The notes below the pieces were generated by a model that saw only the letters and a program-made list of their open reading frames with translations, was not told the origin of the DNA and searched no databases. Below are positions 1-64,000 of a DNA stretch of 64,000 nt, piece after piece. The position numbers and the translations under genes are program-made. Each line of letters starts with the position of its first letter. The stretch's first letter is position 1. The DNA comes from Bolinopsis microptera. Lineage: Eukaryota > Ctenophora > Tentaculata > Lobata > Bolinopsidae. The stretch covers positions 16,529,337 through 16,593,336 of the forward strand of contig NC_087080.1 in the NCBI RefSeq assembly GCF_026151205.1. Reading direction: 5' to 3'.

Positions 1-170
1 TTTTCAATCTTTTGAATCATTTTGACTAATCCAGTTTAAATACACTTTCATTGTTTTCCACAACGGAACATTTGAAATTGCTATCTGCTTTTCTTTCTTT
101 CCAGGGAGTGTGCTGGTTGGACGTGAAGGTGCCCCCTGGATTGCCTGGTACCCCCAATTGCTTCTACGCC

Positions 171-2102
171 ATGAACGATACACCCACTGACTCTTCTCAA
201 TCTGTTCCGGACCAGACTTCAACTACTACGGTTCCGGATCAGACTACACCTGCACCCACGACTCCTACCGTTATGGTGGAAATTGACGAAGTACTGAAGG
301 ATGTTGAAAATATAATTCTTTCAGAATACCACGAATCAGAGGAAAATAAAGATTGTAGCAGCCTCCTTAGTTTCTTCTCAGGGTCTACCCCCCTTGACAA
401 CTTCCTGTTGACTCACTCGCAGAGCCTGCGCTCAGAGGTAGATATCATTAAGCTCAACATCTGTAACATTCTAAAACTTGATGTGAACAAATTTGCAATC
501 ATAACGCCATCTATGGTTAAGAGCTGCCCATCTCTTAAAAAACTCACCTTAGCAGAGGGTCTACTATCCCTGCTTGGCCTTGCAGAAAATGTCTGTGCTG
601 TAATAAGTGGCAAGAGATGTGACCACGAGGTTAAGTCCCCTTCTTATTTGTCAGCCCCCTCCAGCATTCCAATGGGTCATACTACTTCTAACGAAAGCTC
701 TATACACAAGTCCTTAGAAGATATTCAAACATCCATTAAAACCTTGAAAGACAATGATAGCCACCTTAGGACTCTTGACTCCATAAACACCAAGCTTGCT
801 GAGCTCAAAGTTGATATTAACTGTTTCAAAAACAGCAGATCCTCAAACGTATCCACTCCTGACCTGCCCATGCCTCCTTTTATCATAGGGCCACCAGCAG
901 CCTGTGAAACAGACCATGAACAGCTCCTGCTAGATGCACAGAAGCCTTCAAGTGCAGACGACCCTAAGTCTAAGCACATCATGTCTTATTTACCAGAATT
1001 CATTGATACAACCTTGAACTCTCAGCTATTAGATTTCCTTGCTCAACAGAACGATGATTTTGTCAAGAACACAGAAAACGGGCATGGAGTTATAAGCTTT
1101 GGTGAACGATATGATTACCCCGGGGCAAAAGCTGCTAAGCCCATATCAGAAGACCTGCCTGAAGTTCTTGCTGAACTTGCCTCAAGGATAAAGAAGCTTT
1201 GCCCTGAAACAGTTATTAATCAATGCCTGATCAACCGGTACAATGATGAGAGCAGTTTTCTCCCTAAACACTCGGATAACGAGAACTCGCTTGTGCATGA
1301 TAGTTCGATTTTCACTGTATCGTTAGGAAGCCAGTGTTCAGTTAAGTTCTCAATGAAAGGATCAGAAAGTGGGGAAGTCATTGAGACAATAGAGGGACGC
1401 AGTCTATATATCATGAGCAAGCAGTCTCAGTTCCTCTGGGACCACAGAATAGATAAGAGCAGTGAAAGGAGGGACGTGAGATTCAGTATAACGTTCCGCT
1501 ACGTGAGCAGCAGTAGCAATGCAACATTGATTATTGGTGACTCAAATACCTGGTTCCTCCGATTTGGTGCTGGAAAAGGGACATTCGGTCACAAACTGCC
1601 TGGAAAAAGACTTGAATGCTTCACAATAGATCAGTTAGACCCTGCCCTTTGTGTAGGATATAAGAATGTTGTAGTACACTGTGGTGTAAATAATATTAAG
1701 AGGGGAGGGGGTGATGTTAAACACTGGGCTAATGAGCTGACGAAGAAGCTCACGAATATTTGTGAAATTTGTCCTTACTCTAAAGTTATAGTTTCACCAA
1801 TCCTACCAACTAGGTCCTCCTGGCTAAATGAGAGAGCCATGGAGTTTAATAGTATATTGTTTGGGTACTGTAATACCAACGCTAGAATAGGAAATTTAGA
1901 TTTTGATAGTTTTGTCGATGAGGAGGGTCTACTGAACAAACAGTTTTGTAGGTACAAGAAGCCGGATGACCCAATCCACCTGGGGTCAAGCGGTATCTTC
2001 AAACTCTCCCGGGCAATTGCCCATAAGATTCTAGGTAGCCCCGTTGATGGGAGGTTGTTCAGTAGGCTGTATCAAAAAACACAAACATGGTCCAATAATT
2101 GA
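171..2102 (+). CDS. LINE ORF1 protein: coiled coil + AlkB-like dioxygenase + SGNH hydrolase (3' end replaced by insertion)
   Basis: I start at the ATG at 171 (643 aa); the frame is open upstream to about 51 but has no earlier ATG. In order: a Ser/Thr/Pro-rich N-terminus; a heptad-like helix at about residues 179-221 that could oligomerise as in other LINE ORF1 proteins; an AlkB-like 2OG-Fe(II) oxygenase at about 270-445 with HSD (H367, D369), distal His (H425, in WDHR) and the 2OG-binding RFSITFR (437-443); then an SGNH hydrolase/esterase with GDSN (Ser458), HCGVNN (Gly505, Asn507) and DPIH (Asp600, His603). All catalytic residues of both enzymes are present. Esterase domains are known in CR1/L2 ORF1; an AlkB domain is unusual. 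The last 12 codons and the stop are supplied by the foldback element. Without it the frame would run 21 more codons into a TAG overlapping the ORF2 start. Confidence 0.85.
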   Translation: MNDTPTDSSQSVPDQTSTTTVPDQTTPAPTTPTVMVEIDEVLKDVENIILSEYHESEENKDCSSLLSFFSGSTPLDNFLLTHSQSLRSEVDIIKLNICNILKLDVNKFAIITPSMVKSCPSLKKLTLAEGLLSLLGLAENVCAVISGKRCDHEVKSPSYLSAPSSIPMGHTTSNESSIHKSLEDIQTSIKTLKDNDSHLRTLDSINTKLAELKVDINCFKNSRSSNVSTPDLPMPPFIIGPPAACETDHEQLLLDAQKPSSADDPKSKHIMSYLPEFIDTTLNSQLLDFLAQQNDDFVKNTENGHGVISFGERYDYPGAKAAKPISEDLPEVLAELASRIKKLCPETVINQCLINRYNDESSFLPKHSDNENSLVHDSSIFTVSLGSQCSVKFSMKGSESGEVIETIEGRSLYIMSKQSQFLWDHRIDKSSERRDVRFSITFRYVSSSSNATLIIGDSNTWFLRFGAGKGTFGHKLPGKRLECFTIDQLDPALCVGYKNVVVHCGVNNIKRGGGDVKHWANELTKKLTNICEICPYSKVIVSPILPTRSSWLNERAMEFNSILFGYCNTNARIGNLDFDSFVDEEGLLNKQFCRYKKPDDPIHLGSSGIFKLSRAIAHKILGSPVDGRLFSRLYQKTQTWSNN

Positions 2103-4677
2103 TCCACCTTCCAAAAAGTTGCATTAAGTCATTGTGAGTTTGGAAAAAAAATTTTAGAGTTCAACTCCAACCTTATACGGTGGTATTTTTCGTTTCCATG
2201 GTAACCATTCTGTCGCGGTCGCGTTTACTGAATTAAATTCATATCTGGAGAACCATACCACTTAGAGAACTGTATAATAGCTTAAAAGAACCGAAATGGC
2301 CAAGTTTATATTCAACTTATCAATCAACTATATGCCTAGAACCTTTATTTTTTGAGTTAAAGGCAAAAAGTTGGTTTTGACTGCGTTGCTATGGCGATCA
2401 CGTTGAATTTTTGCATTTTATCCCATTATTTTTTACAAAAAAGTAAGCAATAAACAATTTTGTAACAAAAAGGCAATATCATGTAATGAATAGATATGTA
2501 GGGAGGGGTGGTACTGGATTCAGGGCCTCAATCCAGTACCACCCTCCCTCCAGCCTCCCTAAGACCCTTCAATACAGTACCATCTCTCCCTCCAGCCTCC
2601 CTAACACCCCAAAATCCTGTACAGCTGTACCACCCCTCCCTCCAGCCTCCCTAACACCCCAAAATCCTGTACCACCCCTCCCTTCAGCCTCCTTAACACC
2701 CCACAATCCTGTACCACCCCTCCCTCCAGCCTCCCTAACACCCCACAATCCAGTACCACCCCTCCCTCCAGCCTCCCTAACACCCCACAATCCACAAATA
2801 CTGGATTGTGGGGTGTTAGGGAGGCTAGAGAGACAGGAAGGGGTAGTACTGGATTGTGAGGTGTTAGGGAGGCTAGAGAGCCAGGGAGGGCCAGGGGTAG
2901 TGCTGGATTGTGGGGTTTTAGGGAGGCTAGAGAGCCAGGGGGGTGGCACTGGATCGTAGTGTGTTAGGGAGGCTGGAAGCCGGAAGGAGGGGTAGTACTG
3001 GATTGTGGGGTGTTAAGGAGGCTGGAAGGAGGGGTAGTACTGGATTGTGGGGTATTGAGGAGGCTAGAGGGAGGGATGGTACATGATTTTGGGGTGTTAG
3101 GGAAGCCGGAAGGAGGGGTAGTACTGGATTGTGGGGTGTTAGGGAGGCTGAAGGGAGGGGTGGTACATGATTTTGGGGTGTTATGGAGGCTGGAGGGAGG
3201 GGTAGTACAGGATTGTGGGGTGTTAAGGAGGCTAGAGCGAGGGGTGTTAGGGAGACTGGAGGGAGAGGACGTACAGGATTTTAATTTTTGGGGTGTTAAA
3301 GAGGCTAGAGGGAGGGGTGGTACTCGATTGTGGGGTGTTATGGAGGCTGGAGGGCCAGGGAGGGGTGGTACTGGATTGTGGGGTGTTAGGGAGACTGAAG
3401 GGAGGGGTAGTACTGGATTGTGGGGTGTTAAGGAGACTAGAGGGAGAGGTGGTACAGGATTTTAATTTTTGGGGTGTTAAAGAGGCTAGAGGGAGGGGTG
3501 GTACTCGATTGTGGGGTGTTATGGAGGCTGGAGGGTCAGGGAAGGGTGTTAGGGAGACTGGAGGGAGGGGTGGTACTGGATTGTTGGGTGTTAAGGAGAC
3601 TAGAGGGAGAGGTGGTACAGGATTTTAATTTTAGGGGTGTTAAAGAGGCTTGAGGGAGGGCTGGTACGCGATTGTGGGGTGTTAAAGAGGCTAGAGGGAG
3701 GGGTGGTACTCGATTGTGGGGTGTTATGGAGGCTGGAGGGAGGGGTGTTAGGGAGACTGGAGGGAGGGGTGGTACAGGATTTTGATTTTTGGGGTGTTAA
3801 AGAGGCTAGAGGGAGGGGTGGTACTCGATTGTGGGGTGTTATGGAGGCTGGAGGGAGGGGTGTTAGGGAGACTGGAGGGAGGGGTGGTACAGGATTTTGA
3901 TTTTTGGGGTGTTAAAGAGGCTAGAGGGAGGGGTGGTACTCGATTGTGGGGTGTTATGAAGGCTGGAGGGCCAGGGATAGGTGGTACTGGATTGTGGGGT
4001 GTTAGGGAGGCTGGAGGGAGGGGTGGTACAGGATTGTGGGGTGTTAAGGAGGCTGAAGGGAGGGGTGGTACAGGATTTTGGGGTGTTAGGGAGGCTGGAG
4101 GGAGGGGTGGTACAGCTGTACAGGATTTTGGGGTGTTAGGGAGGCTGGAGGGAGAGATGGTACTGTATTGAAGGGTCTTAGGGAGGCTGGAGGGAGGGTG
4201 GTACTGGATTGAGGCCCTGAATCCAGTACCACCCCTCCCTACATATCTATTCATTACATGATATTGCCTTTTTGTTACAACATTGTTTATTGCTTACTAT
4301 TTTGGAAAAAATAATGGGATAAAATGCAAAAATTCAACGCGATCGCCATAGCAACGCAGTCAAAACCAACTTTTTGCCTTTAACTCAAAAAATAAAGGTT
4401 CTAGGCATATAGTTGATTGATAAGTTGAATATAAACTTGGCCATTTCGGTTCTTTTAAGCTATTATACAGTTCTCTAAGTGGTATGGTTCTCCAGATATG
4501 AATTTAATTCAGTAAACGCGACCGCGACAGAATGGTTACCATGGAAACGAAAAATACCACCGTATAAGGTTGGAGTTGAACTCTAAATTTTTTTTTCCAA
4601 ACTCACAATGACCTAATGCAACTTTTTGGAAGGTGGATCAATTATTGGACCATGTTTGTGTTTTTTGATACAGCCTA
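2063..4677. mobile_element. Foldback-type DNA transposon (non-autonomous), about 690-bp inverted arms, 8-bp target duplication
   Basis: Left end TAGGCTGTATC (2063) and right end GATACAGCCTA (4677) are inverted copies. The inverted match continues with only scattered mismatches for about 690 bp, through an AT-rich subterminal part into the GC-rich repeats. TTGTTCAG directly flanks both sides (2055-2062 and 4678-4685) and fits the hAT-type nTnnnnAn target pattern, but the terminal bases are not a perfect hAT consensus, so superfamily is inference. No transposase is encoded. The long Pro-rich and Gly-rich ORFs inside are translations of the minisatellite. It disrupts LINE ORF1. Confidence 0.9.
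2500..4240. repeat. 42-bp GC-rich minisatellite inside the foldback element, inverted at 2795-2801
   Basis: A unit of about 42 bp containing GGGGTGTTAGGGAGGCTGGA and GTGGTACTGGATTGT is repeated. Left of about 2795 it is in one orientation, right of it in the other; the switch is an 18-bp perfect inverted pair (2777-2794 and 2802-2819) with a 7-bp spacer. Units lose or gain short blocks, and a TTTTAATTTTTGG variant recurs between 3280 and 3910. The right half has many more units than the left, so the array expanded unequally after the inverted structure formed. Confidence 0.9.
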
Positions 4678-4745
4678 TTGTTCAGTGATGTTACCAAGGC
4701 CCAAAATAGATTTTCCCCACGTTCTCGTAGATCTGTAATCCAGTC

Positions 4746-7700
4746 ATGGTAGTCAAACTGATATGCGAAATCTGCTGCTGTTGCGATAGACCTGTGCGTG
4801 CTGGACATCCATTTTTGATTTGTCAGATGTGTGACAAAATAATGCACAAAAAATGTAAAACTGATGATAACATAACCAAATTTCGAGATGCAACATACTG
4901 CAAAATATGCACTGATGCCAATGATATTGTACGGTACAACCCTTTCTACCAAGCTCCACACTTTGCAAACAATGGCCTCATTGATGATGAGCCAGTTAAT
5001 TATATTGAATCTATCTACAATAGCTCAAAGATTCTTGAAAATTGCAAAACATTCTCCATAACTGAGTTGAATGCTACCGTCCTACCTAAAAATTCAGCTA
5101 AATATTTGTCCAAATTATTCCTAAATATTGATGGAAATGCATCAAACTTTGACAACTTTGCAGTTGAGCTGTCTTGTATCGACCACAAATTCTCTGTTAT
5201 CGGTCTTGCAGAAACAAATACTAATCCCGAAAATGGAACTCTGTATCAGCTTAACGGATACTCCTCCTGTTACCAATCACGTTATTTTTGTCAAAAGAAA
5301 AACCAGTTCAAGGGCAAAGGATCAGGAGTGTGTCTTTACCTGCACAACTCCTTTAACTTTAACAAAATCCCTGGCTTATCTCTCTGTAATGAACACATAG
5401 AATCACTGTTCGTATCCATCACTAGCTTGCAAGACCCAACTGTTGTAGGGGTTATATACCGTCCCCCAAACGCATCACTTGAACTGTTCAACGAAGCATA
5501 TGAATGTATTCTCTCAAAACTGAATGGCAAAAAAGTATATATTCTTGGTGATTTCAATATAAACATGTTGAAGGACCCATCTCCATCAGAGGACAAATTC
5601 CAAGAAATAATATTCAACAACGGCTTCATACCAACCATATCAGTACCAACTCACCAAATGCCTGGCTGTTCCAGGACCTGTATTGACAATATCCATACCA
5701 ATGTAGTAGATCAAACCCTTATTTCTGGTGTGATATCTGACAAGATCTCCCACCATCACCCTATATTCACTCTTATTGAACTTTCCCCTGACTCTGTGCC
5801 AACACCTGATTCATCAGACAAAATTACTATACACTACGACTATAGTAATGCTAACTTAGAAAAGCTCTGTCTTGAAATAGAAAACGATGTAGATAGGTTC
5901 CACCACAGCTGTAACACATTTGATTCTTTCATGCAGTTATTTCAAGAAAAGATAGATTTGTCTTGCAAACTTCTAACTCCTAGAACCACTAAACGTAACA
6001 GCATAACCAACCCTTGGATTACCCAGGGCCTAATTAATTCCATCGATAAGAAAGCTAGGTTGTATTTCGAATGGAAGAAGACTTGTACATTAAAACTACC
6101 TGACGGGGACCCAAACAAGCACATCTACTACAAGGAATTCGACAAGTTTCTCAAAAGGTCAATAAATATGGCAAAGGCTATGTGCTATACTCAAAAATTC
6201 GAGAAGTACAGCATGAATTCGAAAAAGACTTGGGAAGTTATAAATGAACTCCGTGGTAAAAATTTGTCTAGATGTAAGGACGATTTCGTCATAGATGGCC
6301 AGAGAGTTACTTGCAGACGAATAATTGCTAACAAATTTTGTGAATATTTTACATCTCTTGCAAGTAATCTCAATAAAAATGTATTGTCAAACAATAGTAT
6401 TTCTCTGGAACCAGTAGAATCATTTGCTCAGTTCATGTCTAATTCAGTATCTGACTCCATATACCTAGAAGAAACTAATGAAGACGAGATTGTCGAGGTC
6501 ATCAGAGATTTTCAAAATGGCAAGGCGAGTGACATACCTATAATCGTTGTAAAAAAATCGGCAAAGCTCATTGCTGGTACCTTGGCCAGGCTTTACAACA
6601 CATGTATACAAAGTGGTACATTCCCAAGTATATTTAAAACTGGTAAAGTTATTCCTATTTACAAGAAAGACAATAAGGAATGCATTGAAAATTATCGGCC
6701 TGTATCAATATTACCTTTATTTGGAAAAATCTTTGAGAAGATCATTTACAAACGCCTTTATAATTTCTTCACATCTAAAGGTGTACTAACAGACTCACAG
6801 TTTGGATTTAGAAAAGGCCATTCTACCACTCATGCTCTACACAAATCTATAGACTCCGTTACAAAGTCTCTGGCTAGCAATAAACATGTATTGGGCATAT
6901 TCATTGACTTGAGCAAAGCCTTTGACACCCTTGATCACAATATTCTTCTAAGCAAGTTAAATTCCTACGGTATTAGGGGTTCAGCACTTACCTTACTTAA
7001 AAGCTATTTGACTAACAGAAAGCAGTATGTTATGTATAACGATGTACCATCAGTAACAATGGACGTGAAATTTGGAGTACCACAAGGGTCAATTCTTGGG
7101 CCACTACTCTTCCTACTGTATATGAACGATATAGTAAACTGTTTTTCAGACAGTGAGGTGAAATTTGTACTTTATGCTGATGACACTAATATCTTCATAT
7201 CAGGACCATCTAGAGAAGCAACATATAAAAAAGCCAACTTAGTACTTAAACATGTCTCGATTTACATGAAATGTAATCTACTTCATATCAACATGTCCAA
7301 ATGCTGCTACATACATTTTAAACCTGCCTCTGAATATGATGACACCTGTGCGCGGACTAGACCATTTGCTAACCTGCTAGATGAATCTAGATCAATATTC
7401 ATCGATGGTAAGGTTATCACTAAAGTCAAGGATACCAAATTCTTAGGTGTTGTTATAGATAGTAAGCTAAACTGGTCTGCCCACATGCACTACATCCGTA
7501 AAAAGCTGCGGACCATGACTGGTGCAATCTGTAGAATCCGGCACTTTATACCTGCTGAACTATACTTGAAAATATATAATGCTCTTTTTGAATCACATCT
7601 CAGTTATGGTATAAGTGTTTGGGGTGTTGTCATCAAGGAACGGTCCAATGACAGTCTTTTTATCACTCAGAAGCACTGTATAAGGATCCTTTTTGGTGAT

Positions 7701-8150
7701 CTCGACTCATATCTAGATAAACAATCAACATGTGCAAGAACTAGACCATATGGTATGCAAAGATTAGGCCATAAACATTTTGAAAAGGAGCATACAAAAC
7801 CCATTTTTAATAGACTTAAAATTCTTACAGTTCAAAACTTGTTCAAGTACCATTGCATTTCAGAATTCTCTAAGATTATCAAGTACCACTGCCCATACTC
7901 CCTTTATGAGGCCATCAACATTTCAAACCGTACAACGAGTTTAACGGTTATTCTTCTTAATAAATCAAATACTTTTTTGTTCACTGCAGCCAAGCTTTGG
8001 AACACTGTTCATAAAAAAATTCTAACCTCAAGCAATTGCCTAGAAACTTCCATTAACTTGATAAAATTGAGAACCAAGGCACTATTATTACAAGTACAGG
8101 CTGCTGATTTAAAAGATACTTGGAATCCAAACAATTTTAAATTGCAGTAA
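4746..8150 (+). CDS. LINE ORF2 protein: PHD finger, AP-endonuclease, reverse transcriptase
   Basis: 1134 aa from ATG 4746. The N-terminus is a C4HC3 PHD-type zinc finger (Cys10/13, Cys26/29, His34/Cys37, Cys52/55). The apurinic-type endonuclease that nicks the target spans about 123-345: NIDG (127-130), GLAETN with Glu156, GVIYRPPN (235-242), GDFN (268-271) and a final SHHHP (335-339) where most relatives have Ser-Asp-His. The reverse transcriptase is at about 600-860: FIDLSKAFDTLDH (719-731), FGVPQGSILGP (776-786) and the catalytic YADD (810-813), followed by TKFLGVVID. The C-terminal region is a typical thumb and Cys-containing extension. The ATG overlaps the TAG that would end uninterrupted ORF1. 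Target-primed reverse transcription is inferred from the family. Confidence 0.95.
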   Translation: MVVKLICEICCCCDRPVRAGHPFLICQMCDKIMHKKCKTDDNITKFRDATYCKICTDANDIVRYNPFYQAPHFANNGLIDDEPVNYIESIYNSSKILENCKTFSITELNATVLPKNSAKYLSKLFLNIDGNASNFDNFAVELSCIDHKFSVIGLAETNTNPENGTLYQLNGYSSCYQSRYFCQKKNQFKGKGSGVCLYLHNSFNFNKIPGLSLCNEHIESLFVSITSLQDPTVVGVIYRPPNASLELFNEAYECILSKLNGKKVYILGDFNINMLKDPSPSEDKFQEIIFNNGFIPTISVPTHQMPGCSRTCIDNIHTNVVDQTLISGVISDKISHHHPIFTLIELSPDSVPTPDSSDKITIHYDYSNANLEKLCLEIENDVDRFHHSCNTFDSFMQLFQEKIDLSCKLLTPRTTKRNSITNPWITQGLINSIDKKARLYFEWKKTCTLKLPDGDPNKHIYYKEFDKFLKRSINMAKAMCYTQKFEKYSMNSKKTWEVINELRGKNLSRCKDDFVIDGQRVTCRRIIANKFCEYFTSLASNLNKNVLSNNSISLEPVESFAQFMSNSVSDSIYLEETNEDEIVEVIRDFQNGKASDIPIIVVKKSAKLIAGTLARLYNTCIQSGTFPSIFKTGKVIPIYKKDNKECIENYRPVSILPLFGKIFEKIIYKRLYNFFTSKGVLTDSQFGFRKGHSTTHALHKSIDSVTKSLASNKHVLGIFIDLSKAFDTLDHNILLSKLNSYGIRGSALTLLKSYLTNRKQYVMYNDVPSVTMDVKFGVPQGSILGPLLFLLYMNDIVNCFSDSEVKFVLYADDTNIFISGPSREATYKKANLVLKHVSIYMKCNLLHINMSKCCYIHFKPASEYDDTCARTRPFANLLDESRSIFIDGKVITKVKDTKFLGVVIDSKLNWSAHMHYIRKKLRTMTGAICRIRHFIPAELYLKIYNALFESHLSYGISVWGVVIKERSNDSLFITQKHCIRILFGDLDSYLDKQSTCARTRPYGMQRLGHKHFEKEHTKPIFNRLKILTVQNLFKYHCISEFSKIIKYHCPYSLYEAINISNRTTSLTVILLNKSNTFLFTAAKLWNTVHKKILTSSNCLETSINLIKLRTKALLLQVQAADLKDTWNPNNFKLQ

Positions 8151-8779
8151 TCTATTCTTATCGCAGCAGCACACACTTAACACACTTAATATTACTATCA
8201 TGATTGTATTATAGACTGAAAAGCTCTCAGATCAATTTTGGGCGTTTTTAACCACTTGTTGTAATGTTTTTAATTATTTAATATCTTAACTTAACTAAAT
8301 TTTTATTCAGATCGAATTAACAAATAATATTTGACAATTTATTTGATAGTTTAGTCTGATATTGATATTGACTATATTGATATTGTTATTATTGAATGAA
8401 GTTAACTCCAGACGTACATAATATTACTTCTTTTAACAAAGGGACTTGGAGTATAAACGACCAAGTTAGCATACATTTTCAACCAACCAAGAATTCTGGA
8501 GGCAAAGGTGGGTGCGTAAACTTTATGGTCTGTACTCTCCGATCCTGTATCACCCAGGATTCTTTTCGACGTTTTTGGTAAAAGGTATATACCTTCTAGT
8601 CAATCTCTTGCTACTCCAAGTCCCCCAAGATTTCTAAACTAAAGTTCGTCCTAGTTATATTATATTATATAAAATATATTTTTTGTTTGCTGTAACTGAT
8701 ACTAAATAAAATTGTTGTTTTCCTGAAATTGTTGTTTTCCTGACTGTACTAACAACTAATGACTGAGTTTCGATTTTGA
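8151..8779 (+). other. LINE 3' untranslated tail and junction
   Basis: AT-rich and non-coding. It holds the proposed poly(A) signal (8705-8710) and the two 17-bp 3'-end repeats. A 61-codon ORF at 8396-8581 has no recognisable domain and I do not call it. The last 35 bases lead into the next LINE fragment. Confidence 0.5.
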
Positions 8780-9220
8780 TTGACGATGCCAATTGGTTCC
8801 AGCTCATATAATTTCTCATATAGCACCGCAAAGGACCTCATAGAAGCTTTTAAAGTAACAAGTGGTTTGACTGATTATGGATCAGGGATGTTTAGAATTA
8901 GCAGATCCGGTCTTAATCTTGTTTCAAGCAACAGATGTAGTAGAAGTTTAACTAAAATCAAGAATATCCAGAAGTATTTTTTCCTGGAGCGAGTGATTCC
9001 ATATTGGAACAAACTCCCTCCGGACGTCAAGAACTCTGTGACAGTTTTAGGCTTTAAAATTAAATTAGAAGGATTTAAGAAAGATATGATTTCTAAAAGT
9101 ATTACAAATGATTGCTTTTTTTGGAATGTCTCTAATGAAGTTTTTGTAAGAATTGAGGGAGCCAGTTGTGTCAGTAATAAAGAGAAACATAACGATTATC
9201 TTTGGTTTCATCCTTATTAG
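8780..9220 (+). pseudogene. 5'-truncated LINE fragment: C-terminal end of a second ORF2
   Basis: The 146-codon frame contains FFLERVIPYWNKLPPDVKNS near residues 70-90 followed by a FKIKLEGFKKD helix. This is the conserved pattern (FFxxRVxxxWNxLPxxVxxA, then SFKxxLD) that closes CR1/L2/RTE-like ORF2 proteins. No endonuclease or RT core precedes it, so it is a 5'-truncated copy. It differs from the C-terminus of the 4746-8150 protein and is a different family. The present stop TAG lies inside the left terminal repeat of the element at 9218, so the original C-terminus continued after 10247. Confidence 0.65.
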
Positions 9221-10247
9221 TAGAGGCTCTTACGGGCATTGTCTGCTCGATACGCTAGGGACCCCAGATACACCTTACTAGACGTATTTTTGACCGAGAA
9301 TCGATTAAAAGTGGTTTCAAGATGATTGGACTGAGTTAGCGCAGTTAAAATCGCAAAAAACCGATTTTGGGGCCAAAAATAGGCCAAAAAACCATGTTTT
9401 TTGATAATTTGAGCAAGTTAATTTTGTTGGCATGTCGGCAAAACTTGCATGAAGATAGCTAAAAGACAGCCGCACAAGATGGTATAAAAACAAAACAAAT
9501 CCCTCTATTTTAGTGCAGGTAAAAATCCAAAAAAGTGGTAAAAATTTTGACTTTTTTGCTTGAAATTTGAATAATTTTTTGCAGTTGTATTAAATCAACC
9601 CAAAAATAGTCACATCGTGTTTGCCTAAATTTTTCGTTTCCGAGAAGTACCCACTTCATATACACCCACAAAACACCAAAACAGATCTAAAGAGACACTT
9701 AACAACATTGGAAAAATAGACTGCAATTTGTTTACATAATTTATAAAGCGTATATTATTGCCCACGTTAAGGGGCCTGTTAATAATTTATTAAATTATAA
9801 GCTATTTTAGATTTAATAATAATAATCATATACTTTATCGAAGTTTGAATATTGTCACTCTGCAAGCGTTTTTGCCAAATTTTTGACGCGAACTACGCGC
9901 AAAAGCATTTAGTTGTTATCAATTGGCACCCGCGCGTTCATTATAAATTTCAAACAGCTATAACTCAGCAAGATTATGTCCGTTCTAGCTCATATTTTCA
10001 CACCAAATAGAAAATAATGTGATCTTATTGCTGACAAAATATGAATATAATTACTCTATTTTCCTTAGAGTAATAGACTGTCAAAGTTTAAAACGCGCAT
10101 TGGTATAGCACGTGACTAATACGGCCAAATTTATACTTCTTAACATATTATCGATCCTTAGACATCATACTATTGTGTCTAATTAGCGGTTAGGTCTCTA
10201 AACTCGTAGCAGAATACACGTCTTTTTGCCCGTAAGAGCCTCTACTA
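9218..10247. mobile_element. Non-autonomous DNA transposon with 21-bp perfect terminal inverted repeats
   Basis: Bases 9218-9238 (TAGTAGAGGCTC...) are the exact reverse complement of 10227-10247 (...GAGCCTCTACTA). The 1030-bp interior has no long ORF. Flanks allow a TAT (9215-9217 and 10248-10250) or TA target duplication, so a Harbinger-like or mariner-like origin is possible and cannot be decided here. It splits the tail of the LINE fragment at 8780. Confidence 0.75.
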
Positions 10248-11360
10248 TATGTGGCAAAGAAGCGATTTATAAATCTTTATTCCACTGGGAAGTTTGATAT
10301 GGTTTTTAAAATAAGATAATGTTTTGATAAATTTTTGTATTTGATAAATTTGATAAATAATTAATATTGGTGGGGAAATATTTATTACATATCTTTTTTC
10401 ACATAGTGCGATGATATTTTGTAGACATGTGTGATGATGTGATGTCATAAATTTACTTTACTTTACTTTCTCTGGTCTACACAAGGATGCATTTTTGTTG
10501 TGAGATCTAGTCGGTGATGTGCAGATTTTTCCCAAAGCTCCTTGCATAACAAGCTATTTGAGGTTCCATATGTCTTGTTTCTATTTTATCATTAGAATAT
10601 CTGACGGATACCCCACCTGACCTGGGCTAGTAGTATCAAAGGTTTCCTTTTCTGGTGAAGCAGTAGCTTTGTTGACATAATAGCTCTCTTCAGAATTTAA
10701 AGGGACAGAACATGCCCCTGTCCTGATATGACAGGGATTGATTTGGCTAGACACACATCACAATACTAGTGTCACATTGCAATGTCCTCGCAGTCCAATC
10801 ATCAGAATGGCAAGGCTGGGTGTGCTGATTCTACTATTACTTTCCAGCTAGAGTATATTAATGGAGGACAACAAAAGATCATTAATATTTCCACTTATTA
10901 CATAGACTAATGAGCACTCAGCCTGCAGCATTTAAATTCATCCAGCAAAGGCAGTTAATATGGGTAATAGCACTTCAGAAATATATCATAGTTGAAATTG
11001 CAGCATCTTATCAATCGCAGTGAAAACCATTTTGAAACAACTTAAGGGGTTTAAGAACAAATGGTGAACTATTGTTGTGGTTGATTCAAACAGCAAATTT
11101 TTCTATGTGAGCTACCGTAAGTGGGCAAGTAATTGGAATCAATACCATTTCTCAAAGCACTACCGTAGAATATAACTAACTAGTTGTACTCCTCCTAGCC
11201 AGTGTAAAGTGCATGTAACTGACAGACAATTAACACTCTGTCAGTGTATCAACCCTCCCACAAATAAACAACACGCTACAATATGACACAACAGCAATTC
11301 TCCTCATTATAGGTCGCCCTGTCAGGCGTCAGCTGCTTGCTCTAGTAACCTAATAATGGC
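10248..11360. other. LINE tail remnant, then unassigned sequence
   Basis: The first 220 bp are AT-rich and end in a short TTTAC repeat (about 10450-10468), probably the 3' tail of the second LINE. From 10470 to 11360 I see no ORF with coding character, no RNA gene and no repeat. Confidence 0.4.
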
Positions 11361-11993
11361 TACTCTGCTGCATTGGTTACTGCTCCGCTGCATTGGTTAC
11401 TGCTCCGCTGCATCGGTTATTGCTCCGCTGCATTGGTTACTGCTCCGCTGCATTGGTTATTGCTCCGCTGCATTGGTTACTGCTCCGCTGCATCGGTTAC
11501 TGCCCCGCTGCATTGGTAACTGCTCCGCTGCATCGGTTACTGCCCCGCTGCATCGGTTATTGCTCCGCTGCATTGGTTACTGCTCCGCTGCATCGGTTAC
11601 TGCTCTGCTGCATTGGTTACTGCTCCGCTGCATCGGTTACTGCTCCGCTGCATCGGTTACTGCTCCGCTGCATCGGTTACTGCTCCGCTGCATTGGTTAC
11701 TGCTCCGCTGCATTGGTTACTGCTCCGCTGCATTGGTTACTGCTCCGCTGCATTGGTTACTGCTATGCTCCGCTGCATTGGTTACTGCTCCGCTGCATTG
11801 GTTACTGCTCCGCTGCATTGGTTACTGCTCCGCTGCATTGGTTACTGCTCCGCTGCATTGGTTACTGCTCCGCTGCATTGGTTACTGCTATGCTCCGCTG
11901 CATTGGTTATTGCTCCGCTACATTGGTTACTGCTCCGCTGCATTGGTTACTGCTCCGCTGCATTGGTTACTGCTCCGCTGCATCGGTTACTGC
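11361..11993. repeat. 20-bp minisatellite, about 32 copies
   Basis: The unit is TTGGTTACTGCTCCGCTGCA with TTGG/TCGG and TTAC/TTAT variants. Two units carry a GCTATGCTCC insertion (about 11761 and 11888), and the arrangement around them suggests a block duplication of about 130 bp. Long ORFs through it (11356-12048) exist only because the unit lacks stops. Confidence 0.95.
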
Positions 11994-13449
11994 TATAATA
12001 CCAATTATAATACACATTATCCCTGAATCCCTGAACAGATGTGAATAAGGCCCCAAACCCCCACAATATGTAAAGCTTGTGCCAGTTGGCATGTTATGCT
12101 TCACAGTTGTCCAAATTCCAAGCAGTCTTCTGACAAATGAGAGTCTTACAACACACACCCCTCCCACACACATTTGTGTTTTCTTTACTTCTTAACAACT
12201 ATAAACTAGGCTTTGCTTGACAGTAAATGTAAAATATTTCATTACTGTGCCTTTGCGCACGAGAACATTATCAGTGAAATATTTGAGATTCCGTGCTGAA
12301 ATAGTTTCGTGACATCATGCCAAACAATTGTTTGAATAAAACAAGTCACTAACAAGTGACACAAGCAGTTGGTTTGTATGCTGTCTAATTCTGAACGGGA
12401 TTTTCAACCAAGCATTAATAATGACGGTAAGCTTTTAATTCCACGTACTTGGTTAAATTACCCAAGTCTACGCTGATTAGCGATGATGCACTGTTCCGTA
12501 GTGTTACGACTTTAACACTAGGAGAGTGCGAGTTAGGAGTGTTTAGGAGTGTTTCGCAGTGTTACTCCTTTATTTGGTGAGATTCAGAACATTCCGCATT
12601 ATGTAGTTTACAAAATAAAAGTACAAATTATTTTTCACACTGATATCCAAGCAGCCGGTGTGTATTCTTATATTAGTATTTTGGAATTCTCACTGTGCAA
12701 CATAGTTTACAATATATAATACAGAGCTAGACAATCGCCGCCCTACTCGGCATAAAGAGCTGTAATAGCCGCTTATTAAACGTTTCTAAGTGCTAATGTA
12801 AGCTAATATAAGAGGATGTTGCAAACATCTAATAGTGTAATTGGTATAAGTAATTGGTGTTAAGTGCTACAATTAAAGTATTGTAGTTGTAGTGATAGTA
12901 GTAGTATAGTAGTAGTAGTATACATTATTTGTAGTGGTAGTGGTATACTAGTAGTAGTAGTAGTGGTACTAGACTACATATTTTCTAAAAATACAGCCTT
13001 GTAATGTTGCAACTGTATATTTTGTGACCTGTCTGTTAAAATGTGTGTTTTCTCCTGCAGCATAACGCCTACCTGCACAATAATAGTTATTTTGTGTACC
13101 ACGTGACCAGCTGTTACATGTTCACACACACGTAACCTTTATAAAACATGTATTGGAGAAACATTCCTGGTTTGAGGTCATCAATTAGTTTATTTAATAA
13201 GTTGTAATTTGATTATAAAATTTAGTTAAATAGTTACTTAATTGGTTATGAATATTTATAACTTGAATAAATATTATTTGTTGTTTTAAAAGTGGGTATG
13301 ATCAGTTTTACAGGTACTTTTTCTTAAGTAGAGTCTTTCTTGTTTGACTGTACCTATAAAAAGTATAAAAAGTAATTAATTAATAATTGTAGCCATGAGA
13401 TGACGGACGGAGAATTTACCACATGGAATATATAAAGCAACATGTAAGT
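11994..13449. other. Unassigned sequence between repeats
   Basis: Mostly AT-rich and unique. A pyrimidine-rich acceptor-like site ends at about 13060 (TTTCTCCTGCAG), followed by a 24-codon open stretch, and a donor-like GACG/GTAAGC follows an ATG-started frame at 12378-12426. I could not join these into a convincing gene. Confidence 0.3.
12885..12969. repeat. GTA-rich trinucleotide microsatellite
   Basis: Imperfect runs of GTA/GTG triplets over about 85 bp, broken by TATA and CATT interruptions. Confidence 0.85.
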
Positions 13450-13929
13450 ACCATTTACCTGCACCATTTACCTGTACCATTTACCTGTACCATTTACCTG
13501 TACCATTTACCTGTACCATTTACCTGTACCATTTACCTGTACCATTTACCTGTACCATTTACCTGTACCATTTACCTGTACCATTTACCTGTACCATTTA
13601 CCTGTACCATTTACCTGTACCATTTACCTGTACCATTTACCTGTACCATTTACCTGTACCATTTACCTGTACAATTTACCTGTACCATTTACCTGTACCA
13701 TTTACCTGTACCATTTACCTGTACCATTTACCTGTACCATTTACCTGTACCATTTACCTGTACCATTTACCTGTACCATTTACCTGTACCATTTACCTGT
13801 ACCATTTACCTGTACCATTTACCTGTACCATTTACCTGTACCATTTACCTGTACCATTTACCTGTACCATTTACCTGTACCATTTACCTGTACCATTTAC
13901 CTGTACCATTTACCTGTACCATTTATCTG
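13450..13929. repeat. 13-bp minisatellite, about 36 copies
   Basis: The unit is CCATTTACCTGTA, almost invariant. On the minus strand each unit reads TACAGGTAAATGG, so it carries a CAG/GTAAAT 5'-splice-site consensus. A GTAAGT lies at its plus-strand left edge (13444). No coding exon that would use these sites is evident. Confidence 0.95.
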
Positions 13930-14131
13930 TTAATATCTTGTATCTTAAACTTATCTCTATATATCATATATCACATATATTATATTTATATATATAATTA
14001 TATATTGACATATACTTCTCACGATTTAAACCTACATAACTTTAAATCTAAGTTGTCCTCGTTTTTCCGTATTGAGGAGATTTGTTGTAGTTCAGTGTAA
14101 ATCAGACTCTAGAAACCTATAATCCCTGATA

Positions 14132-14253
14132 TGCCAGTAGTAGCCAGTAGTAGCCAGTAGTAGCCAGTAGTAGCCAGTAGTAGTAGCTTAGTAGCCAGTA
14201 GTAGCCAGTAGTAGTAGCTTAGTAGCCAGTAGTAGCCAGTAGTAGCCAGTAAG
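14132..14253. repeat. 10-bp minisatellite (TAGCCAGTAG)
   Basis: Tandem AGCCAGTAGT units with TAGTAGCTT interruptions. The related motif GCCAGTCAGGGGTA forms the larger array at 35.4-36.4 kb. Confidence 0.85.
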
Positions 14254-14295
14254 AGATAATGTTTCCTGTAAGCTAAACACACCCTCCGCTATAAG

Positions 14296-14319
14296 CTCTC
14301 TCTCTCTCTCTCTCTCTCT
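14296..14319. repeat. CT dinucleotide microsatellite
   Basis: About 12 uninterrupted CT units. Confidence 0.95.
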
Positions 14320-14599
14320 TACACACCCGTTATATAGTTCCTTAGTACTTGTATAATTCATAATACCTGGATTATTCATAAACATGTGGATGAATAATTA
14401 TCAGATGTACTCAGGAATAGTAGTACTAGTAGTAGTAATATACAATAGAATATAGCTCCCTTAGCGAGGGATCTTGTAATGATGGGTATTATTATGAGAT
14501 TATAGTATAGTGGGTATAGTATACTATTACTGGAGCCATAGTCAATAGTGCCCCACGTACAGCAACAGTAGAAAGTGAAACTGACGGCACCATTACTTC

Positions 14600-14695
14600 T
14601 CTAACTAATATTATTAGTTATATTATTAGTAATATTATTACTAATATTGTTACTAATATTATTGCTAATATTATTGCTATATTAAATTATTACTA
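14600..14695. repeat. AT-rich imperfect repeat of TAATATTA-type motifs
   Basis: Overlapping TAATATTATTA and its inverted form over about 95 bp; it can fold back on itself. Confidence 0.7.
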
Positions 14696-15260
14696 TTGTG
14701 CTGGGACTGAATAAAGAGATTCAGCTCAATATCTTGTACAATCAGTAATCAATAGTCTCCCGTCTCCTGTTTCTTTTAATTCTATCATATAATCAGTAGA
14801 ATTATATAAACAGGTTAGAAGGGGAATTGATAATTGGTTGCTATGGTTATTGGTTGCTATGGTTACTATGGTTTTAACATCGCGTTTTTATGTTTTAAGT
14901 ATTGCATAGCTCCCAGACCTACAAATATTTTAAAAATGCTTCTAGAATTAGCAGAGAATAAAAATACCCACTACTTAGGATTTGATGTTTGTCATGTTTG
15001 TCATCAAGATAAATCTGAGAATAGAATTAGACTAAATGCGCTTTATTTACGTAGGCAGATATGTTGTGAAGATAACCGTTTATAGAATTACAGTGTAGCT
15101 AAACCAAGTGTTGATAGCTCACGGATCTGCCTGATCAGTAATTATACTACTCCTCTAGCACTGCTTCTAGAAATGTAGGAATACGGTATATTTAATGTTA
15201 GAATTACTGGTATGGTGCCAGCTAACCTCTAATTGCAAAAAATCACATCGATAATCAAAC
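14696..15260. other. Unassigned sequence before the large satellite
   Basis: An 83-codon open frame at 14834-15085 has no recognisable domain. Nothing else is supported. Confidence 0.3.
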
Positions 15261-18200
15261 TATGCACCTCACCAGATGTAGCTCATGAAGTTGAAACTAA
15301 TTCATTATGCACCTCACCAGATGTAGCTCATGAAGTTTAAACTAATTCATTATGCACCTCAACAAATGTAGCTCATGAAGTTGAAACTAATTCATTATGC
15401 ACCTCAACAAATGTAGCTCATGAAGTTGAAACTAATTCATTATGCACCTCACCAGATGTAGCTCATGAAGTTGAAACTAATTCATTATGCACCTCACCAG
15501 ATGTAGCTCATGAAGTTGAAACTAATTCATTATGCACCTCACCAGATGTAGCTCATGAAGTTGAAACTAATTCATTATGCACCTCAACAAATGTAGCTCA
15601 TGAAGTTGAAACTAATTCATTATGCACCTCACCAGATGTAGCTCATGAAGTTGAAACTAATTCATTATGCACCCCAACAAATGTAGCTCATGAAGTTGAA
15701 ACTAATTCATTATGCACCTCACCAGATGTAGCTCATGAAGTTGAAACTAATTCATTATGCACCTCACCAGATGTAGCTCATGAAGTTGAAACTAATTCAT
15801 TATGCACCTCACCAGATGTAGCTCATGAAGTTTAAACTAATTCATTATGCACCTCAACAAATGTAGCTCATGAAGTTGAAACTAATTCATTATGCACCTC
15901 AACAAATGTAGCTCATGAAGTTGAAACTAATTCATTATGCACCTCACCAGATGTAGCTCATGAAGTTGAAACTAATTCATTATGCACCTCACCAGATGTA
16001 GCTCATGAAGTTGAAACTAATTCATTATGCACCTCACCAGATGTAGCTCATGAAGTTGAAACTAATTCATTATGCACCTCACCAGATGTAGCTCATGAAG
16101 TTGAAACTAATTCATTATGCACCTCAACAAATGTAGCTCATGAAGTTGAAACTAATTCATTATGCACCCCAACAAATGTAGCTCATGAAGTTGAAACTAA
16201 TTCATTATGCACCTCACCAGATGTAGCTCATGAAGTTGAAACTAATTCATTATGCACCTCACCAGATGTAGCTCATGAAGTTGAAACTAATTCATTATGC
16301 ACCTCACCAGATGTAGCTCATGAAGTTGAAACTAATTCATTATGCACCTCACCAGATGTAGCTCATGAAGTTGAAACTAATTCATTATGCACCTCACCAG
16401 ATGTAGCTCATGAAGTTGAAACTAATTCATTATGCACCTCAACAAATGTAGCTCATGAAGTTGAAACTAATTCATTATGCACCTCAACAAATGTAGCTCA
16501 TGAAGTTGAAACTAATTCATTATGCACCTCACCAGATGTAGCTCATGAAGTTGAAACTAATTCATTATGCACCTCACCAGATGTAGCTCATGAAGTTGAA
16601 ACTAATTCATTATGCACCTCACCAGATGTAGCTCATGAAGTTGAAACTAATTCATTATGCACCTCACCAGATGTAGCTCATGAAGTTTAAACTAATTCAT
16701 TATGCACCTCAACAAATGTAGCTCATGAAGTTGAAACTAATTCATTATGCACCTCACCAAATGTAGCTCATGAAGTTGAAACTAATTCATTATGCACCTC
16801 AACAAATGTAGCTCATGAAGTTGAAACTAATTCATTATGCACCTCACCAGATGTAGCTCATGAAGTTGAAACTAATTCATTATGCACCTCAACAAATGTA
16901 GCTCATGAAGTTGAAACTAATTCATTATGCACCTCACCAGATGTAGCTCATGAAGTTGAAACTAATTCATTATGCACCTCAACAAATGTAGCTCATGAAG
17001 TTGAAACTAATTCATTATGCACCTCACCAGATGTAGCTCATGAAGTTGAAACTAATTCATTATGCACCTCACCAGATGTAGCTCATGAAGTTTAAACTAA
17101 TTCATTATGCACCTCAACAAATGTAGCTCATGAAGTTGAAACTAATTCATTATGCACCTCACCAGATGTAGCTCATGAAGTTGAAACTAATTCATTATGC
17201 ACCTCACCAGATGTAGCTCATGAAGTTTAAACTAATTCATTATGCACCTCAACAAATGTAGCTCATGAAGTTGAAACTAATTCATTATGCACCTCACCAA
17301 ATGTAGCTCATGAAGTTGAAACTAATTCATTATGCACCTCAACAAATGTAGCTCATGAAGTTTAAACTAATTCATTATGCACCTCACCAGATGTAGCTCA
17401 TGAAGTTGAAACTAATTCATTATGCACCTCACCAGATGTAGCTCATGAAGTTGAAACTAATTCATTATGCACCTCAACAAATGTAGCTCATGAAGTTGAA
17501 ACTAATTCATTATGCACCTCACCAGATGTAGCTCATGAAGTTGAAACTAATTCATTATGCACCTCACCAGATGTAGCTCATGAAGTTTAAACTAATTCAT
17601 TATGCACCTCACCAAATGTAGCTCATGAAGTTGAAACTAATTCATTATGCACCTCAACAAATGTAGCTCATGAAGTTTAAACTAATTCATTATGCACCTC
17701 ACCAAATGTAGCTCATGAAGTAGAAACTAATTCATTATGCACCTCAACAAATGTAGCTCATGAAGTTGAAACTAATTCATTATGCACCTCAACAAATGTA
17801 GCTCATGAAGTTTAAACTAATTCATTATGCACCTCAACAAATGTAGCTCATGAAGTTGAAACTAATTCATTATGCACCTCACCAGATGTAGCTCATGAAG
17901 TTGAAACTAATTCATTATGCACCTCAACAAATGTAGCTCATGAAGTTGAAACTAATTCATTATGCACCTCAACAAATGTAGCTCATGAAGTTGAAACTAA
18001 TTCATTATGCACCTCACCAGATGTAGCTCATGAAGTTTAAACTAATTCATTATGCACCTCACCAGATGTAGCTCATGAAGTTGAAACTAATTCATTATGC
18101 ACCTCAACAGGTGTAGCTCATGAAGTTGAAACTAATTCATTATGCACCTCAACAAATGTAGCTCATGAAGTTGAAACTAATTCATTATGCACCTCACCAG

Positions 18201-21200
18201 ATGTAGCTCATGTAGTTTAAACTAATTCATTATGCACCTCACCAGATGTAGCTCATGAAGTTGAAACTAATTCATTATGCACCTCACCAGATGTAGCTCA
18301 TGAAGTTGAAACTAATTCATTATGCACCTCAACAAATGTAGCTCATGAAGTTGAAACTAATTCATTATGCACCTCACCAGATGTAGCTCATGAAGTTGAA
18401 ACTAATTCATTATGCACCCCAACAAATGTAGCTCATGAAGTTGAAACTAATTCATTATGCACCTCACCAGATGTAGCTCATGAAGTTGAAACTAATTCAT
18501 TATGCACCTCAACAAATGTAGCTCATAAAGTTGAAACTAATTCATTATGCACCTCAACAAATGTAGCTCATGAAGTTGAAACTAATTCATTATGCACCTC
18601 ACCAGATGTAGCTCATGAAGTTGAAACTAATTCATTATGCACCTCACCAGATGTAGCTCATGAAGTAGAAACTAATTCATTATGCACCTCACCAGATGTA
18701 GCTCATGAAGTTGAAACTAATTCATTATGCACCTCACCAGATGTAGCTCATGAAGTTGAAACTAATTCATTATGCACCTCAACAAATGTAGCTCATGAAG
18801 TTGAAACTAATTCATTATGCACCTCACCAGATGTAGCTTATGAAGTTGAAACTAATTCATTATGCACCTCAACAGATGTAGCTCATGAAGTTGAAACTAA
18901 TTCATTATGCACCTCACCAGATGTAGCTCATGAAGTTTAAACTAATTCATTATGCACCTCAACAAATGTAGCTCATGAAGTTGAAACTAATTCATTATGC
19001 ACCTCAACAAATGTAGCTCATGAAGTTGAAACTAATTCATTATGCACCTCACCAGATGTAGCTCATGAAGTTTAAACTAATTCATTATGCACCTCAACAA
19101 ATGTAGCTCATGAAGTTGAAACTAATTCATTATGCACCTCAACAAATGTAGCTCATGAAGTTGAAACTAATTCATTATGCACCTCACCAGATGTAGCTCA
19201 TGAAGTTGAAACTAATTCATTATGCACCTCAACAAATGTAGCTCATGAAGTTGAAACTAATTCATTATGCACCTCACCAGATGTAGCTTATGAAGTTGAA
19301 ACTAATTCATTATGCACCTCAACAGATGTAGCTCATGAAGTTGAAACTAATTCATTATGCACCTCACCAGATGTAGCTCATGAAGTTTAAACTAATTCAT
19401 TATGCACCTCAACAAATGTAGCTCATGAAGTTGAAACTAATTCATTATGCACCTCAACAAATGTAGCTCATGAAGTTGAAACTAATTCATTATGCACCTC
19501 ACCAGATGTAGCTCATGAAGTTGAAACTAATTCATTATGCACCTCACCAGATGTAGCTCATGAAGTTGAAACTAATTCATTATGCACCTCAACAAATGTA
19601 GCTCATGAAGTTGAAACTAATTCATTATGCACCTCAACAAATGTAGCTCATGAAGTTGAAACTAATTCATTATGCACCTCACCAGATGTAGCTCATGAAG
19701 TTGAAACTAATTCATTATGCACCTCAACAAATGTAGCTCATGAAGTTAAAACTAATTCATTATGCACCTCACCAGATGTAGCTCATGAAGTTGAAACTAA
19801 TTCATTATGCACCTCACCAGATGTAGCTCATGAAGTTTAAACTAATTCATTATGCACCTCATCAAATGTAGCTCATGAAGTTTAAACTAATTCATTATGC
19901 ACCTCAACAAATGTAGCTCATGAAGTTGAAACTAATTCATTATGCACCTCACCAGATGTAGCTCATGAAGTTTAAACTAATTCATTATGCACCTCAACAA
20001 ATGTAGCTCATGAAGTTTAAACTAATTCATTATGCACCTCACCAAATGTAGCTCATGAAGTTGAAACTAATTCATTATGCACCTCACCAGATGTAGCTCA
20101 TGAAGTTTAAACTAATTCATTATGCACCTCAACAAATGTAGCTTATGAAGTTGAAACTAATTCATTATGCACCTCAACAAATGTAGCTCATGAAGTTGAA
20201 ACTAATTCATTATGCACCTCAACAAATGTAGCTCATGAAGTTGAAACTAATTCATTATGCACCTCAACAAATGTAGCTCATGAAGTTGAAACTAATTCAT
20301 TATGCACCTCAACAAATGTAGCTCATGAAGTTGAAACTAATTCATTATGCACCTCACCAGATGTAGCTCATGAAGTTGAAACTAATTCATTATGCACCTC
20401 AACAAATGTAGCTCATGAAGTTGAAACTAATTCATTATGCACCTCAACAAATGTAGCTCATGAAGTTTAAACTAATTCATTATGCACCTCACCAGATGTA
20501 GCTCATGAAGTTGAAACTAATTCATTATGCACCTCACCAAATGTAGCTCATGAAGTTGAAACTAATTCATTATGCACCTCAACAAATGTAGCTCATGAAG
20601 TTGAAACTAATTCATTATGCACCTCACCAGATGTAGCTCATGAAGTTGAAACTAATTCATTATGCACCTCAACAAATGTAGCTCATGAAGTTTAAACTAA
20701 TTCATTATGCACCTCACCAGATGTAGCTCATGAAGTTGAAACTAATTCATTATGCACCTCAACAAATGTAGCTCATGAAGTTGAAACTAATTCATTATGC
20801 ACCTCACCAGATGTAGCTCATGAAGTTGAAACTAATTCATTATGCACCTCAACAAATGTAGCTCATGAAGTTGAAACTAATTCATTATGCACCTCACCAG
20901 ATGTAGCTTATGAAGTTGAAACTAATTCATTATGCACCTCAACAAATGTAGCTCATGAAGTTGAAACTAATTCATTATGCACCTCACCAAATGTAGCTCA
21001 TGAAGTTGAAACTAATTCATTATGCACCTCACCAGATGTAGCTCATGAAGTTGAAACTAATTCATTATGCACCTCACCAGATGTAGCTCATGAAGTTGAA
21101 ACTAATTCATTATGCACCTCACCAGATGTAGCTCATGAAGTTGAAACTAATTCATTATGCACCTCACCAGATGTAGCTCATGAAGTAGAAACTAATTCAT

Positions 21201-23725
21201 TATGCACCTCACCAGATGTAGCTCATGAAGTTGAAACTAATTCATTATGCACCTCAACAAATGTAGCTCATGAAGTTGAAACTAATTCATTATGCACCTC
21301 ACCAGATGTAGCTCATGAAGTTGAAACTAATTCATTATGCACCTCAACAAATGTAGCTCATGAAGTTGAAACTAATTCATTATGCACCTCACCAGATGTA
21401 GCTCATGAAGTAGAAACTAATTCATTATGCACCTCACCAGATGTAGCTCATAAAGTTGAAACTAATTCATTATGCACCTCAACAAATGTAGCTCATGAAG
21501 TAGAAACTAATTCATTATGCACCTCAACAAATGTAGCTCATGAAGTTGAAACTAATTCATTATGCACCTCAACAAATGTAGCTCATGAAGTTGAAACTAA
21601 TTCATTATGCACCTCACCAGATGTAGCTCATGAAGTTGAAACTAATTCATTATGCACCTCAACAAATGTAGCTCATGAAGTTGAAACTAATTCATTATGC
21701 ACCTCACCAGATGTAGCTCATGAAGTTGAAACTAATTCATTATGCACCTCACCAGATGTAGCTCATGAAGTTGAAACTAATTCATTATGCACCTCAACAA
21801 ATGTAGCTCATGAAGTTGAAACTAATTCATTATGCACCTCACCAGATGTAGCTCATGAAGTTGAAACTAATTCATTATGCACCTCAACAAATGTAGCTCA
21901 TGAAGTTGAAACTAATTCATTATGCACCTCACCAGATGTAGCTCATGAAGTTGAAACTAATTCATTATGCACCTCAACAAATGTAGCTCATGAAGTTGAA
22001 ACTAATTCATTATGCACCTCACCAGATGTAGCTTATGAAGTTGAAACTAATTCATTATGCACCTCAACAAATGTAGCTCATGAAGTTGAAACTAATTCAT
22101 TATGCACCTCACCAAATGTAGCTCATGAAGTTGAAACTAATTCATTATGCACCTCACCAGATGTAGCTCATGAAGTTGAAACTAATTCATTATGCACCTC
22201 ACCAGATGTAGCTCATGAAGTTGAAACTAATTCATTATGCACCTCACCAGATGTAGCTCATGAAGTTGAAACTAATTCATTATGCACCTCACCAGATGTA
22301 GCTCATGAAGTAGAAACTAATTCATTATGCACCTCACCAGATGTAGCTCATGAAGTTGAAACTAATTCATTATGCACCTCAACAAATGTAGCTCATGAAG
22401 TTGAAACTAATTCATTATGCACCTCACCAGATGTAGCTCATGAAGTTGAAACTAATTCATTATGCACCTCAACAAATGTAGCTCATGAAGTTGAAACTAA
22501 TTCATTATGCACCTCACCAGATGTAGCTCATGAAGTAGAAACTAATTCATTATGCACCTCACCAGATGTAGCTCATAAAGTTGAAACTAATTCATTATGC
22601 ACCTCACCAGATGTAGCTCATGAAGTTGAAACTAATTCATTATGCACCTCACCAGATGTAGCTCATGAAGTTGAAACTAATTCATTATGCACCTCAACAA
22701 ATGTAGCTCATGAAGTTGAAACTAATTCATTATGCACCTCACCAGATGTAGCTCATGAAGTTGAAACTAATTCATTATGCACCTCACCAGATGTAGCTCA
22801 TGAAGTTGAAACTAATTCATTATGCACCTCACCAGATGTAGCTCATGAAGTTTAAACTAATTCATTATGCACCTCACCAGATGTAGCTCATGAAGTTTAA
22901 ACTAATTCATTATGCACCTCAACAAATGTAGCTCATGAAGTTGAAACTAATTCATTATGCACCTCAACAAATGTAGCTCATGAAGTTGAAACTAATTCAT
23001 TATGCACCTCACCAGATGTAGCTCATGAAGTTTAAACTAATTCATTATGCACCTCACCAGATGTAGCTCATGAAGTTGAAACTAATTCATTATGCACCTC
23101 AACAAATGTAGCTCATGAAGTTGAAACTAATTCATTATGCACCTCAACAAATGTAGCTCATGAAGTTGAAACTAATTCATTATGCACCTCAACAAATGTA
23201 GCTCATGAAGTTGAAACTAATTCATTATGCACCTCAACAAATGTAGCTCATGAAGTTGAAACTAATTCATTATGCACCTCAACAAATGTAGCTCATGAAG
23301 TTTAAACTAATTAATTATGCACCTCACCAGATGTAGCTCATGAAGTTGAAACTAATTCATTATGCACCTCACCAGATGTAGCTCATGAAGTTGAAACTAA
23401 TTCATTATGCACCTCACCAGATGTAGCTCATGAAGTTGAAACTAATTCATTATGCACCTCAACAAATGTAGCTCATGAAGTTGAAACTAATTCATTATGC
23501 ACCTCACCAAATGTAGCTCATGAAGTTGAAACTAATTCATTATGCACCTCAACAAATGTAGCTCATGAAGTTGAAACTAATTCATTATGCACCTCAACAA
23601 ATGTAGCTCATGAAGTTGAAACTAATACATTATGCACCTCACCAGATGTAGCTCATGAAGTTGAAACTAATTCATTATGCACCTCACCAGATGTAGCTCA
23701 TGAAGTTGAAACTAATTCATTATGC
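15261..23725. repeat. Large satellite: 45-bp unit, about 188 copies
   Basis: The unit runs TATGCACCTC, then ACCAGATG or AACAAATG, then TAGCTCATGAAG, then TTGAAACTAATTCAT. Length is exactly 45 bp throughout, with almost no indels. Main variation is binary at the first block (ACCAG or AACAA, rarely ACCAA/AACAG), plus TTGAAA, TTTAAA or TAGAAA at the second. One plus frame is open, giving a 15-residue repeat CTSPDVAHEVETNSL; the TTTAAA variant makes a stop in it. That frame has no ATG. Larger duplications are visible: a 25-unit (1125-bp) shift between about 20700-21480 and 21825-22605, and a 10-unit (450-bp) shift between about 18781-18960 and 19231-19410. Confidence 0.97.
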
Positions 23726-23880
23726 ATGACCAACATCCCTCATTTCACCAGACAAAGATTGTGTACAGTTATTTAAACTTGACTTTTCAATTATGTGTAT
23801 TACTGCAGTCTGCGCGTCTGAAAAGGCTCAGTCAGAATAACATTGTAAATAGTTTTAAATTTTAAATACTGCTGAATAGT

Positions 23881-24534
23881 GGTCCACACTTCCCAGAGAA
23901 ATGGAGGTCCACACTTCCCAGAGAAATGGTAGTCCACACTTCCCAGAGAAATGGTGGTCCACACTTCCCAGAGAAATTGTGGTCCACACTTCCCAGAGAA
24001 ATGGTAGTCCACACTTCCCAGAGAAATGGTGGTCCACACTTCCCAGAGAAATTGTGGTCCACACTTACCAGAGAAATGGTGGTCCACACTTCCCAGAGAA
24101 ATGGTGGTCCACACTTCCCAGAGAAATGGTGGTCCACACTTCCCAGAGAAATTGTGGTCCACACTTACCAGAGAAATGGTGGTCCACACTTCCCAGAGAA
24201 ATGGTGGTCCACACTTCCCAGAGAAACGTGGTCCACACTTCGCAGAGAAACGTGGTCCACACTTCCCAGAGAAATGGTGGTCCACACTTCCCAGAGAAAT
24301 GGTAGTCCACACTTCCCAGAGAAACGTGGTCCACACTTCCCAGAGAAATGGTGGTCCACACTTACCAGAGAAATGGTAGTCCACACTTCCCAGAGAAACG
24401 TGGTCCACACTTCCCAGAGAAATGGTGGTCCACACTTCCCAGAGAAACGTGGTCCACACTTCCCAGAGAAATTGTGGTCCACACTTCCCAGAGAAATGGT
24501 AGTCCACACTTCCCAGAGAAACGTGGTCCACACA
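23881..24534. repeat. 24-25-bp minisatellite, about 26 copies
   Basis: The unit is CACACTTCCCAGAGAAATGG followed by TGGTC; a 24-bp variant has AAACGTGGTC. ORFs on both strands (23800-24549) are repeat translations. Confidence 0.95.
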
Positions 24535-24943
24535 GAGAAATAAAGACAATGGGTAGCTACTAATAACAATAGTTTAAGTGTGACAGTTTATACCTATCAA
24601 GTAGAGCCGTACTATAATACAGGGCGTGTATCTCACAGGGCGTGCGAGGCTACACTGTTTAAATAACAAAGGTTTATATTGTGGGGATCCAGTGTATCTC
24701 CGAATACTACTACTACCTCCTAATCAGCCACTCTAACTCTATCAATAGTGTATTCTCTGTACAGAACGCGCGCTGGAAAGTGTTTACTACTTTCCAATGT
24801 AGTAAACCCCTAGTGTCTCCCCTTAGTCCTGTAGCAGAGTGTACTCTGTCTATTATATCCGTAACACGTCAGAGTGTATTGTAAAGTAGAGAGTGAGCTT
24901 CACTGACTGGTCGTTAGGCTGTATAAACTTGGAGGCAGAAACG
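24535..24943. other. Unassigned sequence between two arrays
   Basis: A 67-codon open frame (24681-24884) has no recognisable features. A short direct repeat of CAGGGCGTG lies near 24620-24645. Confidence 0.3.
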
Positions 24944-27900
24944 TACCCTGAGTAGTACCCTGAGTAGTACCCTGAGTAGTACCCTGCTAGAACAGGTACC
25001 CTGAGTAGTACCCTGCTAGAACAGGTACCCTGAGTAGTACCCTGCTAGAACAGGTACCCTGAGCAGTACCCTGCTAGAACAGGTACCCTGATTAGTACCC
25101 TGCTAGAACAGGTACCCTGAGCAGTATCCTGCTAGAACAGGTACCCTGAGTAGTACCCTGCTAGAACAGGTACCCTGAGTAGTACCCTGCTAGAACAGGT
25201 ACCCTGAGTAGTACCCTGCTAGAACAGGTACCCTGAGTAGTACCCTGCTAGAACAGGTACCCTGAGTAGTACCCTGCTAGAACAGGTACCCTGAGTAGTA
25301 CCCTGCTAGAACAGGTACCCTGAGTAGTACCCTGCTAGAACAGGTACCCTGAGTAGTACCCTGCTAGAACAGGTACCCTGAGTAGTACCCTGCTAGAACA
25401 GGTACCCTGAGTAGTACCCTGCTAGAACAGGTACCCTGAGTAGTACCCTGCTAGAACAGGTACCCTGAGTAGTACCCTGCTAGAACAGGTACCCTGAGCA
25501 GTATCCTGCTAGAACAGGTACCCTGAGTAGTATCCTGCTAGAACAGGTACCCTGAGTAGTACCCTGCTAGAACAGGTACCCTGAGTAGTACCCTGCTAGA
25601 ACAGGTACCCTGAGTAGTACCCTGCTAGAACAGGTACCCTGAGTAGTATCCTGCTAGAACAGGTACCCTGAGTAGTATCCTGCTAGAACAGGTACCCTGA
25701 GTAGTATCCTGCTAGAACAGGTACCCTGAGTAGTACCCTGCTAGAACAGGTACCCTGAGTAGTACCCTGCTAGAACAGGTACCCTGAGTAGTACCCTGCT
25801 AGAACAGGTACCCTGAGTAGTACCCTGCTAGAACAGGTACCCTGAGTAGTACCCTGCTAGAACAGGTACCCTGAGTAGTACCCTGCTAGAACAGGTACCC
25901 TGAGTAGTACCCTGCTAGAACAGGTACCCTGAATAGTACCCTGCTAGAACAGGTACCCTGAGTAGTACCCTGCTAGAACAGGTACCCTGAGCAGTACCCT
26001 GCTAGAACAGGTACCCTGAGCAGTATCCTGCTAGAACAGGTACCCTGAGTAGTACCCTGCTAGAACAGGTACCCTGAGTAGTACCCTGCTAGAACAGGTA
26101 CCCTGAGTAGTACCCTGCTAGAACAGGTACCCTGAGTAGTACCCTGCTAGAACAGGTACCCTGAGTAGTACCCTGCTAGAACAGGTACCCTGAGTAGTAC
26201 CCTGCTAGAACAGGTACCCTGAGTAGTACCCTGCTAGAACAGGTACCCTGAGTAGTACCCTGCTAGAACAGGTACCCTGAGCAGTACCCTGCTAGAACAG
26301 GTACCCTGAGTAGTACCCTGCTAGAACAGGTACCCTGAGTAGTACCCTGCTAGAACAGGTACCCTGAGCAGTACCCTGCTAGAACAGGTACCCTGAGTAG
26401 TACCCTGCTAGAACAGGTACCCTGAGCAGTACCCTGCTAGAGCAGGTACCCTGAGCAGTACCCTGCTAGAGCAGGTACCCTGAGTAGTACCCTGCTAGAA
26501 CAGGTACCCTGAGTAGTACCCTGCTAGAACAGGTACCCTGAGTAGTACCCTGCTAGAACAGGTACCCTGAGTAGTACCCTGCTAGAACAGGTACCCTGAG
26601 TAGTACCCTGCTAGAACAGGTACCCTGCTAGAACAGGTACCCTGCTAGAACAGGTACCCTGCTAGAATAGGTACCTTGCTAGAACAGGTACCCTGCTAGA
26701 ACAGGTACCCTGCTAGAACAGGTACCCTGCTAGAACAGGTACCCTGCTAGAACAGGTACCCTGCTAGAACAGGTACCCTGCTAGAACAGGTACCCTGCTA
26801 GAACAGGTACCCTGCTAGAACAGGTACCCTGCTAGAACAGGTACCCTGCTTGAACAGGTACCCTGAGTAGTACCCTGAGTAGTACCCTGAGTAGTACCCT
26901 GCTAGAACAGGTACCCTGAGTAGTACCCTGCTAGAACAGGTACCCTGAGTAGTACCCTGCTAGAACAGGTACCCTGAGTAGTACTCTGCTAGAACAGGTA
27001 CCCTGAGTAGTACCCTGCTAGAATAGGTACCCTGAGTAGTACCCTGCTAGAACAGGTACCCTGAGTAGTACCCTGCTAGAACAGGTACCCTGAGTAGTAC
27101 CCTGCTAGAACAGGTACCCTGAGTAGTACCCTGCTAGAACAGGTACCCTGAGTAGTACCCTGCTAGAACAGGTACCCTGAGTAGTACCCTGCTAGAACAG
27201 GTACCCTGAGTAGTACCCTGCTAGAACAGGTACCCTGAGTAGTACCCTGCTAGAACAGGTACCCTGAGTAGTACCCTGCTAGAACAGGTACCCTGAGTAG
27301 TACCCTGCTAGAACAGGTACCCTGAGTAGTACCCTGCTAGAACAGGTACCCTGAGTAGTACCCTGCTAGAACAGGTACCCTGAGTAGTACCCTGCTAGAA
27401 CAGGTACCCTGAGTAGTACCCTGCTAGAACAGGTACCCTGAGTAGTACCCTGCTAGAACAGGTACCCTGAGTAGTACCCTGCTAGAACAGGTACCCTGAG
27501 TAGTACCCTGCTAGAACAGGTACCCTGAGTAGTACCCTGCTAGAACAGGTACCCTGAGTAGTACCCTGCTAGAACAGGTACCCTGAGCAGTACCCTGCTA
27601 GAACAGGTACCCTGAGTAGTACCCTGCTAGAACAGGTACCCTGAGTAGTACCCTGCTAGAACAGGTACCCTGAGTAGTACCCTGCTAGAACAGGTACCCT
27701 GAGTAGTATCCTGCTAGAACAGGTACCCTGAGCAGTACCCTGCTAGAACAGGTACCCTGAGTAGTACCCTGCTAGAACAGGTACCCTGCTAGAACAGGTA
27801 CCCTGAGTAGTACCCTGCTAGAACAGGTACCCTGAGTAGTACCCTGCTAGAACAGGTACCCTGAGTAGTACCCTGCTAGAACAGGTACCCTGAGTAGTAC

Positions 27901-28239
27901 CCTGCTAGAACAGGTACCCTGAGTAGTACCCTGCTAGAACAGGTACCCTGAGTAGTACCCTGCTAGAACAGGTACCCTGAGTAGTACCCTGCTAGAACAG
28001 GTACCCTGAGTAGTACCCTGCTAGAACAGGTACCCTGAGCAGTACCCTGCTAGAACAGGTACCCTGAGTAGTACCCTGCTAGAACAGGTACCCTGAGTAG
28101 TACCCTGCTAGAACAGGTACCCTGAGCAGTACCCTGCTAGAACAGGTACCCTGAGTAGTACCCTGCTAGAACAGGTACCCTGAGTAGTATCCTGCTAGAA
28201 CAGGTACCCTGAGTAGTGAGTAGTACCCTGCTAGAACAG
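24944..28239. repeat. Two-module minisatellite (12-bp and 17-bp modules), 3.3 kb
   Basis: A 12-bp module CCTGAGTAGTAC and a 17-bp module CCTGCTAGAACAGGTAC mostly alternate as a 29-bp unit. At 24948-24985 and 26863-26895 the 12-bp module repeats alone; at about 26610-26850 the 17-bp module repeats alone about 14 times. GAGCAG and TATCC variants are interspersed. It lies between unassigned sequences. Confidence 0.95.
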
Positions 28240-28429
28240 AATCTCTTGTAACCAACTCACCTTTCAAGTAATTTATAATTTACAGCCTATGTTATATAAT
28301 CTATAATGTAGTTACTCCCTGCTACTAGAGTTAGTCTCTTTAAAGCTTCACATCGGACTTTATAAATTAGAGTTGATAAGAATGCGCACAGTGAAATGTA
28401 CAGTATAAATGCTAGTGTACACAGTAGTT

Positions 28430-28581
28430 TGCACGTGTAGTGTACACAGTAGTTTGCACGTGCAGTGTACAGTATAACTCCTAATTTGCACGTGTAGTTT
28501 GCACGTGTAGTTTGCACATATAGTTTGCACGTGTAGTTTGCACGTGTAGTTTGCACGTGCAGTTTGCACGTGTAGTTTGCA
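28430..28581. repeat. 13-bp minisatellite with CACGTG motifs
   Basis: TAGTTTGCACGTG units, each with an E-box CACGTG, in two clusters. It ends about 15 bp before the acceptor-like site of the candidate exon at 28597. Confidence 0.85.
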
Positions 28582-28596
28582 CGCTCTTATTCACAG

Positions 28597-31500
28597 CATG
28601 TGCTGGTGCAGCAGGGTACTAGGAGTTGATGGCGCGGAAATGACAATTAACTTTGGTAGACACAGCCAATTATGTGAGCTAAAATCTCAATACATGATCA
28701 TTGGTATGGTAACCCTGGTAACTATCAGTGCTCTTGCAATGAAGCGTACAGTGATACCCAACATCTTGACCGAAATTTTTGTCGAATCCCAGTCGATTAT
28801 GAATTTAAACCATAACTAGCTAGTTGATGAGAATCGGGAAGTAAAACGACCGGAACGCAAATAGAAACGTCGGTGGCGTTGAGTGGAATGATGCGACATA
28901 ATGCGACACATTGGTGACATGATGCGACATGATGGGACATGATGGTCGGCAATGACGCGTTGACGCTGCAGCTAGTCATGAAGACACGTCGGTTACAGTT
29001 ACCCTGATACAAATGGGAACTAGCTCATGTTGTGTCACTAGTAGTGTTGTGTCACTGTGTGTTAATGAGTTAACTGTGTCATTAACGTAAGATGAGGCGA
29101 GACACTCAACTTTCTCAAACACTATTCTATATTCAACAATTTGAACAGCTAAATAGATCAATGACGCACTTTCAGTATTTTCTTTGTTTCTTTTTAGCCT
29201 GTCTCTTGGTTTAGTGTTAAAGCTATTGTTTGTTCATCTTAGTGTTATTACTCATTAGAGTGATGCACCTGACATGGAGCTTTTAATTTGGAATTCATCG
29301 GAACCGGCAGCTTTCTGCAGCCTGAGTAGCTACCGACCCAACATAAGAAATATTGTGAGTAAAATATCATGTAAACATAGGAAATATTGTGAGTAAAATA
29401 TCATGTAAACATAGGAAATATTGTGAGTAAAATATCATGTAAAAATAGGAAATATTGTGAGTAAAATATCATGTAAACATAGGAAATATTGTGAGTAAAA
29501 TATCATGTAAACATAGGAAATATTGTGAGTAAAATATCATGTAAACATAGGAAATATTGTGAGTAAAATATCATGTAAACATAGGAAATATTGTTAGTAA
29601 AATGTAAAATTTTAAACCGTCAGGAACGGGATATAAATAATGGAATAGTGAAACTGAATTTGCTAACTAGTAAAGATAAATCGTGCTGTTGTTTAATAAA
29701 CACTTGAACAATCTGTATTATTATATTATACTATATCATTATATTTTATATATTCACATGGTACTTGAGTTTGTTGGATCGCGAGAATAGTATTATACTC
29801 GAGTAGCAGGGAGTAGTTGATATTATACTTTACCTTTGCACATACCTCACACCAGAAATTAACCTGACCAACAGAACTTTTCACTGGAAATAACACGCGA
29901 CCAACATTGTAGGTTTACAACCTACCAGGACGCGCGCCGAGTTGGACTCGTCGACGGTCCTGATATATGGAACAGATATTTTACGAGTATCACCCGTTAA
30001 GACCAACATGTCACGTGACACGTATGACGTCACAAACGGAATATTTGTCTCTTCAACGAGACAGCGTTAGTGTTTCTAATCAGTAAGTCTCATCACGTAT
30101 CCTGTGTAATGTGTCTCCCAATGATACCACCAATACTCCAATAGTTATATACCGGTTATTGAGTGTGCAAGACACATGCTAACTCATGTTAAGTGTGTCC
30201 TAATTAGGACACTTAACTAAAACAGTGCTCTTATACGGTACATGTTACAGGCGTTCTCTTCTAATGTTCCACACTTAATATGGTACATGTTACAGGCGTT
30301 CTCTTCTAATGTTCCACACTTAATATGGTACATGTTACAGGCGTTCTCTTCTAATGTTCCACACTTAATATGGTACATGTTACAGGCGTTCTCTTCTAAT
30401 TTTCCTTTCAAGAGAGCTTGGATCTATGTATATGGCCCACGAAAAGATAGCATGAGGATGCTCTGCCTGCCTCTAGGGTAACCCTGAAAAGATAGCATGA
30501 GGATGCTATGCCTGCCTCTAGGGTAACCCTGAAAAGATAGCATGCTCTGCCTGCCTCTAGGGTAACCCTGAAAAGATAGCATGCTCTGTCTGCCTCTAGG
30601 GTAACCCTGAAAAGATAGCATGAGGATGCTCTGTCTGCCTCTAGGGTAACCCTGAAAAGATAGCATGAGGATGCTCTGCCTGCCTCTAGGGTAACCCTGA
30701 AAAGATAGCATGAGGATGCTCTGCCTGCCTCTAGGGTAACCCTGAAAAGATAGCATGCTCTGCCTGCCTCTAGGGTAACCCTGAAAAGATAGCATGCTCT
30801 GCCTGCCTCTAGGGTAACCCTGAAAAGATAGCATGCTCTGCCTGCCTCTAGGGTAACCCTGAAAAGATAGCATGAGGATGCTCTGTCTGCCTCTAGGGTA
30901 ACCCTGAAAAGATAGCATGAGGATGCTCTGCCTGCCTCTAGGGTAACCCTGAAAAGATAGCATGAGGATGCTCTGCCTGCCTCTAGGGTAACCCTGAAAA
31001 GATAGCATGCTCTGCCTGCCTCTAGGGTAACCCTGAAAAGATAGCATGCTCTGTCTGCCTCTAGGGTAACCCTGAAAAGATAGCATGAGGATGCTCTGTC
31101 TGCCTCTAGGGTAACCCTGAAAAGATAGCATGAGGATGCTCTGTCTGCCTCTAGGGTAACCCTGAAAAGATAGCATGAGGATGCTCTGCCTGCCTCTAGG
31201 GTAACCCTGAAAAGATAGCATGCTCTGCCTGCCTCTAGGGTAACCCTGAAAAGATAGCATGCTCTGCCTGCCTCTAGGGTAACCCTGAAAAGATAGCATG
31301 AGGATGCTCTGTCTGCCTCTAGGGTAACCCTGAAAAGATAGCATGAGGATGCTCTGTCTGCCTCTAGGGTAACCCTGAAAAGATAGCATGAGGATGCTCT
31401 GTCTGCCTCTAGGGTAACCCTGAAAAGATAGCATGAGGATGCTCTGCCTGCCTCTAGGGTAACCCTGAAAAGATAGCATGCTCTGCCTGCCTCTAGGGTA

Positions 31501-34500
31501 ACCCTGAAAAGATAGCATGCTCTGCCTGCCTCTAGGGTAACCCTGAAAAGATAGCATGCTCTGCCTGCCTCTAGGGTAACCCTGAAAAGATAGCATGAGG
31601 ATGCTCTGCCTGCCTCTAGGGTAACCCTGAAAAGATAGCATGCTCTGCCTGCCTCTAGGGTAACCCTGAAAAGATAGCATGCTCTGCCTGCCTCTAGGGT
31701 AACCCTGAAAAGATAGCATGCTCTGCCTGCCTCTAGGGTAACCCTGAAAAGATAGCATGCTCTGCCTGCCTCTAGGGTAACCCTGAAAAGATAGCATGCT
31801 CTGCCTGCCTCTAGGGTAACCCTGAAAAGATAGCATGCTCTGCCTGCCTCTAGGGTAACCCTGAAAAGATAGCATGCTCTGCCTGCCTCTAGGGTAACCC
31901 TGAAAAGATAGCATGCTCTGCCTGCCTCTAGGGTAACCCTGAAAAGATAGCATGCTCTGCCTGCCTCTAGGGTAACCCTGAAAAGATAGCATGCTCTGCC
32001 TGCCTCTAGGGTAACCCTGAAAAGATAGCATGCTCTGCCTGCCTCTAGGGTAACCCTGAAAAGATAGCATGAGGATGCTCTGCCTGCCTCTAGGGTAACC
32101 CTGAAAAGATAGCATGCTCTGCCTGCCTCTAGGGTAACCCTGAAAAGATAGCATGCTCTGCCTGCCTCTAGGGTAACCCTGAAAAGATAGCATGCTCTGC
32201 CTGCCTCTAGGGTAACCCTGAAAAGATAGCATGCTCTGCCTGCCTCTAGGGTAACCCTGAAAAGATAGCATGCTCTGCCTGCCTCTAGGGTAACCCTGAA
32301 AAGATAGCATGCTCTGCCTGCCTCTAGGGTAACCCTGAAACCCTGTGAAAGGAGTTATCTGCAATGTGGAGATATGATGAGTAGACGCTGAAGTGCCTAA
32401 TGGATGATGACCTCATTACCTGATATATTGAGTTAAGACAACGTGAGTGTAGGTCACGTGAGTGTAGGTCACGTGAGTGTAGGTCACTTTGGTCTGGTCC
32501 AGTTCCTCAGGCACGATTAGTGCGATTTGCGAAGTTGACAATAGTGGTGATATGGTTCTCTTCTAATGTCCCACACTTATCATATCATGATTCATGGCTC
32601 ACTCAGTTTATAAGGCATGTTATTTGAAAGTTTCCCATCAGTTAGCTTACTTCTTATGTAACTTCACATCTCCCATCTGTTTAACCTTAAACTTGTTTAT
32701 ATTTGCGGTTACTTAGTTACTGGCCGTGGGATAGCTACATGTTACCTTGGTTACTACTATTTGGTTACTCTACACAGTATTCACTTAGTCTACAAAACCA
32801 GCAGTAAATAATACCAGTTTACTACTATAACTATACGGTGCTGTACATTCGATTAGGATGCTCACTATAACAGTACCTGTGTTGTGTATAATTGGGATAC
32901 ACTGTACAGTATGAGGCTCAAAGTGTCATTGTACAAATCACACGAGGTTCACTACATTTGAAGGTTCGCTACATTTGAAGTTCATTACATTTGAAGGTTC
33001 CCTACATTTGAAGGTTCGCTACATTTGAAGTTCATTACATTTGAAGGTTCCCTACATTTGAAGGTTCCCTACATTTGAAGGTTCCCTACATTTGAAGGTT
33101 CCCTACATTTGAAGGTTCCCTACATTTGAAGGTTCCCTACATTTGAAGGTTCCCTACATTTGAAGGTTCCCTACATTTGAAGGTTCCCTACATTTGAAGG
33201 TTCCCTACATTTGAAGGTTCCCTACATTTGAAGGTTCTTTACATTTGAAGGTTCCCTACATTTGAAGGTTCCCTACATTTGAAGGTTCCCTACATTTGAA
33301 GGTTCCCTACATTTGAAGGTTCCCTACATTTGAAGGTTCCCTACATTTGAAGGTTCACTACATTTGAAGGTTCCCTACATTTGAAGGTTCCCTACATTTG
33401 AAGTTTCTTTACATTTGAAGATTCCCTACATTTGAAGGTTCCCTACATTTGAAGGTTCTACTACCTCTGTTCACTACTGGTTAGTTATTTCCCACACTGT
33501 TGTGATCTGCTCCACTAATTACAGATCTGTACATTTAAAACAATTATAACTTAATAATACACACATGTCTGCTATAACAGTACAATTAAGTTAGCTTTTA
33601 ATGGTCATGATAGTACCACACGACATCCTGGTATCTGGTCTCTTAGAGGCCGGAGGGGGGGGGGGGGGGGGGGCGAGAGAGGGAGTTCACATTTATGTGA
33701 TAGAATAGAAGAAACAAACAGAAGGAAAAAACGGATCAAAATCCGACCTTGCGTTCCTGAAATGGCGAGCCCAAAATTTTAAACAGCTCAAACTTTTTTA
33801 CCAGCCACTCCCTGGAGGCTTAATACTTGATACAGTAGTTCCTGGTCACGCTATTCCATGGACAATTGTCTAGAAAAGTGGTGTATTTGACGCGGTTCTC
33901 GAATATGAGGTTCACAGTTTTAAAAAGTGTGAAAATATTGTTAAAATTACACTTTTCGAAATTCTTAACCTCATAATTGGAGAGAGTGGCCTGCTGTAAT
34001 CTCTGTAATATGCGGAGAGAGCCAAGCAGGTCTGCCTCAGAGATAGAATAATATTGAATCTTAACTTAAGAGAGATATTTTCAGGTAATAATATTTACTT
34101 ATTTAGTTAACTAGATTCATAAAGGTTAGAAAATCCTAATCGAAGCCAATATATTATTCCTCTAATCTAACAAGGATGATGTAGAATTATGAGTTGTAAT
34201 GAGCCTGTTGGCTGCTAATAAACCTAAGTATGACACGCTATTGCACGCTAATAAACCTGGTCACGCACCGAACGGAACAATTTACCCGTCTCCCTGAGTA
34301 ATCTGTAAGGGCGCTGTGCAAGGTGTTTCATTTCATTAGTGCGGCTAATCAACTAACATTTGACGTATTTGCCGTATCTGTGCAGCAGTAGTAGTAGTGC
34401 AGTTCCAGGATTACATGCACCTTACACCGTCTTATCTTCATTTTACTTATACTTATCTTAACCTAATTAGCTAATTAATCGCGAATGCAAATAATCTGCG

Positions 34501-36667
34501 AACTTGAAAAGGACAGCCTTGAAGATCACAGCCGACAGTCTGGTAATAGGGGGAGGGGGGGGGGGGGGGGGGGGGGTGTTGGCATTCTAGTAATAGGGGG
34601 GGGGATCAGGGATGTGAGTAGCACGTGGTGATTAGTTCAAGGTCACGTTCTATTTTCTATATTAGTTATGCTATTCTATTTTCCTTCTGTAATCAAATCT
34701 TAATAGCTGGTCTTCAAAGCTTCCTGTATGATTTTACCAAAGTTAAAATAAGTGCCTCCGATTGAAGTTTAGTTATTTAAAAGTTTAAACCTTGATAAAG
34801 GCCTGCTTCTTACATCGTGCAGACTGCAACAGTCATAATGTCGTCAATGCATTTAATTACACGCGGACATGTGTTGTTATGTTTTGAGGTGGTCCTTTTT
34901 AACTCTAAGAAACCTTATACTCTAACCCAGACAACACAACCAGATGTGAGCATGAAGTTAGCATGAAGTGTCGTGAGCGGAGTGTAGACTCTCAGTAGCT
35001 AACAGCTCTAACAGCTACCTACCCTCAGTAGCTAACAGCTACCTTTCCCACAATATGTCACAGAGTGTTGATTGCCTCATGTTTTACTATTTCTCGTCAT
35101 TTCTTTTTTGAATTCTTTGAGAGCTCCCAGCTTCTCGTCTCTATTTTGAAAGTTTAAAGAGGAACTTTATTTTAACTCCATCAGTGAACCTTGTTGAGCT
35201 TCCGATACAAGTATATTAGTACAGTAAAATAGTTAATATATCGACATTATCTATTTATATTATAAAACTTTACAACTCAGCAACTTTACACGTTGTCCGG
35301 TATTTAGGAGACTGGCACGTAGCCAGAAGATATAGGTTAGTGCCCAGATGTGGCGCTTAGTGGAATTAATTACAGTCCATCATTAGGTAGCCAGTCAGGG
35401 GGAGCCAGTCAGGGGTAGCCAGTCACTAGTCAGGGGTGCCAGTCAGGGGTAGCCAGTCAGGGGTAGGTAGTCAGGGGTAGCCAGTCAGGGGTAGCCAGTC
35501 AGGGGTAGCCAGTCAGGGGTAGCCAGTCAGGGGTAGCCAGTCAGGGGTAGGTAGTCAGGGGTAGCCAGTCAGAGGGTGCCAGTCAGGGGTAGCCAGTCAG
35601 GAGTAGCCAGTCAGGGGTAGCCAGTCAATAGGTAGCCAGTCAGGGTTAGCCAGTCAGGGTTAGCCAGTCAGGGGTAGCCAGTCAGGGCCGGGGTAGCCAG
35701 TCAGGGGTAACCATTCAGGGTTAGCCAGTCAGGGGTAGCCAGTCAGGGGTAGGTAGTCAGGGGTGCCAGTCAGGGGTAGGTAGTCAGGGGTAGCCAGTCA
35801 GGGGTAGCCAGTCAGGGGTAGCCAGTCAGGGGTAGCCAGTCAGGGGTAGCCAGTCAGGGGTAGCCAGTCAGGGGTAGCCAGTCAGGGGTAGGTAGTCAGG
35901 GGTAGCCAGTCAGAGGGTGCCAGTCAGGGGTAGCCAGTCAGGGGTAGCCAGTCAGGGGTAGCCAGTCAATAGGTAGCCAGTCAGGGTTAGCCAGTCAGGG
36001 TTAGCCAGTCAGGGGTAGCCAGTCAGGGGTAGCCAGTCAGGGGTAGCCAGTCAGGGTTAGCCAGTCAGGGGTAGCCAGTCAGGGGTAGGTAGTCAGGGGT
36101 GCCAGTCAGGGGTAGGTAGTCAGGGGTAGGTAGTCAGGGGTAGCCAGTCAGGGGTAGCCAGTCAGGGGTAGCCAGTCAGGGGTAGCCAGTCAGGGGTAGG
36201 CAGTCAGGGGTAGCCAGTCAGGGGTAGCCAGTCAGGGGTAGGCAGTCAGAGGTAGCCAGTCAGGGGTAGCCAGTCAGAGGTAGCCAGTCAGGGGTAGCCA
36301 GTCAGGGGTAGCCAGTCAATAGGTAGCCAGTCAGGGGTAGCCAGTCAGGGGTAGGCAGTCAGGGGGTGCCATTTACCAACTGTCTTTATCTTACGTGTTG
36401 CCTGTCATATTTTTAGTGTGATAATATCTCTTGTTAATGTTGGTGAAAACCCCTGATTGATAGAAATCATAGAAATGTCAGCTGGCTTCAGATCTCGGTT
36501 AGGGCATCATGTGAGCACGCTACGTTTAGTGTTCCTCCACTATTGCATTCCAGCTTGTACAGTCTGACGGTACGTGCTGTTTAATGTTCCTCCACTATTG
36601 CTCTATTGCATTCCAGCTTGTACAGTCTGACGACAATCTGTTTTACGTCTGCTCAACATTTTTGTGA
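28597..36667 (+). CDS. Tentative four-exon gene, product unknown (3' part)
   Basis: Exons proposed: 28597-28708, 29259-29354, 32857-32946 and 36617-36667 (stop TGA). Each has an AG acceptor and, for the first three, a GT donor (GTAACC, GTGAGT, GTTCAC). The three junctions are all phase 0 and the joined frame of about 115 residues is open. The peptides (for example WNSSEPAAFCSLSSYRPNIR in exon 2) look like protein, but I do not recognise a family and see no membrane segment. Earlier exons may exist, since the first begins one base before an ATG. Exon 2 and exon 3 each run straight into a minisatellite built from their own donor region, and the last acceptor is tandemly duplicated upstream. This model rests on phase and motif agreement only; introns of 3.5-3.7 kb could hide more exons. 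Confidence 0.35.
28709..29258. other. Putative intron, no gene seen
   Basis: Contains degenerate GATGCGACAT repeats near 28886-28945. No ORF of note. Confidence 0.3.
29340..29603 (+). repeat. 34-bp minisatellite built on an exon end and 5' splice site, about 8 copies
   Basis: Each unit contains AACATAGGAAATATT followed by GTGAGTAAAATATC. The first copy is the end of candidate exon 29259-29354 (AACATAAGAAATATT, then GTGAGT), so every unit repeats 15 exonic bases plus the donor. A final unit has GTTAGT. Confidence 0.9.
29604..30236. other. Unassigned sequence
   Basis: AT-rich with no supported gene. A CACGTGACACGT palindrome-rich stretch lies near 30010-30030. Confidence 0.3.
30237..30403. 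repeat. 45-bp repeat, 3.7 copies
   Basis: The unit begins GGTACATGTTACAGGCGTTC and ends CACACTTAATAT. A diverged piece (GGTTCTCTTCTAATGTCCCA) recurs at about 32554-32573, on the far side of the next array, so the two may have been adjacent before the array expanded. Confidence 0.9.
30430..32342. repeat. 39/45-bp minisatellite, about 47 copies
   Basis: The unit is AAAAGATAGCATG, optionally AGGATG, then CTCTGCCTGCCTCTAGGGTA and ACCCTG. Both lengths are multiples of three, so one minus-strand frame stays open for 646 codons (repeat FQGYPRGRQSMLS or FQGYPRGRQSILMLS). Its only non-repeat start is a TTG at 32364, and there is no sign of a real gene around it. Confidence 0.95.
32343..32856. other. 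Unassigned sequence
   Basis: Holds three copies of a 15-bp unit (GTCACGTGAGTGTAG) at 32440-32487. Otherwise AT-rich and without a supported gene. Confidence 0.4.
32947..33459 (+). repeat. 17-bp minisatellite starting at a candidate donor site, about 30 copies
   Basis: The unit is AAGGTTCCCTACATTTG. The left edge reads CACGAG/GTTCACTACATTTG, where GAG is the end of candidate exon 32857-32946, so most units repeat AAG/GTTC as a potential donor. Confidence 0.9.
33460..35383. other. Unassigned sequence with two long G tracts
   Basis: G runs at 33655-33673 and 34555-34576. Near 34990-35045 TAGCTAACAGCT repeats. No ORF with coding character. Confidence 0.4.
35384..36372. repeat. 14-bp minisatellite (AGCCAGTCAGGGGT), about 68 copies
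   Basis: Variants include GTAGGTAGTC, CAATAGGTAGCC and CAGAGGGTGCC. The same variant order recurs in blocks (compare about 35525-35780 with 35885-36110), showing a segmental duplication of about 360 bp. Confidence 0.95.
36520..36637 (+). repeat. Tandem duplication of a 3' splice site and the first 16 exon bases
   Basis: TGTTCCTCCACTATTGCATT, then CCAG, then CTTGTACAGTCTGACG occurs twice. The first copy (acceptor at 36553) is followed by GTACGT; the second (acceptor at 36616) opens the candidate terminal exon. The second copy has a 7-bp internal repeat of CTATTG. Confidence 0.8.
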
Positions 36668-37352
36668 TCATTAAAACTTAATGTCCACTAGTGATTTAAC
36701 TTTCATTACAAGATTAGTTTATAGTATCTCCGGTAGAGTTTGTTAAGTACTCCTAAGTTACCACCGCAATGTAGCATCATCATCACCACATTCTGAGAAT
36801 ATCCGGCTTTTTCGTTTGATGGTTGTTACAGGATCTTGACAGTGGTGTAACAAAGGGCGGCAGTGCTTTATTTTTCAACACATTTTTGTAAAAACCTTGC
36901 TCGAAAATGGTTCGTACCATTGTTCGCATTTTACAGTTTGAACTTGACATTAGTTGACAAAAAACCAGTAGCTTTTCCAATGATAAAAAAGAGACGATAA
37001 TACTCATTATGCTTATTCAGCTAGTATGCACTTTGAAGGCAAATGACAATGGAAAGAATGCCGCTGTATATATTATGTATAGGTCATTCTGTCCATTCCG
37101 TCTGTATTCATTGTAGGAATTTCTTTCAAAACGCCACCGCTAAACAGATCTGCAGACCTCAAAATGACACGATTTCTCGATGTGAAAGCAACTTTTCACT
37201 GCTAATAGCTTCTTTCTAGCTCGTGAATGGAATTGGTTAATTAGTTGTCTAAACTGAATGAAGACGGGTTTTTAAAATTTGTAAATTCCAGACTTCATTG
37301 TGCAACTTCCTTTTCATGATTAAGATACGACATTTCATAAAAGGATAGAAAA
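36668..37352. other. Intergenic sequence upstream of the thioredoxin gene
   Basis: Includes a hAT-like terminal motif CAGTGGTGTAACAAAGGG (about 36838). A similar CAGTGGTGTTACAAAGGG lies near 45734. A promoter for the downstream gene is expected here but no TATA box stands out. Confidence 0.35.
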
Positions 37353-38615
37353 ATGCTGCTGTGTGTTGCTCAAGTCATTGGAGAAAAGGTTGTGTAAATG
37401 TTTAGTTAACTCATTCTTCTTAACTTTAATACTTTTAAACGCCGATTACCGTCCAGAATCAAGAATGGGACAAAAGATTGTGTGGAATAAATGTAACGCG
37501 CTAAACAATTTTCATATGATAACGCATTCATCCGCTCAATTTGTGTAATGTAAATGAATGCGCGCGCACGCCGGCCATGAATGTGATGAAGTAACATCGA
37601 ATCAGCAACCATGATTGTTTGAATTAATTAATAATTAATTAATAATTAATCTTCCAACATCGATGCTGTGAAGGCATGGTGGTCTTCCGTACATCTTACC
37701 ATGACATACCTTAGAAATTCCGGCATTTCAGACTAGACGTTACTGTTCTGACTTTTTATCGTATCTTTAGTTTCATGATATGACACGATACAGGGGTGTA
37801 GGCAATATTGTTATCAGCATCCCAATTAACCGTTCTAATTTCAGACGGATTTTGAAGACGCTTTGGAACGAGGGCACGAGAAACTGCTAGTTTTCGTTTT
37901 TTCAGCGAGATGGTGCGGACCTTGCAGAGTTATTAGCCCCAAAGTTCAGGTACTTTAATAGGAAATCAAAGCTCGGATCTGCATGCTTTTTAATAAATTA
38001 TGGATTTATAGTTATGATTATTGATGGAATTTTGATAAGCCCCAGCATTGACCGTCAGCTTCCTACACCCCTGCCGTCTAACATCTTTCAACACCAATAA
38101 CATAGAAACAAATTATTTTTCTAAACAATCTCAATAAAGGATGACATTAAACATGAATAATTTAACAAGTAATTCCTTATCCAGGATATCATTAAAGAAA
38201 ACCCTGACGTAGTGTTCTACCAGATCAATGTAGATGATAACATTGTAAGTAGTAGTAAGTAGTAAGTTACAGCTCAACATATATTTTTCTAACTTATATA
38301 AATCTCATTATAAAACTGTAATATTGAAATTGTATTAATCAAATATACACTCTCTTTCAGACCACATCTCAAGCATGCGGCATTACATGTGTTCCCACCT
38401 TCCAGTTCTTTAGGCGCTGCACTAAGGTAAACATTACACACTTTTACCGATCAAGAATTGCTTTGTAATAATCTAAATTTGTACAATACCAACTTTCGGT
38501 CAGATGCTTTCCCTTTCACTTTCCCTTTCACTTTCCCTTTCAGATTGAAGAGTTCTCTGGAGCAAACGAACAGAAAATCCGAGATTTTCTTACGAAACAC
38601 AAGAAATCCAGCTGA
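37353..38615 (+). CDS. TXN: Thioredoxin (cytosolic type), five exons
   Basis: Exons 37353-37388, 37845-37949, 38185-38244, 38361-38426 and 38544-38615 join in phase 0 to a 112-residue protein, the usual thioredoxin length. It reduces protein disulfides with electrons from thioredoxin reductase. Exon 2 carries the active site WCGPC (residues 30-34) after FSAR; exon 3 has NPDVVFYQINVDD; exon 4 has CGITCVPTFQFF with the conserved cis-Pro after Val; exon 5 has IEEFSGANEQK and ends KHKKSS. No signal or mitochondrial peptide is visible. Exon 1 (MLLCVAQVIGEK) is short with a weak GTTGTG donor, but frame and homology support it. Oddities: the buried Asp that precedes FSA in most thioredoxins is Val here, and RRC replaces a Lys/Gly-rich turn. 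The exon 3 donor region repeats GTAAGT three times, and the exon 5 acceptor follows a 12-bp CCCTTTCACTTT repeat. Confidence 0.93.
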
Positions 38616-38998
38616 CTTCTTTCGCGTAGTTTACTTCTAATTTAAAATATCAGTGAGAATTGAGTGTACTCCTGAGACAATCCCACAGACATTAAAAAAC
38701 TTCTTTTAGTTTTTAGCTTTCATAAAGAATTGATTACTTTTAGAAGAGTAACAGATTTGAAATGATGCAGAATTTTGTTAGCTATTACAGTATACGCTAC
38801 TCAAGGCAGCAGTAGTTTGCATAATTTCTTTGTCAATCATGGATCTTTAGGAAACATTAGAATAGAAAATTGTGTGATTTTATCCTGTTCTGTTGAGATT
38901 TGAAGGTAAAAGCCTTGGTTGAGGAAAAATTTATATCTGTCATTCGATTTAGATTAAGAAAATGGCCATTAATTTTTTTCTGTTTGAATTGAATTCTA

Positions 38999-39004
38999 AA
39001 TAAA
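38999..39004 (+). terminator. Poly(A) signal of the thioredoxin gene
   Basis: AATAAA 384 bp after the stop, in AT-rich 3' sequence. A second AATAAA lies near 39276. Confidence 0.5.
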
Positions 39005-39350
39005 ATGCTGCCATTTGTAGAGATCACGCTTTAAGCTTTTAAGTAGCATTTTTATGGACTTCGTTTGCTGTACATATATCGTGTTTTTAAGTAAAGATTT
39101 TAAAACTTTGTTTCAATTTGCATGTTGAGTAATCAGTGGTCAGTAGTACTAGTAGTATGTACATACCCCGTACTGACCCCGTACACACACTATGTTTCAA
39201 TACACCCCACCTACCCTATATATAACCCTAATGTAATCTAACCAAATCTCCTCCTTTAAACTATAAACTATTTAAATAAAGAATATCGTCCTTTTAGATT
39301 ACTTGTTCACATTTCGCAAGTTATCCCCACATTAGGACGTAGGGTACTGT

Positions 39351-42300
39351 TCAGTTCTTGGTTGGTTTTGACTCAGGCTCGACAATCCTCACTCCTTTCT
39401 TACCACTGTCAGGTGTTTTCTGAACACCACCATTCCTCTCCTCGCGTGACAACCCTCGCTTCGTTGTTAGGCCGTTTTTCTGTTTATTTTCAGTCACGGT
39501 TCCCTCTCCCTCCTTTGTAGGGGTTCCTTCTCCCTTCTTTGTAGGGGTTCCTTCTCCCTCCTTTTTAGGGGTTCCCTCCGGCTTATCTCCGGTGGAATCT
39601 ATTTGGACCACGGTCTTTTGTTCGACCTAGGAACTAATTGGTCAGCATTAGGTAAATGAGAAAATAAATAATAATAATTGGAAAGAATGAAGCGGTCAAA
39701 AAACGTGCTTCTGAATGATCGAGCAAAATATTGTCAGGGAATTTAAAGCATTTTGAGGATTAGTGGTAGCATGATCCTGAGGAGGAGAGTTTTTCAATGT
39801 AATAGCTGAATAATGCGTTTATTATTATGTAATATGCGTTTATGCGATAATTCAAGTGCTAAATGAGGGCTATTGGTAAGGTAAAAGAGTATAAACTAGT
39901 AAACTTGGTTACTTTACAAATTATATTACTAGGCGTGGGTGCTGGGGCGGGCGCTGGGCGGTTTAAATTACCATTCCTTTTTCAAAAAGATATAGTGGAA
40001 CCTCTGCAAAGGAACGTAATATCATTTATTCTTATTTTATCGAAAGTAGCAGGAAGAGCATTACACCCCTGCTACTGAAGTAGCAAGAGCATTACACCCC
40101 TACTACTGAAGTAGCAAGAGCATTACACCCCTGCTACTGAAGTAGCAAGAGCATTACACCCCTGCTACTGAAGTAGCAAGAGCATTACACCCCTGCTACT
40201 GAAGTAGCAAGAGCATTACACCCCTGCTACTGAAGTAGCAAGAGCATTACACCCCTGCTACTGAAGTAACAAGAGAATTACTACTGGAGTACATGGCAAT
40301 TTTCAATTTTTGTTCTAGGAAACATAAACTTTCATAAGCCTAAAAATTATACATGGAAAAATGGATTTCTATCATTAAATTTAAAGTGGTCATATAACGC
40401 TAAATAATGCACCATATGATGCCTTATGATGGCTGCAAGGAGTCAACAATTAAAAGCAGTTTGTTAAATGGCAGAAGGCCGGTAGGTTTCCTTCCAAATA
40501 CCTTATCATTATCTACGACCTCCACATCGGGTAGCTCTGTAGGGAATATGCCGCCAGCACGATGGTGGGTGGTGGATCTGGTACTCTTCATTCTGCTAGC
40601 TGGAGTTGAGCTCTTCTTGTAGCACGACTGGTAGGATCTGCATCTGAGGGGTTATCTCAGTTTTATCTAGTCTCTACACAGCCCTCGTAAATTAGAAGGG
40701 GCTCAAAATGAAGGTATAGTTACCCCAAAAGAAGGGCCTTCAATAATGTAGGTTTTTAGAATTGAGATTTAATACAGCTTGTTGCAACGTACTGTGTCAG
40801 GTGCCTACCTTTCAGTTTTCTCCTTTTTCGCATGTGACAGAAGATTGCTCACTTTTTCCAGCACGTCCTTTTTCTGCGAAAATGTAAGAAAAAATGATTA
40901 ATTAAGTATTGCCTACAATAAATTACAATAAAGCATATTATTGACTCAGCCTCCCTCCCCCCTCCCCAATTATTTAGTTTTACCTCGTTGAAATGTTTCC
41001 GATACCATTTCAGATAGGAATCATCCAGTCTTCTACACTCTTTTGATAGGTCGTCTGTCATTCGGTTGTTGTTACTGAGTGAAATTCAAAATTAAATTAC
41101 AGAAATCTAGTCAATGATGCGAAAGTTTCAAAAAATGTAATTCAAATTAAGTGAGCAACTTAATCAAATCAAAGCATTCGATTTACAATTGATTAAAATT
41201 GCATGAAATATTTTTCAGATTACGAACTTGATGAGCTAACTAACCTAGTGAGCTAACTAACCTTATGAGCTAACTAACCTTTAAATGAGCTAACTAACCT
41301 TATGAGCTAACTAACCTTATGAGCTAACTAACCTTATGAGCTAACTAACCTTATGAGCTAACTAGCCTTATGAGCTAACAAACCTTATGAGCTAACTAAC
41401 CTTATGAGCTGACTAACCTTATGAGCTAACTAACCTTATGAGCTAACTAACCTTATGAGCTGACTAACCTTATGAGCTAACTAACCTTATGAGCTAACTA
41501 ACCTTATGAGCTAACTAACCTTATGAGCTAACTAACCTTATGAGCTAACTAACCTTATGAGCTAACTAACCTTATGAGCTAACTAACCTTATGAGCTAAC
41601 TAACCTTATGAGCTAACTAATCTTATGAGCTAACTAACCTTTAAATGAGCTAACTAACCTTATGAGCTAACTAACCTTATGAGCTAACTAACCTTATGAG
41701 CTAACTAACCTTATGAGCTAACTAACCTTATGAGCTAACTAACCTTATGAGCTAACTAACCTTATGAGCTAACTAACCTTATGAGCTAACTAACCTTATG
41801 AGCTAACTAACCTTATGAGCCACTGAGCGGTTTCTCTGACTGCCATTATCTTGGGACCAGTCATCTCCTTGTCAAACCTTATGGATCTTCTTGCGTTCAC
41901 TTTGGGTAGTAGTAGCACCTGTGTCTAATTAGTCAGGATTTAGAAAGAGATTTTAGTTAAACATTATTCCACTGTAAGTATGTATAACAGTTAACTGACA
42001 ACTCCGCTGTAAGTATGTATAACAGTTAACTGACAACTCCGCTGTAAGTATGTATAACAGTTAACTGACAACTCCGCTGTAAGTAAGTATAACAGTTAAC
42101 TGACAACTCCGCTGTAAGTAAGTATAACAGTTAACTGACAACTCCGCTGTAAGTAAGTATAACAGTTAACTGACAACTCTGCTGTAAGTAAATATAACAG
42201 TTAACTGACAACTCTGCTGTAAGTAAGTATAACAGTTAACTGACAACTCCACTGTAAGTATGTATAACAGTTAACTGACAACTCCGCTGAAAGTATGTAT

Positions 42301-43284
42301 AACAGTTAACTGACAACTCGCCTCCGCTGTAAGTAAGTATAACAGTTAACTGACAACTCCGCTGTAAGTAAGTATAACGGTTAACTGACAACTCCGCTGT
42401 AAGTATGTATAACGGTTAACTGACAACTCCGCTGTAAGTAAGTATAACGGTTAACTGACAACTCCGCTGTAAGTAAGTATAACGGTTAACTGACAACTCC
42501 GCTGTAAGTAAGTATAACGGTTAACTGACAACTCCGCTGTAAGTAAGTATAACGGTTTACTGACAACTCCGCTGTAAGTATGTATAATAGTTAACTGACA
42601 ACTCCGCTGTAAGTATGTATAACAGTTAACTGACAACTCCGCTGTAAGTAAGTATAACAGTTAACTGACAACTCCGCTGTAAGTAAGTATAACAGTTAAC
42701 TGACAACTCCGCTGTAAGTAAGTATAACGGTTAACTGACAACTCCGCTGTAAGTAAGTATAACGGTTAACTGACAACTCCGCTGTAAGTAAGTATAACAG
42801 TTAACTGACAACTCCACTGTAAGTAAGTATAACGGTTAACTGACAACTCCGCTGTAAGTAAGTATAACGGTTAACTGACAACTCCGCTGTAAGTAAGTAT
42901 AACGGTTAACTTACAACTCCGCTGTAAATAACGGTTTACTGACAACTCCGCTGTAAGTATGTATAACAGTTAACTGACAACTCCGCTGTAAGTAAGTATA
43001 ACAGTTAACTGACAACTCCGCTGTAAGTAAGTATAACAGTTAACTGACAACTCCGCTGTAAGTAAGTATAACAGTTAACTGACAACTCCGCTGTAAGTAA
43101 GTATAACAGTTAACTGACAACTCCGCTGTAAGTAAGTATAACATGACACGTGTCTAACCTCGCCTGTTGACTGAAACTTGCTGGATATGATGCTGTAAGC
43201 GAAGCTCTTGTCCGAGGAGGGGTACATACTGCTACTTGTCGTACCGGCTGTTTCCGGGCGGCTGAAGTTGTAATCCGGCTGCAT
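39351..43284 (-). CDS. Orphan six-exon gene: charged, lysine-rich protein of about 257 aa
   Basis: Exons in transcript order: 43284-43159, 41918-41812, 41074-40984, 40873-40809, 40610-40502 and 39626-39351. Phases agree at every junction and the joined frame is open. It starts at MQPDYNFSRP, the first ATG after an in-frame stop. Exon 2 (VLLLPKVNARRSIRFDKEMT...) and exons 3-4 (CRRLDDSYLKWYRKHFNE, VSNLLSHAKKEKTE) look like amphipathic helices. Exon 6 is disordered with EGEGTPTKK-type repeats. There is no signal peptide, membrane segment or motif I recognise. Weakest point: the exon 4 to 5 junction. The exon 5 acceptor (GAAGAG) is poor, and a 21-nt exon 4 ending at AAA/GTGAGC with exon 5 starting after CTACCAG also keeps frame. 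Introns 1, 2 and 5 are largely minisatellite. Confidence 0.7.
40042..40271. repeat. 31-bp minisatellite, about 7 copies
   Basis: The unit is AGAGCATTACACCCCTGCTA then CTGAAGTAGCA. It lies in intron 5 of the minus-strand orphan gene; on that strand each unit reads CTACTTCAG, acceptor-like, but it does not touch an exon. Confidence 0.93.
41226..41820 (-). repeat. 17-bp minisatellite made of an exon end plus its 5' splice site, about 35 copies
   Basis: On the minus strand the unit is CTCATAAG/GTTAGTTAG. The copy at 41812 is the true exon 2 end of the orphan gene (TGGCTCATAAG, then GTTAGT), so the array begins with 9 coding bases and runs into the intron, offering dozens of identical donors. Variants such as CTAGCC and TAATC are rare. 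A TTTAAATGAGC variant appears twice, marking a block duplication. Confidence 0.95.
41968..43140. repeat. 35-bp minisatellite, about 33 copies
   Basis: The unit is CTGTAAGTAAGTATAAC then AGTTAACTGACAACTCCG, with AAGTATG and AACGG variants. It fills intron 1 of the minus-strand orphan gene, starting about 18 bp inside the donor. On the transcribed strand each unit reads TATACTTACTTACAG/CGG, acceptor-like. Confidence 0.95.
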
Positions 43285-44500
43285 CGCTGCAGGGTACAAA
43301 CGTAGTCACTAGCTAGCGTAGAGAAAATGAGAAAATTATTTGCGCGTTGTATAAATAAAGCTATTTTAATTTGCCACTTTCTTCACCACACTGCGAGTAG
43401 AAGGTAGAAGAATATAAACTTCAAAAATGAGCGACTTTATCAAAAATACTACAAAATGTACAACTGCAAATATATTCACATAATAGCATATTGCACATCA
43501 AAATATCTAACAAGCACTAGATAATGAAAATGTAACGTCACGGTGGTAACTAGGTGGTAACTAGGTGGTAACTAGGCGTAACGTTGCGTAACGGTGGTAT
43601 GCATATAACGGACATAACACTGTAAAACTAAAACACAACCAAACTGCAGATCACAACGTAATCCAGTAAGAGTCATGTTAGACTTATAAATCCTGGTGTA
43701 ATATTACGTTTCCAGGGTAACCGTACAATTAGAGTAGTTTCAGGAATTAACGGACGGGTGTGAGAATCACTTGGTTATACTAGTAGACTACACGTTATCT
43801 TATCGGACCTTATTCGCCCGGACATTGCGTGAAGGGCATCATTTTGAATGCTCGAAGACTAAATTCCAAGTTTTTGAGCGTTTTTTTCCAATTTTTCGAT
43901 AGATTTTTAATACATAACAGTAAATAAATTGCTTTTAATTGATCCAATGATATAATTCAGTCCGATGATGAAAATGTAAATTGACCGAAATGAAAAATTA
44001 GTTATATCCTGGACGATTATGTATAAGTTCGTAGTGAAATACTTTTGGGAACAATTTTCAACGGACTTTGACGGACCGACATACTTTATTTAAATGAACA
44101 ATAGGGCGTCCAGCGTCCAATTAATAGGTAGTTTTAGCAAAGACAATGTTAAGATCCAGATTCTCGAATTAGAAGATCTAAAAACCTAACGAGCAGATAA
44201 CAACTAAACAGATAATCAGCTGCAAAATAAACTGCAAGATAAATACGGCACACAATCATCAGACCAACTATGTGAGTGTCGTAAAAGGACAATGCTTTGT
44301 CGGTGATAAAATAGTCTCAAGCAATTCTCACAATATCTACATGCTACAGCAAACCCTGAATTAAACATTTTCAACAAGCTGATTTTTAAAGCTCGATACG
44401 CGATTGTTTGTCAATTTTACTAATCGCGGTCAAAATTTTAAATAAATTATAAATTGGACTGTGACTTGCAGTGCCACTTGCTGCTGTATTAATTATACTA
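43285..44500. other. Unassigned sequence upstream of the orphan gene
   Basis: AT-rich. Three GTAACTAGGTG repeats at about 43544-43574. No supported ORF. The promoter of the minus-strand gene should lie here. Confidence 0.3.
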
Positions 44501-44502
44501 TG

Positions 44503-44610
44503 CAAATAAATCGGAAACTGGTCATTGTTTAAATTTTAAATTAGCAAGGAACAATTAATTGTTCCGTGCTGATTTAAAATTTAAACAACGGCCAGTTTCC
44601 GATTTATTTG
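44503..44610. repeat. 108-bp spacerless palindrome
   Basis: Left and right 54-bp arms are reverse complements at about 50 of 54 positions, centred on ACAATTAATTGT (44551-44562). Outer ends are CAAATAAATCGG and CCGATTTATTTG. Neither arm codes for protein. Confidence 0.9.
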
Positions 44611-46802
44611 TAAAAATTAAAAAAGGTATTAAAATTCGTAAAACTAGAAGGTACGCTAGTCACTATTTTAAATAGTGGGGGAGTATAGGGACGGTTCATT
44701 TCCAACATCACAATCACATGGTAATTATCGAAAAGACGTTTCATGATATTATGTTAAAGATACATTTTATTCATTTGAAAATCATAATCAATACGTACAT
44801 TTTTCTAAATCTTATATTCTTCGAACATAATCTACGTACTAGATTACATAGTACACTTGGTATATAATCCCCCGCCCCCCCCCCCCCCCCCCCCCGCCTT
44901 CCATAATTAATATTAGTTACTGATATAGAAAGTTAAAAAGTAGGCTTAATATCTGAATATAATACACTCTACTAAGTAAACATACCATTATCTGATTATA
45001 ATACACTCTAATAAGTAAACCTACCATTACTGTTGACTGAACCGCTGGTTTGGAGGTCCAACAAGTCCTGGCTACGTGCCAAAAAGTCCTGGCTACGTGC
45101 CAACAAGTTCAGTTTCTTTACCTTCTCCTCCATTATATATCGTCAGAATATCTTGTGTACCTTAATTATAAACACAGTGATAGCTCAATAAAACTAAAAG
45201 CACTCGTTTTTATCAGAGGCAGGTTTTTGTTGTTTTTGGTCCTGTAATCACACTTGGTTCAGTGATCACACTTGGTCCTATGATCACACTTATTGAGGGC
45301 TTATTTAAGACCTATATTACGCGGATATAGGCAATAGGTTCAGTTTGGAATTTCGTTATCATGTCATCTTATTTTATTCATTTAACCTTATGGCTACTAA
45401 GGGTTAATTAAATAATTTGAGATCTACATGAAACTACTGAAACTTGAGCACAAAAATCTACATTTTCGAAAAAACGGCGCACATAAAGTTAGAGTTAAAA
45501 CACAACATACGAAGACCACGTGAAGCTACAGAGATACAGGACAGCTGTATATTGTATAACACGTACAAATGAGTGAATGAGCGGCGCTACAAGGTAAGAA
45601 GTAGTGTTGATAAATAAGACGGCTCTGCTCACTGCTGTATTAGCAATGTGCCCTGATCATATTATCAACAGACAACAGAAGCACCCTGACGCGTAGTAGC
45701 ATGATACTTTTAATATTAACTTGAACTGCAGGAGCAGTGGTGTTACAAAGGGCTCGCAGATCCGGCCACTATGCGGGGGGGGGGGGGGGGGGCTATGCGG
45801 AAAATCGTCCTATTTGGCCTGGAAATGTACCACATCCCGGCTGGGGAACAAAAAGCTTCCTGAAAAAGGCATGACCTTCTTTTTTTAGTGCATAGAAAAA
45901 TATTTGTAGGGACGCTAAAAAATCCTTCAATTAATCAAATTGGAACAAATAAAAGTCAGAGATAGACCAACATGTTATGAAACATGTTATCTGTAGTGCA
46001 GATGTACCTATCTACATGTAGATACAATCCCTCACTGTAGATCAAAGCAGACTAGACTCTGGTCTATTACTATCTCGTAGCAAGCATTGATAATAGTACT
46101 CATATGTACTATCATTAAATACGTTATATAATACGAATGCACTATGCAGCCTTATTTAATTATTGATATTATTAAACACGCATGCGGTGTCCAGATAAAG
46201 AATCTGGAAATGTCAAATTCTGATCTTTCAGCTATGAGCTATCTCTGGACTTTGACATATTTGGTGAATATAGCCCAGGGTATCATTTTGTTTGTTCCTG
46301 AAGTCTACAACTTGAATCCTGAAGTCTACAACTTCGTGATGCGAAACAGATACATTATAACACCCCCTGCACGTGCAGATATAATAACTATAATACCACC
46401 CTACAATATTACATGTATGTGCACGTGCAGGGCGCGTTTTCACTATCAACTATAGATCCTGGACTAACCCCCCTCGTTATCTCTCTCTCTCTCTCTCTCC
46501 CCCATTACGTCATTATCGCTCTCTTTCTCTGAGCGCCCTCCCCGCTCTCCCTCTCATTGTTCACACTGCTGGGTGTACGTCTACTTTACTGCTACACACT
46601 TTGTGTATAACGCGTGGTGCAGAGTTGTAGAGGTGCCTCTCACATCTCCGCAAGCAATCCTCTCACATCTCCCTAATGCACTGAAGAGTCCCTACTCTCA
46701 GTGATAATACCCTTGCTTTTGTTACCTGCACCCCGCTTCAGCCACATTCCACAAGGCTACATTCGAACGAAGTGTGCATAATTTCGGGGACAAAGGCTCT
46801 TG
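44611..46802. other. Unassigned sequence with G/C tracts and CT repeat
   Basis: C run 44875-44895, G run 45775-45792 and a CT microsatellite near 46476-46498. Short direct repeats of TCCTGGCTACGTGCCAA (45066-45102) and of CACACTTGGT (45249-45278). An ATG-started 103-codon frame at 46144-46455 has no recognisable domain. Confidence 0.35.
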
Positions 46803-48605
46803 AACCGGTACAATGCGCTCCTGACGGGGTGCAATGTTCTCCTGACGGGGTGCAATGTTCTCCTGATGGGGTGCAATGCACTCCTGATGGGGTGCAATGT
46901 TCTCCTGATGGGGTGCAATGTTCTCCTGATGGGGTACAATGCACTTCTGACGGGGTGCAATGTTCTCCTGATGGGGTACGATGTTCTCCTGAACCGGTGC
47001 AATGCACTCCTGATGGGGTGCAATGCACTTCTGACGGGGTGCAATGTTCTCCTGATGGGGTACGATGTTCTCCTGAACCGGTGCAATGTTCTCCTGATGG
47101 GGTTCAATGTTCTCCTGATGGGGTACGATGTTCTCCTGATGAGGTACAATGTTCTCCTGAACCGGTGCAATGTTCTCCTGATGGGGTTCAATGTTCTCCT
47201 GATGGGGTGCAATGTTCTCCTGATGGGGTTCAATGTTCTCCTGATGGGGTACGATGTTCTCCTGAACCGGTGCAATGTTCTCCTGACGGGGTGCAATGTT
47301 CTCCTGAACCGGTGCAATGTTCTCCTGATGGGGTGCAATGTTCTCCTGATGGGGTTCAATGTTCTCCTGATGGGGTGCAATGTTCTCCTGATGGGGTTCA
47401 ATGTTCTCCTGATGGGGTGCAATGTTCTCCTGATGGGGTGCAATGTTCTCCTGATGGGGTGCAATGTTCTCCTGATGGGGTACGATGTTCTCCTGATGGG
47501 GTACGATGTTCTCCTGAACCGGTGCAATGTTCTCCTGACGGGGTGCAATGTTCTCCTGAACCGGTGCAATGTTCTCCTGAACCGGTGCAATGTTCTCCTG
47601 ACGGGGTGCAATGTTCTCCTGATGGGGTACAATGTTCTCCTGATGGGGTACAATGTTCTCCTGATGGGGTTCAATGTTCTCCTGATGGGGTACAATGTTC
47701 TCCTGACGGGCTGCAATGTTCTCCTGATGGGGTTCAATGTTCTCCTGATGGGGTGCAATGCGCTCCTGGCGGGGTGCAATGTTCTCCTGACGGGGTACAA
47801 TGTTCTCCTGACGGGGTGCAATGTTCTCCTGATGGGGTACAATGTTCTCCTGACGGGGTGCAATGTTCTCCTGATGGGGTGCAATGTTCTCCTGAACCGG
47901 TGCAATGTTCTCCTGACGGGGTGCAATGTTCTCCTGAACCGGTGCAATGTTCTCCTGATGGGGTTCAATGTTCTCCTGATGGGGTACGATGTTCTCCTGA
48001 TGGGGTACAATGTTCTCCTGATGGGGTACAATGTTCTCCTGATGGGGTACAATGTTCTCCTGATGGGGTACAATGTTCTCCTGACGGGGTGCAATGTTCT
48101 CCTGATGGGGTACAATGTTCTCCTGATGGGGTACAATGTTCTCCTGATGGGGTACAATGTTCTCCTGATGGGGTACAATGTTCTCCTGACGGGGTGCAAT
48201 GTTCTCCTGATGGGGTACAATGTTCTCCTGATGGGGTACAATGTTCTCCTGATGGGGTACAATGTTCTCCTGATGGGGTACAATGTTCTCCTGACGGGGT
48301 GCAATGTTCTCCTGATGGGTTGCAATGTTCTCCTGATGGGGTGCAATGTTCTCCTGATGGGGTACAATGTTCTCCTGATGGGGTACAATGTTCTCCTGAT
48401 GGGGTACAATGTTCTCCTGATGGGGTACAATGTTCTCCTGATGGGGTACAATGTTCTCCTGATGGGGTACAATGTTCTCCTGATGGGGTACAATGTTCTC
48501 CTGATGGGGTACAATGTTCTCCTGACGGGGTGCAATGTTCTCCTGATGGGTTGCAATGTTCTCCTGATGGGGTGCAATGTTCTCCTGATGGGGTACAATG
48601 TTCTA
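46803..48605. repeat. 21-bp minisatellite, about 86 copies
   Basis: The unit is TGCAATGTTCTCCTGATGGG plus G, with GAACCGG, TACAATG and TTCAATG variants. With length 21 and no stops, at least two plus frames and one minus frame are open for over 600 codons (46757-48638). Simultaneous openness in several frames shows this is not evidence of a gene. Confidence 0.95.
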
Positions 48606-48727
48606 CATAGCACCTACCACGTGCTAATCACGTGTTAGTCACGTGTTGACCACGTGTTAATCTCATCAATACCCATGATTTACACGCTCTCTAGCTGACA
48701 CAGCGCCTAGTTCTAGTCTTATATTAA

Positions 48728-49447
48728 TAGTGGAGTCAATCCCGATCAAAATAATTAATCCCAGGATTCGAGCCAAAAATCCCGGGATTTTCCGAAAATC
48801 GGGATTCCCGAAAGCAAATGGCCCTCATTTTGTGTAATAAATTCATGTCCATGACTCATCTTTTCTGGTTGTACTTGCATACTGTTAAAAATGTCAATTA
48901 TAGTACAATTAAAGCTGCCTCATCATGTCACAAGAAGATACCACAAGTGTCATCATTAGCCTTCTTTTGAACTCAAAAAGTACCTTGTTAACACTACTAT
49001 TGGCATTGCACAAACAACTTGGGCCCGTTCTACTACGGACTTTTGTTTGCGTCCTGCCAGCTGTAAAGGTCCGTCCAGGTTCAATCGATCAGGACGATTG
49101 TTTTTATAGTAGCGTCCATAAACGCCAGCATCTTCCCCTTAAACCATGTTTGAGTGTCCTAGCTTCAGGACTGCTGGACGAACCTTTTGTTTCGTCCAGA
49201 AACTCATAGCGCTTTCTTTTTTTCTTTCTTAACCTTGACGATACATGCTATCAGTCTCCACGACGTTTGAAAATCTGATTAGCGCTACCGTGTAACTATA
49301 TTGCAGTAAATTCATTAGAATATTCTAAGATTTGCAATACAAATATTGAAAATTCCCGACAAATGTTGAAAATTCCCGACTGAAAATCGTCGGGAAATCG
49401 TCAAATCGAGGGATTCGGGAATCCCGATGTCGGGATTGACTTCACTA
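48728..49447. mobile_element. Non-autonomous hAT-like element, 720 bp
   Basis: Left end TAGTGGAGTCAATCCCGA and right end TCGGGATTGACTTCACTA are inverted with one mismatch. CTTATATT flanks both sides (48718-48725 and 49448-49455), although two bases (AA) lie between the left copy and the terminus. Subterminal CCCGGGATTTTCCG-type repeats are characteristic of such elements. Internal ORFs are short and no transposase is recognisable. Confidence 0.7.
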
Positions 49448-50425
49448 CTTATATTCCTGCTTTGTGTTTCGTAATTAGTATTTCTATACCATAAATATTC
49501 CTCTATTTCGTGACAAACTGCTGGCGTCCCTTTTGTTTATTAACTCTAATATTTCTAATATCTTTTGTCGATGTTTGACACAAGCTTGAGAAACACACTT
49601 TAGTGAATTTTCCATTAGTTCAAACGTTAAATTCAAAATTGTCGATTTGTGTAAATTTTATAAAGAATTTCTGAGTTCTGAAGGCATATAGTTACACTAT
49701 ATTATATATAGTTACACTTAGAATCAATTATTGCACAGATTGCTCAATATGTAGCATTTCTTAAGAAATCTTTTCTTTACAACGGATTCAGAAGTTCTTT
49801 CGTTTGTTTCGATTAGCGCTTATTTGGAGGTAGCTCTAGTATGGCAGCGGGCTCGTGCTGGGTAGCTCAGATATCTGTATATATAATGTGACGCGTGGCG
49901 ACACACTACAATTGTTTTTATTAGTACTTGAAACGGCCCCGATTTCTCGTCTGCCACGTGCTTACATCGTCCCAACTTCACTGTTCATTCTTTCAGTGGT
50001 TCAGCTTATTCAAAACCACTAAGTTAACCGGAAACAAATGTGTAGGCACGGCATTCGTAAAACTGTGCTTTAAAATAGGGGGGGGGGGGGGGGGGGGTTG
50101 GTGGGGGGGGGGGGGGGTGTGGATAAGTAGGTTTGGGATTACCCAGTTACGTGTTAATTGCTATTATAGATAAAAAATATAACACTGTCATTATTAAGTC
50201 CATTCAAACATTTTCTTGAAATAATCGTCAAATGAGAATCAATAACAGTGCTTACTTGAAAAGGTGTCCTCCTAGTCGTTGGAGTGGGACCTTTCTAATG
50301 TAGTATCCTGTCTGTTGCTCTGCTAACTTCCATCGTGAGCCTGTTGACACCTGTGAATAGAGCGACATCCTCAAGAACACCAGTGAGGCTTGCCTCTAGA
50401 CCTGTTGCTTTGAGATCCAGCGCAG

Positions 50426-50526
50426 AAGATAGTGCTCACCACATGAAGATAGTACTCACCACATGAAGATAGTGCTCATCACATGAATATAGTGCTCACC
50501 ACATGAAGATAGTACTCACCACATGA
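50426..50526 (-). repeat. 20-bp minisatellite with donor-like sites, 5 copies
   Basis: On the minus strand each unit reads CATGTG/GTGAGTACTATCTT or GTGAGC. The right edge coincides with the end of the candidate minus-strand exon at 50520-50603. Confidence 0.85.
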
Positions 50527-50603
50527 CCAAACAATTGCCTAGCTTCTTCAATTGTGATCTATTGTCATTTGTAAACATGGGGTTTCTACCATGTTTACAA
50601 AGA
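50520..50603 (-). CDS. Candidate isolated exon, product unknown
   Basis: On the minus strand an acceptor ATATTATAG precedes an open 27-codon stretch (LCKHGRNPMFTNDN... to GNCLVM) ending at TG/GTGAGT. No partner exon could be joined. A second open stretch on the same strand (about 50294-50430, including LDLKATGLEASLTGVLED) has coding-like composition, but no acceptor in the right phase was found. Confidence 0.2.
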
Positions 50604-51029
50604 CTATAATATGAGCAATTTAATGTTGAAAAGACGTGTCCACCCACAATCGAATATTTTATTGAATTATCATGGCAATACAAGATACATTTTTGTAACC
50701 CGCAAATCCCGGCCCCAGTTTTAGTCCCACTCCCTGCACCTTTTTTCAGTATGCTCCCGGCCAGAAAAAAGCGGTCCCGGTCGACCCTTGAGATAAGATT
50801 CATTTACATTTTCTAATAGCGTCATAATATTAATTATAAATGTGTGCAAATATTTGTATTTGATTGTAATTAAATATTTTAAGGCCTTAGTGCCGAGTAA
50901 TGACTTTGGGTTGTGCTCCTCAACCAATCAATGAATCCTTGGGTAAAGGTTGGGACCGCAAAACCGTGAGATAAAAAGTCACGTGATAACGCACAGAAAA
51001 GTGAATAGTGAAAGCTATTTTACACCCCC

Positions 51030-51071
<42 letters not shown>

Positions 51072-51346
51072 ATTTACCTGTCGTTGCATATCCATTACCA
51101 CACAGACTGTCAAGCCTTTAAAAAAGCATATTTTAACAATAGTCAATACGTTATCACCAACTGCATTAACATCTCTGTTTGGTCAAATAACGATCTAGAT
51201 AAAAATAACAGTCCTTTGACATCATGTGACGATACTACTGCTGTTTTATTGACTACTACTACTACTAGTGTCATTGTGCTGTTGTCAGTTGTAGTTGTAT
51301 CCTAACATGCTTTCACATGTAATAGAGATCACATAGGAGCGGGTAC

Positions 51347-54300
51347 ATGCCGTGGTTCAGCTTTAGGTCCGCGTCCAGTCGGCACAAGGAGCTTCTTGAT
51401 CCGGATACTGGTACTGGTACTGGTACTGGTACTGGTACTCAGCGTTCCGGACCACCCAAGGATTCTCCTAAAGAAGCTGCTAAAGAAGCTAAAGAGTTGA
51501 GAGTGAGTTGTTCTATTTAATTATGTAAAATACATTAGTACAATAACACTACTACATTAGTGTTTCAATGAGGGGTTTTTTATAAAGAATAATATTTTAG
51601 GCCAAACCTTCATTTTAATTTTCTCAAGTAAATATCTGCCAGAAAAAGACACTGAAGAAAAATGCAACACCAGAGAAAGATCAGGACAAGCCTAAAGAAG
51701 TGAGTTTTATTTAGTTCACTAGTCACTAAAGAATATGTTATATAGAATCAAATAGCACCACAATTAGGAGGTGCACTACCTACCACAATTAGGAGGTGCA
51801 CTACCTACCACAATTAAGAGGTGCACTACCTACTACAATTAGGAGGTGCACTACCTACCACAATTAGGAGGTGCACTACCTACTACAATTAGGAGGTGCA
51901 CTACCTACCACAATTAGGAGGTGCACTACCTACCACAATTAGGAGGTGCACTATACCTACTACAATTAGGAGGTGCACTACCTACCACAATTAGGAGGTG
52001 CACTACCCATTACAATTAGGAGGTGCACTACCTACCACAATTAAGAGGTGCACTACCTACTACAATTAGGAGGTGCACTACCTACCACAATTAGGAGGTG
52101 CACTACCTACCACAATTAGGAGGTGCACTACCTACCACAATCACAGCTCAAGATAACGTTATTTATCATCTGTATTAAAAATGTACAATATTGCCTCATA
52201 AATCCGCATCTTAAAAGTTGGCCAGTGTGAAAGTGAAAGTGAAAGTTAAATTGAAAGTGAAAGTGAAAGTGTTACTTAACACAATTGTTATAGCTTCAGT
52301 TCTACACACAGCTGGCACATGGTGGATCCACCAAGAGGATCAACACTTTCCTCTCTCTAAAGGATCTATACACTAAACTGGGTAGGTTTCAGTCTCCTGA
52401 GTCCCCTGCCCCCCCCCCCCCCTGGCTACGTGCCTGCCTGAGTCCCGGATATGGGTGGGCGACAATTGACCCCCCGACAATTGACCCCCCGACAATTGAC
52501 CCCCCGACAATTGACCCCCCGACAATTAACCCCCCGACAATTGACCCCCGACAATTGACCCCCCGACAATTGACCCCCCGACAATTGACCCCCCGACAAT
52601 TGACCCCCCGACAATTGACCCCCGAAAATATAATTTAATACAATTAACCCTGACCCTGACCCTGACCCTGACCCTGACCCTGACCCTGACCCTGACCCTG
52701 ACCCTGACCCTGACCCTGACCCTGACCCTGACCCTGACCCTGACCCTGACCCTGACCCTGACCCTGACCCTGACCCTGACCCAGGACCCCGACCCTGACC
52801 CTGACCCTGACCCAGGACCCTGACCCAGGAACAGCTCTCCCTGACCCTAACCCCAACCCTAACCCTAACCCTAACCCCAACCCCAACCCCAACCCCAACC
52901 CTAACCCTAACCCTAACCCTAACCCTAACCCTAACCCTAACCCTAACCCTAACCCTAACCCTAACCCTAACCCGATTAATTTACCCCAGTTTAATTACAA
53001 TTGTCGGGGGGTCAATTGTCGGGGGGTCAATTGTCGGGGGGTCAATTGTCGTACTAAGCCCTAGATTTCGCGACAATTGACCCCAGTGTAATTACATAGA
53101 GGGTCAATTGTCGGGGGGTCAATTGTCGGGGGGTTAATTGTCGGGGGGGTCAATTGTCGGGGGTCAATTGTCGGGGGGTCAATTGTCGTACTAAGCCCTA
53201 GATTTCGCGACAATTGACCCCAGTGTAATTACATAGGGGGTCAATTGTCGGGGGGTCAATTGTCGGGGGGTCAATTGTCGGGGGGTCAATTGTCGGGGGT
53301 CAATTGTCGCGGTACCCCCGGATATATGGCTGCTTGGACATTTGAATACTACCAAATCTTGCTGCACGTTGCATATCCCGGCCCTTTCGCGCGCGAAAAG
53401 GGAGATACAACGTGTGTGCACTGACTTGAGCAACTGCAACGCGCAATTAGCAAAATCCGCGAATACCACGATTTTACCCATTTTTTACGACATTGATTAC
53501 CAATAAAATATTCCAGCAATCGAGCTAGAGATCGACATAAGGAAGATAATGTTCTGCACTCTGAACACACCTAAGATAGACATGAGGAACCTGTTGTCGG
53601 GACTGGTGGTTTATAACGACTTTATATTCGTACACATCCAGGGTCAAGTTAGAGAGGTAACCGAGAATATTTACATTTATAATATATATTGTTACCACGT
53701 GTCATGACGTCACACCACGTGTCATGACGTCACACCACGTGTCATGACGTCACACCACGTGTCATGACGTCACACCACGTGTCATGACGTCACACCACGT
53801 GTCATGACGTCACACCATGTGTCATGACGTCACACCATGTGTCATGACGTCACACCATGTGTCATGACACATGTTAGAGAGGTTACAGAGAACATTTACA
53901 TTAATTATAATATATATTATTATATATACTAATGTATATCATTATATATACTACATTAATATAACTTGCAGGTACAATGAGGTTAAACAGGATAGGACTC
54001 TAAATTATATTATAGGACTCTAAATTATATTATAGGACTCTATATATTATAATGATAAATCTGCAGGCACATGTCAAGAAGGAAGAAAAAGCGCTGGGAA
54101 TAACTATCACTGATAACAGCATGGGGTGAGCACAACCATTTTATCAACTACTCTTTTATTTAGTGACCAGTACTTAGTGACCAGGACTTAGTGACCAGCA
54201 CTTAGTGACCAGCACTTAGTGACCAGTACTTAGTGACCAGTACTTAGTGACCAGTACTTAGTGGCCAGCACTTAGTGACCAGCACTTATTGACCAGTACT

Positions 54301-57300
54301 TAGTGACCAGCACTTAGTGACCAGGACTTAGTGACCAGCACTTAGTGACCAGTACTTAGTGACCAGTACTTTGTGGCCAGCACTTAGTGACCAGCACTTA
54401 GTGACCAGTACTTAGTGACCAGTAATTAGTAACCAGCACTTAGTGACCAGTACTTAGTGACCAGTACTTAGTGGCCAGTACTTAGTGACCAGTACTTAGT
54501 GGCCAGCACTTAGTGACCAGCACTTAGTGACCAGCACTTAGTGACCAGTACTTAGTGACCAGTACTTAGTAACCAGCACTTAGTGACCAGCACTTAGTGA
54601 CCAGTACTTAGTGGCCAGCACTGAGTGACCAGTACTTAGTGACCAGTACTTAGTGACCAGTACTAAGTGACCAGTACTTAGTGACCAGTACTTAGTGACC
54701 AGCACTTAGTGACCAGTACTTAGTGACCAGTACTTAGTGACCAGTACTTAGTGGCCAGCACTTAGTGACCAGCACTTAGTGACCAGCACTTAGTGACTAG
54801 CACTTAGTGACCAGTACTTAGTGACCAGTACTTAGTGACCAGTACTTAGTAACCAGTACTTAGTGACCGGTACTTAGTGACCAGTACTTAGTGACCAGTA
54901 CTTAGTAACCAGTACTTAGTGACCACTGACCAGTACTTGATGTCCAGTTCTTAGTTTAAAGCCTATAGGTACCTTTTTATAGAATCCACCAGTAAATGAC
55001 CGGTTAATTACCGGTTAATAACTGACCATTGACCCAATAACTCAATAACCTCGTAGCCTCTGTAGTCTGTAAATGTAAGCAACACCTCACGATTTGGTCG
55101 CTCCAAATGCGGGATAATCATTTCATGAGATCAGTGAGCCTCGGGTCGATACGACACGTGACGTTATCCAGTCGCATATCAACGTTATATAATACTTACA
55201 AAACAAGTAGAGTATTGCGACAAAGAACAGACGTAAGAGTGACGTAAGAGTGACGTAACCATGACACCCAACTCTCAGGTGTTGCTTTGTAAAGCGGATC
55301 AAGCCGGGCAGTGTAGCTGAGAAGTCAGGACATATACACGTGGGCGACCAGCTTTGTAAACTCGGGGACGTGTCTCTTGTCGGGTCCAGACACTACGCAG
55401 TAGCTGCTAAACTTAGGGACGTTCCCGTACGTTCCTGACCTGGTATTTGATTCTTAGGACATAATTTGGAGGAGTCGCAGAGACTGATTTATAGTATAGC
55501 AAAAAATGATAGTCAGTGTTCATAGTTAATAGCAATTGTGGGGGATTGTGTTTAGCTATCTCCTAAAGTTGCTACCTGGGGGGATTGTGTTTAGCTAGCT
55601 CCTAAAGTTGCTACCTGGGGGGATTGTGTTTAGCTAGCTCCTAAAGTTGCTACCTGGGGGGATTGTGTTTAGCTAGCTCCTAAAGCTGCTACCTGGGGGA
55701 TTGTGTTTAGCTAGCTCCTAAAGTTGCTACCTGGGGGATTGTGTTTAGCTAGCTCCTAAAGTTGCTACCTGGGGGATTGTGTTTAGCTAGCTCCTAAAGT
55801 TGCTACCTGGGGGGATTGTGTTTAGCTATCTCCTAAAGTTGCTACCTGGGGGATTGTGTTTAGCTAGCTCCTAAAGTTGCTACCTGGGGGATTGTGTTTA
55901 GCTAGCTCCTAAAGTTGCTACCTGGGGGATTGTGTTTAGCTAGCTCCTAATGTTGCTACCTGGGGGATTGTGTTTAGCTAGCTCCTAAAGTTGCTACCTG
56001 GGGGATTGTGTTTAGCTAGCTCCTAAAGTTGCTACCTGGGGGATTGTGTTTAGCTAGCTCCTAAAGCTGCTACCTGGGGGATTGTGTTTAGCTAGCTCCT
56101 AAAGTTGCTACCTGGGGGATTGTGTTTAGCTAGCTCCTAAAGTTGCTACCTGGGGGGATTGTGTTTAGCTAGCTCCTAAAGTTGCTACCTGGGGGGATTG
56201 TGTTTAGCTATCTCCTAAAGTTGCTACCTGGGGGATTGTGTTTAGCTATCTCCTAAAGTTGCTACCTGGGGGGATTGTGTTTAGCTAGCTCCTAAAGTTG
56301 CTACCTGGGGATTGTGTTTAGCTAGCTCCTAAAGTTGCTACCTGGGGGATTGTGTTTAGCTAGCTCCTAAAGTTGCTACCTGGGGGGATTGTGTTTAGCT
56401 AGCTCCTAAAGCTGCTACCTGGGGATTGTGTTTAGCTAGCTCCTAAAGTTGCTACCTGGGGGATTGTGTTTAGCTATCTCCTAAAGTTGCTACCTGGGGG
56501 ATTGTGTTTAGCTAGCTCCTAAAGTTGCTACCTGGGGGATTGTGTTTAGCTAGCTCCTAAAGTTGCTACCTGGGGGATTGTGTTTAGCTATCTCCTAAAG
56601 TTGCTACCTGGGGGGATTGAGTTTAGCTAGCTCCTAAAGCTGCTACCTGGGGGATTGTGTTTAGCTAGCTCCTAAAGCTGCTACCTGGGGGATTGTGTTT
56701 AGCTAGCTCCTAAAGTTGCTACCTGGGGGATTGTGTTTAGCTAGCTCCTAAAGTTGCTACCTGGGGGATTGTGTTTAGCTAGCTCCTAAAGTTGCTACCT
56801 GGGGGATTGTGTTTAGCTAGCTCCTAAAGTTGCTACCTGGGGGATTGTGTTTAGCTAGCTCCTAAAGTTGCTACCTGGGGGATTGTGTTTAGCTATCTCC
56901 TAAAGTTGCTACCTGGGGGGATTGTGTTTAGCTAGCTCCTAAAGTTGCTACCTGGGGGATTGTGTTTAGCTAGCTCCTAAAGCTGCTACCTGGGGGATTG
57001 TGTTTAGCTAGCTCCTAAAGTTGCTACCTGGGGGATTGTGTTTAGCTAGCTCCTAAAGTTGCTACCTGGGGGATTGTGTTTAGCTAGCTCCTAAAGTTGC
57101 TACCTGGGGGATTGTGTTTAGCTATCTCCTAAAGTTGCTACCTGGGGGGATTGTGTTTAGCTAGCTCCTAAAGTTGCTACCTGGGGGATTGTGTTTAGCT
57201 AGCTCCTAAAGCTGCTACCTGGGGGATTGTGTTTAGCTAGCTCCTAAAGTTGCTACCTGGGGGATTGTGTTTAGCTAGCTCCTAAAGTTGCTACCTGCCA

Positions 57301-58464
57301 GGTAGGGGGCATGTTGGACCTGGTTCTGATAGAACCCAAACAAGGGTTCGACAGTAACCTGTGTCCTAGACGAGCCCCCGCTCTCACCTCCACCACCTCT
57401 AACGACTCACTCCAGGTTAATATCCCCACTATATCTCTCCATATATCTACACTGCTCAACTTCATTTCTTTGATAATTTCTTTACTTCAACTCCTTAGTT
57501 AGTATAAGTTCTGTTACACTTCTTATCATATGATTCTAAGAGACCTGATGAGAAAGACGGTAAAATGGGGAAAACTGTACAGGACGGGAAAGCAACAGTG
57601 CGGATAAAGTCGGACGGAACGGTCCAGGAAGCAGTGACTTGTAGCTGGCTGGAAGCAGCTAAACTCAAGGTCGACGACCTGCTAGAGGTAAGAGATATTA
57701 TACATATATATACATTAATATGTACTAATGATTAGTTGTTGCTTGGTTTCCCAGAAAAGAAAATTGTTCTTTCTATAACTGTACCATGAAACGATCCGTT
57801 TGCCCCCCCCCCCCCCCCCCCCCCCACTTGTTTGAAAGAAATGATATTAACAATGAATGATAAATAATACATATAATATTTATATCTATATATATCGTCG
57901 AGGGATCTGATTAGTAGATAAATATTATTTTAACCATCAAAACAATAACATTATTGTAATGCTGTAGTTCGCAATCTCTTTTGAAAAATAACGCTTCATT
58001 CCTATACGGGCATGAAAACTGTATACATGAAAACTGTATACATGAAAACTGTATATAATATTATAGATTCTCTTTTAATTGGATAATAATATTACAACCC
58101 TAGTCGTACATGGGAATAAGAGATCTAGAGTTAGCTTGCACGCTGCTGGAGACTAGTGATGATAATACTACTAAAGATGACTTTGCTAAGGTGAGTTGGC
58201 CCCCCCGGAGTTTCTTTTCAAAATGTTATGCCTCGGCTTCCCATCGTCTGGCTCCGGATTCCCAACTGGCTCCAGTGTAGTGTAATATGTATGTACTACG
58301 GCTTAGTTCCAAACAGAATACCTTAGAGGGAGATGTTCTAAACATAGCAACATTTTCAGGATATCAACGACATGTTGGGAGAATTTGACTTCCCAGAGGA
58401 TTTCATCGAAAGTGTGTGGACGGTTATCGAGGAGGAAAGAGAAAGCGGAACAGCTCAAAACTAA
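51347..58464 (+). CDS. GIPC: GIPC-family PDZ adaptor protein, ten exons
   Basis: Exons: 51347-51502, 51643-51699, 52312-52381, 53517-53656, 54067-54125, 55279-55426, 57302-57415, 57541-57687, 58104-58190 and 58360-58464. All phases agree, giving 360 aa (human GIPC1 is about 330). GIPC proteins bind the C-termini of membrane receptors through a PDZ domain and link endocytic vesicles to myosin VI. Residues 1-71 are charged and low-complexity, with a (Thr-Gly)5 run encoded by an ACTGGT repeat. The GH1 region starts at LAHGGSTKRI (72) and includes MFCTLNTPKIDM. The PDZ domain is about 142-222, with the ligand loop ALGITITDNS (150-159), FVKRIKPGSV and RHYAVAAKL. The GH2 region (about 285-360) has VDDLLESYMGIRD and GEFDFPEDFIESVW. 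Introns 2-6 each contain a minisatellite. Homology is unmistakable though divergent. Confidence 0.96.
51753..52142. repeat. 25-bp minisatellite in GIPC intron 2
   Basis: The unit is CAATTAGGAGGTGCACTACC then TACCA, about 16 copies, with AAGAGG and TACTA variants. Confidence 0.93.
52459..52625. repeat. 15-bp minisatellite (CAATTGACCCCCCGA), left arm of an inverted repeat
   Basis: About 11 copies in GIPC intron 3. The same unit is found inverted at 52999-53313. Confidence 0.95.
52645..52795. repeat. CCCTGA hexamer array
   Basis: About 25 tandem CCCTGA units, a one-base variant of the CCCTAA telomere repeat; ends with CCCAGGACC interruptions. Confidence 0.95.
52835..52973. repeat. Interstitial telomere-like array (CCCTAA/CCCCAA)
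   Basis: About 23 units, mostly CCCTAA, the complement of the animal telomere repeat TTAGGG, with a block of CCCCAA near its left end. It is inside GIPC intron 3, not at a chromosome end. Confidence 0.95.
52999..53313. repeat. 15-bp minisatellite (GGGGGGTCAATTGTC), inverted right arm
   Basis: Three blocks of the inverted unit separated by a spacer (GTACTAAGCCCTAGATTTCG and CCCAGTGTAATTACATA) that itself repeats at about 53049-53098 and 53187-53236. Confidence 0.93.
53693..53868 (+). repeat. 20-bp array carrying E-box and CRE motifs, 9 copies, GIPC intron 4
   Basis: The unit is CACCACGTGTCATGACGTCA. Six copies have the palindromic E-box CACGTG and three have CATGTG; eight have the palindromic cAMP-response element TGACGTCA. 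It lies between two copies of the exon 4 donor region. Enhancer function is inference only. Confidence 0.9.
54161..54940. repeat. 14-bp minisatellite (AGTGACCAGTACTT) in GIPC intron 5
   Basis: About 55 copies with AGCACTT, AGTAACC and GTGGCC variants. Confidence 0.95.
55540..57297. repeat. 36-39-bp minisatellite in GIPC intron 6, about 47 copies
   Basis: The unit is GATTGTGTTTAGCTAGCTCC then TAAAGTTGCTACCTG then 4-6 G. Its last copy ends CTACCTG directly before CCAG, the acceptor of exon 7, so the array reaches to within 4 bases of the exon. Length variation sits mainly in the G run. Confidence 0.95.
57803..58066. repeat. C tract and 16-bp triplication in GIPC intron 8
   Basis: A 23-base C run at 57803-57825, then three copies of CATGAAAACTGTATA at about 58011-58055. 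Confidence 0.85.
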
Positions 58465-58487
58465 GTGACCAAGGAAAAAGTACACCA

Positions 58488-58493
58488 AATAAA
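58488..58493 (+). terminator. Poly(A) signal of GIPC
   Basis: AATAAA 24 bp after the GIPC stop codon; another AATAAA is near 58599. Confidence 0.6.
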
Positions 58494-58659
58494 CTTGAAA
58501 ATGTATTGGATGATGAAACATGATGGATCATGTAAAACACCAACATCATTCTACCGGAGAACGAGCTTCAAGCCTGCTTTTACGTTTTAAGGCTTGGAAT
58601 AAATATTGAATATATCCCACTCGTTAAATAAGAACTGCTATGTAACATGACAGACAGTT

Positions 58660-58908
58660 AGTTGTGCGATCACGTGCTCGATTGTGTGATCACGTGCCCG
58701 ATTGTGTGATCACGTGCCCGATTGTGTGATCACGTGCCCGATTGTGTGATCACGTGCCCGATTGTGTGATCACGTGCCCGATTGTGTGATCACGTGCCCG
58801 ATTGTGTGATCACGTGCCCGATTGTGTGATCACGTGCCCGATTGTGTGATCACGTGCCCGATTGTGTGATCACGTGCCCGATTGTGTGATCACGTGCCCG
58901 ATTGACGC
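58660..58908. repeat. 20-bp minisatellite (GATTGTGTGATCACGTGCCC), about 12 copies
   Basis: Each unit contains TGATCA and CACGTG. It lies between the converging 3' ends of GIPC and ALG8. Confidence 0.95.
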
Positions 58909-59306
58909 TGCTTAGTTATTTATTGATGTGCTATGTATTGGAATGTATCAGGCAATTTTTAGACCACCTACTTATTAAAAGCTTTTTATGAACGAAATAA
59001 AAGAGCGAATATAATTAATGGCTTAAATAAATAGCTAGAAACCCACTACAATAAAATTAACAACATTGATCTGATAAAATATTGAAACGTCAATTAACAA
59101 TTTGTAAGCCGGCAACTAATAATTAGCACAAAGAAAATGTATCGTCGTAAAAATTAAACTGTCAATAGATTTCGATCTGGACATAAATGCAAAGTGTTAT
59201 GGAGATGATTTAAAAAGAAGGATCAGGAATCAGGATGGTTAAATACTAAAACTTATCTGCAAAATACGTTAAATACCCTGTATACACAAGCCAATTAAGA
59301 AAATTC
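58909..59306. other. Intergenic, 3' flank of ALG8
   Basis: AT-rich with no ORF of note. Confidence 0.5.
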
Positions 59307-61866
59307 TCAAACTGAGGCTAAAAGTTTATAATAGCTATACAATGTACCGCCGGAACAATACGCCGAGTAAAGTAAGAGTGGTAAAAACTCTAAACGAGGT
59401 AGGAATATTGGCAGAATTACTTCGGCCACAGCGAAGTGACCTACAAGTCCATACAAGTACAACTTTTCAAACATGTCCAGCTTAAATTCTGGATATAGTT
59501 TGCGGAGAGTCACAAACATGAAACTGTGTATCATGAGCAGAATAACAATTTTCACTAAGAACTCTTGAGCTTCAAACAGCAAGGGAAAAAGCGAGTAAGT
59601 TCCAAGAAACGACAAAAAGAGAAAGTCCTTGCCACTCTGAAGATTTGAAAAGACAAGCAAAGCGTAGGGTATCAGTATGACGAGGATAGCTTTCTCGTGG
59701 ACGTGGTACCCCAGGAAGAAGGAAGTGAAGGCAGCAGCTGTGACACTTCTCAAGAAGAGTAGCGGAGAGGGATGTTTGAAGAGCTTCACTAGAGCTGGAG
59801 TCAGTGTTACCAGGGTAAGTGTAGCACAGTGTGCAGGAGACACGTTCGGTAAAATCAAGAAGTCCGCTTGTTGCACCAGACCAGACATGAGCGGGTGGAC
59901 GCCTGATTTTGGGAGAATACCGAGGATTTGAAATGCCTTACTGAGGCTGATGTCCAGTAGGTTGTAAAGTGACCAGAAGTTAGGGGCCCAGTATGCGTGA
60001 CAAAGTCCACGATGCACAGGAAACAGTCGGGACAAGATCTGGGGCAGATGGTTGAGGAATGGACCAAAAGAAGCGCCAAAAACCGCAATAACGCAACCGC
60101 CCAATTTCACTAGTCCCATCAGATCCAGTCCTAGAAACTTGTTGTTGTGAAACATGTGGGCTCTGAGCATATACACGAAATAAACAGGAGCCACATACAG
60201 GTAAATGTGTTTGAGGTTGAGAAGTAGTGAGAAGTAGAAACCTCCTAGGACCATATCTCCCTCTGCTACACTAACCAGTGACAGGAGGAATATCCCGGAC
60301 AGGAAGCCGTTATACTGGAAGTGGATGTGATCCACTATAAGCAGCCCCGCACACCCCAGGTAACACACTGTCAGCATCATTTTCACATTCCTGTCACTGA
60401 ACTTGCCACCACTAACAGTATGCACGTACCTGGAAGCCTTGGAACAGGCAAAACAGAGCACAATGTCGGATACTATCACACTTAGTCTCTGAAACAGAAG
60501 GGTGAGATGATTGAAGTACGGAGCCTCTGAGATTACCAACATGTTGGGATCGAACAGACCGGCTACCAGGGATAGGATGTACTGGAACCATGCAAATAAG
60601 GGCGGGTAGTCCAGAGTCCACTGAGAGGTCTTTTCATAATACCACTGAAAAATAATGTCCGTAAAAACTAAAACAGTTATGTCCGTAAAAACTAAAACAG
60701 TTATGTCCGTAAAAACTAATACAGTAATTTTGGCTTGGAGAATTTCTCTTAGACAGGACCCTAAAATGTTTCAATACTTTCAACACTACTATATAACAAA
60801 TAATTTGAGAACTGAAGAAGACGTTGTTACGTGGAATGATTATTTCAATTCAATAAAGTTTCTAGCCTAAAGTTTGCTGCTTCAATTTGTTCGCAAGTTA
60901 AGAGTCTAAAGAGAAATTCTCCAAGAGAAATCAAGTTCAAATGCGACTCATAAATATAGCCCCCTTGAACTAGTAATTTTGGCTTTCAAAAATTATGCAA
61001 AAAACTTCAACAGTGTTAGCTGTTCCAACCAAACTCGGAAAAACGAAAGAATGTAGTATATATAAAATAATGGACATTTTTTGTACATTTGATAGGAAAT
61101 ATGACATTGTCGCGTCACGTGATCATTAATTCGGTGCTGTCTTCGAGCCGCGCGCAAATGCTGAAACACAGCGAAAATCTGTTCGCGCGTCATTGAAGCG
61201 GTTGCGGAATTACTTGTTGCTGTGCAGGGTCGGTTGCCCATTTTGCGGGTTGACACGAAGTGTCAACCTGCAAAATGTCAAGTCTTGACGTTGGGGAAGG
61301 AGAGGAAGACAAATTAGAGGAAGAGGGACGATCAATATCTAGTGGTTGCAACAACAGCGGAGCCTAAGTAAAGCAACCTAAAGTCACCGGAACTTGGAAG
61401 GGAAAATGTTGTTATACCAATCTACTTCGAGGAGTCCTGTCTTTCCATGGACGATAGAAATAGGAGGGCATATATCTATATCTACTGCGAGTAAAAACAT
61501 TTAAGGAAAGGGCATACTGAAATTAACAACAAAATGTGCAATATTAGTTATATCCGCGGTTCCCATGTAAGAAGGGCCAAAAGTGGAGAAGGCGGGCATC
61601 GATCCCGCTACCTCCCGAATGCGAATCGGGCGCTCTACCATTTGAGCTACTTCCCCTTGGCGTAATTCGAAATGTGACAATCAATATTCAAATACATACT
61701 ACTGTTAAAACTAAAAGTCTCGGTCAGTCACCTGATCGGTTGGCAGGGAGTTAGTGATAGCCAACCAATTTCTGTGCACCTCAAAATCAGTAGAATGGTA
61801 GGAGTGAAACAAGAATAGCTTCAAGAAAGCTGTCACGAAATAGAGCTCTGCCCAAGTGAAGTCCAT
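59307..61866 (-). CDS. ALG8: ALG8, dolichyl-P-Glc:Glc1Man9GlcNAc2-PP-dolichol alpha-1,3-glucosyltransferase
   Basis: Two exons, 61866-61732 and 60644-59307, join in phase 0 to 490 aa (human about 526). The enzyme adds the second glucose to the lipid-linked oligosaccharide in the ER membrane, in the N-glycosylation pathway. Exon 1 has a membrane segment and [15 protein letters not shown] (about 24-38), the luminal loop with the acidic residue conserved in ALG6/ALG8. Exon 2 begins [20 protein letters not shown], then [54 protein letters not shown] and several hydrophobic helices, all ALG8 signatures. It ends LLASV. Intron 1 holds a tRNA gene on the same strand and a 24-bp triplication next to the acceptor. 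It converges on GIPC. Confidence 0.97.
60655..60725. repeat. 24-bp repeat, 3 copies, beside the ALG8 exon 2 acceptor
   Basis: The unit is TCCGTAAAAACTAAAACAGT then TATG. The array starts about 10 bp from the intron's AG on the minus strand. Confidence 0.9.
61238..61275. other. Hairpin inverted repeat in ALG8 intron 1
   Basis: ATTTTGCGGGTTGACAC and GTGTCAACCTGCAAAAT pair across a 3-base loop (GAA) with a single G-T mismatch. Confidence 0.8.
61584..61656 (-). tRNA. tRNA-Ala (anticodon CGC)
   Basis: 73 nt fold into a full cloverleaf: acceptor GGGGAAG with CTTCTCC, D stem GCTC/GAGC, anticodon stem CCCGA/TCGGG with loop TTCGCAT (CGC, reads GCG), 5-base variable loop, and T stem GCGGG/CCCGC with loop ATCGATG. 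G3 pairs with U70, the alanine identity element. A TTTT Pol III terminator follows four bases after the end. No intron. It lies in ALG8 intron 1, same strand. Confidence 0.95.
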
Positions 61867-62890
61867 AATATTGAGCCTATCAAAAAGTTAAATGGTTAAC
61901 CATTAATATCTTATAGAACGGTGAATAGCAAACACATCTGTCATGGACTCAAAATCAATTCATGACAAAAATTAACAAAAATCAGAAACTGGTTAAAAAA
62001 TAATCTATAATAAAAACTCATTTTCAACTCGTTATTACTGAAAGTCAAATACGTAGAAGATTTTCTAAAATTACACCAAACTTATCAAAATTTAGTTTCG
62101 GATAGAAATTGTGATTGGAAATCACATTCTGAATTTAAAAGAAGTGATCTCTATAAATCGCAAAATTCTTCAATTAGACATAACAGCAAAAAAAAGATAT
62201 TTCTAATTCTGCAAATTAAGCAGTCAGTCGAATAGAAATCGAGAAATTATTTATATCTCATTATTTTTTTCCGCGATTCCTCTTGAAGAAAACATAACAT
62301 ATTTCCGTAACATATTATATTGCTGAAATATGTTAAAAATGCTCTTACTTAAAATAAGCACATCACATTACATGCTTGTGAGGTAATCACCCACAATCAG
62401 ACTGAACCTGCGTTACAGGGAAAGTTATAGAATTTAAATAAAAGTGTGGGAAAGTTTTGAAATTTTGAATTTACGAAAATCTCGGAAGAAACGTTAATTA
62501 AGATTGTGTTATTAATCATTAATCAACCGTACTTGTTTCTAACAAGAAAAACTACCTGGATTATAAGAAAGTGCTCAGTATTTAAATAAATACTATCAAT
62601 ACAAAATCCATTTACCGAGTAGTTCGGAAAGAGTATTACAAAAATAATCTGACTCATGAAGTTTATGTAATCGATATATTTTTCTTATTAATATTAACAT
62701 AAATGATTAATTGAAAAAAATTGAAATCTTGCATTTGATAGACCAGCCTGGCGAAGAATGCATCTGTTATTCAAAAATAAGTATACAAATCAAGGGTAAT
62801 GATACATGCCATGCCTTAACGTCCAGTGAATATTTGGCAATAAATCAAGGTGATTAATTAATTAGTTAGTAAATAACATAATCCCAGATG
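61867..62890. other. Intergenic AT-rich sequence between ALG8 and the next minus-strand gene
   Basis: No ORF or repeat of note. The ALG8 promoter should lie near 61870-62000; no motif stands out. Confidence 0.4.
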
Positions 62891-63447
62891 TCAACTCTCG
62901 TGTTCGTGTTTCATATCATACCAGTTTCTGAATATCCACTGAGAGCAGAACACAGCACAAGGCAGCAGGACACAGAGCCAGGCTATTAGAGTGTACGCTT
63001 GTGCGGGTACTCCGTTGTGCACGCGCTCGTAGTACACACTGTAGGACACGTGGGCCGCGTGCTTTATTGCACGTCTGTAATCGTGCGCTGTTACCTGCAC
63101 ACAAACACCCGTCAGATAATCATTATAAGATATAAGATACAATAAAATATTATAAGATATAAATACAGCGGCATAACACTCACAGTAACGAACATAGTAG
63201 CGCTCCTAGGCACGAACAGTAACACATAACACTCACAGTAACGAACATAGTAGCGCTCCTAGGCACGAACAGTAACACACAACACTCACAGTAACGAACA
63301 TAGTAGCGCTCCTAGGCACGAACTCCTCTTTTTCAATGTCCAGTAACTTCCTATTAGGAAGCTCCTCTGATAAGGTTTGAGAGAAGGTGATGGTAAAGGT
63401 AAAGGGCTGTGTTGCTGGGTAACTTACTTTAAACTCGTACACTTCAC
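62891..63447 (-). CDS. Single-pass membrane protein, last two exons (5' part outside window or not found)
   Basis: Exons 63447-63290 and 63094-62891 join in phase 0; the first begins in phase 1 after a TTAACCAG acceptor, so earlier exons are missing. The visible 119 residues are a soluble region (EVYEFKVSYPATQPFTFTIT, SQTLSEELPNRKLLDIEKEE), then VTAHDYRRAIKHAAHVSYSV, one hydrophobic segment (about AYTLIAWLCVLLPCAVFCSQ) and a short charged tail KHEHES. This suggests a type I membrane protein with a luminal or extracellular beta-rich domain. I do not recognise the family. The donor of the first exon is triplicated as a 53-bp repeat; only the first copy keeps frame. Confidence 0.65.
63170..63320 (-). 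repeat. 53-bp repeat of exon end plus 5' splice site, 3 copies
   Basis: On the minus strand each copy contains TTCGTGCCTAGGAGCGCTAC then TATGTTCGTTACT/GTGAGTGTT. The junction positions are 63290, 63237 and 63184, exactly 53 bp apart. The first is the coding exon end; the other two lie in the intron with about 33 exonic bases each. Confidence 0.95.
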
Positions 63448-63725
63448 CTGGTTAATTATTAATTGGTTAATCAGTTAATTTGTTATCTAATTTGTTAATT
63501 GCATATTGCTAATTGTATATCGCAATATCATGTAAAACATAATCAAGTTATATTTCAAACAGTTTTTAAAACTCAAAATGTTCAAAGCATTTAAAAATCC
63601 AAGAAATTTCAAATTGTAAGATTTCAGAAGAATTTGGTAATTATATAATCATTTGGTAGTTGATAATGGTCAATGGACGAAGATACAAGCAAAATACAGG
63701 GCCTCTTGCTAAAACCCGCTCCTAA

Positions 63726-63760
<35 letters not shown>

Positions 63761-64000
63761 CGGGGGGGGGGGGCCGGGGGAATTTCGATAATAGTTATTT
63801 ATAGGTATTATACCAAATATCGTCTAGGGCAGCTAAAAGCTACTTTTTTGGACGTTTCATAAGATTCTGAGCAACATTGATTATTTGATAAATTTTCGAC
63901 GAAAAACGTTTTTTTGGAAATTTTTTAATTGTTGTCAAAATGTGCAACAACTTCTATAAAAACAACCCTTCGATAGGCTGAACTGTTTATAATCCTTGGA
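63448..64000. other. Unassigned sequence with a long G tract
   Basis: The G-rich tract runs 63726-63780 with two C interruptions. No exon of the minus-strand gene could be found upstream of 63447. Confidence 0.4.

Follow-up and report, generated by a model that had tools for sequence, protein, structure and literature searches.

Minisatellites spanning exon-intron boundaries at several unrelated genes of the ctenophore Bolinopsis microptera

Results

We analysed a 64-kb stretch of the Bolinopsis microptera genome, hereafter the window, which lies 0.84 Mb from one end of contig C9 and carries 52 non-redundant tandem arrays with a period of at least 7 bp, together covering 44% of its length. 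By comparison, 84 arrays occupied 5.3% of 177.6 kb at other loci of the same genome. Minisatellites appear to be very unevenly spread in this genome, so that several of the 'mirage' minisatellites described below, whose repeat unit crosses an exon-intron boundary, would gather in repeat-rich genes. Among the genes of the window is ALG8, seen as one large exon at 59310-60650 on the minus strand, the best named relative of which is from Mnemiopsis leidyi (79% identity). A 24-bp array of 3 copies (60655-60725, minus strand) lies directly upstream of the acceptor of this exon, with the junction itself outside the array; three units are present here, compared with two similar stretches in the translated relative P0001, a nameless protein that is 93% identical. 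The window also contains a 21-bp array of 86 units at 46807-48604 in which four frames, distributed over both strands, are open from end to end, so that open frames across this array are no evidence for a gene.

The one mirage at which splicing could be checked against a protein lies in the gene for the uncharacterized protein LOC134820892, whose coding span of six exons runs from 39351 to 43284 on the minus strand. The protein assembled from the six exons at 39.35-43.28 kb is B. microptera LOC134820892 isoform X2 (NCBI protein, P0121). A 17-bp minisatellite of ~34 copies occupies 41231-41820 (minus strand), its first copy beginning 9 bases upstream of the donor AAG|GTTAGT, with the exon end at 41812; the exon ends in ...GCTCATAAG, the intron starts with GTTAGTTA and the repeat unit is GCTCATAAGGTTAGTTA. 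Because P0121 reads ...AQWLISNNNRMTDD... across this junction, the first copy must be the donor in this gene; any later copy, if used, would cause a frameshift. The homologue P0122 has the identical exon join. Most of intron 1 of the same gene is filled by a 35-bp array (41968-43143, minus strand), the unit of which contains the acceptor-like TACTTACTTACAG and which spans no junction.

Two further arrays in the window take in a donor. A 53-bp minisatellite of 2.9 copies (63172-63323, minus strand) has a unit of 33-34 exonic and 19-20 intronic bases around ACT|GTGAGT near 63290, and belongs to a gene whose last two exons lie at 62891-63447 (minus strand) and whose putative first exon is outside the window. 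The exon end at this array is predicted from reading frames: two open exons join in phase, the second one following GTGTGCAG at 63094; a protein search returned two partial relatives only, covering 37% and 26% of the query. On the plus strand, a 34-bp minisatellite of 7.8 copies (29340-29603) starts 15 bases before a putative donor ATT|GTGAGT after 29354, where the exon is an open frame only. The earlier note on this DNA had described arrays of this kind at three unrelated genes, and all three were confirmed, with 15, 9 and 33-34 exonic bases inside the 34-, 17- and 53-bp arrays, respectively; as it had also stated, the three units have no sequence in common except the donor.

Minisatellites are so dense in the window that some could overlap donors by coincidence. 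When the window's own arrays were relocated at random (5000 placements over the whole window, with exon overlap allowed up to one unit), 0.40 spanned donors were expected against 3 of 15 observed (P 0.007), three or more being spanned in 0.7% of the trials and two or more in 5.8%, and none of 13 acceptors was spanned against 0.34 expected. The 15 donors and 13 acceptors were placed by homology and reading frames, some of them one base off with no effect on the count, and the list omits genes in the first 28 kb of the window and some others. Without the unproven 34-bp donor, two donors were spanned (P 0.058), and the fair P lies between these two values because the 34-bp donor entered the list through its array. 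While the high array coverage of the window and this marginal second value agree with coincidence, the relocation result for all three donors and the occurrence of exon-end arrays also at genes on contigs C1 and C2 (see below) argue against it, and we regard coincidence as a distinctly improbable explanation.

Among the additional junction-like repeats reported in the window, the duplicated donor in GIPC was not recovered: the best self-match at the four GIPC donors placed had a score of 7. The other secondary cases are weak. Three copies of GTAAGT do follow the end of a thioredoxin exon at 38245 (38238-38266, plus strand; spacing 10 and 7 bp), but with a period of 7-10 bp their self-match is weak (score 9). 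At 36616, where a duplicated acceptor had been proposed, a 25-bp exact direct repeat (36545-36632, plus strand) does copy an acceptor-like CAG and the 16 bases after it, with copies at 36545 and 36608, 63 bp apart, but the exon there is putative. The donor-adjacent arrays at 32946 and 50520 are likewise present, the second as a 20-bp array with GTGAGT in its unit (50425-50526, minus strand), but the exons that they adjoin are putative.

Beyond the window, we examined 25 arrays of donor words, namely 8 AGGTAAGT clusters on C1, 4 arrays from a single-word list and 3 on C2 (15 together), and 10 listed AGGTGAGT clusters. A start at an exon end was accepted in 9 of the 25, by homology or by an open frame. 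Three of these loci gave sushi exons in Pfam, L063 (E 7.1e-7), L054 (E 0.0038) and, weakly, L069 (E 0.043, an unrelated family scoring 0.038); the RPC1 exon of L057 aligned to its last residue, and the dynein heavy chain match of L055 covered residues 17-129 of the 176 in its open exon and stopped short of the exon end. Open exons at L065, L071, L072 and L077 were accepted by eye alone. L072 presumably resembles an exon of DPH2; Pfam and PDB searches with it returned no match. For the other 16 of the 25 arrays, an exon end was not demonstrable in the flanks inspected: L059, L070, L073 and L074 are possible exon ends, and no exon was seen in the flanks of the remaining 12, the array start of L064 lying outside the stretch examined. 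With these exon-end arrays on C1 and C2, the recurrence of junction-spanning minisatellites at unrelated genes extends beyond the window. As a separate observation, the dynein heavy chain exon of L055 (L055:84-611) also contains an in-frame tandem duplication of ~57 residues, recognised by eye.

Around L054 and L063, a 20-kb region picked for its two cases, so that its richness is descriptive and not a test, contains two further sushi exons (Pfam E 2e-10 and 1.2e-10) whose ends are copied by arrays, one of these arrays being diverged and beginning ~20 bases past the donor. The same region has a donor array at an exon that by eye is leucine-rich-repeat-like, for which Pfam gave no match. An array at an acceptor was found at L068:1167-1802, where an 83-bp unit is present in 7.6 copies and the frame, as read through the array, is continued by the last copy alone. 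Junction-spanning arrays occur at both 5' and 3' boundaries, with many donors and this one acceptor case. Several introns at L055, L063 and L068 share a family of 21-bp arrays (AGTTACCATAGTTACACTACT and variants).

We compared the positions of the junctions within the units. Among 13 cases at exon ends, units had an intronic part of 3 to ~23 bases and an exonic part of 0 to 58, the units of L055 and L077 being taken by eye because the script gave double the period. The intronic part was ~26 and ~38 bases in two later cases and 0, 24 and 34 in possible cases, and a rule that duplications end shortly into the intron, which held in the 13 cases, was broken by these values.

Across the genome, pairs of AGGTAAGT with starts at most 42 bp apart numbered 1201 (536 + 665) against 19 (10 + 9) for the reversed word, whereas single occurrences numbered 10758 (5220 + 5538) against 7965 (3981 + 3984), a 1.35-fold excess. 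Pairs of AGGTGAGT came to 1056 (559 + 497) against 230 (102 + 128), with single occurrences of 8474 (4120 + 4354) against 7650 (3925 + 3725), or 1.11-fold. The acceptor word TTTTCAGG gave 314 pairs (147 + 167) against 118 (48 + 70), many of those listed being one dispersed sequence. All these pair matches count copies and not independent arrays. Counted as clusters on C1, which is complete for four of the five words and for AGGTGAGT covers 23.0 of 26.2 Mb, AGGTAAGT formed 8 clusters, of which 5 were multi-copy (at least three copies) and two belong to a single satellite, and AGGTGAGT at least 10 (8 multi-copy), compared with 1 and 3 clusters (0 and 3 multi-copy, neighbours at 7.91 Mb merged) for the respective reversed words; TTTTCAGG formed 12 clusters, of which 1 was multi-copy. 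The donor words on C1 total at least 13 multi-copy clusters and at least 18 overall against 3 and 4 for the reversed words, an excess of about fourfold in small numbers. As this exceeds the 1.11- and 1.35-fold excess of single copies, it favours some bias to donors. The exact-spacing pattern GTAAGT-N11-GTAAGT had 329 matches against 180 reversed, and one of four inspected places (L001) starts at an exon-like end. Two further repeats were noticed in the word searches. A 32-bp satellite containing AGGTAAGT occurs with a similar upstream flank at C1:36576-37703 and C1:761375-762150 (L052 and L053), two distant sites, so that satellite and flank may move as a unit, and, among the matches listed for TTTTCAGG, TTTTCAGGACACATTTGTTGTTTAAATTTTCAGG and close variants lie at many scattered sites on several contigs, probably as a dispersed repeat.

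Repeat units from loci not picked for repeats reached a donor score of at least 6.5 in 11 of 83 cases, compared with 1 of 83 when reversed and 6.35 when shuffled, and an acceptor score of at least 6 in 8 of 83, compared with 6 reversed and 6.75 shuffled. In the window, 8 of 48 units were donor-like (4 reversed, 3.95 shuffled) and 10 of 48 acceptor-like (5 reversed, 5.1 shuffled), the two kinds being alike there. For an estimate blind to repeats, we took 33 introns from myosin-head and kinase searches (25 + 8, score of at least 7, with lower-scoring or unresolved pairs left out); the kinase search yielded few because many of its best matches cover the domain in one open frame. None of the 33 had an array across its donor or acceptor, which points to a low general rate and is compatible with a true rate of up to ~9%, and arrays of score 50 or more took up 575 of their 16,552 bases. 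The exact words AG|GTRAGT occurred at 1 of the 33 donors, and one tenth of the genome contained five accepted exon-end clusters of these words with a period of at most 42 bp. Should donors of other sequence follow the same pattern, junction arrays may be on the order of a thousand genome-wide, an extrapolation with a wide error.

Discussion

Arrays with a unit across an exon-intron boundary have been described in amphioxus as mirage minisatellites, a parallel that the earlier note had drawn and that proved right, the anatomy being the same (PMC3087553, PMC3902484). Amphioxus mirages are described in the genes for Adh3, globins, troponin C and PGBD5; their units measure 10-160 bp, and they lie at donors as well as at acceptors. 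They vary in copy number from one haplotype to another and also somatically, and they reportedly leave splicing undisturbed (PMC3087553, PMC3902484). The Bolinopsis arrays have the defining property of a mirage, a repeat unit that spans the exon-intron boundary, as in the amphioxus cases. They differ from the latter in belonging to another phylum, in being found, largely at donors, in many genes of a single genome, and in reaching up to dozens of copies; copy-number variation is a feature of the amphioxus mirages, whereas the Bolinopsis arrays are known from one assembly. No report of ctenophore mirages was among the PMC matches listed on ctenophore minisatellites, introns and splice sites, and, as far as our search reached, the phylum and the apparent breadth of mirages are new relative to the literature located.

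What makes a donor the site of such an array? The earlier note had proposed that the junction itself seeds the duplication, for example by template switching or R-loop repair. On such a view, damage linked to transcription or splicing at the 5' splice site (an R-loop, a nick or template switching) would duplicate the DNA there. In its favour, tandem clusters are enriched in donor words, with a pair excess over the reversed words far above the single-copy excess; the donor scores of units from loci not picked for repeats against their reversed counterparts and the short intronic parts of the 13 exon-end units point the same way. However, the pair counts count copies and shrink by C1 clusters to about fourfold in small numbers, shuffled units reach the donor score in 6.35 of 83 cases instead of the 1 found for reversed units, and in the window the acceptor-like excess equals the donor-like one. 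Moreover, the breakpoint pattern did not hold in the later and possible cases, most donor-word arrays (16 of 25) have no demonstrable exon end beside them, one array sits at an acceptor, and the repeat-blind introns had no junction array at all. An active role of the donor junction as seed is, in our judgement, unlikely. Slightly more doubtful still is its far-reaching form, in which working 5' splice sites would be hot spots for short tandem duplication, splicing or RNA-DNA hybrids would start breaks that end shortly into the intron, and about a thousand donors would carry arrays genome-wide.

The arrays might instead be remnants of intron birth, in which an exonic AGGT segment was duplicated in tandem to give new introns, the arrays forming the intron bodies. 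Two papers lend the idea some substance, as AGGT tandem duplication has been proposed, and in part demonstrated, to generate introns (PMC3443670), and splice sites of dual use are enriched in introns within tandem repeats of human genes (PMC10809524). Intron gain by AGGT duplication and the Bolinopsis arrays both copy splice-site sequence in tandem, but the Bolinopsis introns outrun the array in the cases checked. Unique intron sequence lies beyond the array in the 17-bp, 53-bp and L063 cases, and since the introns run beyond the arrays, intron birth, which we hold to be highly improbable, is not the explanation; in none of these three did both splice sites come from the duplicated segment. 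With the dual-specific sites of human UBC and VCX3A, the Bolinopsis repeats share units that carry splice sites, L077 and L066 having ACAG followed by GT or GGT. Dual use is a feature of the human sites, whereas the Bolinopsis repeats are known from their sequence.

Taking these observations together, we consider it probable that the mirages are minisatellites born in the usual way at places where splicing tolerates them, possibly with a bias to donors in addition. A tandem duplication, mostly of 17-91 bp, would take in the 5' splice site and the last exon bases, and the array would then expand into the intron. The first copy, with its full exon context, would be used as the donor, as P0121 shows for one gene and as we infer elsewhere, and the later copies would lie inside the intron and be spliced out. 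With the first copy in use and the later ones removed, such arrays would be near-neutral and persist, while duplications within exons would mostly be eliminated. An acceptor duplication would put a decoy ahead of the real site and would be less tolerated and mostly eliminated, a lower tolerance that fits the rarity of acceptor arrays. Pure tolerance, however, predicts that arrays are no commoner at donors than in intron interiors, and the roughly fourfold count of donor words over reversed words on C1 counts against it. A mutational bias to donors, through exon-end composition, open chromatin or R-loops, may add to tolerance, and selection could yield the same donor picture.

Even if the arrays arise in this ordinary way, mirages would be widespread in a ctenophore genome, and their duplicated donors would offer ample natural material for following how the spliceosome chooses among identical sites. 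Junction arrays at many genes also raise the question of whether mutations concentrate at splice sites; if the donor excess holds annotation-wide, RNA splicing would be linked to a class of DNA mutation, in a study animal far from amphioxus.

Two of the sampled loci showed other features, both recognised by eye. On the 3' side of the kinase domain at L035 (L035:2881-3200), an exon-like end, acceptor-like stretches and a short segment resembling an exon are present in a nested duplication, and L067:2019-3839 is a single 1.8-kb open frame that is multicopper oxidase-like.
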